Shown here: positions 1 to 64,000 of the stretch, in pieces
How positions within the stretch are numbered: position 1 is the stretch's first letter
Layout: the number at the start of each line of letters is the position of its first letter
Assembly: GCA_947561395.2 (NCBI GenBank)
Contig: OX387187.1
Location: forward strand, 21,247,829 to 21,311,828
DNA: 64,000 bases
Origin: Buxus sempervirens
Lineage: Eukaryota > Streptophyta > Magnoliopsida > Buxales > Buxaceae
Direction of reading: 5' to 3'
Program-made: the position numbers and the translations under genes
Notes under the pieces: model-generated
Databases searched by the model: none
Told to the model about the DNA's origin: nothing
The model's input: the letters and a program-made list of their open reading frames with translations, nothing else

Positions 1-326
1 AATCTAAGGCCAAGGATGGTTTCAATCTCTTCTATGGTAGGAGTCATCTCTTTATCATCAAAACGGAAGAGATTCAGCTCAGGTACCCAATGGCCTATCA
101 AAGCTTCAATGATTTCCCACTTAAAGGGAATTTTAGGGAGGTGTAGGATGTGCCCTAAGTGAATGGAATCCCAACGAATCTCCTCATCAAGGGTCATGGA
201 GTTAACCCATCTATCATAAAAGGAATCCACAATATTGTACCTGGTAAGATTAGGAGGTTTTGATCTAACAGGTTGTCTTGCAGGAGGAGATTCAACGGCA
301 GGAGAAAGCGGTGTAGGGGAAGCCAT
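1..326 (-). CDS. DUF7745-like antisense gene of Tat element 1, N-terminal part (runs off window)
   Basis: The reading frame opens with ATG at 326 and stays open to the window edge (about 108 codons). It is clearly paralogous to the gene at 20739-22453: both have a Pro/Ser-rich start, then PPNLTRYN, WVNSMTLDEE, HLGH, PFKWEIIEA, IGHWVP and EMTPTIEE in the same order. I assign it to the plant DUF7745 family from memory; the function is unknown. It lies antisense to the Tat element whose 3' LTR is at 5577-7387, beside the PMD gene at 785-3730. The promoter has a TATA box at 418-425 and a palindrome array at 461-578. No nonsense codon is visible in this part. The start was chosen because it is the first ATG before the conserved block and has a TATA box about 90 bp upstream. 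Confidence 0.6.
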   Translation of the reverse strand, partial: MASPTPLSPAVESPPARQPVRSKPPNLTRYNIVDSFYDRWVNSMTLDEEIRWDSIHLGHILHLPKIPFKWEIIEALIGHWVPELNLFRFDDKEMTPTIEEIETILGLR

Positions 327-417
327 GGAAGCACCAAAGAAGCCAAGGAAAGCGAGAAAAGACGTGCTCAGGGAGTTTTTCAATTAATAAAAGTGTCACA
401 ATGATGTTCCCTAGGAG

Positions 418-425
418 TTTATATA
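418..425 (-). promoter_or_regulatory. TATA box of DUF7745-like gene 1
   Basis: TATATAAA on the minus strand, about 90 bp upstream of the ATG at 326 and about 35 bp downstream of the palindrome array at 461-578. Confidence 0.6.
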
Positions 426-460
426 GAAAAAATCGTAAGACAGTAAATTCCGTAATTATA

Positions 461-578
461 TTACAGGCAAGGCTCGCCCGTATAGGAATTACGGACACGC
501 CTGACCGTGAAAATTTCACGGGCAGCGCACGCCCGTAATAACTTTACGGGCACAGCCTGCTCGTAGTATAAGTACGGT
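461..578. repeat. Palindrome array, family X (28-bp period)
   Basis: Units begin with TACGG or close variants at 462, 490, 517, 545 and 573, a spacing of 28, 27, 28 and 28 bp. Each unit is an imperfect palindrome of the form TACGGGC...GCCCGTA with a short centre; the last is only a half unit. The array sits just upstream of the TATA box of the DUF7745-like gene, between it and the 3' end of the PMD gene. The same family is at 5137-5230, 5670-5785, 10697-10800 and 37974-38090. Confidence 0.85.
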
Positions 579-784
579 TCCTTCGAAAAAATGCAAAAAA
601 AATGGGAATTTTTAATTTCTTTGGTTTCCCTAAGCTTCACCTGTCCCTGTTTTAACATTCATCAGATAATAAATACTGTAAATAAAGAAGAAAGAACACA
701 AATGGAAATAAAACAAACTTCTTTTATATATATGAATGTTTACATCACTTTTGCAAAAAAAATACAAAGGTACATGGAAGAATC

Positions 785-3730
785 CTAATCTAATGGCCAT
801 GCAGGTCCGCTCCTACGGCCACGGCCTCGTCCTCTGCCTCGACCACGGCCTGTAGATCGCCTACGCTCAAAGACATGCCGTACAATATTGCGGGCCGTGC
901 TACGCGTCATCCTGCTCAAAACAGACTGAATATCATGCCACATATATAAAGGCACAAGGCCAGCAGTGGGATGATCAGGAGGGACGTACCCTGAAGTATC
1001 TACATATCCCGTAGAATCGGGATCAGACTCTGTACGGGAAGAATCCGCAGAAGGATCAACAGCAGCATGTGTCACCTCCGCATCCTCCATATCAGGACTA
1101 ACAGGACCAGCAGGAGCAGATGTCCCAGGTACATCAACCTCCGGCTCCACAGGCTCGGTAGCAGTCATCTCCACCTCGGGCTCTACAGGATCAGCTGTAG
1201 CCTCCTCCATCACGGCAGTCTCCACGGTAGGCTCTACCACAGCGGCGTCCACAGCTGAATCCATATCAACATCAGCAGATGTAGCAGGAGCCGTCTCAGC
1301 CACTGGGGCAGACTCTGGCACGTCCTCAGTAGCAGGTACAATATCAGCCTCGACCTCGGGTTCTGCTGCAGGAACCTCCTCTGGACTAGGAGACGTCACG
1401 AACTCCACCCGTGCCACAGAAAACACCTCATCCCGGAAATGCATAGGCACGGGTGAAGCAGGTAAAGAGGGACCAGCTGTGTACTCCTGAAACTAAGAGA
1501 AAAATTCAGTCAGAACAAGACAAACAAATACAAAAGCAGGAATGGAAATAAAAGAAGAAATTAACCTGAGTATCGGATGGACCCGCCTGGTCCTGTGCAT
1601 CAGATGGACCCGCCTGATCATGTACATCAGATGGACCCTCCTGGCCCTGGGCTCTGGCTAGCTGCCCCCGGAGATCTGAGATGGTAATATAGAGGGCATC
1701 CCGCTCGGCGATCGCGGCGTCACGCTGGCGCTCTAGATCAGCATAGCGAGACCGGATCTCTGCCAACTGAGCCTCCTAAAATAAAGAAGAAAGAAGTCAG
1801 AAAATGCTAAGGACAGATGAAATAGAAATAGAAGATCACAAAAGAAGAAAGCATACCGTAGTGTCATAGGCCCTAATCACTACCCCTCCTATCTCCGTGA
1901 CTCCGCCACGGACAGGCATGGGTGACATGAGGCACCCAACAGAAGATCGCCTGAACCAGGCATCATAGTCACCCTCCTCCAATAATGTCTCTGCCTCAGT
2001 CCAATCCAAGAACTGGGCAGGATCAACAGGCATAGGAGGATAGAAAGGAGTAGTATCTGGCGGGATGGCAGGAATCCGCGGCTCTCCCACATGCTGAAAG
2101 AAGAAGCGCTCGCCGCAATACCAGATGCTGCCCAGCTGACCAATAAAAAACTGGTATCTCTGTCGTCTCTGGTCAGGGACAAATGCATCATCTCTCGCAG
2201 CCTGCAGGGCCAGCACCTCATGAATGTCCTCCATCCTGGGGACAAATAGCTGAAAACAGAACAAGACATCAGATGTGCGAACCAGGAAGAAAAGAAAAGA
2301 AGAAGTAGAAGAATTAAAGAAGATTACCTCAGACCGGTATAACCTGTCTAAGTGGGCCCGGGCGGACCTGGGACGACTCTTTTCAGAGTCGTGCTCTACA
2401 TGACACCATCTAAGTGCCATGGGATACGTCTCCTCAGGCATCGTAGAGGTAGGGCGGAAATAGGGAATATAAACCCTAGCAAAAAACTGCAAGAAAGAAG
2501 AAAATAGTCAGAAGAATAGAAAAGGAGAGATAAAAAGAAAGAGATAAAGAAAAAGAAAAGAAAAAGGTTCACCTGCAAGAAGGGCCAGAAGAACCTGCAC
2601 CCAACTCCAGCCCCTCTGGAGGTAGAGAGGCCGCTCACTGATCGGCGCAGGCCAGCCAGAATAGTACCAAATATGAGCGGGCCCCAGGCATACCTCCTCG
2701 CCCGCTGCAGATCTCCCAGAAGACTCAAGAAGTGAGGACTAACTGAAGTCGTGTCCTCTGGGAAGAAGCAGGATCCCATCATATACAGAAAAAGAAATCT
2801 GAAGGCGAAAGGAAAAACATGGTCACCAGCAGCAAGCTGGCCAAACTGCCTCCTCCTGAAAGTCTCTCTCAACCATGTCAGAGACAATCTAGCTCTCCCC
2901 CGATCCCATGCCTCAGGAGGCAGCACAATGTATCCGAGATAACCAGCAATCTCATCGGCCTCTGGCATCGCCATCTCAGTAATAACATCACCGATCATCC
3001 TAATCCCGGTGATGAGTGTGAAATCAGAAGGCCGGATCCCAATCTCAATATCTGGAAAGTGGAAGCTCAGTGTCTCTGGAAAAAACCTCTCCAATAATGC
3101 TGCAATGAGGGCTCGATCCAAGCGAACGTCCGGGATGGTGATAAACATGCCGAAACCATACAATCCAAGCTCCCGACGATAGGCCGAACTGCAAGCTCTC
3201 AAAATTTTAATAAAGCTAGCCCAGCTCCCTCTATAGTGGGACATCGGATACTCCAAAGGGATATCCGCCCTAACGCACGCTGAGGGATGAGTCCTCAAAC
3301 CATGCAGAAGATCGGTGTCCCTAATCTGGGCAGCTACCTCCTCAGGGATCTCAACCCTGGTCCTGGCCTCATCTCTACCACGGCCCCCTCTGCGGCCTCC
3401 TCTATGGCCCTCATCATGGCCTCCATCTCTGCCTCCAGCTCTGCGTCTGCTACGGCTCCTATCCCTACCAGAAGCCTCAACAGCCGGCTAAAAGAAAATA
3501 ATTGAAGAATCAGGAAGATGTATTTTGGGGAAAGGATATAAAATTGTAGAAAGGTTAGAGTATACCTCTGGGGTCGCCTCACGCGAATCCCCAGAAGGGA
3601 AATCTGGAATATCAGAATCAGAATCCCTCTCGGCCCTCGAAGACGAGGCCACATCAGCAGGATCTCGCCTAACCCTCGAGGAGGAAGGCTCATCTGCAGG
3701 ATCCCTAGAAGCTGATCGAAGGCGGGCCAT
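785..3730 (-). CDS. Plant mobile domain (PMD) protein, six-exon gene antisense in Tat element 1
   Basis: Six exons can be joined: 3730-3566, 3487-2573, 2486-2328, 2249-1857, 1775-1566 and 1492-785. Every intron (78-90 bp) has GT-AG ends, and every exon length is a multiple of three, so all introns are phase 0. The product is 849 aa with no internal stop. Residues 1-150 are acidic/Ser-rich and then Arg/Gly-rich. The PMD core (family PF10536, recalled) covers about residues 120-360, with WASFIKILRA, FHFPDIEIGIRPSDF, LTGI, GSCFFPED and GPLIFGTILAGL. The C-terminus has a Glu/Pro/Val-rich low-complexity stretch and a run of RG dipeptides. PMD proteins include MAIN/MAIL1, linked to transposon silencing, and many transposon-borne copies. 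Function here is unknown. The ATG follows directly on the acceptor of a 5' UTR intron. Confidence 0.8.
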
Positions 3731-4773
3731 CTACGGTTCAAAACAGGGAGTTGGTTAATTATTCTTGTTAAAATTCTTAATTGCTTAATCTTTATTTTAA
3801 CCAAGCTTATTTGATTTACAGGAAAAAGAAAATGGAAAATGGAAGAAAATGATTCAGAAACTCCCAATCAAATCAGAAGGAGTTTATTTTTATGTTTGGA
3901 GAAATTTTATTGTTTTATTTACTTGTCTTTGCTTTAATCAAGAAAATATAAAAATTATATGTAGGAAATTTAAGCCTCCTGTATATTCTATTTATATCAC
4001 AAAAGAGATATGTGTGTTAAGGATTGATTTTAATCTTCTCTTTTGTATTTTTGTTTCAGGATGGAAATTCAAGCCTAATTGTGTTGTGATTATGGTAAGA
4101 GAAGTGCTCATCAAGTTTAGGCTTATTCAGTTATAGATTCAAAAATATCATAGTTGTCAATTGGATTAAGGATCGGCTTGATGGAGTCAGAATCATTGGC
4201 CTAGCAGCTCCTAAAGTATAGATCCTAGTGAATCAAAATCAAGTTTCTGAAGATGCATGGGTGAGCAATTGGCCAAAGTAAAGTTTCAAGCAATAGCCCG
4301 GAAATTGGACTTGATCATACAAAAGTCTGCTATCATGCAAAATACAACACCAATAAAAACATGATTGCTCCATATCAGCATTTCATGGTAAGGCAGCACA
4401 ACAGTCCTAAACACTGAAGAATGCAGAAAATTGAACATGAATTGAGCATTTGCAGAGGACAAACCAGAAAACATTATACATTCAGAGACAAAGAATCATT
4501 CAGTGTTATGTAATAGAAAAGTTTGAAAAATTATTCACCAAGGAACCCCGGATCAAAATGGATATCCTGGGAATAAGTATTGGCCAAAAAGAAAAACCAA
4601 AGGAAACAGGTTAAGCAAAGATTCATTTCTGGTTGCAGATACAGGTTTCCAGATACTAAATGAAGAATTGGAGATTATTTTCAAACCACAAACAGCAAGT
4701 CAAAGTTTGTACATAAACCGGATTCGTCCAGATTATATCAATGTTTTATGTGAAATAAGGTTCGGTCACTTAC
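3731..4773 (-). other. 5' UTR intron of PMD gene 1
   Basis: On the minus strand a strong donor (CAG then GTAAGT) lies at 4774/4773. An acceptor ending in AG at 3732-3731 abuts the ATG at 3730. The 1,043-bp interval is AT-rich with no coding signal. A long leader intron is common in plant genes and supports this being a true transcription unit rather than a chance ORF. Confidence 0.6.
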
Positions 4774-5120
4774 CTGTTTCGATCGAAATAGGAAGTGTTG
4801 TTAAACCTCAAGGGATGATTACAGTCGATTGAGAGAAGAGGAAGCACTCCAATGACTTGGTCACAGCCACGGCAATGCTCAATCCAGGAACAGTTGCTGG
4901 AGATAGGAAGGCTCGTCGGAAAAATAGTAATCACCGGAGATGATAGGAGTTGCCGGAATGAACAGTGGTCGCCGGCGAAGTCACAGAAGCTCGTCGGAGA
5001 AGGAATCGGACCGTTGGAGAAGAAGGAAAGACCGCAGAGAGAAATACGGGCAGAAGAGGTTTAGGGCAAAGTGCGAGCAGAAGAGAAATGGTCGCGGTCG
5101 CGAGCTTAAGAAGAAGAGTA
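4774..5120 (-). other. 5' UTR exon of PMD gene 1 (inferred)
   Basis: A pyrimidine-rich leader on the minus strand running into the donor at 4773. The right-hand limit is a guess, set by the palindrome array at 5137-5230. Short ORFs here on either strand show no family resemblance. Confidence 0.4.
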
Positions 5121-5136
5121 AAATCCGTAACATCAG

Positions 5137-5230
5137 TACGGGCATCGGACGCCCGTGAAAACACTACGGTCCCAGTCGCCCGTGAACCCTCTACGGGCAG
5201 AGTCTGTCCGTAAGCCAAATACGGGCGAAG
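5137..5230. repeat. Palindrome array, family X, PMD gene 1 promoter
   Basis: TACGG-type units begin at 5137, 5165, 5192 and 5220 (28, 27 and 28 bp apart), with the same palindromic design as at 461-578. The array precedes the 5' UTR exon of the PMD gene. No clean TATA box was found between them; an A/T-rich stretch lies at about 5243-5258. Confidence 0.85.
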
Positions 5231-5561
5231 CCAAAAAAGCATATTTTTATCATTTTCTCACAATTTTTAGGAGATTAATGTTTGTATTAGTTGTAAGTTG
5301 CAAGGATTGCCATCTTACCCACTTTTGTTTAAAAATTTTGTCTCAAATCTCACTTCATAGCCCACAAGTGCTCAGTGAGAGGAGAGAGGAGGATTTGGCC
5401 CTTAAGCTGAGGGATTTCTTAGCAAATCTTCCACAATCAATTCTTTTTTTCAAAAATCATCCCTTTAATCCTTGCAAAGTGCAATTGATTAGACAAAAAT
5501 CTCAGAAAGTGCAATTGGTGGGTCTTTTTGCTCTCTGCTTGTAATTGGTTCCAATTACCAG
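5231..5561. other. Spacer between PMD promoter and 3' LTR, no gene seen
   Basis: AT-rich sequence with no recognised domain. It should hold the distal promoter of the antisense PMD gene. Confidence 0.4.
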
Positions 5562-5576
5562 CAAAGAGGGGGCAGC
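5562..5576 (+). other. Polypurine tract of Tat element 1
   Basis: A purine-rich stretch (AAAGAGGGGG core) ends directly at the TG of LTR A. This is the expected site for priming plus-strand DNA synthesis and marks LTR A as a 3' LTR. The flanks of LTR A (GCAGC and GGCAC) do not match, as expected if the other TSD copy is outside the window. Confidence 0.65.
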
Positions 5577-7387
5577 TGTAGACACCCCAAATTGTACTGC
5601 CAAATGAGAAAATAATAAAAACATGTAATTAGAGCTTAAAACAGGTCAAAAAGGCCTAAAAATAGAATGAACAGGCTTTGCCCGTATTGACTTCACGGGC
5701 CGATCTTGCCCGCAAAATATCTACGGGCAGCCGCGCCCGTAGTATCTATACGGTCCCCGTTGGACCGTAGTGTATTTACGGGCATTAAAGACACGTGCAA
5801 GTTTTGTCATCCTCTCGATTTCCGAGCTTTATTTGAAGTCCAATATATCTTTAAACGAGCGGATTATGTCTTTTATTCGCTGAAGTCACCTTGGATGGCT
5901 ATGGATGGGCATCATCTCTGTATTTCACTCTATCCTGAGAATCAGGATATATCCTTCTGGACCAGCATTGCCCCTGGGTGTGTCTATAAATAGAGGCTCT
6001 TTCCTCTAGCTAAGGGCCACGAAATTTTGAAGAATCAAAAGCTACAAGAGAAGGAAAGGAATCCCTGCTGCTCTGCCTGCTCAATCCAGGTAAGTCCCCT
6101 ATCCCTTTTTATTTTCTGTCTTCAATTCTAGATGTAATAGGATCATCTCTATTGCTGTAGAATAAGGCCATATCTATTTTTGTATCCCTAAACTTGTCTC
6201 CAAGTACCTCAAGGGTCTCTCTAGCCGTAAAACGTGAAGAGAGAACTAGGGGAAAGGGGAACAGGTGGATCCCTAGAATAAAACCCCATATCTGTTTTTT
6301 TGTTTTTTTCATAGAATAAGGCCTGTGATTGTGTTTGTGTAACCAAACCTATCTCTAAGTACCTCAAGAGTCTCTCTAGCCGTAAAACGTGAAGAGAGAA
6401 CTAGGGGAAAAGAGAACAGGTGGATCCGTAGGGTAGACCCCCATGTGCTCTAATTTGTGAGATGTGGCTGTTTTGAATATCCTGATCATGTTTTAATGCT
6501 TTTTATGATATATCTGAATGAATAACATGAATCTATGATGTTTATAGCATGAGATCCCCTATTTTTGATAAAATTTGGATTTTTGCCACTTTTGCACCTA
6601 CAGCACTGTTTTCGTGATTTTTGTGGTTTTAGGCTAGGATCTTGGATTTATCATGATCAATATGGTAGATCTGGATCTAGAAGCCTGAAAATAACTTCTA
6701 GGGTTTCATGAGATGATTTTTAAATCGTTTTTAATTATTGAGATAAGGCCCTACGGTCTAAATTCTCCCTTTTTGGTGTTTTTCATCAGCGTTGGACTTT
6801 TTGGTTTTAATTTTTGGATTTAATGTGAAATTTGGGCTTTATCTATGTTCTGGACTGTTCAAATTAAATGATGAAATATTTTATAAAAATCATATTTTTC
6901 TAGATTTCTAGAATTTTGACTTGAAGCCAGATTTTTGGATTTTTCACTTTAAATTGATTTTATTTGATTTTATCTCAATTTTATTTTGATCATGGAACCC
7001 TAGGAATGGTATGATCATATTTGAAAGTTCTGGATCAATCAGAATATTCATATGAAAAAGACATACAATTTTGCCTCTTTTTTGTGATTTTCATGATTTT
7101 TATAGCAAGCTTTTTCTTTATTTTAAACATGAACAATGCCTGGCAACCACTTTATGTGGATGAATAGGGGTGCCTAACACCTTCCCCTGTTCATAACTTA
7201 ATCCCCTTACCCATCTCTGGTTGTTTTCTTTAGGAGGGATATTCTGCCCTAAAATTTGCCTTTTGTGCTTATTTAATATTTTGGTGTCCATTCACACCTA
7301 AATTGAATGGTGGCGACTCTTTGTTTTATTTAATCCCGTGTGATGATAGAGGAAATCATTAAGATTGATTTTTTCCCATGTCTCACA
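5577..7387 (+). repeat. LTR A: 3' LTR of Tat element 1 (LTR family I)
   Basis: 1,811 bp, starting TGTAGACACCCCAAATTG and ending CCCATGTCTCACA. U3 holds a family X palindrome array (5670-5785) and a TATA box (CTATAAATAG at 5984). The leader has a direct duplication containing CGTAAAACGTG at 6226-6236 and 6381-6391. U5 carries GGGTGCCTAACACCTTCC and GGTGGCGACTC, sequences common in Tat-type LTRs. It is near-identical, in reverse complement, to solo LTR C (36370-38180), which has the same length. Its position just after a polypurine tract makes it the 3' LTR of the element carrying the antisense genes to its left. Confidence 0.85.
5670..5785. repeat. Palindrome array, family X, in U3 of LTR A
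   Basis: Full units begin at 5694, 5722, 5749 and 5777 (28, 27 and 28 bp apart). Two neighbouring units show paired changes: TACGGGC-AGCCGC-GCCCGTA at 5722-5741 and TACGGTCC-CCGTT-GGACCGTA at 5749-5769. The array is about 200 bp upstream of the TATA box. Confidence 0.88.
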
Positions 7388-8687
7388 GGCACGACCAGTG
7401 CTTATCCCCCTATCCCTATGCCATTTTTGTGCCTTTAAGCATGCCTCCCAACCTCTTCACCACCTGTTAGGAAGCACCATGCCCCCACTATCCCTTTCCT
7501 TCGCTGAAAAATCACAAAGGAAGCCAAACGAGGCTTCTCCCCAAATCTGAACCAATGTGGGCCTTCCCAGAGGCCCACATGACTCGTAGAAGACCCCTAG
7601 GAACCCCTGGAAACAACCCCAATGGGCAAAACTCCAAAAAAGACCATTCCAGGGTGATCCGGCAACTCAGGCCGGATACATGGTAAAAATGCATTTTTCA
7701 TAATTTTGGTGTTCCTTGCCGAATTTTCATGTCATTTTTAGCAAAACCAACTAAACCAACAGGGTTTCCAGGCCACCCGGAAACCCAACTTGGGACCCGG
7801 GCCACAGGTCCAACTTGGAACATTTTCGGGCCTTCCAACGGGGCCCACCAAGCCCGATAAACCCTAAAGCAGGCCACCCAAGCAAGTTAAGTAAAATTAA
7901 CTAATCGAACCGGGCGGGCCAAACCCAATGCGGCCCACCCGAGCCTTGATGTACGGGATTGATGTGTTTAAATGCATGGTTTGGCCGAGACCCCGGGCTA
8001 GGGCCTTTCGGGCCCACCAAGGAAGGGCTCAAGCCCTAACTTCATGGAATTTGGGCTTCCAAAGCCCAAAACTGGACTGCCCAGTATCTAGAAGACTTTG
8101 GCAAATATAAACAAGATAAGTTGAAAACACTTTGGTATCCATCATGGGGGCCCACTCAGGGCCCGCAAACCAATGCAGACTCACTTATTGCATGAAAATC
8201 ACATAAGGCTCCAACTTGAATAAACTAAATAAAATCAAATCACCTCACCAAAGCCCACAGGGTCTCCTAGGTTTAGACAGAGGCCCACATGGGCTCACCC
8301 AAGCCCACCCAGGGCAACCGTGGGCCTTCCAACGGGGCCCACCCAGTCAGACTCAAATCACCTAAATCAAGCAAGATAAAATCAATTAAAGGGACCCACA
8401 CCACTCAGGAGGTCCCGAAAGACTTAACCCAATCGCATATCGGATTAGGAATCGAGTAAGACCAAGTAAGCTGACTCAAACCAGGGAACCCACGGGACCC
8501 GTCATCCAACGGGGTGGACTGGGGTGTCTACGGACTTCCCCAAACCACAATTGAGACCCTACTTAGAATCTCAAGCCACAGACCAAAGCCCAAAATAGAC
8601 TAACTTAGGCACCCAGGTGTCTGCCTGTACCCCATCAGGCGATGGCGACTCCGAATTTCCCCGTGCCGCGTTTCCGACGCGCGCACA
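7388..8687 (+). repeat. LTR family II fragment, plus orientation (3' portion)
   Basis: This block is the reverse complement, with divergence, of 28275-29600. It shares GGGCCCA-rich stretches, the GGTGTCTACGGACTTCCC block, CACCCAGGTGTCTGCCTG, and an end of GCGCACA matching TGTGCACA. Its upstream part is missing; LTR A adjoins it on the left. No coding region was recognised. Confidence 0.6.
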
Positions 8688-8799
8688 ATGGCCAATTATC
8701 ACTTGATCAAAAATTCAACTTTTCACCCCTTAGGGTTTGACTTTTGTCCAGGGTTTGCATTTCTAGCTCTTCCGGGAGCGCAAAAATGAGGTGCTTACA
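8688..8799 (-). repeat. LTR family II fragment, minus orientation (first about 110 bp)
   Basis: Read on the minus strand it starts TGTAAGCACCTCATTTTTGC and matches the first 110 bp of the family II copies at 26125 and 31022. It abuts the opposite-orientation fragment ending at 8687, so the two form a rearranged inverted junction. Confidence 0.65.
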
Positions 8800-8827
8800 G
8801 TATTATATCGGTTACAAAGACTTATGC

Positions 8828-8900
8828 ATGTATCCGATCATTTGTATCAGATACAATAAGACATAACCTTAGCTGACATATTATGTCGGATACAACCCGA
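8828..8900. repeat. Palindrome array, family Y (two units)
   Basis: Two units with starts equivalent to 8830 and 8869, 39 bp apart, of the GTATCCGAC...GTCGGATAC type. There is no recognisable gene next to it, so it is probably a remnant of a promoter. Confidence 0.7.
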
Positions 8901-9146
8901 AAATTGGCAAATTGATTTTTCAGCCCAGTTCTTTTGAGAATAAAATACCTCAAGCACTGTAAATAATCTGTGGGCACCCAAATAGGATATGAAAAGATAA
9001 TTCAAGCGGAAAAAAAATATAATAAAAAAAAAGCTCACTAAGGATTTAACCTAATTTTGAAACACAAATCCACATTTTACCCTCAAGATTCATTAAGGCA
9101 AACTGAGGTGTCATATTTTTTGATACCAATTCAATTCAAACATGTT
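8901..9146. other. Unassigned AT-rich stretch
   Basis: No coding signal or family match was recognised between the family Y array and the LTR-like block that follows. Confidence 0.3.
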
Positions 9147-10121
9147 TTGATAAGTCATGAAAATACCATATTATAGCACATTAATTTCATGACTTATCTG
9201 GTTTTATTTCATATTTAATTCCCAATTTTACTTAGAAATTGTCAGAGTCTTTCATCTTTGCATATTATTTTCATGGTCTAAATTGTGCCTAATTAGTTGA
9301 TGCTGGGAACGTGAGAAGGAAGCTGGAACATCAAGAGATCAGAGCTTGGATCATCATTAGTTTATTTCTTCTCTTTTGTTCTCTTTCTTTCATTATACTC
9401 TGTTTTTTATGGTTGTTATTAGTTCAATCATAAACTAACTTTTATTACTAAGGCTTTGATGTAATCTGAACATGATGTTTTAATTCTGAATACTATTGCT
9501 AAAGGATTTATGATTCATTCTGTGAGTATTTTATTATTGTTCGTAATCCAATTGAATACTTGATCACCATTCAATTGTATATGGTAGTTGTATTGAGACC
9601 GAGAGGAGATATACAATTTTAGTTCCTGTGATAAAATACCATATTCTACATGTTGATAGAGATATTGGCATGGTTTATGTAGCTTTGTGTTTTTATACAT
9701 GAAAATCCATAGATCTTAATGTGCCTTTTTGCTTTTAAATTCACATAGAGATATCGTGAGTTATTGTGGGGAGGTAAGTTCGTTGGTGCTCGAGAGAGAC
9801 CATTGGATAGGATAGGGATTTTTGCTTTCAAATTGGATTATAAAATTCAGTAGCATGTGTATTCAAGAGTTAATTCAGATTGGTTTATGATGAAATCAAA
9901 TGCCTTAGTATTTTAAATCTCTTATTGAATCTTACTCTTATATTTTCTTAGTTAATAATTTTAAGTGCTAGTTAAAAACCCATCTCACTTTTTGATTATC
10001 CAAATAGAATTTAGGATAGTAATTTCAGTATTTAGTAGCTACAATTCCCTGTGGGTTCAACACTCTATTTCATCACTTTATTACTTGTTACGAATTCGTG
10101 CACTTGCGAAAAAGTACATCA
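9147..10121 (+). repeat. Possible solo LTR of another Gypsy family
   Basis: Begins TGATAAGTCATGAAA and contains a 14-bp perfect inverted repeat near its start (9149-9162 against 9185-9198). It ends after TTCCCTGTGGGTTC and GTGCACTTGCG, motifs I recall from the 3' ends of plant Gypsy LTRs. The ends are estimates and no TSD was identified. Confidence 0.4.
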
Positions 10122-10176
10122 TGTTTCAATCAAGCTTTTGAACTTGAAAACTGAGAAAATTCAGCAAGAAAAAAAA

Positions 10177-10476
10177 CCTTTGGTTGGTTATTTTTTCCAA
10201 TCAAATCAAAACATTTGTGGGCACTTGGAAGCCCTAGAATATTCCAAGAAACCTTTGGTTGGTTATTTTTTCCAATCAAATCAAAACATTTGTGGGACAC
10301 TTAGAAGCCCTAGAATATTCCAAGAAACCTTTGGTTGGTTATTTTTTCCAATCAAATCAAAACATTTGTGGGACACTTGGAAGCCCTAGAATATTCCAAA
10401 AAACCTTTGGTTGGTTATTTTTTCCAATCAAATCAAAAATTTGTGGGACACTTGGAAGCCTTAGAATATTCCAATA
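10177..10476 (+). repeat. Tandem repeat, four units of 75-76 bp
   Basis: Copies begin with CCTTTGGTTGGTTATTT at 10177, 10252, 10328 and 10404, spaced 75, 76 and 76 bp. They are almost identical, so the expansion is recent. An A-rich stretch follows. Short ORFs over the array arise from the repeat itself and are not called as genes. Confidence 0.9.
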
Positions 10477-10580
10477 ATAAAAAATCAAAACAAAAAAAAC
10501 AAAAAAATATAGAAAAAAAAACAAATAAATCTTGACTTGTGTTCACCTAACCTACTTATCTACATTTATAGGGGTGTGAC

Positions 10581-12397
10581 TATAGACACCCCAAATTGCA
10601 CTAAAAATGAGAAAATAATTGAAAATATTAATTGGGATTTGAAACAGGTCAAAAAAGTGTAAAATCTGGCCAAACTGGTCATGACCGTATTTTGTTTACG
10701 GACTGGTCATACCTGCAGTTGATATACGGTCACAGCGTGCCCGTATTAATAATACGGGCAGGGCGCGACCGTAATACATATACGGGCACGGGGGTCTTTG
10801 TGCGAATTTTACCTTTTTGATTTTTGAGCCTTATCTGCACCCAAATATCTCTCTTGGATAAGTGAATTCTCTTATTTACCTGTTCGAATTATCTCATTTA
10901 TCCTTGTGGATAAAGGATTGGCATGATCTTGTGTTTAACTCAAACTGAAACTCTATTTTGCCAAACCTTGGACCAACCATATCCCTGTGTTTGCCTATAA
11001 ATAGAGGGTCTTTCCTCAAGCAAAAGGCCAAGAAAGTTTGAAGAATCAAGAGCTCCAAGAGAAGAAGAGGAACCCCTGCTGCTTTGCTTGCTCAATCCAG
11101 GTAAGTCCCTTTTCCTTTTTTTATTTCATATTTCAATTCTAGATGTAATAGGATCATCTCTATTGCTGTAGAATAAGGCCATCTTTTGTATCTAGTATTC
11201 CTAAACTTGCCTCTAAGTACCTCAAGAGTCTCTCTAGCCGTAAAACGTGAAGAGAGAGCTAGGGGAAAAGAGAACAGGTGGATCCCTAGAATAGAACCCC
11301 ATATCTGTTTTTCTCCTTTTTTCTAGAATAAAGCCTGTGATTGCGTTTGTATAACCAAACCTATCTCTAAGTACCTCAAGAATCCTCTCTAGCCGTAAAA
11401 CGTGAAGAGAGAACTAGGGGAAAAGAGAACAGGTGGATCCGTAGGCTAGACCCCCATGTGCTTAAATCTGTGAGATGTGGTTGTTTTAAATATCTTGATC
11501 ATGTTTTAATGTTTTTTATGATGAATCTGAATGAATACATGAATCCATGATGTCTATAGCATGAGATCCCCACTATTTTCCAAAATTTGGATTTTTGCCA
11601 CTTTTGCACCTACAGCACTGTTTTCGTGATTTTTGTGAATTTAGGCTAGGATCTTGGATTTATCATGATCAATATGGTAGATCTGAATCCAGAAGCCTGA
11701 AAGTAAATTCTAGGGTTTCATGATGTGGTTTTTCAATTATTTTCCATTATTGAGAGAAGACCCTACCGTCTAAATTCTCCCATTTTGGTGTTTTTTATCA
11801 ACGTGGGTATTTTTGGTTTTTATTTCTTGATTTAACGTGAAATTTGGGCTTTATCTATGTCCTGGACTATTCAAGTTCAATTTTGAAATATTTTATAAAA
11901 ATCGTATTTTTCTAGATTTCTAGAATTTGACTTGAAGCCAGATATTTGGATTTTTCACTTTAAATTGATTTTATTTGATTTTATCTCAATTTTATTTTGA
12001 TCATGAAACCCTAGGAATGGTATGATCATATTTGAGAGTTCTGGATCAATCAGGCTATTCGTATGAAAAAACCATATGTTTTGTCTTTTTTGGGGATTTT
12101 TCCTGATTTTTATAGCAAGCCTTTTATCTTTGAGAAACATGAACAATACCTGGCAACCACCTTGTGTGGATGAATAGGGGTGCCTAACACCTTCCCCTGT
12201 TCATAACTTAATCCCCTTACCCATCTCTGGTTGTTTTTTTTAGGAGGGTTATTTTTACCCTAAAATTGCCTTTTGTGCTTATTTGATATTTTGGTGTCCA
12301 TTCACACCTAAATTGAATGGTGGCGATTCTTTGTTTTATTCTATCCCGTGTGATGATGAGGAAGTCAATGGAAATTGATTTTTTCCCATGTCTCACA
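10581..12397 (+). repeat. LTR B: 5' LTR of Tat element 2 (LTR family I)
   Basis: 1,817 bp, homologous end to end to LTR A. It starts TATAGACACCCCAAATTGC (the usual TG is mutated to TA) and ends CCCATGTCTCACA. U3 has a family X array at 10697-10800 with an exact 28-bp period. A CTATAAATAG TATA box lies near 10997. The leader duplication with CGTAAAACGTG is at 11239-11249 and 11394-11404. A gag start lies about 100 bp downstream, so this is a 5' LTR. I could not identify the primer-binding site with confidence. Confidence 0.85.
10697..10800. repeat. Palindrome array, family X, in U3 of LTR B
   Basis: TACGG units at 10697, 10725, 10753 and 10781, exactly 28 bp apart. The unit at 10753 is TACGGGC...GCGACCGTA, so one arm has drifted. 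Confidence 0.85.
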
Positions 12398-12500
12398 GTG
12401 ACTCAGGTTAAATGGAAGCTGACATGTTTCTTTGCTTTTCCTTACCCAGGTACACTTACTTGCAATCATTGCTCCCGTGACCAGATCCAAAGCTCGAGCA

Positions 12501-14716
12501 ATGAATACTGAAGAGAACCAAGCCCAAGCTACTGTCCCTGCCCAGGACTTTGCTTAACTGCAAGAGCAGGTGGCCGGACTAGCCAAGATTCTAGGAGACT
12601 TACTGGCGGCTCAGGCCCAACAGGCCCAGGCCAAAACCAAGCCTCAACTTCCAATCAAGCACCACCACCTCAAGCCTACATTCCACCTCCTGCTCAACCC
12701 ATGCCTGAACCCATTTCTGAGCCAGTCCCTGAACCTATTCTGATCAGGGAAAACACTGTGGAATATGAGAAGGAAATGGAAAAAGAAAAAGCCAAGGAGG
12801 AGATGGAAAAGAAACTCCTGCACAAGATAGAGAGGATCCAGGAAGAACTTAAGGAAGTAAAGAGGGGAAACAACTATGGAGGTTTCACCTTTGACGACTT
12901 GTGCATATACCTGGATGCATGCCTACCGGCCAAGTTCAAGTGCCCTAACTTCGACAAATATGATGGCACGGGTTGCCCAATGAGCCATTTGAAACTATAC
13001 TGCGGGGCCCTATGCCAATTTGGCCAGGATGACGGCATTCTGATCCAACTCTTCCAGAGGAGTTTGACATGGTCAGCTCTAAGGTGGTTTGCCACCGTGG
13101 ACCATGGCAGGATCAGAAGATGGAAGACTTAGCCGACGCCTTCTTGGACCAGTATAAATTCAACTCGGAGATCGTGCCAGACCTGTACGACATGATAAGA
13201 ATGAGCAAGGGAAAAGAGGAGTCTGTAAAGCAGTATGCCAAGAGGTGGAGAGAGGCCGCCTCCCAGGTCAGGCCGTCGATGTTGGAGCCTGAGATGATCT
13301 CAACCTTTGTAAGCACACTGGGCCAGCCCTTCTATAATCATCTGGTGGGTCAGATTACCACCAATTTTGTAGCCCTGGTACAGGTGGCAGACCGGATCGA
13401 GGAAGGGGTCAGGTCGGGAAAGCTTATCAACTACTATACTTTGGCCGGGCAATCTGATTCCTCCGCTTCCCTGGCATAGAAAAAGGGGACTGGGTTTAAG
13501 AAGAACGGGGACAGAAAAGAAGGAGAAGTAAAACTGGTACAAGCTCCTCCCTCCAAGAAACCACTCCATGTGAACATCTCTGCACCCCAACAGGCCCAGT
13601 AGTCATACCAGACCCCACTCAATGTCAATTTCTCCCCCTCCGTGCCTGCAAACCCAAGGAGGACTTTTACTAAGGAAAAGAAGGATGCCTGGATGGCAGC
13701 AAGGAGGAGCAGAGTTTTTACTCCCCTTCCCTTGTCTCTCTCCCAACTATTACCGACCCTGCTGAAAGGGGAATATGTGACCTTGAAGGAGCCCAGCCCG
13801 AATGCCACAAAGGGAAGGAATTTCGATCCGGCAGTCACTTGTGACTTCTACATGGGTGCACCAGGGCACTCTACAGATACTTGCTGGGTTCTGAAGCATG
13901 CGGTCCAAGATCTGTTGGATCAGAAGGCCCTGGTTTTAATACTACTGCGCCCGCCCCGTCGGGAAATGATATCGGGCAAAACCCCCTGCCTTACCACAAT
14001 GGGGCAGGTCCGTCCAACTCCATCACTGCCATATCCGCTACGAGTAGGGCCTTTGACCCATCTCAATTAATAGCTCCTGTGGGGACCTCGGTCAAGGGCT
14101 ATTTCTTCCAAGAGAAAGAAGAAGAGGAGGTTAATATTATCTCCAAGAAAAGTGATGAGGCTGCTGAGGATATTAGCTCCTCTCTGAACCGGGTCTCCTC
14201 TCTTATGGCCCAGATAAACACGGCAAGGCCACCATTGGTCTTTAATTGCGGTCCACCCACCTGCTCTCCAGCCAAGCCATCAAAAACTCCCTTGGTCGTC
14301 AACCTTGACCCACCACTACTTCCATCACCTCTTCTGTTCCCACAAAATCCAAGCTCCAACCCTTGGTTGTAAATGTTCAGCCATCCTACAATATCCCTAA
14401 ACCGGCCAATACATCCCAATCCAAACTCCAGCCGTTGGTGGTTAATGTCCCTAAACTGGCCTATTCTGAGGCAACTGTACCATGGAATTACAGCGAGGGG
14501 GTCACGACTATGGTTCCGGTGGTCAAGAACCAGAACCAGGAAGAGGTAAACCTCATGACGAGGTCAGGGAAATATGTGGAAGGAGCAGAAAAAGAAAAAG
14601 AAACAGAAGTCGAAAGAGAGAAAAAAGAAACAGAAGAAAAGAGAAAATTAAAAGGAAAAACAAAAGTAGGAGAAAACACCCCCAGGGTGCAGAAAATGAG
14701 GCATCAAACCTCATAA
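12501..14716 (+). pseudogene. gag: gag of Tat element 2 (decayed)
   Basis: An ATG at 12501 opens a frame with a Gln/Ala-rich start that meets a TAA at 12555. The rest is spread over shifted frames. Recognisable parts are a Glu/Lys-rich coiled region (about 12760-12870), the retrotransposon gag domain (about 12900-13440, with FKCPNFDKYDG and VKQYAKRWREAASQV), and a Cys/His segment CDFYMGAPGHSTDTC near 13840, typical of Tat gags. At least three frame changes and several stops make it non-functional. Gag would form the virus-like particle and bind the element RNA. Confidence 0.8.
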
Positions 14717-14719
14717 AAA

Positions 14720-15252
14720 TAATTAAGAAAAGCGAATTCAATCTTGTGGATCAGCTAAACAAAGTCCCGGCCCAGATTTCAGTACTGGGTCTTTTGCTGA
14801 ATTCTGAAAAGCACAGGGACGCATTACTAAGGGTGCTACAGAGTGCACATGTATCCCAAACTATCGATCCAGACCAACTAGGAAAAATTGTTGGTCAAAT
14901 CTTGTCACATAATGTGATAAGTTTCTCCGAAGGTGAGATAAGCCCAGGTGGGTGCTACTATGTCGACCCTTTGCACATCACAGTGCTTTGTAAGGGCAGT
15001 ATGGTGGCACGGGTTTTAATTGACAATGGGTCGGCATTAAATGTCTGCCCATTAATCACATTTGCCAAACTTGGTCTGGATCAGTCGAAGATCAAGCAGA
15101 ATGGGAGGATAGTGAGGGCTTTTGATAGCTCTAAGACACACTCCCTAGGGGAGATTGAACTGTCGGTCACAATTGGACCGAATATTTTCAACATCACATT
15201 TGAAGTGATGGATATTCCTGCAGCCTTCAATCTGCTCCTAGGAAGGCCATAG
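14720..15252 (+). pseudogene. Aspartic protease region of Tat element 2
   Basis: Contains VLIDNGSALNVCP near 15022, matching the retropepsin active-site loop of Tat elements with Asn at the second position, and a downstream FNLLLGRP segment. The frame stops at 15250-15252, before the reverse transcriptase. The protease would process the Gag-Pol polyprotein. Confidence 0.7.
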
Positions 15253-16153
15253 ATACATTCGGCTAGGGCAATACCATCCACGCTCCACCAAAGGGTGAAA
15301 TACATAAGAGGGCAAAGGGTGATAACTGTCCTAGCTGAGAACTTGGTGCCTCCCATTGTGTCGCCTGATGTACCCTTGATAAATGTGGATTTAACTGTCG
15401 ACAAGATTGTGTTCCACTCGTTTCAGTTTGAGACGGTCAATTTCATACCTGGGGGTGTGAGAAAAAAGAAAGGAAATGGACAACTGCAAAGAAAATGGTA
15501 AGGAAAGTGATGGAAAAATACCACTTTCACCCGGAGAAAAGCCTGGGAATAAATTTACAAGGAATGTTGGAGCCAATCAAGGTGAAGAAGCTGGTTCCTA
15601 AAGTAGGACTATGGTTCAAACCAAGAGGATGGAGAAGGATAAAGCAGGAAGAGGGAGAAAAGAGAAGCAAAGGGAAAGTCCCTCATTTAAGGGAAAATTT
15701 TCCTAAACCCTCCTATACAATCCAACTGTCTCCCCCCATGAACCAGTCCAAAGCCCCTTACCAAAATGTCAATCCTTACCAAAGGCCTTCTGTTCTAACC
15801 CTGCAACCCTATAACCCATCTCCTATACTTGAAATAGTGGGCGGGCCTGGGCCACAGTCAGAGCAGCACGCGGACTTCTCCAAAGAGGTTGGGGCTTTCT
15901 TCGCCATGACTGAGGGCGAAAGGACTGGTGATAATGAGGATCTACCATTCATTGATTGGGCAGCAGTAAAGATTCCAGATTAGGTCATATCTGGATTGGG
16001 CTCCACAGCAGAAAAGGGCAGTACAACTCATCCGGTGATGATGGCATCGGGTTCAAGGCTTGAGGAGCAGGCTTGCACAATTTCCCCTGCTCCTAAAAAA
16101 CATTTTTTGAATAATTGGGAGGAAACTCCCCTTACCTATGAAGCAGTGTTTGT
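15253..16153 (+). pseudogene. Linker between protease and reverse transcriptase, Tat element 2
   Basis: Short open pieces at 15295-15501, 15495-15983 and 15996-16193 carry Tat-like linker sequence (for example HADFSKEVGAFFAMTEGE) but no catalytic domain. Several stops and frame changes are present. Confidence 0.5.
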
Positions 16154-17892
16154 TTGGCAAACGGACGCGGCTTCCAAAAAAAAACTCCATTAATGGATTG
16201 CCATTTCCCTGAAGGTTTTAATGAGCCTTCGTCTTCAGGGAGAGTTTTTGCAGGAGGCTCACAAAAAACCCAAAAAGATTTTTCTATTTTTTCTAGGAAA
16301 TTTAATTTTTTCAACAAGGTCCAAACCACTTATGAACCATATAAGCAAACCGAATTAGACCAGGCTGAATATGACTTCGACCTTGAGCTCAACTTTGATC
16401 TCATGGGGATCGAAGAAGAGACCGAGGTCGAAGAAGAAGACGTTCCAAAAGAAATTGAATATCAATTGGAACGTCATGAAAATGGGGTCCAACCTAATAT
16501 TGAGGAGACCATTTCAATAAATCTTGGGACCGAAGATGACCCAAAAATAGTGAAAATTGGGGCATGCCTATCTAATGTACAACAAAATGAAATGTCACGG
16601 TTTTTGGCAGACTACAAGGATGTGTTCGCTTGGTCGTATTGGGACATGCCGGGGCTGGACACTGACATGGTGGTGTACAAGTTACCAATTTTGCCAGGGG
16701 TTAAGCCAATTAAGCAGAAGCTGAGAAGATTGAAACCTGAATGGACCTTGAAGGTTAAGGACAAAGTGGTCAAACAATTTCAAGCCGGATTTTTGGCAGT
16801 CTCTATGTACTCCGAGTGGCTCGCAAACATAGTGCCGGTACCAAAGAAGGATGAGAAAGTCAGAATGTGCGTGGACTATAGAGATCTGAACAAGGCAAGC
16901 CCAAAGGATGATTTTCCGCTTCCACACATAGACATCTTGGTGGACAACACTGCGGTACATATCCTATTTTCGTTCATGGATGGCTTCTCTGGGTACAATC
17001 AGATCAAGAGAAAACAGCATTCATCACACCTTGGGGCACTTTCCACTACATGGTCATGCCGTTTGGGCTTAAGAACGCTGGGGCAACCTACCAGCGGGCC
17101 ATGACGGCACTATTCCATGACATGATCCACAAGGAGATGGAGGACTCTGTGAACAATATGATTGCCAAATCATGCAAAGAAGAGGACCACTTGATCAATC
17201 TGAAGAAAGTGTTTGATCAACTCAAGAAGTACAGTCTACGGCTTAACTCGGCTAAATGCGTCTTTGGGGCTACATCAGGGAAATTGCCGGGGTTCATTGT
17301 GAGTAGAAGAGGAATTGAAATCGACCCGGCTAAAGCAAAGGCAATTATTGAAATGCCATCACCCAGAACAAAGAAGGAGGTTAGGGGTTTTCTAGGAAGA
17401 ATTCAGTACATAAGCCGGTTCATAGCACAACTCACTGCTATCTGTGAACCAATTTTCAAGCTTCTGAGAAAGGATAACCCGACGATCTGGAATGAGGATT
17501 GCCAGCAGGCCTTCGATACAATAAAGAAATATTTGTTGAATCCACCTGTGCTAGTGCCACCAACTCCAGGAAGACCACTGATCCTATACTTTTTAGTGTT
17601 GGAAACGTCGATGGGATGTGTCTTAGGGCAGCATGATGAGACGGGTAGAAAAGAAAGGGCAATTTACTATCTGAGTAAAAAATTTACAGAATATGAAGCC
17701 AAGTACTCACCATTGGAAAAGATTTGTTGTGCTCTAGTGTGGGCAACTCAGAGGCTAAGGCATTACTTCCTTAGTCACTCCACATTATTGATATCCCGGA
17801 TGGACCCTCTGAAGTATTTATTTGAGAAACCGGCACTAATTGGAAGGACGGCAAAGTGGCAACTGCTACTATCTGAGTTTGACGTCACGTAA
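16154..17892 (+). pseudogene. pol: Reverse transcriptase and first RNase H, Tat element 2
   Basis: RT motifs seen are KLRRLKPEW, CVDYRDLNKASPKDDFPLPHID, FMDGFSGYNQIK, then after a frameshift near 17005 MPFGLKNAGATYQRAM. The catalytic YVDD box is lost: the two Asp positions read Asn-Asn (17152-17157). The RNase H part carries AIYYLSKKFTEYEAKYSPLEK and ALVWATQRLRHYF. An in-frame TAA ends the segment at 17890-17892. The enzyme would copy the element RNA into DNA but cannot be active here. Confidence 0.9.
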
Positions 17893-18690
17893 ATCACTCA
17901 AAAGGCGATTAAGGGCCAAGCCATTGCTGATCACCTGGCTGCACATCCTTTGCCAGAATACCAACCGTTGAAGACCAACTTTCCTGATGAGGCAATTCTG
18001 TTTACTGAAGAAGAGGAAAGTGAAAGTTCTTGGCAAATGTTCTTCGATGGGGCCGCCAACATGAATGGAAATGGAATAGGGGCAGTCTTGGTCAAACCAG
18101 ATGGTTCACACATCCCGATCGCAGTAAAGCTAAGATTCCAGTGCACCAATAATATTGCAGAGTATGAAGCATGTATAATTGGGTTGCAAGCCGCCATAGA
18201 TCGTGAAGTGGAGGAACTTGACGTATACGGAGATTCGAGTCTTATCATCTTCCAAACAACTGGTGAATGGAAAACCAAGGATCACAAATTGATCCCCTAT
18301 CACCAATATTTGGAAGAAATAAGCACAAACTTTACTCAAATTTCCTTCAACTATATGCCAAAGGCCAAGAATCAGTTCGCGGATGCTCTAGCAACATTGG
18401 CTTCAATGGTCAGCATGCCAGAAGGGGTAGACATAAAACCACTGGAAATTGAGGTCAGAGATGAACCGGCTTATTGTCTCATTCTAGAGGGAGCACCCGA
18501 AGAGGAAACACCATGGTTTCAAGATATCAAAAATTTCTTGAACAATCGGAGTTTGCCAGAAAATGCCACTTCTATCGAGAAAAGGACAATACAGAGATTA
18601 GCCGGTCAATTCCTACTAAGTGGTGGACATTTGTACAAGAGATCACATAATGACATTCTGCTCAGGTGTGTTGCTAAGGCTGAGTCAGAA
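17893..18690 (+). pseudogene. Second (archaeal-type) RNase H domain, Tat element 2
   Basis: From about 18031 the frame shows WQMFFDGAANMNGNG, NNIAEYEACIIGLQAA, LDVYGDSSLI and NQFADALATLASM. These supply the Asp-Glu-Asp-Asp set of the RVT_3-type RNase H. A second RNase H between the first RNase H and integrase is the known hallmark of the Tat lineage of Ty3/Gypsy, and is the main reason for this lineage call. Confidence 0.88.
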
Positions 18691-19757
18691 AGGTTGATTG
18701 AGACTGTACATGGAGGAGTGTTTGGACCCCATATGAACGAACACATGCTTGCAAAAAAGATCCTACGGTTGGGATACTACTGGTCGACTATGGAGCACGA
18801 TTGCTGTATACATGTCAGGATGTGTCATCAATGTCAGATATATGCAGATAACAAGCATGCACCCCTAAGTGAGCTGCATAACATGACCTCACCATGGCCC
18901 TTTTCCATGTGGGGCATAGATGTCATCAGCATGATTTCCCTAAGGCATCGAACGGGCATAGATTTATCCTGGTAGCGATTGATTATTTCACTAAGTGGGT
19001 AGAAGCGGCTTCATATGTGAATATCACAAGCAACCATGTTATTAAATTTTTGAAGCACAATATCATTTGTCGCTATGGACTGCCAAGTGTCATAGTATCA
19101 GACAACACTTCAAATATTCAGAACAAGGATATGAAGAAGTTATGTAAACAGTTTCAGATCACCCACCACAAGTCAGCTCCATACAGGCCAAAGATGAATG
19201 GGGCAGTAGAAGCAGCAAACAAAAACATAAAGAAAATCATTCAGAAAATGGTAGTGAGTTACAAAGATTGGCATGAAATGCTACCACTTGCTCTACATGC
19301 CTATAGAACCTCAATCCGGACTTCAACTGGGGCAACCCTGTATTCCCTAATGTATGGGATGGAAGCAGTTTTGCCAGTGGAAGTAGAAATCCCATCACTT
19401 AGAATGCTCATGGAAGCTGAATTGGAAGAAGCTGAATGGATACAGTCAAGAAGTGATCAACTTAACCTGATAGAAGAGAAGCGTTTGAAGGCGCTTTGTC
19501 ATGGTCAATTGTACCAGAGGAGAATGGCCCGGGCCTACAATAAGAAGGTGAAGCCCAGAACTTTCCAAGAAGGAAACTTGGTGCTGAAGAAAATCTTACC
19601 ATTTTTAGAAGATCCTCGTGGCAAGTTCAAGCCAAATTGGGAAGGGCCTTATGTCGTCAAGGTCTTGTCAGGGGGTGCACTCATCTTAACAGAAATGGAT
19701 GGGACAGATTTTCCTGAACCAATTAACTCTGATGCGGTAAAAAGGTATTTTCCTTGA
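18691..19757 (+). pseudogene. Integrase of Tat element 2
   Basis: The H2C2 zinc-binding region is at about 18708-18840 (ending CHQCQIYAD). The core follows after a frame change near 18930, with AIDYFTKWVEA, IVSDNTSN and MNGAVEAANKNIKK giving the Asp-Asp-Glu positions. A C-terminal domain with GKFKPNWEGPYVV ends at a TGA at 19755-19757. It would insert the DNA copy into the genome. The frame change breaks it. Confidence 0.88.
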
Positions 19758-20738
19758 TTGAATATTACTAGGAAATGATCCGAGGCCATTTTTCTTTATT
19801 TCCCTCAAAATTTTAATCCGTAGTTTAGCCAAGTTGAGCCGGTTCGTTTCTTTGATAAACCTAAACCGGACTTACAGTCTTATACTGGGGCAAAACAAAT
19901 TGGGCCAAGGCCAATTGGGGCAAAAATAAAGGAAAACGAAAAAGAGAGAAAAAGCAAATAGAAATGGCAAATGAAAGCCAAGTGTGAAAAGAGATGAAAA
20001 GGATACATTTGGGGGAAATGGGGCAAAATTCATCATGATTGTAAGTCCAGTTGACCTATTTCCACATTTGAAAAAAAAATTTGAGCCTTTAATACCTTTT
20101 CTTTCATAAACCAAGCTTAGCCTTTGTTTTGTCCTATTTCTAAGCCCTCGGTGATCTTAGAATGTTCATTCAAATTTCAGAGTAAGATTGGCGATGAAGG
20201 AATACAGAAGCCAGCCCTAGTGAAAACCGTAACTGGCGCTAGGGGCAATATTGGCAAGAAGAAAAGAAAAAAAAAGAAAGAAAAAATCAGAGGTTGAGTT
20301 GATCATGGAGATCTAAGCTTGAAGTAAAATCAGCATGAATATTGAGACTGAGCAGATTGAGAACAATGGGGTCAGTTTTGGAAGAAAAAGCATTTGCGGA
20401 TGACTCTAAAGGACCTAAGATAGACAGATTTGATTCCTCCTTATTGTTTGGATTACCCTTTTCATTATTTAACCTGGTTTTAATTCCTTTAATTATGGGT
20501 GATTAAGTATATGGACCAAATTTCAAAAAAATAAAAATAATAATAAAAAGAAAAACTATACTTTGGCCAGTGATGATAAATCAAATACTTTTCATAAAAC
20601 TTTTGTTTTTACAAGCATCTGAGCATTTTGAGGCCAATAATATAAAAAATTTATTTTTGAATTAAATCCTTTGTCTTCCCACTATTGGAGTTTAATTTCG
20701 TACAAAGGCATGAAAAAAAAAATGTGCAGGAAAGAAGG
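19758..20738. other. Region between integrase and antisense gene, no gene seen
   Basis: Noncoding, with A-rich stretches. It lies between two converging transcription units (pol on plus, DUF7745-like gene on minus), so it should hold both 3' ends. No strong hairpin or polyadenylation cluster could be fixed by eye. Confidence 0.5.
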
Positions 20739-22453
20739 CTAGTTCCTATCCCCTAGCCACTCCTCAAGCTCCCGAATCCAAGCTGCCTGAGCTGCAATAA
20801 CCCCAGAAGCCCCCTTTGCAACGGGATCATTCAAGAAGGAAATGACCTCATCTGAAAGAGTCTACCTGATCCTCATGCTCCTAAGGCTGGCTAAAGCATC
20901 CTGGTGCTTCTGCCGCAATACTCGGACTTCAAAGCGGCGAGCCTGCCTCTGCTCCTCAAGTTGTTTTTCCATAGCTAGACGGCGGGATACCTGCTCTTCA
21001 AGTTGCCTCTCCATATCAAGACCCTGTATTCTGAGCTCCTGGGCCTCTCGTACCCATATCTGCTGAAGTCGCTTGTGAGAGGCTCTCTCAGACTCCAGGA
21101 TGTCTTCATAAGTAGGAGCCAAAACTGCAGGAGGATCTTCGAGTACTGGGGCCTGACTCTGTATCTGCTCCTTGATCCAGAAGAAATAGTCCTTCACATG
21201 GGACTCCGAGAAAACTGGGCTCTGCAAGAAACGAACGTAGGACCATTCCCTCATCAACCAAGCGTTCAGCTTCATGGTGGTGGGTGAAAGTGGCCCAAGA
21301 TGGTCCTCGTATCCACTTGGGATTATAATCCCTTGGGTCGCTCTGAACTGACGAAGAACCCACAAAGGGAGGTAAAGCACAGCATGACTCAAGCCAGCCA
21401 GAACAAAAAAGTTGCGGTCTCGAAAGCTGATCACGGTCTCGGCATTGGGCTGATAAGTACCAGGCCACCTCACCTGATTATCCTGGAGTGTAGCCAAGAA
21501 AGTAAACCAACCCTGTTTACCTCCTGGAATGTCAGGGCAACCCCGGTTGCTCATCAAGATTGGAACCTTCAAGCTTGGAAAGAAGTGTCGATTGATCTCC
21601 TCAATCTGACTCAGGTGGTCAAGTAATCAAAGCTGCAAAGGAGGAGGGATATTTCAATATATTGTAAAGAAAAAGAAAAAAAAGCAAACAAAAAAAAACA
21701 AGCAAACAAAAAAAAAGAAAAAGGAAAAAAAAAAGGGAATTTTACCTGCAGGATAGGGGCACATGATAGGAAGCGCTTCTTCTTCCTGTAATAACAGTCA
21801 ATCAAAGCCTGGTACATCCCTGCCAAAATCATAGGGGCCAATCTCTCCTGCTCCCTAACCTGGCACACAACTAAGATAAGGGCCAAGTCGACCTCATCGT
21901 CATCCCGTGGAAAAGTAAGTTGATTAACCACTATCAGGGTTAGGGCATTGAACCTGGCTTCCTTGTTCTCCCCCCTCAAGAGCTTCTTAGTCAGAAAAGA
22001 CTTGGACAAAGTCAAAAGGGTGTCAGAATCCCCTAAATCCTTCTTCCCTATACCCAGAAAAGTAGAAGCCTCTTTCTTGTAACTAGGCCTAAGGGGTGGG
22101 TTCACTACCTTCTCTGCAAACCTCAAGCCCAAGATGATTTCAACCTCTTCAATGGTTGGGGTCATCTCATGGTCTCCAAAACAGAAAAGGTTTAGGTCAG
22201 GTACCCAATGACCAATCATAGCTTCAATAATTTCCCACTTGAAGGGTATCTTTGGGATAAGCAGAACATGACCTAGATGGGTGGAATCCCATTTTCTCTC
22301 TTCATCAAGAGTCATGGAATTAACCCACCTAGTGTAGAATGAATCTACAGGGTTATACCTAGTGAGGTTAGGGGGTTTTGATCTAAAAGGTTGTTTTGTA
22401 GGGGAGGCTGCGTGGACAGACAACAATGGGGCAAAAGATGATCCGGAATCCAT
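20739..22453 (-). pseudogene. DUF7745-like antisense gene of Tat element 2 (two exons, broken)
   Basis: Exon 1 is 22453-21746 (236 codons from ATG), intron 21745-21633 (113 bp, GT-AG, phase 0), exon 2 21632-20739. Exon 1 matches the gene at 1-326 throughout and continues with VVNQLTFPRDDDEVDLALILVV and MILAGMYQALIDCYYRKK. Exon 2 has FVLAGLSHAVLYLPLW and a long Glu/Gln/Arg coiled coil near the C-terminus. Breaks are a TGA two codons into exon 2 (21629-21627) and a TAG at 20864-20862; both fit single transitions. The family is recalled as DUF7745 and its function is unknown. It is antisense to gag-pol. Confidence 0.7.
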
Positions 22454-22564
22454 TGGAGATGATGGGAGCGTGCTAAGAATCAATGGGATGAAGAAAAAGG
22501 CGAAAAAGGGGTTTTCTAAACTCAAAAACTCGTAAAAAAGACTCAAATCCCGAGGCTGGTTGCA

Positions 22565-22570
22565 TTTATA
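22565..22570 (-). promoter_or_regulatory. TATA box of DUF7745-like gene 2
   Basis: TATAAA on the minus strand about 110 bp upstream of the ATG at 22453, directly downstream of a family Y palindrome array. Confidence 0.6.
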
Positions 22571-22582
22571 GCATGTTTTAAT

Positions 22583-22727
22583 GTATCCGATATATCAGAT
22601 CGAATACAAAGGCTTCTCTTCATATCCGACGAACAATGTCGGCTACAAAAGAAGTTATGTGTATCCGATATAATATGCCGGATACAAGAAAAGTTCAGTG
22701 TATCCGATCTGATATATCGAATACAAA
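22583..22727. repeat. Palindrome array, family Y (39-bp period), DUF7745-like gene 2 promoter
   Basis: Four units begin at 22583, 22622, 22661 and 22700, exactly 39 bp apart. Each is roughly GTATCCGA...TCGGATAC with a 7-nt centre and about 14 bp of non-palindromic spacer. Confidence 0.9.
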
Positions 22728-22930
22728 GAAAAAGGCAAAAAAAAGAGAAAAGGGAGAAAAATCCGGATTTTTTACCAGTTTTACCTGTGTACAAGTTATA
22801 ATTGCATAAAAATGGGAAAGAAAAAAGAGCAAAACAAGAGAAAATGAATAAAAAAATTTTTTTTTTTCATATATAAGCAGGTCTCTTTGTACAAAGGATG
22901 ATATAAATACATAGAAATCCTAATCTACTG

Positions 22931-25177
22931 CTACTGTGCAGGATCACCCCCGCGTCCTCTACCCCGCGCTCCTCTACGGCCTCTACCTCGAGATGATCGG
23001 CGCCTAGAATATGCCAAAAGGCGCTCGGCCATGTAGCGCGGTCTCCGACCCACAATGGACTAAAGCTGATACTCCAAGCAATAGTCTGAAAGGTCAGGAG
23101 GCGAGTCAGGAGTAGAATCTGGTGAGGAAGCCTCAGGCTCAGCAAGAACAGGCTCAACTAGACCTTCAGCCACAGCGGTCTCCGCTCCCGCAGCTCCAGA
23201 AGGCCCGGCAGTAGTAGAAGAAGGGCCAGGAACAGAAATATCTGGGTCAATGGGAATAAAGTCAGAAATTGTAGCATCAAAATAAACCAAGAAGGGGAAA
23301 TTAAAGAAAACTTGCCAGGGATGTCTGCAACAAGAACTGGGGGATCCGGGACAATCGAGTCAGCAACAAGGATGCCCTCCAGCTCAGGAGCCATCACTGG
23401 AGATGAGGGGCCCACAGGATCAGCTACAGCAGCAGCTACAACCAGGTCAGCAGCTGGGGCGTCCTCAGGTTCAGCAGCCCGAACCGGAGATGGATTAGGA
23501 ACAGGAAAATCGGGCTCAAAGGCAGCATCATGATTTGGGACTGGACCCTGCAAAAGCCAAACCAGTTCATATCAGAACAACAGAGAAACATGGAAATGAA
23601 AGAGATAAAATTATAAAGAACTAGATACTTGGCTAGCCCTAAGCTCAACAACCAGAGCCTCCAGCTCTCTAATCTTGGCATCTCTCTAGGCCACGACCGC
23701 ATCGTGCTCGGCAATCAAATCATCCACAGAGGCCCGCTGACTCTGGAACCGGTCCCGGAGAGCATTCAACTCCTCTACCTGTCAACAAAAAAGGGATTAG
23801 AGTCAAAAATACAGAATTAAAGGAAATGAGATGAAAAATGCAGATCATAAACTTACAGTGTCATCATGGACCCGGATAAAAATCCCGCTTATCTCGGTCA
23901 CCCCGACGTGGGTGGGCCGGTCCATCAGACAGCCAATGGATACTCTCTGGATCCAATCATCGTACTCCCCGGGTACAGTAAGCGCCTCCGCATCCTCCCA
24001 CTGATCAAACTGTGCAACATCAAATCTGGGCAGAAGGATGGTAGGACCGACAGGAGGTGGAGGAGTAGGGATGCGAGGAACGTTGGTATGCTAAAAGTAC
24101 AAGCGCTCGCCTAAGTACATAATCCTACCAAGTCTCCCAATGAAACACTGGTAGGATTGGTGTCGCACATCTCGCTCAAAAGCGTCCTGCACCATCTCCT
24201 GACGAGCAACCTCATCATCTACATCCTCGAAGCGGGCCAATATAAGCTGCAATCAAAATAAAAAGTGTCAGATATAAGGATAGTGTTGAAGGAAAAGAGA
24301 ATAAGGATGGGCGAGGAAAATTTACATCAGAGCGGCGAACTCTGGGGCACCAGACACGGGGGAGGGACGGAAGTATGTCATGTGTGTATACATGAATATC
24401 TGGCAACAAAAGAAAACAAGTTAGAAGAAGATAAAAGAATTTTCAAAAGAAAGTTAAGCAAAAGTATTCTTTACATGTAAGATCTATCAGAAGAATCGGC
24501 AGTTGATACCATTTTCTCTCGGAGCAACCAGACCGCGGATAACTCGGCTCAGGCCGGCTAATATAGTCCCATATATCAACCGGCCCCATGCTAGCCGCCG
24601 GGTCTGTTGAAGATCTCTCAGGGCATCCAAGAAAACAGGACTGACCGACATCGTATCCTCCTGGAAAAAGCAGCTACCCAGCATCAACAGGAAGACCCGT
24701 CAAAAAAGAGGGACAAAACCATTATGAGCCTCAGCGATAGTAGCGCCTCCGGTCAAGGTGATCAGTAATGCCGCCGAGTAACCAGCTCATAGAAATCCGT
24801 CCACTCCTGCCATCCCAAGCAGCCTCAGGAAGATCCTCATACCCTAGAAGGGTGCCAATATCTACAGCAGAAGGACACTCCATCTCTAGGGTCCTACCCG
24901 TCAAGGGGATGCCAGTGAGCATGACAAAATTTGACAGACGAATCCCCAACTCAACATCCGGTAGATGGAAAGACTGTGTGTCAGGAAAGTACCGCTCCAG
25001 CATGGCAAAGATGAGAGAGCAGTCAGCTCGGAACGACGGGATAAGCAGAAAATGATCAACATGGCATCTACGGAACTCCCGTCTGAGTCCGGGAGATAAG
25101 GTCTGATACAGCCAAGGAAAGAAGGAGGACCAGGGTTTAGATGATATAGGAGTGGTGTATGTTGGATGTGGGAGCAA
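22931..25177 (-). pseudogene. PMD antisense gene of Tat element 2 (decayed)
   Basis: Paralogue of the gene at 785-3730. The PMD core is in 25177-24475 (FHLPDVELGIRLSNF, LTGI, GSCFFQED, GRLIYGTILAGL). Later exons match at about 24399-24326, 24246-23857, 23778-23629 and 23547-22931, ending in an RG-rich tail. Breaks are a frameshift at about 24730, stops at 24733-24731 and 24489-24487, and TAG codons at 24093-24091, 23688-23686 and 23062-23060. The 24093 TAG aligns with a CAG Gln codon in the intact paralogue. No ATG precedes the core, and the N-terminal RG linker of paralogue 1 is absent. LTR family II promoter sequence abuts the core instead. Confidence 0.75.
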
Positions 25178-25277
25178 TTGGGGTTAGAGAGAGGAGCATT
25201 CGGATGGAGACAAGTGGTGGAAGGAAGCCAAGAATCAACAAAGGGAGCCAACCCAAAGAAAGGGGGCTGCTGGCCCC

Positions 25278-25284
25278 TTTTATA
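25278..25284 (-). promoter_or_regulatory. TATA box ahead of PMD gene 2
   Basis: TATAAAA on the minus strand, followed by AGGGGCCAGCAGCCCCC. It lies directly below the family Y array (first unit at 25297) and about 100 bp before the PMD reading frame. Confidence 0.65.
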
Positions 25285-25296
25285 AACAAACTTAAT

Positions 25297-25545
25297 GTAT
25301 CTGACCATATAGGTCGGATACACTAACCCCTTAGTGTATCTGACCTATATGGTCGGATACACTAACTCCCATTTGTATCCGACATAAAATGTCGGATACA
25401 AAACATGATAATTTTGAAAATTAAATGCCGCCGCGAATTTATCGGGGATTCGGCGCGAATCTCGCTGGCGGATCTCCTTGTATCCGATGAATAGTATCGG
25501 TCATGCACAAAAATACGTGTATCCGACATTTAAGATCGGATACAA
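25297..25545. repeat. Palindrome array, family Y, PMD gene 2 promoter
   Basis: Units begin at 25297, 25336 and 25375 (39-bp period). After a gap of 105 bp come units at 25480 and 25519, again 39 bp apart. The three-plus-two layout is repeated at 27339-27590. Confidence 0.9.
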
Positions 25546-26125
25546 ATCCGATATTTACGGATTTAGCCCCTGGATATTCGCAGATTCATCCAATACTCTT
25601 AGATATTCACAGATTTGGTCCCTGTGAAATTTTGCTTTAAACCCTGGGATATTTTACATGTTTGGATATTTACGGATTGCCCCTCGAGATATTTTCTTGC
25701 GCCACTCGCCACGTGTGCAGCCTTTTTCCACGTGTGCAACTTTTTGGGTTTTGCTGCTCAGAAACTTCGACAGCTCATATCTCCTTCATCGGGACTCCGA
25801 TTTGGGCAAACTCAGTTGCGTTAGAACCGTATCGGAGCCCTCTATCCAGTGACATAGGGCTAAGCACCTGGCATGGGGTTCGGCGAAAAGTCAACTTTCG
25901 GCTCCCCTTCCAGTTTGACCATCCTGCAGAACCTTCATCCGGACTCCGATTCCAGCAAACTCAGTTGCGTTGGAACCATGTCAGGATTCTCTATCCATTG
26001 AGATAAAGCAAGGTGGCAAATTATCACTTGATCAAAAAGTCAAATTTTCACCCCTTAGGGTTTGACTTTCTTCCCGGGGTTTGCATTTTCGACTCTTCCG
26101 AAAGCGCAAAAATGAGGTGCTTACA

Positions 26126-28156
26126 CACCTCCTAACAGTTCTAAACGAACACAACAACTTCTCTTTCTTGTCTAGATCAAATACAATATTTTTCTAAACG
26201 TAAACCACGTGTATAGAACATGAAAACGTGATTTCCAATCCATTCTCTTACCTTAATCCACATGAAAATCTCCCTTTCTTTCTCTTCTTTTAATCTGTTT
26301 AGAAAGTGCACAAAAATCAAAGCTTGGAACTCATGCATGGAAGAGGCTAACGACTGGCTCCACCAACTCCACATAACAAACAACAAGTGGGGCAATCAAA
26401 GAGTCTACCAATCAAGGCCAATCATGCATGCATTGAATGAAAGATGAAACACATGAATCTTTATAATCTATATGCACAAAAGTGATGTATGTGTGTGCTC
26501 ATGTGCGCCATGAGATGGCTAACAATTCATACACAAAATGGCCTAGCATGGCTCTAGTAGATGTGTGAAGATGTGCATGCATGCATAAGAATAAGGAGAT
26601 CACCTAGCATACATAATCATAAGGGCAAAAATAAAGCTAACATGCATCACCTAAGATCCTTCACATGGCCGAATCCCTGCAACTTATTCTCATAGCCTAC
26701 AAACACCTAAAGAAGGGAGGAGAAGGGGGATTACATGAAGGGGTACACAAGATTTGCTCTTAAAAGGGAACATGCTCCCTCCAATATAGAATCCAACATA
26801 CACAACCGATGGCCGAAAACCCAAAAGAAGACATGCGGAGAAATCTCTCCTCCTCCCATTTGATCACGCGTAGGGTCTCCCCTACCTTAGGAGACTTCCA
26901 TGGTACAACAAATTGAAAGAAAAGCACATGCAAACTAGGTACTAAAACAAACTTTCACCAAGTAGAAAACAAACTCCTTAAACATCTTTAGAATACCTTA
27001 ATTTTTATATATGTGAAAGAAAGCATGGCAAGAAACAATACCTTGGTGTTTTAACACTCTTTTGAGGTGTGTAGACTCCTTGCAGCACAACAATGGCCGG
27101 AACCTCTCCTTGTGGCACCAACAACAGGTCCTTCCCCTTTTGCTTGGATGAAAAAGAAGAAGAAGGGAGACGGGGAGGGTATATTGGTCAAGGAAATGGT
27201 GTTTGGGGTGTGTGTGGGCAAAGAAAGGGGGAATAAGGAGGGTTCGGATCAAAGACTGGGGGAGAAGGGGTGGAAATGAGCAAAAGGGAGCCAACCCCGA
27301 CCAAGGGCAGCTGCTACCCTTTTTATAGGCAGCAGTTTGTATCCGACATAATATGTCAGATACACATGGCTTGGTGTGTATCCGACATAATATGTCAGAT
27401 ACATTAAGCCCCCTTTGTATCCGACATAATATGTCGGATACAAACACAATCATTCCGAAAATTAAATGCGCTCAGAAAATCTGTCAGAAAATCCGGCGAG
27501 ATTTCAGGGAAGATTTTTTTGTATCCCGCATATTATGTCAGATACAAAGAAATATATGTATATCAGGCATATTTCATCGAATACAAAAAGGCGAATTTTT
27601 TATATTTACAGATTGCCCCCCGGATTTGATCGATTTGACAACCGAGATATTCGCAGATTGCCCCTGGCTATCTACAGATTAATCCCTAAAATATTTTGAA
27701 CATTTTGGATATTTACGAATTAATCCCCGAGATATTTATCTGCGTTTTCGCCAAGTGTGCTGCTCTTTTGCCACGTGTGTAGTTTCCGGTCTTGCTACCC
27801 TAGAACTTCAACTGCTCATATCTTTTCATCTGGACTCCAATTCTGGCAAAATCAGTTACGTTAGAACCGTATCGGAGTCCTCTATCCATTGGGATAGGAT
27901 TGAGCAGCTGATCTGGGGTTTAGCAGAAAATCAATTTCTACTCCCCTCAAGTTTAACCGGCCCATAACTTCTTCATCCGGACCCCGATCTGAGCAAACTC
28001 AGTTGCGTTAGGATCATGTCGGAATTTCCTAATCATAGGGAAGAAGTATGATGGCAAATTTGAACCTGATCAAAAAGTCAACTTTTGTCCCCTTAGGGTT
28101 TGACTTTCTTTGCTGTCTTTTAGCACCTTCTTTTTTTTATCAAAATTTGGGTGACA
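26126..28156 (-). repeat. LTR family II copy, 5' portion
   Basis: On the minus strand it starts TGTCACCC at 28156, a divergent form of the family start, then follows the family U3. It has the duplicated CAAACTCAGTTGCGTT-like box (27847-27862 and 27994-28009), a family Y array, a TATA box (TATAAAA at 27321-27327), a pyrimidine-rich leader, and a donor-like AAGGTATTG near 27045. The 3' part is missing, cut at 26125 where the copy upstream of PMD gene 2 begins. No gene was recognised. Confidence 0.65.
27339..27590. repeat. Palindrome array, family Y, in LTR family II copy
   Basis: Units begin at 27339, 27378 and 27417 (39 bp apart), then after a 104-bp gap at 27521 and about 27560. The unit at 27417 is perfect: GTATCCGAC, 7-nt centre ATAATAT, GTCGGATAC. 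The array lies just upstream of a TATA box at 27321-27327. Confidence 0.9.
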
Positions 28157-28269
28157 TTCACATTAATAAATAACTGTTTAGGCAATTAATCAAGGAATTG
28201 GGCATATTTTGTTAAGATAACATGGTTTTAAGGTTTGGAATGGTGTTTTCTATTTATTTTCAGTTTTGA
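28157..28269. other. Short spacer between two LTR family II copies
   Basis: AT-rich. It is the left flank of the solo LTR at 28275-31022 and, with that LTR removed, would continue into 31028, possibly as part of a family III LTR. Confidence 0.35.
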
Positions 28270-29343
28270 GCAATTGTGCACACCTAATTTCGGATCGCAC
28301 GCGAGGCGCATGCAAAATGATGCGTGCCTCGAGATTTGTTTGGAGTTGCCACTGCCTGATGGGGTGCAGGCAGACACCTGGGTGCCTATGTTTGTCTATT
28401 GAGGCTTGGTCTGCGGCTAGAGATTCTAAGTAGGTTCTCGGTTGCGGTCTAGGGAAGTCCGTAGACACCCCAGTCCACCCCGTCAAGTGACGGGTCCCAT
28501 AGGTTTCCCTAGTTTGAGTCAACTTTGGTCTCTCACTCACTCGATTCCTAATCCAGCATTCAATTCGGTTAAGGCTGGCGGGACCGCCAAAGCGGTGTGG
28601 GTCCCTTTACTTGATTTTATCTTTTTAGTTAAAGATGAGATGAGTCTGATTGGGTGGGCCCCGTTGGAAGGCCCACAGTATCCTTGGTGGGCTTGGTTAA
28701 GCCCACGTGTCCCCTGGTGGGCCTCAGTCTAGCCTGAGAGGCCCTTTGGGCTTTGGTTCAATGAATTGATTTTATTTTGAAATTCAAGTTTGATTATTTA
28801 AGTGGATTTCATGCCAAAGTGGGCTGGGATTGCTTTGTGGGCCCTTGAGTGGGCCACACAGTTGGTTGCCAAGTGATTTTTAGATTATCTTGATTAACTA
28901 AGCCGAAATAAATGAGCCAGGCTTTGGGCTTGGGGCCCTTTACCTGGGCTTGGGCTTGAAAGCCCAAGGCTTCTTGAGTTAGGGTTTGGAAACCCTAACC
29001 TTGTTTTGCTCAATGGGCTTAGTTGGCCCGACAGGCCCTGCCCATGGTCTCGGCCAAACCATGCCTAACTTTAATCCAACATGTTCCAAAATTGGGCATT
29101 GGTGGGCCTCCAATGGGTTTGGCCCACTCAACTAACTTGGTTTATCTTGATTTAACAAAAATAAGTTTGTCGGGCTTAGTGGGCCCCGTTGGAAGGCCCA
29201 CTAAATCAAATTGGACCGGGTTGGTCCATGACCCATCTTGGGTCTCCGGTTGATCCGAAAACCCTCCTAGTTCATCCGGATTGATCAAACAAGACAAGAA
29301 AATAGCACAAGATCATGAAAATAACAAAAATGGCATTCTGGCA

Positions 29344-29450
29344 GTGTAGCCGGCCTAAGATGCCGGTTACACATAAGGACCAGTGTATCCGACATCTTTG
29401 GCCGGTTATGAACAAGGCCCTGTTGATCCGACCTGAGTTGTCGGATCAAC
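29344..29450. repeat. Palindrome array, family Y variant
   Basis: Three units with starts equivalent to 29346, 29385 and 29424, 39 bp apart. The last is an 11-bp perfect stem, GTTGATCCGAC (29422-29432) and GTCGGATCAAC (29440-29450), with a 7-nt centre. The first has GTGTAGCCGGC against GCCGGTTACAC. Confidence 0.85.
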
Positions 29451-30619
29451 CTAAAAACTTGGGTTTTCAGATTTTTGCATTGGGCATGGGTTCTTGGGCT
29501 TCTTGGGGTGTTCCAGTGATTGTGTGGGCTCCTGTGTGAGCCCACATTGGTTCTGGAGATGAGGAATCACCTCATCTCTCGGTCTCCTTTGGGGTTTCTA
29601 CAGCAAGGAATCATGGGGTAGGGGAGCATGCATGTTGAAACCATCAAGTCAGCAAGCTAAAAGGGAGAAGGGCTCATGGCCATTCAAGCATGCAAGAACC
29701 TATCATACTGTCTAAGTATGTTTCATGGCAGTGAACCAAGATCGTAAGCATACTAAATAACCAACAAAAAAACAGCAAAGAAAGGATGAGAAGGGGGGTT
29801 AAGATGGGGGATACATTAGACTTGCTCATATGAGGAACATGCTCCTCTTGATGATAAAAAGAAAACCCAGTAAACACCAGCAAACCAGTGGCCGAATGGT
29901 GGTTGCATGACCACTTTCCAATCACCCAAACCACTTTCCATCCTCTCTTTATACTACCAAATCCCTTACCATTCTTGCCATATGGGAATAACCACTCTTA
30001 AAATGGCCTAAAAGAGACTAATGGAGGGGGGAAACATGCTTGGAACCATGGGAATAACACATACATGGTAAAAAAACCCAACATGCTTTGATCATGCTTA
30101 TTTTGACATATGTTACATAAAAGATAGTGGGGAAGCTTACCTTGAAGTGCAAACTCCCTTTGGAGTTGTGCTTGAGGTACCTTGTGGCACCACCACACTT
30201 TGGCAGTACCTCCTCCTCTCCAAATGATCTCCAAGACCTCCTTCTTCTCACTTGAATGTGGTGGAGAATGGTGGTGGAAAATGGTGGTAGGGGGTTTAGG
30301 AAGCCATGAAGAGAGATGGGAGAGATGGGAGAGCTTGGGAGAGATGGGAGAGAAGAACAATGGGCTAACCAAAATGTGCTCCAACCCCTAATGCATCCCA
30401 CCCCCTCCCCTTTTATAAGAGAGGTTGCTTAAGGGTTAAGAAAGACCAATTTTTAAATATGTTATCAAAAGTGACTTTTTTATTATTATTTCTTACTTGT
30501 GACTTATTACTTTTATTTAATGGTTAAGAAAGACTCTTTTGTTAATATTTTTTACTTAGTGGTTAAGAAAGACTCTTTTTGTTAATATTTTTATTTACTT
30601 AAGGGTTAAGCAAGGGGAC

Positions 30620-30648
30620 GTCCACGTGGCGCAGTTTGCCACGTGGAC
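30620..30648. repeat. G-box inverted repeat in LTR family II U3
   Basis: Arms GTCCACGTGGC (30620-30630) and GCCACGTGGAC (30638-30648) are a perfect 11-bp inverted repeat around GCAGTTT. Each arm holds CACGTG, the plant G-box bound by bZIP and bHLH factors. It lies about 200 bp upstream of the TATA box. Confidence 0.75.
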
Positions 30649-31027
30649 AGTTTATTTTTGACCAAGGATTACCCATAACTCTCTCATTTGAGCTCCTATT
30701 CTAGCAAACTTAGTTGCGTTGGAACCTGATCGACATCCTCTATCCACTGAGCTAGAGTTTAGCAGCAAATTCAAGGTTTAGCAGAAAGTCAACTTTCTGC
30801 TCCCCCTCAAGTTTGACCGCCCGCAAAACCTTCATCCGGACTCCAATTCCAGCAAACTCAGTTGCGTTGGAACCGTGTCGGGATTCTCTATCTACCGAGA
30901 TAAAGCAAGGTGGCCAACTATCACCTAATCAAAAAGACAACTTTTTGTCCCCTCGGGGTTTGACTTTCTGCCAGAGTTTTCATTTTCAGCACTTCCAGGG
31001 GTGCAAAAATAAGGTGCTTACAGCAAT

Positions 31028-32263
31028 TTCTTACTTTCGATATTATATTTCTGAATATTTGCATATAGTTTCATTGATAAATGGGCAAAATCATTGTTTT
31101 TCCTCCATGTATCTCGGAGTAGTAAAAATCCTCTCTCATGTATCTTGGGATGAGATGTTTATGGTTGATTGGGAACTTATTCTATTGTTAAGAATATCTT
31201 ACTTTTGAGACAAGTTATTATTAAATATATTTTGGTTGTGCATTATGTCTAGCGGGCAGTGCTTACTGTGGATCCATAGTTAGCTAGGAAGTGAAAGGGA
31301 ATTATCTTTATAAGTTAAACTTGTCTCCCACTTATGCTCCTGTCGTGTATCTCAACGAGGCCTTCCTGTATCTAGTCGTGCTACAACAATCCCGACTCGT
31401 CGTGTATCTTGACCTAGTCTTTGGTCGTATATCTCAGCATTAGTTTTATTTGGATTACCACCGTGCGCCTTAATAAGACATTGGCTTACAGGTGCTCTTT
31501 ATTGGTCATGCTTATAGTTTACTTGTGACTCGCACCTAAGAGCTATATTTTGGCCGTGCTTGTAGTTCACTCGTGGCTTGCACATGTACTAGTATCCACC
31601 GTGTATTGTCCAGTGTCTATATATATATGATCGGATTGGTATTCCCCTGATTGGATAGTTGCAGTTGATTGGATTGTACGCGTCAGCCCACCGTGTATCT
31701 TGGGGGTGATCCGCATTGATGGTTGACGAAGGATGGATGATCGTGTATCTTGGCTCCATATCATGTAAGCTCGTGAGGTGGTGAACTTGGGCACAGAAGT
31801 CGCTTATCAAGTGGTTTCAGTTCATGAGTCCTGTCATGTCACATTTGCGTGGTTTGGTTTGATGATTGCTTTGAATATTACTATCGTGTTTTGATTTAAT
31901 CGTTATACCTCATGACTCTACTTTTGTAAAGAAATTAGACTGTTTGATTCCATGCATCTTGCTACTTGTTGAAATTTATATCTCATTCTGGTTTTCACTA
32001 TTTTTCAGGTACTCTTGGTGAGATCGACAAGCATGGGGATAGTATGTAAAAGGTGTAGCCAATAGTTGTGAACCAGTTATGAGTTCAAAAGCAAATTGTA
32101 AATGTTAAGATTAATTGCTAATGAATATCATCTTTATGTTCCTCATAATAACTTTGATAAAGACATGAATAAAAGTTTTAAATTATTCTGGATTTTAGTT
32201 GCTTTGGCCCACATACAATAACTCTTCGGGGTTGGACAATTGATCCAAAATTGGGGCATTACA
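31028..32263 (+). repeat. LTR family III, 3' portion (copy i)
   Basis: Ends TTGGGGCATTACA, close to the GGGGTGTTACA end of the copy at 38451-41844. It shares the conserved block TGCTACTTG...TTTTTCAG (acceptor AG at 32007-32008). CGTGTATCT recurs several times between 31330 and 31750. The left part is missing. No gene was recognised; the short ORFs across 31567-31810 overlap one another and show no domain. Confidence 0.55.
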
Positions 32264-33058
32264 CATTTCCTTTATTTAATAAAATCTCTAAGTTAATGAA
32301 TAGGTTTCATTTATATGAGAGATAATGGCATGTTCGTAATTTGTGTGTGTGTAGGAGAGTGGCAAGGTGGTAATTACATGTGTCTTGATGGGAGAAGGGT
32401 AAACTTGGAAATGCCTTGAGGAATTTGGGGAGAAATTGTTTAAGTGGGAAGTGGGAGTGTTTGCCCCATACATATAAACCCCAAAAAGAAAGGCAAACCC
32501 TCCATTCTTCTCCTCTTTACTCCAAACCCTCTCTTCCTCACTCTCTTCTCTCACTCTCCACTCTCTTCTCTACCCCATTCTCTTTCATCTTGTGGGCAAA
32601 GTTGAAAGGAACTCTTGCTAAAGAAGAAGGAGAACTCAAAGGCTTGGTGTGATTTTCATTTGGTGGAAGCTTGGAGGATTTGTAAAGAAATCTTCAAGGA
32701 GCTCAAGGGAGAGCTGTTCTTGGGTTGCTTTAGGAGCAAGAGGTCATGTTTGCTTGCTTGAATCATGTAAGCAACACCCTTCCAACCCAAAACCTTCTTG
32801 TTTCTTGATTTGAAAAGATTTGAGATTTAGGGTTTTTGTATATTCATGATTCTTTGACGAATAGGAAGTGTATGTGTTAAGGGTTAGATTAATGCTAAGT
32901 AATAGCTCATCCTAGAGGAGTTTAATAGACAAAAACCATATCAAATGGGTTAGATTTGAGAAAAACCCCAAAAATCTCGCGTCTGGGATTTTCTCGACCT
33001 GGAAATCGCCAGGGTGCTTGGCATAGTGCCCATTTTATTTCTTGTCGATAGGCAAGGC

Positions 33059-33080
33059 CGCTCGAGCTCCATTGCGAGCG
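33059..33080. repeat. CGCTCG hairpin in family III leader intron (copy ii)
   Basis: Arms CGCTCG (33059-33064) and CGAGCG (33075-33080) around a 10-nt loop, with related GCTCGA motifs to about 33180. It corresponds in place and sequence to 43389-43410 and 63343-63368. Confidence 0.6.
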
Positions 33081-33580
33081 CCCCGCCTGTGTATTTTTAA
33101 AACTCAGAACCCAAGATTTGGATTTTTAGGTTAAGCCGAGTGCTCGACCCTGTGCTCAAGCTCGATTGCAGGCGTCCATCCATAGTTTTGTATATTTTGG
33201 GATTTTAGGGTAAATTCGACTATAGATTATTTTTATTTAAATCCAACCTATGTACAAATAGGGTTAGGTGTCTAGGAAGTGTTCCCACTGGAATTATCTC
33301 AAAATTCAAATTAACCAAGAGTTTGGGTACGTTTTACTGAACTAGGTTTTGTTAAGAGTTTCGGTTCCAAATTTCTGTAGAAATGATATATTTTAATTCT
33401 ACCACTTGGAACACCTTTCAAATGATCCTTGGCAGTAAAGGATCAAAGCCAAAACAATGTTGTAAATGTTCTTAATGAGTTGGGGCCCAGGTTGCCCAAA
33501 TTAATGTTTGATGCATGATTTAATACCATGAGAATGTCTTGTTGCTATTGGTTACTATTATAGCATGTGATATATTATGA

Positions 33581-33710
33581 AGGGCATTGGCCCAATTGTT
33601 TAACATGATATGAAGGGCATTGGTCTAGTGTTTGACATATGTATGGAGGGCAGTGGCTCGGTTCCATGAGATAATGAGAAAGGGCATTGACCCAAGTTGA
33701 TATGGGTAAG
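33581..33710 (+). repeat. Tandem repeat, four units of 33-34 bp
   Basis: AGGGCATTGG-type units begin at 33581, 33614, 33647 and 33681. Each includes a small GGGC...GCCC or similar inverted pair. Confidence 0.75.
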
Positions 33711-33935
33711 GCTATGAAGCTACCCTTTGAAATTGTACATGCGTGAATGGCATGAGATGTTATACATATTGAATTAAAGGATACTTGCATAATGAACAAT
33801 TTTAAGTTATGGATCCATAAATCTTAAGTAGGTAAGTTTGTATATAATGCCATGACTGAGTTACTATTGTTTTTGTATTATCATCTTGTATCATCCCGGC
33901 ACCAAGCAACATCGATGGCCGATGCCCATAGCTAC

Positions 33936-34040
33936 GGGGAATCGGTATGGATGCCTAACATCAAGGGGAATCGGCATATGAATGTCTAACATCAGGGGGA
34001 ATCAGTGTTGGATGCCTAGCCCACCATGAGGAATCGGTGG
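33936..34040 (+). repeat. Tandem repeat, four units of about 30 bp
   Basis: GGGGAATCGG-type units begin at 33936, 33965, 33996 and 34028, with GGATGCCTAACATCA between them. Confidence 0.7.
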
Positions 34041-34643
34041 AGTTACATGTGGTCATGTGCAATATATATTAAACTACCTAAATAACAAATTGATGAGATT
34101 TGATATGTTATTATTCCTTGATTGTTAGACTTGTACACGTAAGCACGGACTTGCACCACTTTTATTGATATTGAATTGTCGGTGATTTAACTGTATTTTA
34201 ACCATCCGCATGTCATGGTTTATTCCGAATGATATAAGCATGAACTGTGTTTTCATGAACATGCATGTGTTGCTTACTGAGACTTTCGTCTCATAAGTTG
34301 TTTTATCGGTTTTGTTTTCAGAGTCGTCGACTTTCGGTGCAAAGGACTGGAGTGGGGGTAAAGGAAAAGAGAAGGCACCAGGGTACAAGGAGGAGGACTA
34401 TTATCGTCTTATCTAGAGTTTCATTTCCTTATATATAGATCAGTTGTACATTTTTGGATTTGTAGACCTTGTAACTGAGACGAGTGATTAGATACCCACC
34501 ATTTTGTAATATCCAGTAGTACATGTATTTAACTTTGTAATCCATCATAGGATATTTTTTAGTGTATATATATACACTTTGATATGAACAGGTATCAACT
34601 GTTCTACCACTATCACTTGTTCAGGAAAATGTTTTGCATTACC

Positions 34644-36360
34644 GTGTTTTTATTAGGTCGAAAGGCTTACCTATAAGGACCGGGGACAAGTTAGTGCCTT
34701 GGATGGGCAGACCTGGTTCTGGATCATTATACATAATTTGTTCAAGGTGGTGGTATCCCACTGTTTAGTTTCAGCATTAACCAAATCAGCCACTGTCTCT
34801 ATCTAATTCATTCCTAATGGGTTCGATTGTGTTGTTTGGTTAGTTATAAAAGTGATCCAACTAGTACTTGAGATTTTGTTGGAGGATCCGTTAGCTACCT
34901 TCTAGCCCATTCCTTTCATGATTAGGCTCTTTGAATCATGGAGATGTTTCCAAATTAGAGAATCTGAGCCTCTCTTAGAGCTTTCCAAGTAACTCTAGTT
35001 CCAGAATAATTTTGCTATAAAAAAAGTTGTCCAGTATTTCCCTTTTTAAGATATGAGATCCCATGCTTTTTTTTAGCAATGAGGGCCTCATTGAAACTTT
35101 TCAGATTCTTAATATTGAGGCCCCCTGCTTCCTTAAGTTTGCATATATTCTCCCAAACAATTGTGTGAAGGGTCCTTTCTTTATTTGCCTTGGCAAAAAA
35201 ATTTCCTAGTTTCTTTTTCAATCCACTGTAAGGTTTTCCCAGGCATTTTCATGCAAGACATTAAGTGCCAAGGCAATACCCATGATTATAGAATTTATCA
35301 ATGCGGTTCTTCCAACTTGGGTAAGCAATCTGGCTTTCCAATTAGCCAATCTCTTGCTTATACTGTTTTCCAATTAGCCAGGCATTTTCATGCAAGACAT
35401 TATAACCTCTTTTTTGCTCTAACACCAAACACCCTTTCTAGATCCCCTCTTCCCCTGCCTTAATGCAAAGACTGAAGATAATTTCAGTTTTTGACAAATT
35501 AATTTCATGTCCAACTATGTTGCAAAAATTGTAAAGAATTAAGAGCAGTTTTTTACCTTCATATATTGTTGCTTTCCCAAAAAGAAGTATCTCATCCGCG
35601 AACAGTAAATGACATAGGGCAGGGCTCCTTTGGCTAATTCCAATGCCTTGCAAAGAATTATTCATTTTAGCTTCATGGAGAGATTAGGATAGGATCTGCT
35701 AAGTGATGATGAAGAGTTAAGGGGATAGGGGTCCCTTTGTCTTATACCTCTACTTGGTTTGAAGCTTTCTCTTAGGGATCTATTGATCATAATGGAATAA
35801 GAGACAGAAGATTTGCACTGCTTGATTAAGTAAACGTAATGATTGCAGAAACCAGAAGCTATCAGTGCCTCTCTTATTAGGGACCATCTGAGTTTGTCAT
35901 AAGCCTTAGATAAGTCGACCTTAAGAGCAAAACATCCCATATTCCCTCTTTTTCTACTTTTGATGTAGTGCATAGTTTGTTAAGCAATAATTATGTTATC
36001 ATGAATGGACCTATTTGCCATGAATGCACTCTGATTTGGGGAAATGATTTTTTCCAATAATGGTCTCATCCTATTAAACATAATTTTAGCTATAATTTTA
36101 TAGCTAAAATTACACAAGCTAATAGGCCTTAACTTACTGGATTTAGTAGGATGGTCAACCTTAGGAATAAGAGTAATAAAAGTGTGGTTGACCCCTGATT
36201 CAAGAAGACCAAACCTAAAGAAGTCTTTTATCATTTGAGTGACTCTTGAACCCATATTGCCCCAATATATTTTATAGAATAGGCGCTGATAACTATCTGG
36301 ACTTGGGCTATTTCTTAACCCCATCTCACTTATTGTACTCCGAATTTCATCATTAGCTAC
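34644..36360 (-). pseudogene. L1-type LINE, reverse transcriptase and C-terminal part
   Basis: Read on the minus strand: VANDEIRSTISEMG, then FITLIPKVDHPTKSSKLRPISLCN, SPNQSAFMANRSIHDNIIIA, KVDLSKAYDKLRWSLIREAL, the catalytic box as LLFADEILLF (the second Asp of FADD is Glu), GIGISQRSPALCHLL, and a C-terminal WENICKLKEAGGLNIKNL segment. Several stops and frame changes break it. L1 ORF2 proteins nick target DNA and reverse-transcribe their own RNA at the nick. The sequence continues at 44601 once the inserted LTR is removed. Confidence 0.85.
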
Positions 36361-36369
36361 TGTAACGCC

Positions 36370-38180
36370 TGTGAGACATGGGAAAAAATCAATCTTAATG
36401 ATTTCCTCTATCATCACACGGGATTAAATAAAACAAAGAGTCGCCACCATTCAATTTAGGTGTGAATGGACACCAAAATATTAAATAAGCACAAAAGGCA
36501 AATTTTAGGGCAGAATATCCCTCCTAAAAAAAACAACCAGAGATGGGTAAGGGGATTAAGTTATGAACAGGGGAAGGTGTTAGGCACCCCTATTCATCCA
36601 CATAAAGTGGTTGCCAGGCATTGTTCATGTTTAAAATAAAGAAAAAGCTTGCTATAAAAATCATGAAAATCACAAAAAAGAGGCAAAATTGTATGGCTTT
36701 TTCATATGAATATTCTGATTGATCCAGAACTTTCAAATATGATCATACCATTCCTAGGGTTCCATGATCAAAATAAAATTGAGATAAAATCAAATAAAAT
36801 CAATTTAAAGTGAAAAATCCAAAAATCTGGCTTCAAGTCAAAATTCTAGAAATCTAGAAAAATATGATTTTTATAAAATATTTCAAAATTTAACTTGAAC
36901 AGTCCAGAACATAGATAAAGCCCAAATTTAACATTAAATCCAAAAATTAAAACCAAAAAGACCCACGCTGATGAAAAACACCAAAAAGGGAGAATTTAGA
37001 CCGTAGGGCCTTATCTCAATAATTAAAAACGATTTAAAAATCATCTCATGAAACCCTAGAAGTTATTTTCAGGCTTCTAGATCCAGATCTACCATATTGA
37101 TCATGATAAATCCAAGATCCTAGCCTAAAACCACAAAAATCACGAAAACAGTGCTGTAGGTGCAAAAGTGGCAAAAATCCAAATTTTATCAAAAATAGGG
37201 GATCTCATGCTATAAACATCATAGATTCATGTTATTCATTCAGATATATCATAAAAAGCATTAAAACATGATCAGGATATTCAAAACAGCCACATCTCAC
37301 AAATTAGAGCACATGGGGGTCTACCCTACGGATCCACCTGTTCTCTTTTCCCCTAGTTCTCTCTTCACGTTTTACGGCTAGAGAGACTCTTGAGGTACTT
37401 AGAGATAGGTTTGGTTACACAAACACAATCACAGGCCTTATTCTATGAAAAAAACAAAAAAACAGATATGGGGTTTTATTCTAGGGATCCACCTGTTCCC
37501 CTTTCCCCTAGTTCTCTCTTCACGTTTTACGGCTAGAGAGACCCTTGAGGTACTTGGAGACAAGTTTAGGGATACAAAAATAGATATGGCCTTATTCTAC
37601 AGCAATAGAGATGATCCTATTACATCTAGAATTGAAGACAGAAAATAAAAAGGGATAGGGGACTTACCTGGATTGAGCAGGCAGAGCAGCAGGGATTCCT
37701 TTCCTTCTCTTGTAGCTTTTGATTCTTCAAAATTTCGTGGCCCTTAGCTAGAGGAAAGAGCCTCTATTTATAGACACACCCAGGGGCAATGCTGGTCCAG
37801 AAGGATATATCCTGATTCTCAGGATAGAGTGAAATACAGAGATGATGCCCATCCATAGCCATCCAAGGTGACTTCAGCGAATAAAAGACATAATCCGCTC
37901 GTTTAAAGATATATTGGACTTCAAATAAAGCTCGGAAATCGAGAGGATGACAAAACTTGCACGTGTCTTTAATGCCCGTAAATACACTACGGTCCAACGG
38001 GGACCGTATAGATACTACGGGCGCGGCTGCCCGTAGATATTTTGCGGGCAAGATCGGCCCGTGAAGTCAATACGGGCAAAGCCTGTTCATTCTATTTTTA
38101 GGCCTTTTTGACCTGTTTTAAGCTCTAATTACATGTTTTTATTATTTTCTCATTTGGCAGTGCAATTTGGGGTGTCTACA
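36370..38180 (-). repeat. LTR C: solo LTR of family I with perfect TSD
   Basis: 1,811 bp, the same length as LTR A and nearly identical in reverse complement. Flanks are ACGCC at 36365-36369 and ACGCC at 38181-38185. It landed 9 bp inside the end of the family III LTR. It carries the family X array (37974-38090) and both CGTAAAACGTG copies (37366-37376 and 37521-37531 on the plus strand as CACGTTTTACG). Confidence 0.92.
37974..38090. repeat. Palindrome array, family X, in U3 of LTR C
   Basis: Reverse-complement copy of the array at 5670-5785, with the same unit order and period. Confidence 0.88.
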
Positions 38181-38450
38181 ACGCCCCGGTTCCGGGTCCA
38201 TTCCCAAACCCGAGGTGTTATGGTAAATAAGCAAAGCAACTAAAGAAACTGGATAATTTAAAACTTTTTCTAACTTTATAATCAGAGAAAATGCGGAAAC
38301 TTGAATTCAAATTCTCTCTATTAATCAATAACCATGATTTCAATTCCATGAACAACCTACAACTATATAAACTACCCATCTACAATTAGCCCAAGATTTG
38401 ACGTCCTCGCCAAGAGTACCTGAAAAATGGGGTGAAACCGGAGTGAGAAT

Positions 38451-41400
38451 TATGAAACCCCAAAATTTTAGTATTTATATTTGGAGAAAAACAATTAATA
38501 AATTTTAATAATTAATATTTGGTGTAATTTTAGGTGGATGTTTTGCAAAAACAAATTGGGAATTTTGAAAAGTCAACCTATTTGAATCAAGAGTAAGTAA
38601 TGTTATGTTATGGTTACATTAGTCATGATATTATTCAGGAAATTTTATTAGATAAAAATATGTGGTATTGTATTTGGGTAGGATGGTAAATTAAATGATC
38701 GAAAGTCAAATAGGGTGTTGGAGTAGGCTTTTAGTGGAGTTGTGCAACATCAAATCATGAAGGAAGCTGAAAAGTTTTGAGCGCATGAAGAGTTGCCCAA
38801 TGAGAGAGTTAGAAGTCCATATGTTGCTGGAGAAGTTGGCTTTTGGACTTCTTTATGTTGCTGGAGAAATCAAAACAGCAGAAGGTTTAGAAGAAAATTT
38901 GAATATTGGTGGTGAGATTAAAAATCTGATCTGAAGAAATTCAAGTGTGTGAAGAGAACGGAGGCTCTGTTCATGGAAGAAAGGGGCGTCTAATCATGTT
39001 GATCTGAATTTTCGTCCAGATCTAGTTCCAAATCAGGTAAGTCCAATTTCAAGATGAAATTAATCTAAGCTATGTTAGGTTTTATTAAGAAATTGTTGGA
39101 AATATGAGATCAGTTGTTAAAAGTAAGTTTTATTGAAATTTCAGATCGTCGGAGAAGTTCTAGTTGTAGAAAAAAATCTGATTGTCATTACTGATTTCGT
39201 TGAAGTTGAATTTCAGCAATTTGAGGCAAGTAGCATTCGTTTCAAGGTTTCATAGATGCATTTGATGGATTTTCTTTTGAGCAACTGTTAGATTTGGTTT
39301 TAGTCGACTGAACTCATGTATCGTATAAATTGTTGGATTAGGTCATGATTTGCATTTGAATTAAAATCGAATTGGATTGTTTGGGTTTCTAGAGGAGGTA
39401 GGAGTATAATCAAATGCTTATTTAGGTTGGAATCAGGTTCAGGAGTATAAAAAAAAAATTTTGAGTTGCAGAGAAGTTAAGCTCGTTTTGTTAATGCTGG
39501 TTCTCATTCAAAGTGAATGCCTAGGGGCGCCAACCTCTAGTAGTTGGTGCCCAGCTAATGAAATCAGCCATGTGCGGCTGATCTCATTCTAGTTATATTC
39601 CAATCTTATAAAATATAAAAACTGTTCTATGAGATTTTAAATAGAGGTTAGCAACATTTGGTTGCAGATTTTTAATCAAGAAATTTATACCATTATGAAT
39701 TGGAAGAATTAAAGAGATAATCTGAGTTTTATTGTTGAAAACATGATCTACAGAAGTGGATGGCTGCTACTGGTGAATTAAAAATATAAGGTTTCTAACC
39801 TTAAAACCTAATTGTACAACCTCAATAATCACTAGCAAGGTGCTATAGGGACCTTTAAATGAATTCTTTATACTAAATTAAAATGGGAAAACTCCAGTAG
39901 ATAATCTGGTTGGGTTCTAATTTCAGCAAAGATATAACATAAGAATTCTTCGAGGAATTTGGTCGATGCATGACTTGATTAATTTTGATTATCAATAGTC
40001 TTATAATTGAAGGGTGGAGAAGTATAAATTCAGTTTTATTAAGCATGACTTTAAGTTCAGACCTGTAGAAATTTTGACTTGTGGTCTTGGGAAGGCCAGC
40101 TTGGCCAATAACAACCGTGTGCGGCTGAGATTCTAATTGAGTGTAATTTTAGTTCTACGTTATCATACTTATCCCACCAAGCTAATTCAAGCTCAATTAG
40201 CTTTCAGTAGTAATTAGAACCTTATGGAGAAAAAGTCAATAATCTTGAATAATGAATTATAGTAAGCTAGGTTCTAGTAATTGTATGTTAAAATTTTTCA
40301 GCATGTAATTGAGCCCATTAGAGCAAATTTTGTGTTTTATTATATAGGATCACTCCACCTGAGATGTTCAAGAGATAGTTGGGATTCAAGAGCTGGGAGT
40401 AACCTATGAGAATTAATTTTTGACAATAAAAGTTAGGAAGTAATTGGTACTAGAATAAATTAGTAAATGATTAGTAAATCTGAATTATTGAACTAAGAGG
40501 GATGGTCATTTGGGAAATTCTTAATCTGATGTTAATCTCATGGAATTAAATGGATTTCTATTTTGACCGGATTGTTATCTTGATTATTCCATCATAATAA
40601 AGCACTGGTTATCATCTTTATTAAAATGTATAGCACTTTTACCGGTTGTACCGAATTTTGGAGATTTTCACTGTTTGAGAATCCTAGTAGCTATTTGAGC
40701 TAGACTTGGTATTGTTAATTATAAATGATTTCATTTGCTTGAGCATTATCTTAATTTGTCTTGAGTTTAATTTTTAGCAAATCTGGACAGCTTTGACTAA
40801 TAGGGATTTCGCGTTGGAATTGTTAATGCATTTTTATTTACTCTTGGGTTTCATTTGAGAAAGTATCTTGGAAACTCCATGAGGGAGTATGTTGGTCCTG
40901 AATGGTCATGTTACGTTTGATCGCGCTCAGTTATATGTGGTTGTACACATCGTAATACTTTTTGACTTAAATCAAAGTTTTGGTTTCCCGGTTGGGTAAA
41001 TTTAAAGCTATTTAGGACTTAGTTCGTTATGGATCCATAATCTAGCTAGTAAGTGAAGTCGGTCTATTTTGTTTGGTTAAAGTCTAGCTTCCTTCATGTG
41101 TTTCCTTTATGCAGAGAGGCCTTCCATGAGGGAAGTGCTGCGAACTAAGAGGGATTTATTTTACGCGTTTCCTCCATATAAAGAGGCATTTCATGTGGGA
41201 TGTGCTGCAGCAGCTCCATTTCCACCCCATGAGGGGGGTGAGGTCTATTATTGGCAGCAGTTTTCGACAGTGGTTCTCAGAATGGATTGATATCCGTTTC
41301 CACCCTTGGAGAGGGTGAGGTCTTGTGATTTGCATCAAGAGACGATATATTGGAATCAGTTTACAGAGGTATCAGATTTGGCAAAGGTTCTCAGTTTTGG

Positions 41401-41844
41401 CAGAGGTTCTCGGACTGGACTGTTTTGGAGCTAGAACTTAACTTTACAAAGTGGACAAATTTCACGAGTCCCATATTACTTTGTGGTTTGATATTGTTTT
41501 GTCGGATTAGTCGAATTAATCGATTTATCTGTGGTTAATTGTTGAGTATGTTTTAATCGTGCATGTTTTAGAAATTAAATTAAATATATTTGAGCATGCA
41601 TGTGCTACTTGCTGAGATAGTCGTATCCCATTCCTTTTGTTTTGTTTTGTTTTCAGATTTCAGAGAGGACGATATAGGCGGGTACATGCTTGATTCAGGT
41701 GAGTTGGGGATTTTTAGTTGACTCTGATTATATTAATGTTTATTTCATGTTATCCTTCACTCTGATATAGCGATCATGTGTATAAAAGTAACCCTTTGGG
41801 AACGAGTTACGGTTTTACTAAGTAACCCGGTTCCGGGGTGTTAC
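38451..41844 (+). repeat. Solo LTR, family III (copy iii), inverted inside copy v
   Basis: 3,394 bp with ends TATGAAACCCCAAAATTTTA and CCGGTTCCGGGGTGTTACA, flanked by perfect AGAAT duplications (38446-38450 and 41845-41849). It lies inside copy v in the opposite orientation. It has a donor CAGGTAAGT (39034-39042), two hairpins at 39525-39552 and 39563-39582, and the TGCTACTTGCTGAGA...TTTTCAG acceptor block ending near 41656. No gene was recognised. Confidence 0.82.
39525..39582. repeat. Two hairpins in family III leader intron (copy iii)
   Basis: GGGCGCCAAC (39525-39534) pairs with GTTGGTGCCC (39543-39552) with one G-T pair and an 8-nt loop. ATCAGCC (39563-39569) pairs perfectly with GGCTGAT (39576-39582) around ATGTGC. 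The position matches the hairpin zone of the other family III copies, but the arm sequences differ. Confidence 0.65.
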
Positions 41845-43310
41845 AAGAATAAATCTTAACAAGTAGCAATGTACATGATGTAAAACAGTCCACAATTTTA
41901 CAATACTAGTCATGAGGTGAACGATAAAACTAAAACCACAATAAGGCAATGATACAACAATAACAATTACCAATCCATAACAGACACGTGTGACATAATA
42001 GGACTCGTGAATTGAAAGCACTTAATAAGAATATTCTTGCCCCCATAGTTCGCCACATCACGACTTACATGATAGATAGAGCCCGCACCTGCAGTCACTA
42101 CCATCTCCTCCGTCAACCATCAACGCGGACCACCCACACATGGGTTGGCGAGTACAATCCAGAGTCCAAAATAAAATCCCATCATGGGTACCGCTTCCGC
42201 GGAGGCCATACCAATCCGATCAAAGATTAATGGACCCAAAACAAACACGTCTAATACCAGTGCAAGTGCAGGTCACAAGTGATCCTCAAGCACGGCCAAA
42301 TCATAGCTCCAATGTGCGAGTCACAAGTAACCTACCAACATGACCAATATAAAGCTCGTGAAAGTCGATGTCTCATTGAAGCATACGGATGGTAACCTGA
42401 AAAATAAAACAAAACCGTTTACTGATAGCAACCTCGGCTAAGACCAGGCTGCACCTGCAGCGGTCAAGGATTGCTGCCTACGTCACCTGCACCTGCTAGT
42501 ACGACAGACCGCATACTGGGGAGCTCCGAACAAGAATAACTTACCGGCCAATTCCCTTTCACTTCCTAGCTAAGCTATGGATCCATACTAAGCATTGCCC
42601 ACTAGACACAACTCACAAATCAAAACCTTGAATAACTCAAAAATTCAATATTCAGTGATAAACCTCGTACCAATAATCACAAACGTGTCACAAGTGCTGT
42701 GTCCAGCAATAATTTCCAAAACCATGGTGTTCAACCAAAAGATATTCAAAATAACCTTTAAACAGTTCTTAAATCAAGTTCCACATCATTTAATAAGAAA
42801 AGTACAAGAGTATACACAAATTCTAAATAAAAGGTTCAGATTTGAGTCGTTTTAGTGTGAGCATACTTAGTTTATTGTTCTAATTCAGTATTCAGGTTAT
42901 TCTTTATTTCTTACAAAGTTTACTCCAAATCCTACACTTTGGTTCATTCTAAAATCTTTACTTTTAAATCCAACTAATACCCTAAATCTCCAAAACCTTT
43001 GGGTTATGTTATTGTTTCTTTCCAGAAGTTAATTTAAGTCTATTATGACTTGATAGATCCGGTTTCATACCTAGACTCTTAATGGAAATGGTCTGATTGC
43101 ATAGGTATACCCTAACTAATCTTCTTTGATTCTTATTACATTTATCATCCTAAATAATTACCCTTTTATCCAAATTTAATTCCGTTACTTCCTACATCTC
43201 AAATTACCCTATTTACAGGTGTTACAACATTAAAATTTCAAGCAAAAATCATTAGAAATTGAATCTGGGCACGAATCCCAAGTTTAGATTTTTCTGACAG
43301 TTAGTCGCTT

Positions 43311-43410
43311 GATGGGTCGCTCAGGCGACTGCTCTAGCGGTTAGGTTTCAGGTTCTGTTATTTTTCAAACGCCTATTGCCTGAGGAAACGCTCGAGCGGT
43401 GTATCGAGCG
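43311..43410. repeat. CGCTCGA hairpin zone in family III leader intron (copy v)
   Basis: Arms CGCTCGA (43389-43395) and TCGAGCG (43404-43410) with an 8-nt loop GCGGTGTA, plus a related GTCGCTCAGGCGAC palindrome just to the left. Confidence 0.7.
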
Positions 43411-44600
43411 CTCTGACTATTATCACCAGATTTCTTAGTTGCAGAAATTTCCTAACTTTCTAATCCAATTATTAATTTATTTTGATTCTAAACATCTATT
43501 TTCCATCCTAAATTATTTATGAGACAACCCTAAACTAATCCCATCATCTTTCTACATATCCTTAGTTTCTTTCTAAGTTAAAATCACCATGATCAACCTT
43601 TTCTATATTTCCTAAAGAAAGATAAATCACCAAACAATTCTTTATAAACCAGTAAGCTTTTCCTATGAAATCCAACTTCAAAACAATACGATTAAACATC
43701 AAAATCCCGAGAAAACATGCAGTTCCTCCAATTTCAAGGGTTTGCTACTTGCCTTATGATGAACCCAGATTTTTCAGAAACTTCTTCTGTGCCAGTTTTT
43801 GGAGCTCGACTGCACCCCTCTAGACTTCTCCAATTTAGATCTCCACCGTTAAGTTTGAAGTCTTCCATGAGTAGAACAAAACCCTAAAATTTCAGCCCAT
43901 TCCAACGTTGGATATTCCTAGCTCGCCGTTCGAAGTTGGCTGGTCGGCCATATCTTCAACTTCTCTTCTTTCTAATTCCTCCTTTCTTTTCTCTCTTCTC
44001 TCCTTCTATTTTTGGCTCCTATCACTTATGCACGAATTTCCCTCTCCTTCTAACTTATTTTCAAAACCTAAAACACTCTTTAAACCTCTCTTTTATAGCT
44101 TCTCTAATAGTCCAACTCTAATTAGGTTTAGCTTATTCTAATATACTTAGTGTATTCCCTCTTCTACCCTTCTTCTTAATTTAACCCCTTCAACTTTCTT
44201 TTAAAGGATCTGCTAATTAATTTTCATGCTTAATCTTATTCCTAATTTTAAATTGAACTTAGACTTTTATTATTCACTCAAATTACCTATATTTTGGACC
44301 TTAAATAGTATAATTACCATTAGGCCCTTTTTCTACCCCTTTAAGCCTTAATTTCATTATTTTACATCCAACTAAGCTAAGATTTTGTCTAATTGACTTT
44401 GTTGACTTAATAAATAATTGTCTTATCTTCTTTCATGAATTTAACAAATTTAAATGACCAAATTACCCTTCCTCTTTAAATTCCTATTTTAACCCTTATA
44501 TCTCTCTTAAATTTTCCTATTACTATATTCCTTAGTATTTTCCCCTATAATTTATTCTTAAATTATTTATTTTATTTTTAGGAAAATCCAGGGTTTTACA

Positions 44601-45658
44601 GCTATAGGGAGAAAAAGGTTTTCATTGTCAGTACCACTAATAGCAACATGGAGATTAACTCCCTCTTGATTTTTTGTTGTCTTGAGAGTTATCATGATAG
44701 ATATTGGAGAAGTACTCTAAAATTACTCTCTCAATATCTTCCATATTAGTGTAGGTATCACCATTTTTGTCTTTTATCTGGGTTATTTTATTCCTTTGTC
44801 TCTGAGCCAAAGTGGAGACATGAAAGAACTTGGTATTGATGTCTCCTTCTCTAATCCAGTTAACTTCGAATTTTTGGGTCCATAGAGTTTCGTACTGCCT
44901 AAGAGTATGAAAATATTCAAGTCTAAGCTTCTGTTCTCTAGTGATAAGTTCTCTACTCCGATTCCATCCTAATTCTTTTTGGATGTCTCTTATTTCCTAG
45001 AATAGTTTATCCACTTTTAAGTTTAAGTTTCCAACATTTTTCCTACTCCATTTCTTAAGTTCATCTCCCAATTTTTCAAGCTAATCATTGAGAGAACAGA
45101 ATCTCTTCTACCAGGTTCATTACTCCACTCTTTTTCAATGATAATTTTACATTCCGATTTCTCCATCACAAACAACTCAAACCTAAAGGGTCTTTTCTGG
45201 GACATCTTGCTTGGGATCAAGTTTAATAGGGTGGGGCTGTGATTTGAACCCAGAATGGGTTCTTGAGAAATAATCTGATTTGGGTATTTCAAAAACCATT
45301 CTGGATTGCAAAAAACATGGTCAATTTTTTCTTTGATTCTAGCTAAGCTCATTTTCCTATTATCCCGCATGAATTTGAGTCCTTTAGGACATTATTCCAT
45401 AAGGTTGCAGTCATTAATAAGATCAAAAAGAAGTTCTGCTTGATGTAACTTGGGATTGTTGCCCCCTTGTTTGTCCTTTTCCCTTAACGTGACATTGAAG
45501 TTGCTGAAGAGCATCCATGGGTTTTCAATTTGTGCTATAATGTCTTTGATTTGTGCCCACTACTCCCTCTGAGATGCAGTCGCATGACATGCTTGAACAA
45601 AGGTGACTGCCATCTCATTGGTTGTGTGTTGATTAATCACCATGTGGATCATCCCGGG
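44601..45658 (-). pseudogene. L1-type LINE, endonuclease end and linker
   Basis: On the minus strand: PWMLFSNFNVTLREKDKQGG, KIDHVFCNPEWFLKYPNQ, LGSNHSPTLLNL (the usual SDH motif reads SNH), RFELFVME, and NWIREGDINTKFFHVSTLAQRQRNK. This is the APE-type endonuclease C-terminus and the segment before the RT. Stops and small frame changes are present. The right end (CCCGGG) joins 60742 in the uninterrupted LINE. Confidence 0.82.
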
Positions 45659-45967
45659 TGTAACGCCTCGAACATAAGTCTATGTAAAACAAGCACCAAA
45701 CCCGAATCCGAAGTGATACTGGGCCCAAAGCTACTATGAAAGAGTAGAGAACTACTCTATAGGTCCACGATCTACAACAATTCAGAATTTAACAATGCGG
45801 AAACAATACACAGAGAATTATACGAGGAAACCTAGATCCAGATCCAGGAAAAACCTCGAGTCTATATGAGGCGACTAACCCTTCGAAAATCCACTATTGA
45901 ATGAAAAGACAATTACAAAGAAGTACATACTTAACCTTTACAATTGGACTCACTCAACAGCAGTTCA

Positions 45968-46187
45968 CAGTTCGAATCCACGAACTGCAACACAGCTTGA
46001 ATCCACAAGCTGCAGAACACGATCAGTCCAGATTGCAAACAATCACTCACCAGTGATCCTCAGTTCGAATCCACGAACTGCAACACAGCTTGAATCCACA
46101 AGCTGCAGAACACGATCAATCCAGATCGCAGCAATCACCTCAGAATCCACTGAGACAATCCAATGCAGTAGGAATCCACCTACGCAT
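45968..46187. repeat. Constant-loop hairpin set (AATCCA loop), 3' LTR
   Basis: Hairpins share the loop AATCCA (one is AGTCCA) but have different paired arms. CAGTTCG/CGAACTG is at 45968-45987 and 46061-46080, CAGCTTG/CAAGCTG at 45993-46012 and 46086-46105, CGATC/GATCG at 46113-46128, CTCAG/CTGAG at 46139-46154, and GTAGG/CCTAC (with outer ATGC/GCAT) at 46163-46187. A CGATC/GATTG version is at 46020-46035. Part of the set is a 93-bp direct duplication. It lies downstream of the TATA box, so the leader RNA should contain it. Confidence 0.9.
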
Positions 46188-46440
46188 CAATCAAAGCCGA
46201 TCACCAGTCCAGGCGATCACACGATCAGATGAAGTTCCGAATTGAAGAAGAATCCTCTATCTTCAATTCCAGGTGATCTATCTCAGATCTCCCCCTCACA
46301 CGATCGCCGACTCTCTAAAGACGATTTGATCGAATCTCAAACACCTCAAGATTCGAAAACAAAAAGATCCAAAGATCAAAAGTCACTACTAAAAATTACA
46401 GCACGTCTATTTAAAGAATAAAACTCAGATCGCGTCGAGC

Positions 46441-46800
46441 GCTGGTGGCGTCGTGAAACGATCGGGGTAGACGGCTGGAAGCGAACTCAAATCCCGCTCA
46501 GAACAGGTTGAATCAGTTAAGGGCGCGCTGCCAGCGAGCTGCTAGCGGGAGAGAACACGGCATGTGCACGGCTGATCATGTAATCTTCAATCTCGCTTTG
46601 CGCTACCAGCGGCGTGTCGGCGTCACCTAACGACGCAAGTGCACGTGCCTACTTTCAAAGCACTGATTCACTTATGCGCTGCCAGCGAGGTGGCAGCGGC
46701 GTTGATCTTCGCAAGTGCCTTTACAATAAAATGCTCTGTTTAGAAAATCTTCCATTTCATTGGGCTACCAGCGGCGTGGTAGTTGTGTGGCAGCATCGTC
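46441..46800. repeat. Palindrome array, family Z, in U3 of Copia 3' LTR
   Basis: Units GCT(A/G)CCA-GCGRSS-TGG(C/T)AGC begin at 46527, 46602, 46678 and 46764 (75, 76 and 86 bp apart). The unit at 46678 is perfect: GCTGCCA, loop GCGAGG, TGGCAGC. GCAAGTGC or CATGTGCACG follows most units. A degenerate unit is near 46441. Confidence 0.8.
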
Positions 46801-46922
46801 TTCTTATTCTTTTCTAAATTTACTGAATTTTCATTATTTAATCTGCACATCTTGAAGATTTATTAGAAGACATAATTTGTCAATCATTTGTCATAAAAGG
46901 AGTGTGAGTTTTCACACTTACA

Positions 46923-46940
46923 ATCTCCCCCTTGACAAAT
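46923..46940 (-). other. Polypurine tract of the Copia element
   Basis: On the minus strand CAAGGGGGAGATTG directly precedes the 3' LTR start TGTAAGTG, as expected for the plus-strand primer. Confidence 0.8.
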
Positions 46941-47278
46941 GCCTGACAACAACCTTAAAACAGTGTTTAATATCAAACTCAGTTAATATTGATTTCCATT
47001 TAAGAATTTTAAAACCACACTGATAAGGAGAGACACAATGATTTTGAAGAATCCAGAGTTTCATTCATTCACAAAAGATATACAGAGATCAGAAACATAT
47101 ACAGTGTTCAAAAATTACAGTTTCTCCCCCTTAATCATCACTCCCCTTTAAACCTTCTTTCAGGAGAAACAAACAGAACAGAACACAACAAAAAGTATCA
47201 TATCCACAGCACAGCAAAAAAAATTTACAAGCAGCAGCCCCAGCAAAACCATCAACAGAAACATCAACCCTAGCAGCA

Positions 47279-48568
47279 TCATCCAAAAAACTCCCCCTTT
47301 CTGGAAGGTGGTTTGGGTTCCCAAGTCCTTGAGTAATGCTTGTATGCATCTTGGGATCTGGAGTGCAACCAACAGAGTTTGTGATCCATCTCCAGCTGAG
47401 TCTTCCGAATGCTTTCCAGAAAATGATCCGCTTCATTCTGCATTCGTTGCTGAGCAGCAACGTCCCTTTGTACCTCACCACATCTAAAATCAACATCCTT
47501 TGCCAATTTCTCCAGCCTCTCTTGGGTCTCTGATTTGAATATGCTCATCATGAGCATGTGAGACCTAACCTCAGAATTGAAAGCCTCTTGGGAAGCTTGC
47601 ATGGAATTCAGTTTTTCCATAATTGCCACAGCATCAGAGCTGGACAAAGAGGACTGAGAAGAAGAGGGTTCAGAAGACACCAAACGAAAAGGATTTGCTC
47701 GTTTACTTCTGGTCAAAGTGGAGGAATCAATGGGAGGTCTGGGATGAATGATCAATTCAGCCGGATCAGGGAGTACCCCCTGATGAATGCACAGGTAAGT
47801 TATGAATATGCCAAAAGGAAGAGCTGCAATCTTGGATTTTAAATTCCGAGACTGAAGGATCTGATGGAAGATGATGGAAGGAATACAGATACTATCTCTG
47901 TTCCAGAGAGCATGAAGAAGTCTTGCTCTCGAGTGAGAAATCTCAGAATGGTGATCTGAGGGAACCAGAGAAGCACACACAAACAGATTCAAGATCCGGA
48001 GAAGATCCTGAAGAGAGCCATGAGGAAGGTAGTTGGGCTTGTTTTTGATGGAAGTAGGAGCACCCGGAACAATGAGAGAAGGAATAATAGACTCCATAGG
48101 AGAATCAGTATGAGACTCAAGAAAGTTAAAGGAGGGAGAATCAACAAGAGGCAGTTCAAGAAGAGAGGAAATAAGCTCTTTCGAGAAGTCGAAAAAGATT
48201 CCCCTGACATAGGCTTTGACATAGCCTTGATTGGCAAGATGGAGATGATGAAGATTAGAATAAAATTCTCGAACCAGGTCCGGAAATGCAAAACCACTGA
48301 TTAAAGCAAATTTTTTCCAACCATTGTCCGAAAACAATGAGTAGAGAGGAGATTCAGAAAATGACTCAAGCTTGATGGCCCTTTCTAGAAGAAGTGGCCT
48401 GTGCTTGAAGAACTCATTAAAATCAGATAAACCATTCCCCACAAATGGTTCAGAAGAATGAGAAAGGGACGGGGGTCTCACTGGAGGAGAAGAGATAACA
48501 TGAGAAGACCTCACATGAGGAGACGATGTTGAAGGAGAATCAGTTCTCGACTTTCTCTTGAGAGGCAT
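47279..48568 (-). CDS. Extra ORF of the Copia element (plant transposon-associated protein), intact
   Basis: 429 aa from ATG at 48568 (MPLKRKSRTDSPST). Residues 1-45 are Ser/Pro-rich and basic. A conserved region has GWKKFALI, FPDLVREFYSNLHH, VKAYVRGIFFDFSKELISSLLELP and KSKIAALPFGIFITYLCIHQG. The C-terminal 120 residues look like a coiled coil (SQEAFNSEVRSHML, ERLEKLAKDVDF). The middle resembles the putative plant transposon protein family (PF20167, recalled). Its role is unknown; extra ORFs at this place in SIRE elements were once called envelope-like, but no signal peptide or membrane span starts at this ATG. It has its own TATA box, leader intron and family Z palindromes. No stop interrupts it, unlike gag-pol. 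Confidence 0.75.
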   Translation of the reverse strand: MPLKRKSRTDSPSTSSPHVRSSHVISSPPVRPPSLSHSSEPFVGNGLSDFNEFFKHRPLLLERAIKLESFSESPLYSLFSDNGWKKFALISGFAFPDLVREFYSNLHHLHLANQGYVKAYVRGIFFDFSKELISSLLELPLVDSPSFNFLESHTDSPMESIIPSLIVPGAPTSIKNKPNYLPHGSLQDLLRILNLFVCASLVPSDHHSEISHSRARLLHALWNRDSICIPSIIFHQILQSRNLKSKIAALPFGIFITYLCIHQGVLPDPAELIIHPRPPIDSSTLTRSKRANPFRLVSSEPSSSQSSLSSSDAVAIMEKLNSMQASQEAFNSEVRSHMLMMSIFKSETQERLEKLAKDVDFRCGEVQRDVAAQQRMQNEADHFLESIRKTQLEMDHKLCWLHSRSQDAYKHYSRTWEPKPPSRKGEFFG

Positions 48569-48866
48569 GGTGAAGAGAAAATTGAAAGAGAAAGAGCAAA
48601 CAAACAAAAAACAAACAACAATCGAAAAAGCCCTAATGGCAGAACAATCTACCAAACCCTAGCGTAGAATAACGAGAGAAGACTACAGAACTAGGAAGCA
48701 GAAAATGAAGAAGCAGGATGAAGACAGTAAAAAAAATTTTACCTGAACAGTAGACAGGAAGAAGGAAGGTGAAAAGGACAGCAGCACAGGAACACGACGC
48801 GAGAAGCGAGAGGAACCGAAGACAGGTAAAAAAGAAACAGGGGTAAAAAGTGAATGCGATTTCACC
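48569..48866 (-). other. Leader and probable 5' UTR intron of the Copia extra ORF
   Basis: Pyrimidine-rich minus-strand leader. A donor TTCAGGTAAAA lies at about 48742, and acceptor-like AG sites are present between 48610 and 48665. Exact splicing is not fixed. Confidence 0.5.
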
Positions 48867-48874
48867 TTTATATA
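48867..48874 (-). promoter_or_regulatory. TATA box of the Copia extra ORF
   Basis: TATATAAA on the minus strand, 300 bp upstream of the ATG and directly downstream of two family Z palindromes. Confidence 0.65.
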
Positions 48875-48885
48875 GGCAAATAGAA

Positions 48886-48990
48886 TACGCTGCCAGCGAG
48901 CAGCTGGCGACATAGAAATAGGCATGTGCCAAAGCAAGCTATACCAGAGAAGGCTACATGCACGCTTCTAGCGACGTAGAAGGTGCACAT
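48886..48990. repeat. Family Z palindromes, internal promoter of the Copia element
   Basis: GCTGCCAGCGAGCAGCTGGC at 48889-48908 and CTTCTA-GCGACG-TAGAAG at 48965-48982 (perfect 6-bp arms). CATGTGCC and GTGCACATGCAC follow. These match the U3 units of the same element in centre sequence and in the trailing GTGC motifs. Confidence 0.75.
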
Positions 48991-49823
48991 GCACACACAA
49001 TGAAAAACACAGATTCAAGGCAAAAATTTATAAAAAAAGAAAGTGAACTATTCTTCATGAAGAAATCATACTTCTAAACACAAAGCTAAGATTTTAACTA
49101 AACTAAAATCATCCAGATAATCAACTGTTATTCAATCCAAGAAGTACTTATTCACAAAACTGATCTTAAGGAACCTATCAAGGTTAATTCAGATGTGACA
49201 CATTTCATATCTATGACCAAAATTTCTTCATGGTTTCTCATACTATAAATTTTCTTCAAGATATTGAACTCATATGCATATTAATTAGTCAATGTTTGTG
49301 TAGTGTGTGAAAATCATTTTTGACTTTGACACTTTATACATATGGAAGGCTATTTTAGTGTAATCATACTTGGAAAGTATAGACATACCCCAACTTCATT
49401 TTGGTGGCTTTCGCACATCAGAGATAGGTAGCCTTTTCTGATCTCTTTTTCTTTTCTTTTTGTAGAAGGCATTGACCCTTAAAAAACCTGAGTTTACAGT
49501 TCATTCCAAGGATATACCTTCTTTCTCTTTTTCTTTTTGAGAATTACAGTGGCTTTCACTCTAGTCTCTATGGCAGCCATTTCCAAAACTTTTCTTTTCA
49601 TAAAGGTGATAGCCTATAGAATCCAAGCTTCAAACACACAATAAACTTCAATGCACAAAAGTGTTTAAGACAAACCTGATAGTTGATTATAAAACATTTC
49701 TATCAATATGCATAGACTCAAGCTTCCTGAATTAAGAATTCAGTATTAAGAACACACAAGAACATTTTGAACAAATATGTAGATTATTTTACATCTAAAT
49801 TAACTCAAAACAGAACCTGATTT
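48991..49823. other. Region between Copia RNase H and extra ORF promoter, no gene seen
   Basis: AT-rich, with no open frame or motif recognised. It contains the 3' end of pol and presumably the distal promoter of the extra ORF. Confidence 0.5.
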
Positions 49824-51668
49824 TCAGTTTTGAGAGCAAACTCCTAGGGATTTCCTAAGAGTTTCAAATCTGTTCTGATCTAAAGGTTTAGTGAAAATGT
49901 CAGCCAACTGTTTTTCAGTAGATATATATTCAATCAAAACAGTTTTGTCTTCAATTAACTCTCTTATAAAGTGATGCCTGATGTCAATATGTTTGGTCCT
50001 TGAGTGTTGAACAGGATTTTTGGAAATATTTATGGCACTCTGATTGTCACAGAAGAGAATCATTTGATCTTGATCTAACCCATAATCAGATAACATTTGT
50101 TTCATCCATATAAGTTGAGTACAGCTGCTTCCTGCAGCAATATACTCAGCTTCAGCAGTACTCAGAGAAACACAGTTTTGCTTCTTGCTTAACTAGGCAA
50201 TGAGATTATTACCCATGTAAAAACAACCACTAGAGGTGCTTTTTCTGTCATCCATACACCCAGCCCAATCAGCATCAGTGTATCCAGTAAGATGTGGGTT
50301 TGTCTCTTTGGAAAACCAGATTCCCAGATAAACAGTTCCATTAACATATTTTATAATCCTTTTCACAGCATTCAGATGAGATTCTTTAGGATTAGCCTGA
50401 TATCTAGCACAAACTCCTACACTAAAGCTTATATCAGGTCTACTTGCTGTTAAGTACAGTAGACTCCCAATCATTCCTCTGTACAGGGTAGGGTCTACAA
50501 CTTTTCCAGATTCATCTTTTCCAAGTTTTAAACTAGTACTTATAGGAGTCCTAGCATGTTTAGCATGAGTTAAGCTGAATCTCTTAACAAGATTTCTTGA
50601 ATATTTTGCTTGAGAGAAAAAATTCCTTGTTGAGATTGATAAATCTGAAGACCTAAGAAAAAGTTCAGTTCACCCATCATACTCATCTCAAATTCACTTT
50701 TCATTAAGTCAGCAAAGGAGTGAGCATGATTTTCAGAAGTAAATCCAAACACTATGTCATCAACATAGATTTGAGCAATCAAAATATGTTTGGACTCTCT
50801 TTGAATAAAGAGAGTTTTATCCACATTTCCTCTCATAAAACCAGATTCAAGTAAAAAAGAGGCGAGTCTCTCATACCAAGCTCTAGGAGCTTGTTTGAGT
50901 CCATACAAGGCTTTGTTCAGTTTATAGACATATTTAGGATGATTTGTGTCCTCAAATCCTTTAGGTTGCTCTACATAGACCTCTTCATTCAGATATCCAT
51001 TCAAGAATGCACTCTTAACATCCATTTGGAACAGTTTAAAATTCAAGTAACAAGCAATAGACAACAGTAATCTGATTGATTCTAACCTAGCTACAGGAGC
51101 AAAGGTTTCATCAAAATCTATTCCTTCTACTTGAGTATACCCCTGAGCAACAAGCCTAGCCTTATTTCTGGTTACTATCCCATTCTCATCAGATTTGTTC
51201 TTAAAAATCCACTTGGTTCCTATCACATTCAGATCAGAGGGTCTTTCAACCAATTCCCAAACATTATTTCTAGTAAATTGATTCAGTTCTTCATGCATAG
51301 CATTTAACCAAGAATCATCCAACAAAGCATCTTTATAAGATTTGGGCTCAAATTGAGATAAGTAGGAAGAAAATCTTACCTCATTCTGCAGTTGATGTCT
51401 TGTTCTTACTTCATCTGAAATTTTTCCAACAATTTGCTCAGTTGGGTGGTCTTTGAGAGTTCTAGTCAGAGGAATAACTTCATTGCTTGGGGATGTATCT
51501 CTAAGTTCATCCTCTTCATCTACAGCCTGCAAAAATTCACTGTCAGTACCTTTATCATCTATTAGCACATTTATAGATTCCATTACAACAAATTTCTGCA
51601 AATTAAAAACTCTATATGCTCTACTAGAAGAAGAATGTCCTAGAAAAATTCCTTCATCACTTCTAGAA
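49824..51668 (-). pseudogene. pol: Copia reverse transcriptase and RNase H (frameshifted)
   Basis: RT shows [98 protein letters not shown] and an intact catalytic [11 protein letters not shown]. RNase H shows SLLYLTASRPDISF, GYTDADWAGCMDDRKSTSG-like and LADIFTKPLDQNRFETLRKSLG. Breaks are a frame change near 51680 (before RT), one near 50575 (after RT) and a TAG at 50195-50193. The order after integrase confirms Copia. Confidence 0.9.
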
Positions 51669-52289
51669 TCAAATTTTCCTAGATTTTCTGTCCCTTAAGA
51701 TATAACATTTACTTCCAAATACTCTGAAATATTTCAAGTTTGGCTGTTTTCCTTTCCAAAGTTCATAGGGAGTTTGTTTCCACCCAGATCTGATATAAAC
51801 TCTGTTACTAATGTAACAGGCAGTGTTTATAGCTTCAGCCCAGAATTTTGTTGAAATTTTCTTGGCTATCATCATGGTTCTAGCCATTTCTTGTAAAACT
51901 CTGTTCTTCCTTTCCACAACTCCATTTTGTTGTGGGGTCTTAGGAGCAGAAAATTCATGTTTGATTCCTTGTTCTTCACAGAAATTGGAAAACATTTGAT
52001 TTTCAAATTCTATCCCATGATCAGATCTGATTCTAACAATCTTTCCTATTTGCAAGTTCTTTTCAACTTGAATTTGACAGCACAGATGTTTAAAACAGTT
52101 AAAACATTCAGATTTTTCTCTTAGAAAATCTACCCAGGTATATCTGCTGTAGTCATCTACAGCAACAAATATATACCTCTTTCCTCCCAGACTTTCAGTC
52201 TTTGTAGGTCCCATTAAATCCATATGAATCAGTTCTAATGGTCTTGATGTTCCTACAATGTTGGTTTTCTTGTGTGTGGCTTTGATTTA
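51669..52289 (-). pseudogene. Copia integrase core
   Basis: HMDLMGPTKTESLGG, FVAVDDYSRYTWVDFL, IRSDHGIEFENQMF and PKTPQQNGVVERKNR give the Asp-Asp-Glu catalytic set. A stop at 52289-52287 separates it from the pre-integrase zinc region, and a frameshift follows at its end. Confidence 0.9.
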
Positions 52290-53441
52290 CTTTCCTTGAT
52301 TGTAAGGACCACACATTCCTTTCTTTTTATTATTCCCAAACTTGGGAATTCCTCTAACCAACTCAGACTTAGAGATTTTTGACAGATCTCTATAGTTAAT
52401 GTGACCCAGTCTTTTATGCCACAAATCAATTTCATCACATACAGAAGATTTTAAAGATTTTTCATTGTTTCCAATGATTCCATAGCAATTGTCACTTGTT
52501 CTTACACCTACAAGAACAGTTCTACCAGATTTATCCAAAATTTTGCATTCTTTTCTGATAAAGTTTACAAATAATCTGGAATCACATAACTGGCTAATAC
52601 TGATTAGATTTGCCTTCAAACCAGAAACAAAAAGAACATTCTTTAAACAAACTCCATTAGGACCAGTTACAGTTCCTTTGCCTTTGACCTGTGAAGTGCT
52701 TCCATCACCAAATGTAACACTTCCACCAAAATATTCTTCAAAGGTACTGAACATAGCCTTATGACCACACATGTGTCTTGAACAACCACTGTCCAAGTAC
52801 CACATGTTGACATCATGAGCTTTTAAAGCTACATGAACCACATTAGCAACTAATGAATTTTTTCTAACCCAGATCTGTTTTTCAGGAGTTTTCTGAGAAG
52901 TACCTTCATCAACTACTTGAGATTTTGAAGGAAGCTTCTTTGACAGATTTGTGACTTCCTTATTTAATGTTTCAGTTAATTTTAACAGGGAATCAAATCT
53001 GTTATGTAAATCCAAAGACTGACTTTGATTTACTTTTCTCTTATTATCAAAATATCCATCAGGAAAACCATGCAGTGCATAACACTTTGGTCTTATATGA
53101 CCTTTTTTATTGCAGTGATGGCATACAGGTATGAACCTATGTTCAGAAAAATCAACATTTCTAGACTTGCCAGTATTTCTAAACTGTACAGATTTAGATT
53201 TCTCAGAAGTTGAAGGTTTACCTGTTGGTCTTACTTCTCCAGCAAAAATTTTCTGTGAAGATTCCTTGTTTTGATTACTTACACTCATTCTCTTTTCAGC
53301 AGATTTAGAGCTTTCAGGAACTTCCTTTGAAATTGATTCCTCATTAATTTGATGATTTCCTGCAAAAGAATTTGAAGCATTAGATTTACTTGAATTTGAA
53401 ACTTTCTCAAGTTCACTCACTTTACCTTGAAGTGCAGAAAT
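52290..53441 (-). pseudogene. Copia protease, pre-integrase domain and second zinc knuckle
   Basis: A CCHC knuckle CHHCNKKGHIRPKC lies near 53110. The protease active site is WYLDSGCSRHMCG near 52790. The pre-integrase domain has LWHKRLGHINYRDLSKIS near 52420. The frame is open from 53441 to 52290. The C-terminal end of gag lies in the same frame. Confidence 0.87.
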
Positions 53442-54785
53442 CTAAGCTTCCTTTTCTTTTAGTTTTTCAGTTTTTTCAGTTAAAGAAGTTACCAGAAAAT
53501 CTTCTTTGGCATGTCTTTCAAGTAACTTCTGGTTTATTGAATCTATTTCTGCAAGAGCTTTATTTTTCTCTATTTCTGATTCCGTCAATTTTTTACTCAG
53601 TTTCTTGACTTTCTTCTGAGCTCTATTGAATTCCTTATAGAGCTGATTGTAGGCTTCTTGTAGTTCTTCTTCATCATCTGATAAAGTCTCTTTATTATCT
53701 CCTGCAATTCCAGAGATTGAACTACCAGAGGAGGATGAGTAAAAAGAATTGAAAGCAGTAAAATTAGCAGAAATATCCTCATCAGATTGTGAAGAATTAT
53801 CAGTGTTACTGTCATCCCAAGTAACCTGATAATTAGTCTTTTTCTTTTTATCCTTTAAGGGACAATCAAAGGCAACATGTCCAAATCCTCTACATTTGTA
53901 ACATTGAACTTCATCATTCAGAGAAAATTTCTTTTCCTTTCTTGGATCAGACATTTTCTTATCAGATCTCCTATTAGATCTGTCCATGGATGATGAAGAA
54001 TTGGATTGTCTCTTTTTAAACATTTTCTTAAAATTTTTGGCTAAGAGAACAAGTTCATCCATATCAACATCAGAATTATCTGATTCTTCAGTATTTACAG
54101 ATTTTACAGATTTTAGAGCTATTCCTTTACTTCTTTTAGGAATATTCAGATCTAGCTCATAAGTCTGTAAAGATCCTACCAGATCTTAAATTCTCATGTT
54201 ATCTACATCTTTTGCCTCTTGAATGGCAGTTACTTTAGGTCTGAATTTTTCAGGCAAAGATCTTAAGATTTTTCTAATAACCTTTGATGTAGAGATTTTT
54301 TCTCCAAGATTAAAACTAGAATTAACAATATCTGAGAGTTTAGCATAAAACTCATCAAAAGACTCATCATCTTTCATATATAGAGTTTCGAAAGATGTAG
54401 TAAGTCTTTGAAGTCTGGACAACTTGACAGCTGAGGTTCCTTCATGAATGACCTCAAGAATGTCCCAAGCTTCCTTAGCGACTTCACATGAGGAAATTCT
54501 CCTGAATTCCTCAACACTAACAGCACAAAATAAGGCATTCATTGCCTTGTTGTTCCATCCACATTGGTCAGATTCAGTTTTAGTCCACTGATCATGAGGT
54601 TTAGGGATCACAACACCTCCTTCTGTTGTAATCTCAGGTGAATGATAACCATTACAAACCGAGAGCCAGACACGGTCATCGATTGATTTCAGGTAAGCTC
54701 TCATTCTTGCTTTCCAGTAAGAATAATTGTTACCTTCAAATAATGGAGGTCTAGAGGCAGATCCTCCTTCTTTTCCAAAATCCAT
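53442..54785 (-). pseudogene. gag: Copia gag
   Basis: ATG at 54785. A UBN2-type gag domain covers about residues 10-200 (NNYSYWKARMRAYL, EAWDILEVIHEGTSAVK, FDEFYAKLSDIV, ILRSLPEKFRPKV). A TAA at 54188-54186 interrupts it, then comes a CCHC zinc knuckle CYKCRGFGHVAFDC near 53890 and a long Glu/Lys coiled coil. A TAG ends the segment at 53444-53442. Gag binds the RNA and forms the particle. The ATG lies just after the primer-binding site. Confidence 0.88.
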
Positions 54786-54833
54786 GCTATAGATCTAGAT
54801 CACACTTTGTATAGCAATTCAAAGTGAATAGGC

Positions 54834-54845
54834 TCTGATACCACT
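54834..54845 (-). other. Primer-binding site, initiator Met tRNA
   Basis: TGGTATCAGAGC on the minus strand, two bases after the 5' LTR end. It is complementary to the 3' end of plant initiator Met tRNA, the usual Copia primer. Confidence 0.9.
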
Positions 54846-56031
54846 TGAAAGAGTAGAGAACTACTCTATAGGTCCACGATCTACAACAATTCAGAATTTA
54901 ACAATGCGGAAACAATACACAGAGAATTATACGAGGAAACCTAGATCCAGATCCAGGAAAAACCTCGAGTCTATATGAGGCGACTAACCCTTCGAAAATC
55001 CACTATTGAATGAAAAGACAATTACAAAGAAGTACATACTTAACCTTTACAATTGGACTCACTCAACAGCAGTTCACAGTTCGAATCCACGAACTGCAAC
55101 ACAGCTTGAATCCACAATCTGCAGAACACGATCAGTCCAGATCGCAAACAATCACTCACCAGTGATCCTCAGTTCGAATCCACGAACTGCAACACAGCTT
55201 GAATCCACAAGCTGTAGAACACGATCAATCCAGATCGCAGCAATCACCTCAGAATCCACTGAGACAATCCAATACAGTAGGAATCCACCTACGCATCAAT
55301 CAAAGCCGATCACCAGTCCAGGCGATCACACGATCAGATGAAGTTCCGAATTGAAGAAGAATCCTCTATCTTCAATTCCAGGTGATCTATCTCAGATCTC
55401 CCCCTCACACGATCGCCGACTCTCTAAAGACGATTTGATCGAATCTCAAACACCTCAAGATTCGAAAACAAAAAGATCCAAAGATCAAAAGTCACTACTA
55501 AAAATTACAGCACGTCTATTTAAAGAATAAAACTCAGATCGCGTCGAGCGCTGGTGGCGTCGTGAAACGATCGGGGTAGACGGCTGGAAGCGAACTCAAA
55601 TCCTGCTCAGAACAGGTTGAATCAGTTAAGGGCGCGCTGCCAGCGAGCTGCTAGCGGGAGAGAACACGGCATGTGCACGGCTGATCATGTAATCTTCAAT
55701 CTCGCTTTGCGCTACCAGCGGCGTGTCGGCGTCGCCTAACGACGCAAGTGCACGTGCCTACTTTCAAAGCACTGATTCACTTATGCGCTGCCAACGAGGT
55801 GGCAGCGGCGTTGATCTTCGCAAGTGCCTTTACAATAAAATGCTCTGTTTAGAAAATCTTCCATTTCATTGGGCTACCAGCGGCGTGGTAGTTGTGTGGC
55901 AGCATCGTCTTCTTCTTCTTTTCTAAATTTACTGAATTTTCATTATTTAATCTGCACATCTTGAAGATTTATTAGAAGACATAATTTGTCAATCATTTGT
56001 CATAAAAGGAGTGTGAGTTTTCACACTTACA
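54846..56031 (-). repeat. 5' LTR of the Copia element
   Basis: 1,186 bp, collinear without gaps with the 3' LTR (offset 9,109). It contains the family Z array (about 55550-55909), a TATA-like TTTAAATAG (55517-55525 on the plus strand as CTATTTAAA) and the constant-loop hairpins (55077-55296). In the third hairpin this copy reads CGATC/GATCG, a perfect stem, where the other LTR has GATTG. Confidence 0.93.
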
Positions 56032-56036
56032 TACTA

Positions 56037-56230
56037 ATTACCAGACATTTAAATTCAACTGATTCCATTAATTATCAGAGTGCGGAGAATTAAAACATTA
56101 GTTTTATCAATATGCGTGGCTAACTATAATCATCAAACTAACTCATCAATGTATAAATTCATAAATTTGGTACATGGGTTTTCTAGCACACTTTCTCTCA
56201 TATTCAATTAAATCATAAAATATCCATCAA
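56037..56230 (-). repeat. Remnant of family III copy vi between Copia and LTR D
   Basis: About 200 bp of AT-rich LTR sequence left between the two insertions. No other feature was seen. Confidence 0.5.
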
Positions 56231-56235
56231 GGTAC

Positions 56236-58686
56236 TGTGAGACATGGAGAAAAATCAATCCTGTGATTTTTCCGGTCATCACACGAGATTCATAAAAATG
56301 GGAAAGTCACCACCATTCTTTTTAGGTGTGAATGGACACTAAAAAATGATCAAAATAAGCAAAAAGACAAATCTAAAGTAAAAATTACTCTACTTGAAAA
56401 TAAAATCCAGAAATGGGTAAGGGGATTAGATTATGAACGGGGGAAGGTGTTAAACACCCCCATTCACCCATACAAGGTGGTTGTCAAGTGTTGTACATGC
56501 TCAAAATAAAGAAAGCTTGCTAAAATAATCAAAAAACTTGAAAAGGATTAAAAACATGTATGATTCCTCCACATGAGAAGTCCAATGAATCTTAGACTTT
56601 CTTTTATGGAAGTATCACTTCTGGGACATAACTATTAAGTGGAAATCAAAGCAAAACTTGAATACAACCAAGTTAAGACAAATCTGGAAAATTCAGTAAA
56701 AGATGGAGCCATTTGACCATAAATCATTCAAATCAAATTCAAATAGAATCAAACCAAATCCATTTAAAAGATTATGATAAATAGAAGACTTATGAAAATT
56801 TTCAATTAAATCCGGTTAAAACCCTAAGAGTTATGCTCTTTTGAAATCTGCTGTTGGAAATCGGTAAAAGTAATAAGTGGGCAACTTTGGAAATTCATTT
56901 TGGAAAATTGGCTCCATATAAATCCGTGAAAATTTACATGAATGAAGTATGTAGTGCCATATTTCAAATGAAATAGGTCCCATACAAAACTTCATCCAGA
57001 TGTGCCTTGGGTGACCTCCCAAATAGGCCCCGAAGATCACAGATTAGCCCAGAAATCTGTTGTTGAGCAGTTCTGAGTAAATCAGTTACCCACAACACAA
57101 ATGAAATCAAAAAAATCTGAAACCAATTGGATTTGAGACTCATAAAGGAAAGCACCGAAATCAAAATCACTCAAATCGGACTTAAAACGAACAGGTGGTG
57201 CTCATTCAAAGTGACAAGTTCAGCAATTTGGCCTGAACTGACCTGTCGACTTTGATCGAATGGTGTCAAAAATCCACTTCATAAAAATTGATGAAATTTT
57301 ACAGGTAAGAACTAGACAGCCCCACCTTTCCCATGTCTTTAGAATCACTCCAAAATTCATCCAGATGATGAAGTTATGAGTGTCCGAAGTTAAGGTACAG
57401 CTGCTGTCCAGTTTAGGCCTTTCTAAGTAAAATCAACCCAAAACGGTGATCACGTATGTGTAATCCGTGCAATCTACATCTAAATCATTTGAAAAAGTAT
57501 TGAAAACCCTCTATGAGGAAATAGGGCATGAGTTTGGCTTCACCATTCTCTTCGATTGGAGAGAATATGCCAAAAACCCTAAAATGGAGCAAAAATGCCC
57601 AACTGAGAGGTTAGACTATGAGGTCTTCAATATTCAAAGATAAATTTGCTGAAATCATTAAGAAATGTCTCAGAATTGCTTAGGGCCATTTATTTCAGAT
57701 CTATCACAATGAATACAATAGATCCAAAATACAAGCCGATTCCGACAAAACGAGTGCTATGTATGCAAGTGTAAAAAATTGTCTCTTTAAACACATACAT
57801 CACAACATATAGCATTCAAAGCATATCAATAAAATGGGGGTTCTAGAACTAGGGTTCCATTCCCCTTTTCGTTTCCCTTAGTTCTCTCTCCACGTTTTAC
57901 GATTTCGAGATAGTCTTGGGGTACTTTGAGTAAGGAATGGGGTTTCACACAATCATAGGCCATTCAAGAGGGTTCTAAGACTAAAGGTCAATTCCTAGTC
58001 TCGTTTCCCTTAGTTCTGTCTCCACGTTTTACGGTTTCGAGATAGTCTTAGGGTACTTTGAGTAGGGAAAGGGGTTTCAAGCACAATCATAGGCCATTAT
58101 TCTATAGAAAGGTAGAAGAAAGATCTAACCCTAGAATGTAAAACAGAAAAATAAAGAAGTTCCAGGCTTACCTGGGTTTCTAGGAGCAATGCGGCAGCGG
58201 TTCCCTTCTTCACTTGGAGCTCTTCAATCTCCAACTTCTGGCTCTAAAATTCTTGGCCATTTTCTTGAGGAGAGGCCTCCTATTTATAGGCAAAGGCTAG
58301 GGTTAGGAGGAACCCTAATGGTAGACACAAGGATGTGTCTAGAATCCCCACACTTAACCCTAAAGCTATTTCCGAGATTTCCACTTCTTAAACAAGGGAT
58401 AAGACAGTAAAAAGTGAAAACTTTCGGAAAACCCTAATTTTGAGCAAAATCCTTGCATCCGACAACTCAGGTTGGATATAAGGGAACATATTTATAGCCG
58501 ACATATGTCGTCGGATACAATACTACTTGCTTGTATCCGACGACTTCTGTCGGATATAAAAACTCTTTCTTGTATCCGATGACTTGTGTCGGATACAATA
58601 AAGAACATTTCAATCTGAATTTTTGTGTTGGTTACAAAATATAGAATGAATTCATCATTTTCCTAGTGAAATTTGGGGTGTCTACA
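56236..58686 (-). repeat. LTR D: solo LTR of a divergent family I subfamily
   Basis: 2,451 bp with minus-strand ends TGTAGACACCCCAAATTTCA and CATGTCTCACA, flanked by perfect GGTAC duplications (56231-56235 and 58687-58691). It keeps the family I ends, U5, TATA box (TATAAATAGG near 58270) and two CGTAAAACGTG copies (57891-57901 and 58023-58033), but its U3 has a family Y array instead of family X. It is longer than LTRs A-C. Confidence 0.9.
58455..58640. repeat. Palindrome array, family Y, in U3 of LTR D
   Basis: Units begin at 58455, 58494, 58533, 58572 and (weak) 58611, all exactly 39 bp apart, about 180 bp upstream of the TATA box. Confidence 0.9.
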
Positions 58687-59089
58687 GGTACATCTATATC
58701 AACCTCTAAAAGAAAGATCTAAACAAAATAAGAAAGATCTTCAGCTCAGTAATCTGCAACTCCCCTTCGTGTCAACCCAAGGACGCTCTCACGTGAAACA
58801 GCTGAAAAATAAAATAAAGAAGTAGGGTGAGATACGAATATCTTAGTAGGTAACACATGCATGCTAGAAATAGTTTATATATAAAAGTAATCATTCATGC
58901 ACGATAAAATATTCGGGTAGTCACGGTCGATAATAAGAACGAGCAATCACCATGCAAAACCAACATTTATTCAGTGCTTGAAATAAAGAAAGTTTATTTA
59001 AATGTAAATCATGTCATTCATAATTAATAGTGAATCTCACAATCTGATATCAACATTCTCCCATTTAGGATGCAATCACGTAGTAATCA

Positions 59090-59345
59090 CATCCACCCTA
59101 CATGAGGTCTCTCCCGCAAGAGTCATCACATCTCACCCGCAGGTGGTAATCACATATATCTCCCTTGTGGGATGCAATCACATCGCGATTACATCTCCCC
59201 CACAAGAGGTCTCATCTCACCCGCAGGTGGTCACATATCTCCCCTGTGGGATGCAATCCAAACCGGATTACATCTCCCCCAACAGGAGGTCTCATCTCAC
59301 CCGCAGGAGGTATCAAATCTCATCCGCAGATGGTACGAATCTCTT
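59090..59345 (-). repeat. Tandem repeat region in family III copy vi
   Basis: About three units of roughly 80 bp built from TCTCCC, GTGGGATGCAATC, GATTACATCTCCCCCA, GAGGTCTCATCTCACCCGCAG and TGGT. Inverted pieces (CTTGTGGGA against CCCACAAG) could fold. Short ORFs across it are repeat artefacts. Confidence 0.65.
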
Positions 59346-60741
59346 ATAGCCATCATGGCATCCAATCCACAGTCCAAATTATATTTTGAGTATTCATAAC
59401 AACTTGATCCCAATGAGTCTATATATCCAAACCTTATTCAACAATTAATTCATTAGTCTATGGTCACAATAACTGGGTCTAATTATGGGATAATTAAAGT
59501 ATGAGATGACTCGAGTGATTAGAGATAGTGATGGGGTCAATTAAAGTATTTTCAAGGTTATGTGAATTTATAAAGCAATTTAGAGGTGCAGTTTAGGGGT
59601 AATCAAATATTTGCCATTTGCTTACGTTTAGGGATAATCTGGTTCTTGATATTTATCAAAGATAGTTCAACTGGGTTGAGTTTCTGATATAAAGTCTCTA
59701 TTTGTAGAAATCTAGTTACTGATATATAATTTAATGTCTCTTAATTACTTACTCTTAATTTATAAAGATTATCTGCATTAAACTTAGAATTTCTTATTTA
59801 AGATCAAGTTAGGCAACTAATTACCTATGCCAAAACAGGGTATTTGATAATTTATTTTGGTCTTAAAACTTCTTAATTATTGATTATAATTGATTAAAAA
59901 TAGCTCAGAATTGAATCAGGGATTTAATATACGAAAAATTGCATTTTCTGGTTAGAGCGCTCAGGATCGCCTGGGTGGTCTAGGGTCAGCGGTAGTTCAA
60001 AATCAATCGTCGACGACTAATCAGTTACTGCTCAACAGCGATCAAAGTTTTTCAACGAGCACCGAAGATCGCTAAGCACAGTGAGCTCAGCGGTCTCCCA
60101 AAAACGTCCAAAAAGCATTCCGAAATCCGATTTTTCCAAATCAAAGTGATTCTAGCATACATATAAGGTGATTAACAAACTAAAGTTATATAGATACATC
60201 ATAAAAACATGCGAACAATTCGATCAATCTCAAGAACACAAAACAAATGTAAAAACTTGTGCTACCTACCTTTGATCATGCATTCTCCTCTTCCTGCTCT
60301 AAACAGCAACATCCACACCTCTTCACAGTTGTACGACAGGCTTTAGAACAAGGAGAAACTTGGTTCTCCCTCCCTCCTTCTTCTTCTTCTTCTTCTCCCT
60401 TGGTCGCTCTCAGTCGTGGGTTCTCTCTTGCGGCTGACGAGTAAAAAACAATATATGAACAGGTATGACCACTGTATGTTCTAGGGTTAATACTATACCT
60501 ATTTATATACATATGATCCCACGCAACACACACGCATTGAACACCACACACTCGCCCAATTAAAATACATCAACTTTAAAATATTAATCTTACCGCGATC
60601 AGACGCTCCGATCTGCGCCAAACTCCTGATCTCTACTAATAACGATATTCTCTACAATAATAAATTATTTCTATCCATAATAATCCTCAAGAATATTAAT
60701 TATTATTTTATTTTATATTTGGGAAAATTCGGGGTTTTACA

Positions 60742-60960
60742 CCGGGTTCCTGCACAACTACCTTAATCGTAATATTGTTATTCCACAAAATCCAAAAACC
60801 TCTAGGGAGTCCTTGGAAGGCACGCCAAGAATAATTGTTGAAGCCTAATCTTTGGATATTTCTTTTTGAAATTGGGCTTGTGATTTCTGATTAAGAAGCA
60901 GAGATACTGCTTTGTAGAGGGTTGCCCGACCCCTCTACAATTCCATGATAGGAAAATCAT
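60742..60960 (-). pseudogene. L1-type LINE, endonuclease N-terminus (start of ORF2)
   Basis: ATG at 60960, MIFLSWNCRGVGQPST, the typical L1 endonuclease start. After a small deletion comes GFWILWNNNITIKVVVQEPG, which joins directly to the fragment ending at 45658 when the 15-kb insertion is removed. The CCGGG at the junction is the insertion TSD. Confidence 0.85.
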
Positions 60961-61606
60961 GGTGGAAGTGGTGGGGGGGGGGGGGGGGGGGTTTGAGGTG
61001 CCCCCTGTTGATGATGGTTCAGTTGTAACTATCCCAGAAGTCTTTAGATGATTCTTTCTTGATCCCTCTTTACCTTTAGGAAACTCAGAGTCTATAGTCT
61101 TTCTTTTCTTGTTTTTGGATATGAGTCCCCCCTTTTTTCTTCTTGTCTGGGTCCACTATTGTTGCTTGCCTCTTTCTCCATTGCCTAGCAATGAATTGGC
61201 TTTCAATGGGTTCTGGTTTGATTGTTGATGTTTTTGTTAAAAGGTTTTGGGCTTCTAGGGTTCCTTTTTTCCAAGATGAGGCTTAGAGTTGGGTGAGGCG
61301 GTTTTGGGTGGTTAATTTGGATGCTAGATGGTATCAAGCCCCCAATTCCAAAGGTAAACACTTTGGTTAAGAACGAATTTGGGTTTAGGACTTTTAGGGC
61401 TTTAGTGACGGGCCTGGACGCAGTAATTAAGTATTTTGGACCATTTGAATCATTGGTTTGGGTAAAAGGGTTGACCCACTTATCAAGCATACTCGAACCA
61501 CTGGTTTATCAAAGCTGACCCAAGCCTTGGAGGCAGAACCCGTAGAAAATATATCTGATCTGATCTTATTCAAATTTGACTGGTAGTTGACCATTTTGTG
61601 CGTTGG
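60961..61606 (-). other. LINE region upstream of ORF2 (possible ORF1 remnant)
   Basis: A run of 19 G (60973-60991; C on the sense strand) lies 13 bp upstream of the ORF2 ATG. Beyond it are short minus-strand frames with no certain ORF1 motif. The 5' end of the LINE was not located. Confidence 0.4.
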
Positions 61607-61932
61607 TGTAATGTCCCAGACCCATACCCAGCAAGATATTGTCCGCTATAGGCCCAATGGGCCCTCGCGGATTTGTTCTTAAGGGACAACACAAGAAAAC
61701 TTCCCAGTGGTCACTCATCCTAGCACTGCTTTCACTCGAGCACGCTTAACTTCAGGGTTCCAAGGGGATTTAGTCTCGTGTTATAACTTAAAAGGTCTCT
61801 TGCTTAGTAGGGGATCTCAAGACTACTTATAGCATCCCCGAGCGTTGTGCGATCCCAACCATATGCACATCCATGCCTGGTAGCTCTCCATGTGAGCTCT
61901 ACCCCTTCACAGCTGCCTGACAGGATGTTACA
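61607..61932 (+). repeat. Small LTR-like element (about 326 bp)
   Basis: Starts TGTAATGTCCCAGACCCATA and ends GGATGTTACA, so the termini are inverted (TGTAA / TTACA). It is noncoding and may be a solo LTR or TRIM-type unit. The flanking 5-mers (GTTGG and ATTAG) do not match, so the ends or the insertion are not proven. Confidence 0.45.
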
Positions 61933-62308
61933 ATTAGACTTGAGGAATCATTTACTTGATGGGGCTCTTGAGCGAGTTGACTCAGTGTCATTACCCTGTT
62001 GTTCGAGTTAAGCCTATTTTGACTCATAAGCTTCTCTTCAATACCCTGCAACGAGTTCTTCCTCCTTTTAGGTATCGCAAAAATGGCTAAATTATAGTGT
62101 TTGCTTTCCTCTTGATTTTTACCTTGTTCTTACACAAAAACGGGTTAGAGCAATTGATAATATTAATATCAATTAAACCACAAGAAAACACAAGTTTTGG
62201 AAGATTTTCATATTTAAATTCAACCTGCATTATATTATTGTCGTCTTCTTTGAAGAATAGACCTACAATTATAGGGGAATATATAAGGAGAGATATTCTC
62301 ACAAAAGA
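61933..62308. other. Unassigned stretch
   Basis: No gene or family recognised. It is AT-rich from about 62090. Confidence 0.3.
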
Positions 62309-64000
62309 TGTAAAATCCCAGATTTTATTAATAAAATAATAATCATCATTAAATTGACTAATTGGGTTAATAATATGCAAGAGATGAGATATTGGTTCAA
62401 CCCGGAGAAGTCCAAGGTGAACTGAAGGAAATTAGGGAACCAATCTAAGGTGAGTTCATGATTTTAGGCTAAATATAATTTTAATATAATAATTTTGGTT
62501 GTTGCTATGGTTTATATTAGTAAGAACTAATAAAAGATAAAAACATAATAATAATAAGAGTGAAAGAGAGTTGATCAAACCCATAGATTGGGGGTTGACC
62601 CAAAAAATTGGTTTGGTTTGAAGTTTAATGGGTTGATTTGAGTTGGTTTAAAGAAGGAGGGTATTTAGGTAAAAGAACTAAAATAATAAATTAACCTAAT
62701 ATTGCATGAGGCTATTCACGTTCAAACCCAAAAGGAATAGCCACACGCCCACTTCTCTTTCCTCTATTCTTCAACTTCACTTCCTTGTGATTAAACCTAA
62801 ACCTAAAACAACTTGTTGGAGCTGTTTTAGAGAAGGAAGGAGGAGCTTTTCGTTCAGAAAAACCTATGTAAGATCAAATAAAAGAAAAGTTACTGTTTTG
62901 GAGATGTAGATGTGTTTTTGATTCCTAAAGACATGATTTTTGAACCCAAAGGAAATCGAGGCTTGCTGTGATCATTTGGCATTCTTAGGAGTGATCTTGA
63001 GTTGTTGTTAGGAAAGATTTTAACCCCAAAAACAGGTAAGTAGTGCACAAAACAGATTCGTGTTTATTCGATATTCATGGTTATTCGGTGATTTGATGAG
63101 TTGTTCGCATAATTTATGATGTTTTATTTGTTGGAAATTGTTCTAACATGTTTATAAAGTGTTTTAAAATGATTTAAAATGGATTTGATGCATTGGTTAT
63201 AGAGTTGTTGACTTTTTATTGATTTTCGCAATTTTTCGGAAATTTTAATCGCGACGGGCCACCCGAACAGTCACTTGAGCGCCCTATCTGTCTGTTTAAA
63301 ACCCGAGAGCAATTTATACTTATTAGAACTATCGTCCGAACAGTCGCTCGAGCGATCTATCGAGCGACCAACCCCTGAAATAACCTATGTATAAGGCCGT
63401 TCAAGCGCCTTGTTTATCAGATTTTTCAAAATTAGTCAATCAGCCTAGTTTTTCACTACAGAATTGTTTTTATCCATTTTTTACCTATGTACCATCAAGT
63501 TTAGGGTATTTAGAGATAGTTTGCATTAGCGGATGTTTAAAATTCATTTTTATAAAGATTTTGGGTATATTTTACCAAGTAGGCACTTTTACTTAATACC
63601 ATTGTTCCAAATGATTGTATTTTTAACCAAAGTTGATTTTATGAGTTCCTACACCTGTATTTGGGTGATATAAAGGTATTTTGTGCATCGATAGAGTCGA
63701 TACACATTCGGGACTTATTTGACCATTGAAACCTAGAGTTTGGACATATGACTTGGTATATCTTGTTTTGGTTTTGGGTCACAATTGTGACAAGGCAGGT
63801 GCCTGGTTTATTATTTTCACAGAGTGGATTTGGTTATTGTTTATACATATGAGGTCCTGTATTTGTGGGTGTTATTGAGAAATATGTCCATTCCTTGGTT
63901 TGTTTTTCCATTGTTGAGTGGGCTTAGCAGTTATATGGATCCATAGAATAGCTAATAAGTTAAATGTTTATTAGAGGAGTTTGAATTCTGTGTCATAGGC
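62309..64000 (+). repeat. LTR family III (copy iv), runs off window
   Basis: Starts TGTAAAATCCCAGATTTTAT, matching the family III start. It has a leader with donor ACAGGTAAGTAG near 63035 and a hairpin zone at 63250-63420 in the same relative position as in the other copies. The 3' part is outside the window. No gene was recognised. Confidence 0.7.
63343..63368. repeat. GTCGCTCGA hairpin in family III leader intron (copy iv)
   Basis: Arms GTCGCTCGA (63343-63351) and TCGAGCGAC (63360-63368) pair perfectly over 9 bp around GCGATCTA. The same 8-nt loop length and loop start (GCG) occur at 43389-43410. Confidence 0.75.

Follow-up and report, generated by a model that had tools for sequence, protein, structure and literature searches.

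The window (the whole 64-kb stretch of plant DNA that was analyzed) is crowded with nested LTR retrotransposons. Pfam scans of the window identified Ty3/gypsy and Ty1/copia pol genes, a copia gag, and genes encoding Transposase_32, plant mobile domain (PMD), and DUF7745 proteins, and LTR boundaries were set by comparing the window with itself and by locating target-site duplications (TSDs). A search with the copia reverse transcriptase resulted in matches for 7999 of 8000 scored candidates; among the best 120 of these, the named matches are from flowering plants and the highest identity is 70%. Searches with the Transposase_32 and DUF7745 proteins gave no matches at an E-value of 1e-3 (3891 and 1951 candidates, respectively), which reflects the limits of these searches, as both families are known to Pfam. 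Comparison of three window proteins with solved structures gave no meaningful match, and a search of the whole window against Rfam gave none at the gathering threshold, the leader hairpins described below included. The gypsy pol region on the plus strand (16154-19757, Pfam) encodes two RNase H domains, PF17917 (17050-17892) and PF13456/PF00075 (17950-18975), and dual RNase H is given as a Tat trait in PMC9289625, which makes this a Tat-type Ty3/gypsy pol. The open frames ahead of it (12701-15983) had no Pfam match.

Three families of arrayed inverted repeats, termed X, Y, and Z, are distributed among these elements. In the X arrays, TACGGGC half-sites alternate in orientation every 14 nt (13 nt if the center is 6 nt), resulting in a strict period of 28 nt for two alternating half-sites. 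Spacer GC content is 63% within head-to-head pairs versus 23% between pairs (51 of 81 versus 26 of 112 bases, P = 3e-8; of the 13 inner and 17 outer spacers, 12 and 16 were counted, the two flanking a decayed half-site being excluded), and the two phases are therefore not equivalent. At the left of the window, a DUF7745-like antisense coding stretch (329-3) is preceded on the minus strand by an array of 10 alternating half-sites, TACGGGC/GCCCGTA (444-581), with a TATA[AT]A box 22 nt downstream on the minus strand and a CpG observed/expected ratio of 1.58 (flanks, 0.58). There follow PMD frames, including an antisense PMD ORF (PF10536, Pfam; 2396-3298, minus strand), an array of eight half-sites between the PMD gene and the 3' LTR (5119-5226), and the Ty3/gypsy-type 3' LTR X1 (5577-7387, plus strand), which has a polypurine tract immediately ahead of it (5564-5576) and an X array in its U3 (5680-5783), 201 nt upstream of a TATA box. 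Judging by their order and adjacency, the genes and arrays to the left of X1 appear to form one element, whose pol gene lies outside the window. Two solo LTRs also carry X arrays: X3 (10581-12397, plus strand, TSD GTGAC), with an array at 10683-10787 and a TATA box 208 nt downstream, and X2 (36370-38180, minus strand, TSD GGCGT), which is 99.4% identical to X1 and has an array at 37974-38077. A 76-bp tandem repeat of approximately four copies (10170-10513) adjoins X3, and a perfect AT-rich palindrome with 14-nt arms and a 4-nt center is located at 36081-36112.

The Y arrays consist of 25-nt units with a strict period of 39 nt. Four units at this period (22583-22724) lie next to an antisense DUF7745 (PF24924)/PMD ORF (21611-22546, minus strand, Pfam), with TATA[AT]A 12 nt downstream on the minus strand. 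Antisense PMD-type coding stretches that are 45-50% identical to the PMD of the X element (23848-25132, minus strand; in frame 24731-25177 the PMD Pfam score is under the curated cut-off) are accompanied by arrays of three and two units (25297-25543), again with TATA[AT]A 12 nt downstream on the minus strand. This promoter is duplicated at 27339-27584 (three and two units; TATA[AT]A 11 nt downstream, minus strand), where no coding region was recognized behind it. A further array of three units is located at 29346-29448 and a decayed one at 8807-8893, both of which may belong to LTRs. The solo LTR Y4 (56236-58686, minus strand, TSD GTACC), which is not connected to the Y internal region, shares homology with the X LTRs in its first bases, near the TATA box, and at its 3' end, yet carries a Y array in its U3 (58455-58635; five units, the last decayed) with a TATA box 166 nt downstream. 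The window holds three copies of a block that precedes the Y promoters (25785-26125, 27825-28163, and 30674-31022), the third having a TATA box nearby and no Y array that we could find, and two inverted LTR-like fragments that are approximately 70% identical (7659-8799 and 28339-29451) adjoin Y arrays. This part of the window also contains a lone perfect palindrome with 11-nt arms, a 7-nt center, and two CACGTGG boxes (30620-30648), with TATAAAAGGGG close to it on the minus strand near 30420. Sites for auxin response factors were considered for Y and rejected, as the base beside CCGAC is not conserved and neither X nor Z matches such sites. When viral contigs were searched, the Y pattern gave a single Y-like palindrome without an array, the X pattern gave no match, and three protein scans gave no relatives.

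The Z arrays belong to a complete copia element with LTRs that are 99.3% identical and a TSD of TAGTA. Both its 3' LTR (45737-46922, minus strand) and its 5' LTR (54846-56031, minus strand) contain a Z array in steps of 75, 76, and 86 nt (46526-46784, in U3, and 55635-55893, respectively), each followed 110 nt downstream by TTTAAATAG. An extra gene in the envelope position encodes a Transposase_32 domain (PF20167, Pfam; 47279-48571, minus strand), and two Z units lie upstream of it (48888-48984), with TATA[AT]A 13 nt downstream on the minus strand. The element is a Sirevirus, with the hallmarks of that genus present: the polypurine octamer AGGGGGAG followed by AT/TG at the 3' LTR (minus strand, 46921), and the LTR/primer-site junction CA/A(T or G)TGG with TATCAGAGC (54832-54846). 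Octamers are also clustered near the 3' LTR (minus strand; 46925, the terminal one, 47124, and 47291, which falls within the end of the extra gene), and the Sirevirus linker is described as having such clusters, with four octamers on average (PMC2829016).

The initial annotation had cited six palindromes from the three families, all of which are present. Two palindrome scans resulted in 85 listings versus 11-25 in shuffled sequences and 39 versus 0-3, respectively; X or Y units account for 18 of the 39 and Z units for none. Examined array by array, 7 of 14 arrays score above each of 300 shuffles; no Z array is among them. The arrays as proposed thus stand far above chance for X and the main Y loci, but not for Z by simple count. 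A separate scan for inverted 7-mers found a cluster of ATGCATG/GCATGCA repeats at 26332-26586. The central claim, that changes in one arm are matched in the other, fared less well. Within arrays, paired changes were no more common than expected by chance (Y, P = 0.32; X, P = 0.36), which for this small sample is the result that the initial annotation had named as refuting it; pooling the arrays gave P values of about 0.03-0.07, with the Y score reached by 1 of 500 shuffles. Arm covariation in Y, which the pooled tests had kept alive as the main reading, was dropped because it vanishes within arrays, and matching arm changes are at most weak, and borderline at best. In the Y arms, 59 cells are one-sided or differing versus 10 shared, and the unpaired changes have no G-U bias (18 G-U on the plus strand, 20 on the minus strand, and 21 other). 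Multi-base paired changes are present in two units, at 29422 (GTTGA at the start, in both arms) and 48963 (CTTCTA, in both arms).

The description "symmetry is kept, sequence is not" holds for another array in the window, at the level of RNA. The transcribed leader of the Sirevirus, recognized as such because it lies downstream of the TATA-type box, encodes nine hairpin units (eight with intact stems) that share a hexaloop, TGGA(T/C)T, on covarying stems (55077-55327, minus strand), and a second copy of the array is located at 45968-46218; the loop is fixed and the stems differ. The window contains 140 TGGA(T/C)T hexamers, and 17 are closed by at least five pairs, 16 of them in the two LTR leaders. 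Among the ten hexamers of the 5' leader, eight are closed by at least five pairs, one by three, and one by two. When the leader was shuffled 2000 times, the closed occurrences of any one loop hexamer never exceeded two, compared to six observed for TGGATT alone. Eight of nine units were also aligned by stem (the three-pair unit was kept and the two-pair unit omitted). In these eight distinct units, 94.6% of stem cells pair versus 51.6% in shuffles, both-sided changes occur in 22 stem cells versus 7.4, and the covariation score is 1.17 versus 0.30, with 0 of 500 shuffles as high on all three; these values come from units that were selected as hairpins, and a 93-bp duplication makes three unit pairs identical or nearly so, leaving approximately six independent stems. 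The loop-based shuffle test is the cleaner of the two. A covariance model built from the units gave 18 matches below an E-value of 0.03, all in the two leaders, and the folding z-score of the leader is -5.2. A fixed loop on freely varying stems points to recognition of the loop in RNA. That the hairpins have a role in packaging or Gag binding is a guess, helped by the zinc knuckle encoded in gag (Pfam), and they are a candidate genome-recognition signal of a plant retrotransposon. Among the literature matches listed, we found no report of leader hairpins in Sireviruses.

The X and Y arrays behave differently, in that the half-sites themselves are conserved. Between the LTRs X1 and X3, half-sites are identical at 49 of 56 positions (88%) and spacers at 17 of 42 (40%; P = 1e-6, with one of seven spacers excluded for unequal length). 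Between the Y arrays at 25.3 and 27.3 kb, the corresponding values are 50 of 54 (93%) and 26 of 49 (53%; P = 5e-6), and a third, decayed pair of arrays differs in the same direction without reaching significance (24 of 36, 67%, versus 15 of 28, 54%). Half-site sequence and register are kept while centers and spacers drift, as would be expected of protein sites on double-stranded DNA. Position is also constant. In every one of the six LTR copies (four when near-identical ones are counted once), the array is in U3 with a TATA-type box 110-208 nt downstream, and in five of the eight non-LTR loci TATA[AT]A is found 11-22 nt away on the minus strand, which is the sense strand of the antisense or extra genes. 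With a chance of 2.6% per site and strand, this corresponds to P = 6e-7 for one strand and 2e-5 for both, for a pattern picked after the sequences and flanks had been seen. The 250 nt on each side of the X array at 5.1 kb and of the Y arrays at 8.8 and 29.3 kb contain no TATA[AT]A. The CpG observed/expected ratio was measured for 11 arrays, those other than the Y arrays at 8.8, 25.5, and 27.5 kb and two LTR copies, and in all 11 it is higher than in the 1-kb flanks (0.77-1.86 versus 0.23-0.75); the enrichment follows partly from the motif.

The two gypsy families can be compared at corresponding places, in this one window. In the second gypsy region, DUF7745 and PMD follow each other as in the X element, accompanied by Y arrays. 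When the two regions were aligned, the DUF7745 coding sequence was 72-78% identical and the array-bearing noncoding stretch 41-53%, with 64% identity in the stretch behind the arrays (764-862, where the PMD gene probably ends). The LTRs X1 and Y4 likewise fall from 65% identity in the first block to 36% over the array and are 60-66% identical at the TATA box. At equivalent places the motif thus differs under the same layout; between the X and Y genes, the whole noncoding promoter has diverged and not the array alone, which slightly lowers the odds of the explanation proposed below.

We consider it probable that X, Y, and Z are promoter-proximal, cis-regulatory protein-binding arrays of inverted half-sites, of the kind described as repeated motifs (RMs) in Sireviruses, with one specificity per lineage. 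A protein would recognize one short half-site (TACGGGC in X, GTATCCGAC in Y, and a CGCTGCCA-like sequence in Z) and would bind paired inverted sites on double-stranded DNA at a fixed spacing. Once bound, it would activate, or keep open, the adjoining TATA promoter. The presumed targets are two promoters with the same motif, one in the LTR U3 for the genomic RNA and an internal one for the extra gene, the extra gene being antisense PMD/DUF7745 in the gypsy elements and Transposase_32 in the Sirevirus. If each half-site is held near the preferred sequence independently, palindromes would be maintained without copying between arms, and if the lineages use different proteins, the half-sites would therefore differ while the layout stays the same. 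Of the readers suggested in the initial annotation, a dimeric protein fits the fixed register, the half-site conservation, and the promoter position.

As to which protein binds, we regard it as possible, at less than an even chance, that one or more host transcription factors read the arrays and that the elements acquire different host sites. Bousios 2010 matched RMs mainly to sites for stress-related plant factors, and 4 of the 13 RM-bearing Sireviruses covered there have no ENV gene and keep their LTR motifs (PMC2829016). A strict layout with unrelated half-sites, and the replacement of Y by X, would be less expected of host sites. A binder encoded by the element itself, with the PMD/DUF7745 or Transposase_32 protein binding its own array at the LTR and at its own promoter in a VANC-like desilencing and with motif and protein changing together, is given tentative credence, well short of an even chance. 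It would account for arrays at both the LTR promoter and the extra-gene promoter, and the two internal arrays to the left of X1 and the X1 LTR array, which by adjacency belong to one element, are all X. The X and Y PMD coding stretches have diverged to the identity given above (DUF7745, 73% over 109 residues), VANC provides a precedent for motif arrays that differ between related transposable elements (PMC5735166), and DNA binding has been predicted for the antisense proteins of Retand (PMC11963269). The Sireviruses that keep LTR motifs without an ENV gene argue against it, as does the absence of any DUF1985 match, at E-values up to 10, in a Pfam scan of seven window proteins. A broader reading, which we think unlikely as a whole, is that a self-addressed code operates in both LTR superfamilies: the element-encoded PMD/DUF7745 or Transposase_32 protein would bind arrays at every promoter of its own element, a lineage would evade other lineages or silencing by the host through a wholesale exchange of its arrays (X to Y), in a VANC-like system that originated within LTR elements, and the Sirevirus genomic RNA would in addition be marked by the fixed-loop hairpins and read by Gag.

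Two further readings were considered. The palindromes might matter through hairpin formation, either in RNA or as cruciforms; they could, for instance, give rise to silencing-inducing small RNAs, a role put forward for the LTRs of maize Sireviruses. Small RNAs are over-represented at maize Sirevirus palindrome clusters, according to work cited in PMC10760457, but they may be a consequence and not the function, and in X and Y the pairing of stems is not the conserved property, there is no covariation within arrays, and Y has no G-U bias, so that we judge this improbable. Template switching within imperfect palindromes is known as quasi-palindrome correction. Templated copying of one arm onto the other by this route, also raised in the initial annotation, would explain the multi-base paired changes at 29422 and 48963 and the borderline pooled values, but with no excess within arrays, mostly one-sided or differing Y cells, and nothing in X, it is very improbable.

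The arrays were then compared with known systems. VANDALs are Mutator-type DNA transposons. Their VANC proteins, the best model for a reader encoded by the element, bind motif arrays that differ between related transposable elements and thereby lower DNA methylation and relieve silencing (PMC5735166, PMC10398659). As in our window, short motifs are arrayed in noncoding parts and have diverged alongside diverged encoded proteins. VANC carries DUF1985/DUF287, whereas the proteins here are PMD, DUF7745, and Transposase_32 in LTR elements, and VANDAL motifs have one orientation, in contrast to the inverted pairs and alternating orientation found here. The Retand/Tat gypsy elements, whose antisense ORFs lie between pol and the 3' LTR, share the dual RNase H and the antisense genes beyond pol, and PMD is described as the extra domain found most often in plant Gypsy elements (PMC11963269, PMC7264820). 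The antisense ORFs of Retand are mostly Transposase_28, unlike the DUF7745 and PMD in the frames scanned here. In the Retand paper (PMC11963269), "palindrom" occurs twice, at least once in the reference list, and no report of palindrome arrays in gypsy elements was recognizable by title or start of abstract among the matches listed.

The closest likeness is to the Sirevirus RMs, and the initial view that no named feature class describes such arrays was mistaken for Z and for the general design. The palindromes described in Bousios 2010 are specific to each element and lie ahead of the TATA box in the LTR and, again, ahead of the envelope-like gene; they are clustered and CpG-rich, and their sequence varies among elements while symmetry is kept (PMC2829016). 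Z sits in a Sirevirus at both of these published places, and several Z units are imperfect palindromes. The CGG-CCG core of the RMs is missing from the Z alignment, for which Tnd-1 is a published exception (PMC2829016), and the clear Z units number four per LTR plus two internal, a count from which divergent units may be missing, compared to at least 8 copies per element (8-32 reported). X and Y differ from RMs in being in Ty3/gypsy-type elements (a gypsy-type pol lies beside the Y arrays, and the LTRs are unlike the Sirevirus LTR and have their own polypurine tract), in lying upstream of antisense genes, and in having 6-7 nt centers and strict periods of 28 and 39 nt. X has a CGG-CCG core and CpG-rich clusters upstream of the TATA box and extra gene, the TATA box being missing at 5.1 kb, and in Y the unit order is CCG then CGG, the reverse of the RM core. 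The repeated-motif class is thus known in Sireviruses; new are its occurrence in gypsy elements, the change of motif between corresponding promoters, and the hairpins in the leader. The 2010 observation is now tied to a second superfamily, where unrelated half-sites follow the same layout, and to antisense genes that are described as being of unknown function (PMC7264820, PMC11963269), and homologous elements with different arrays offer a clean test of the extra protein as the reader of its array.
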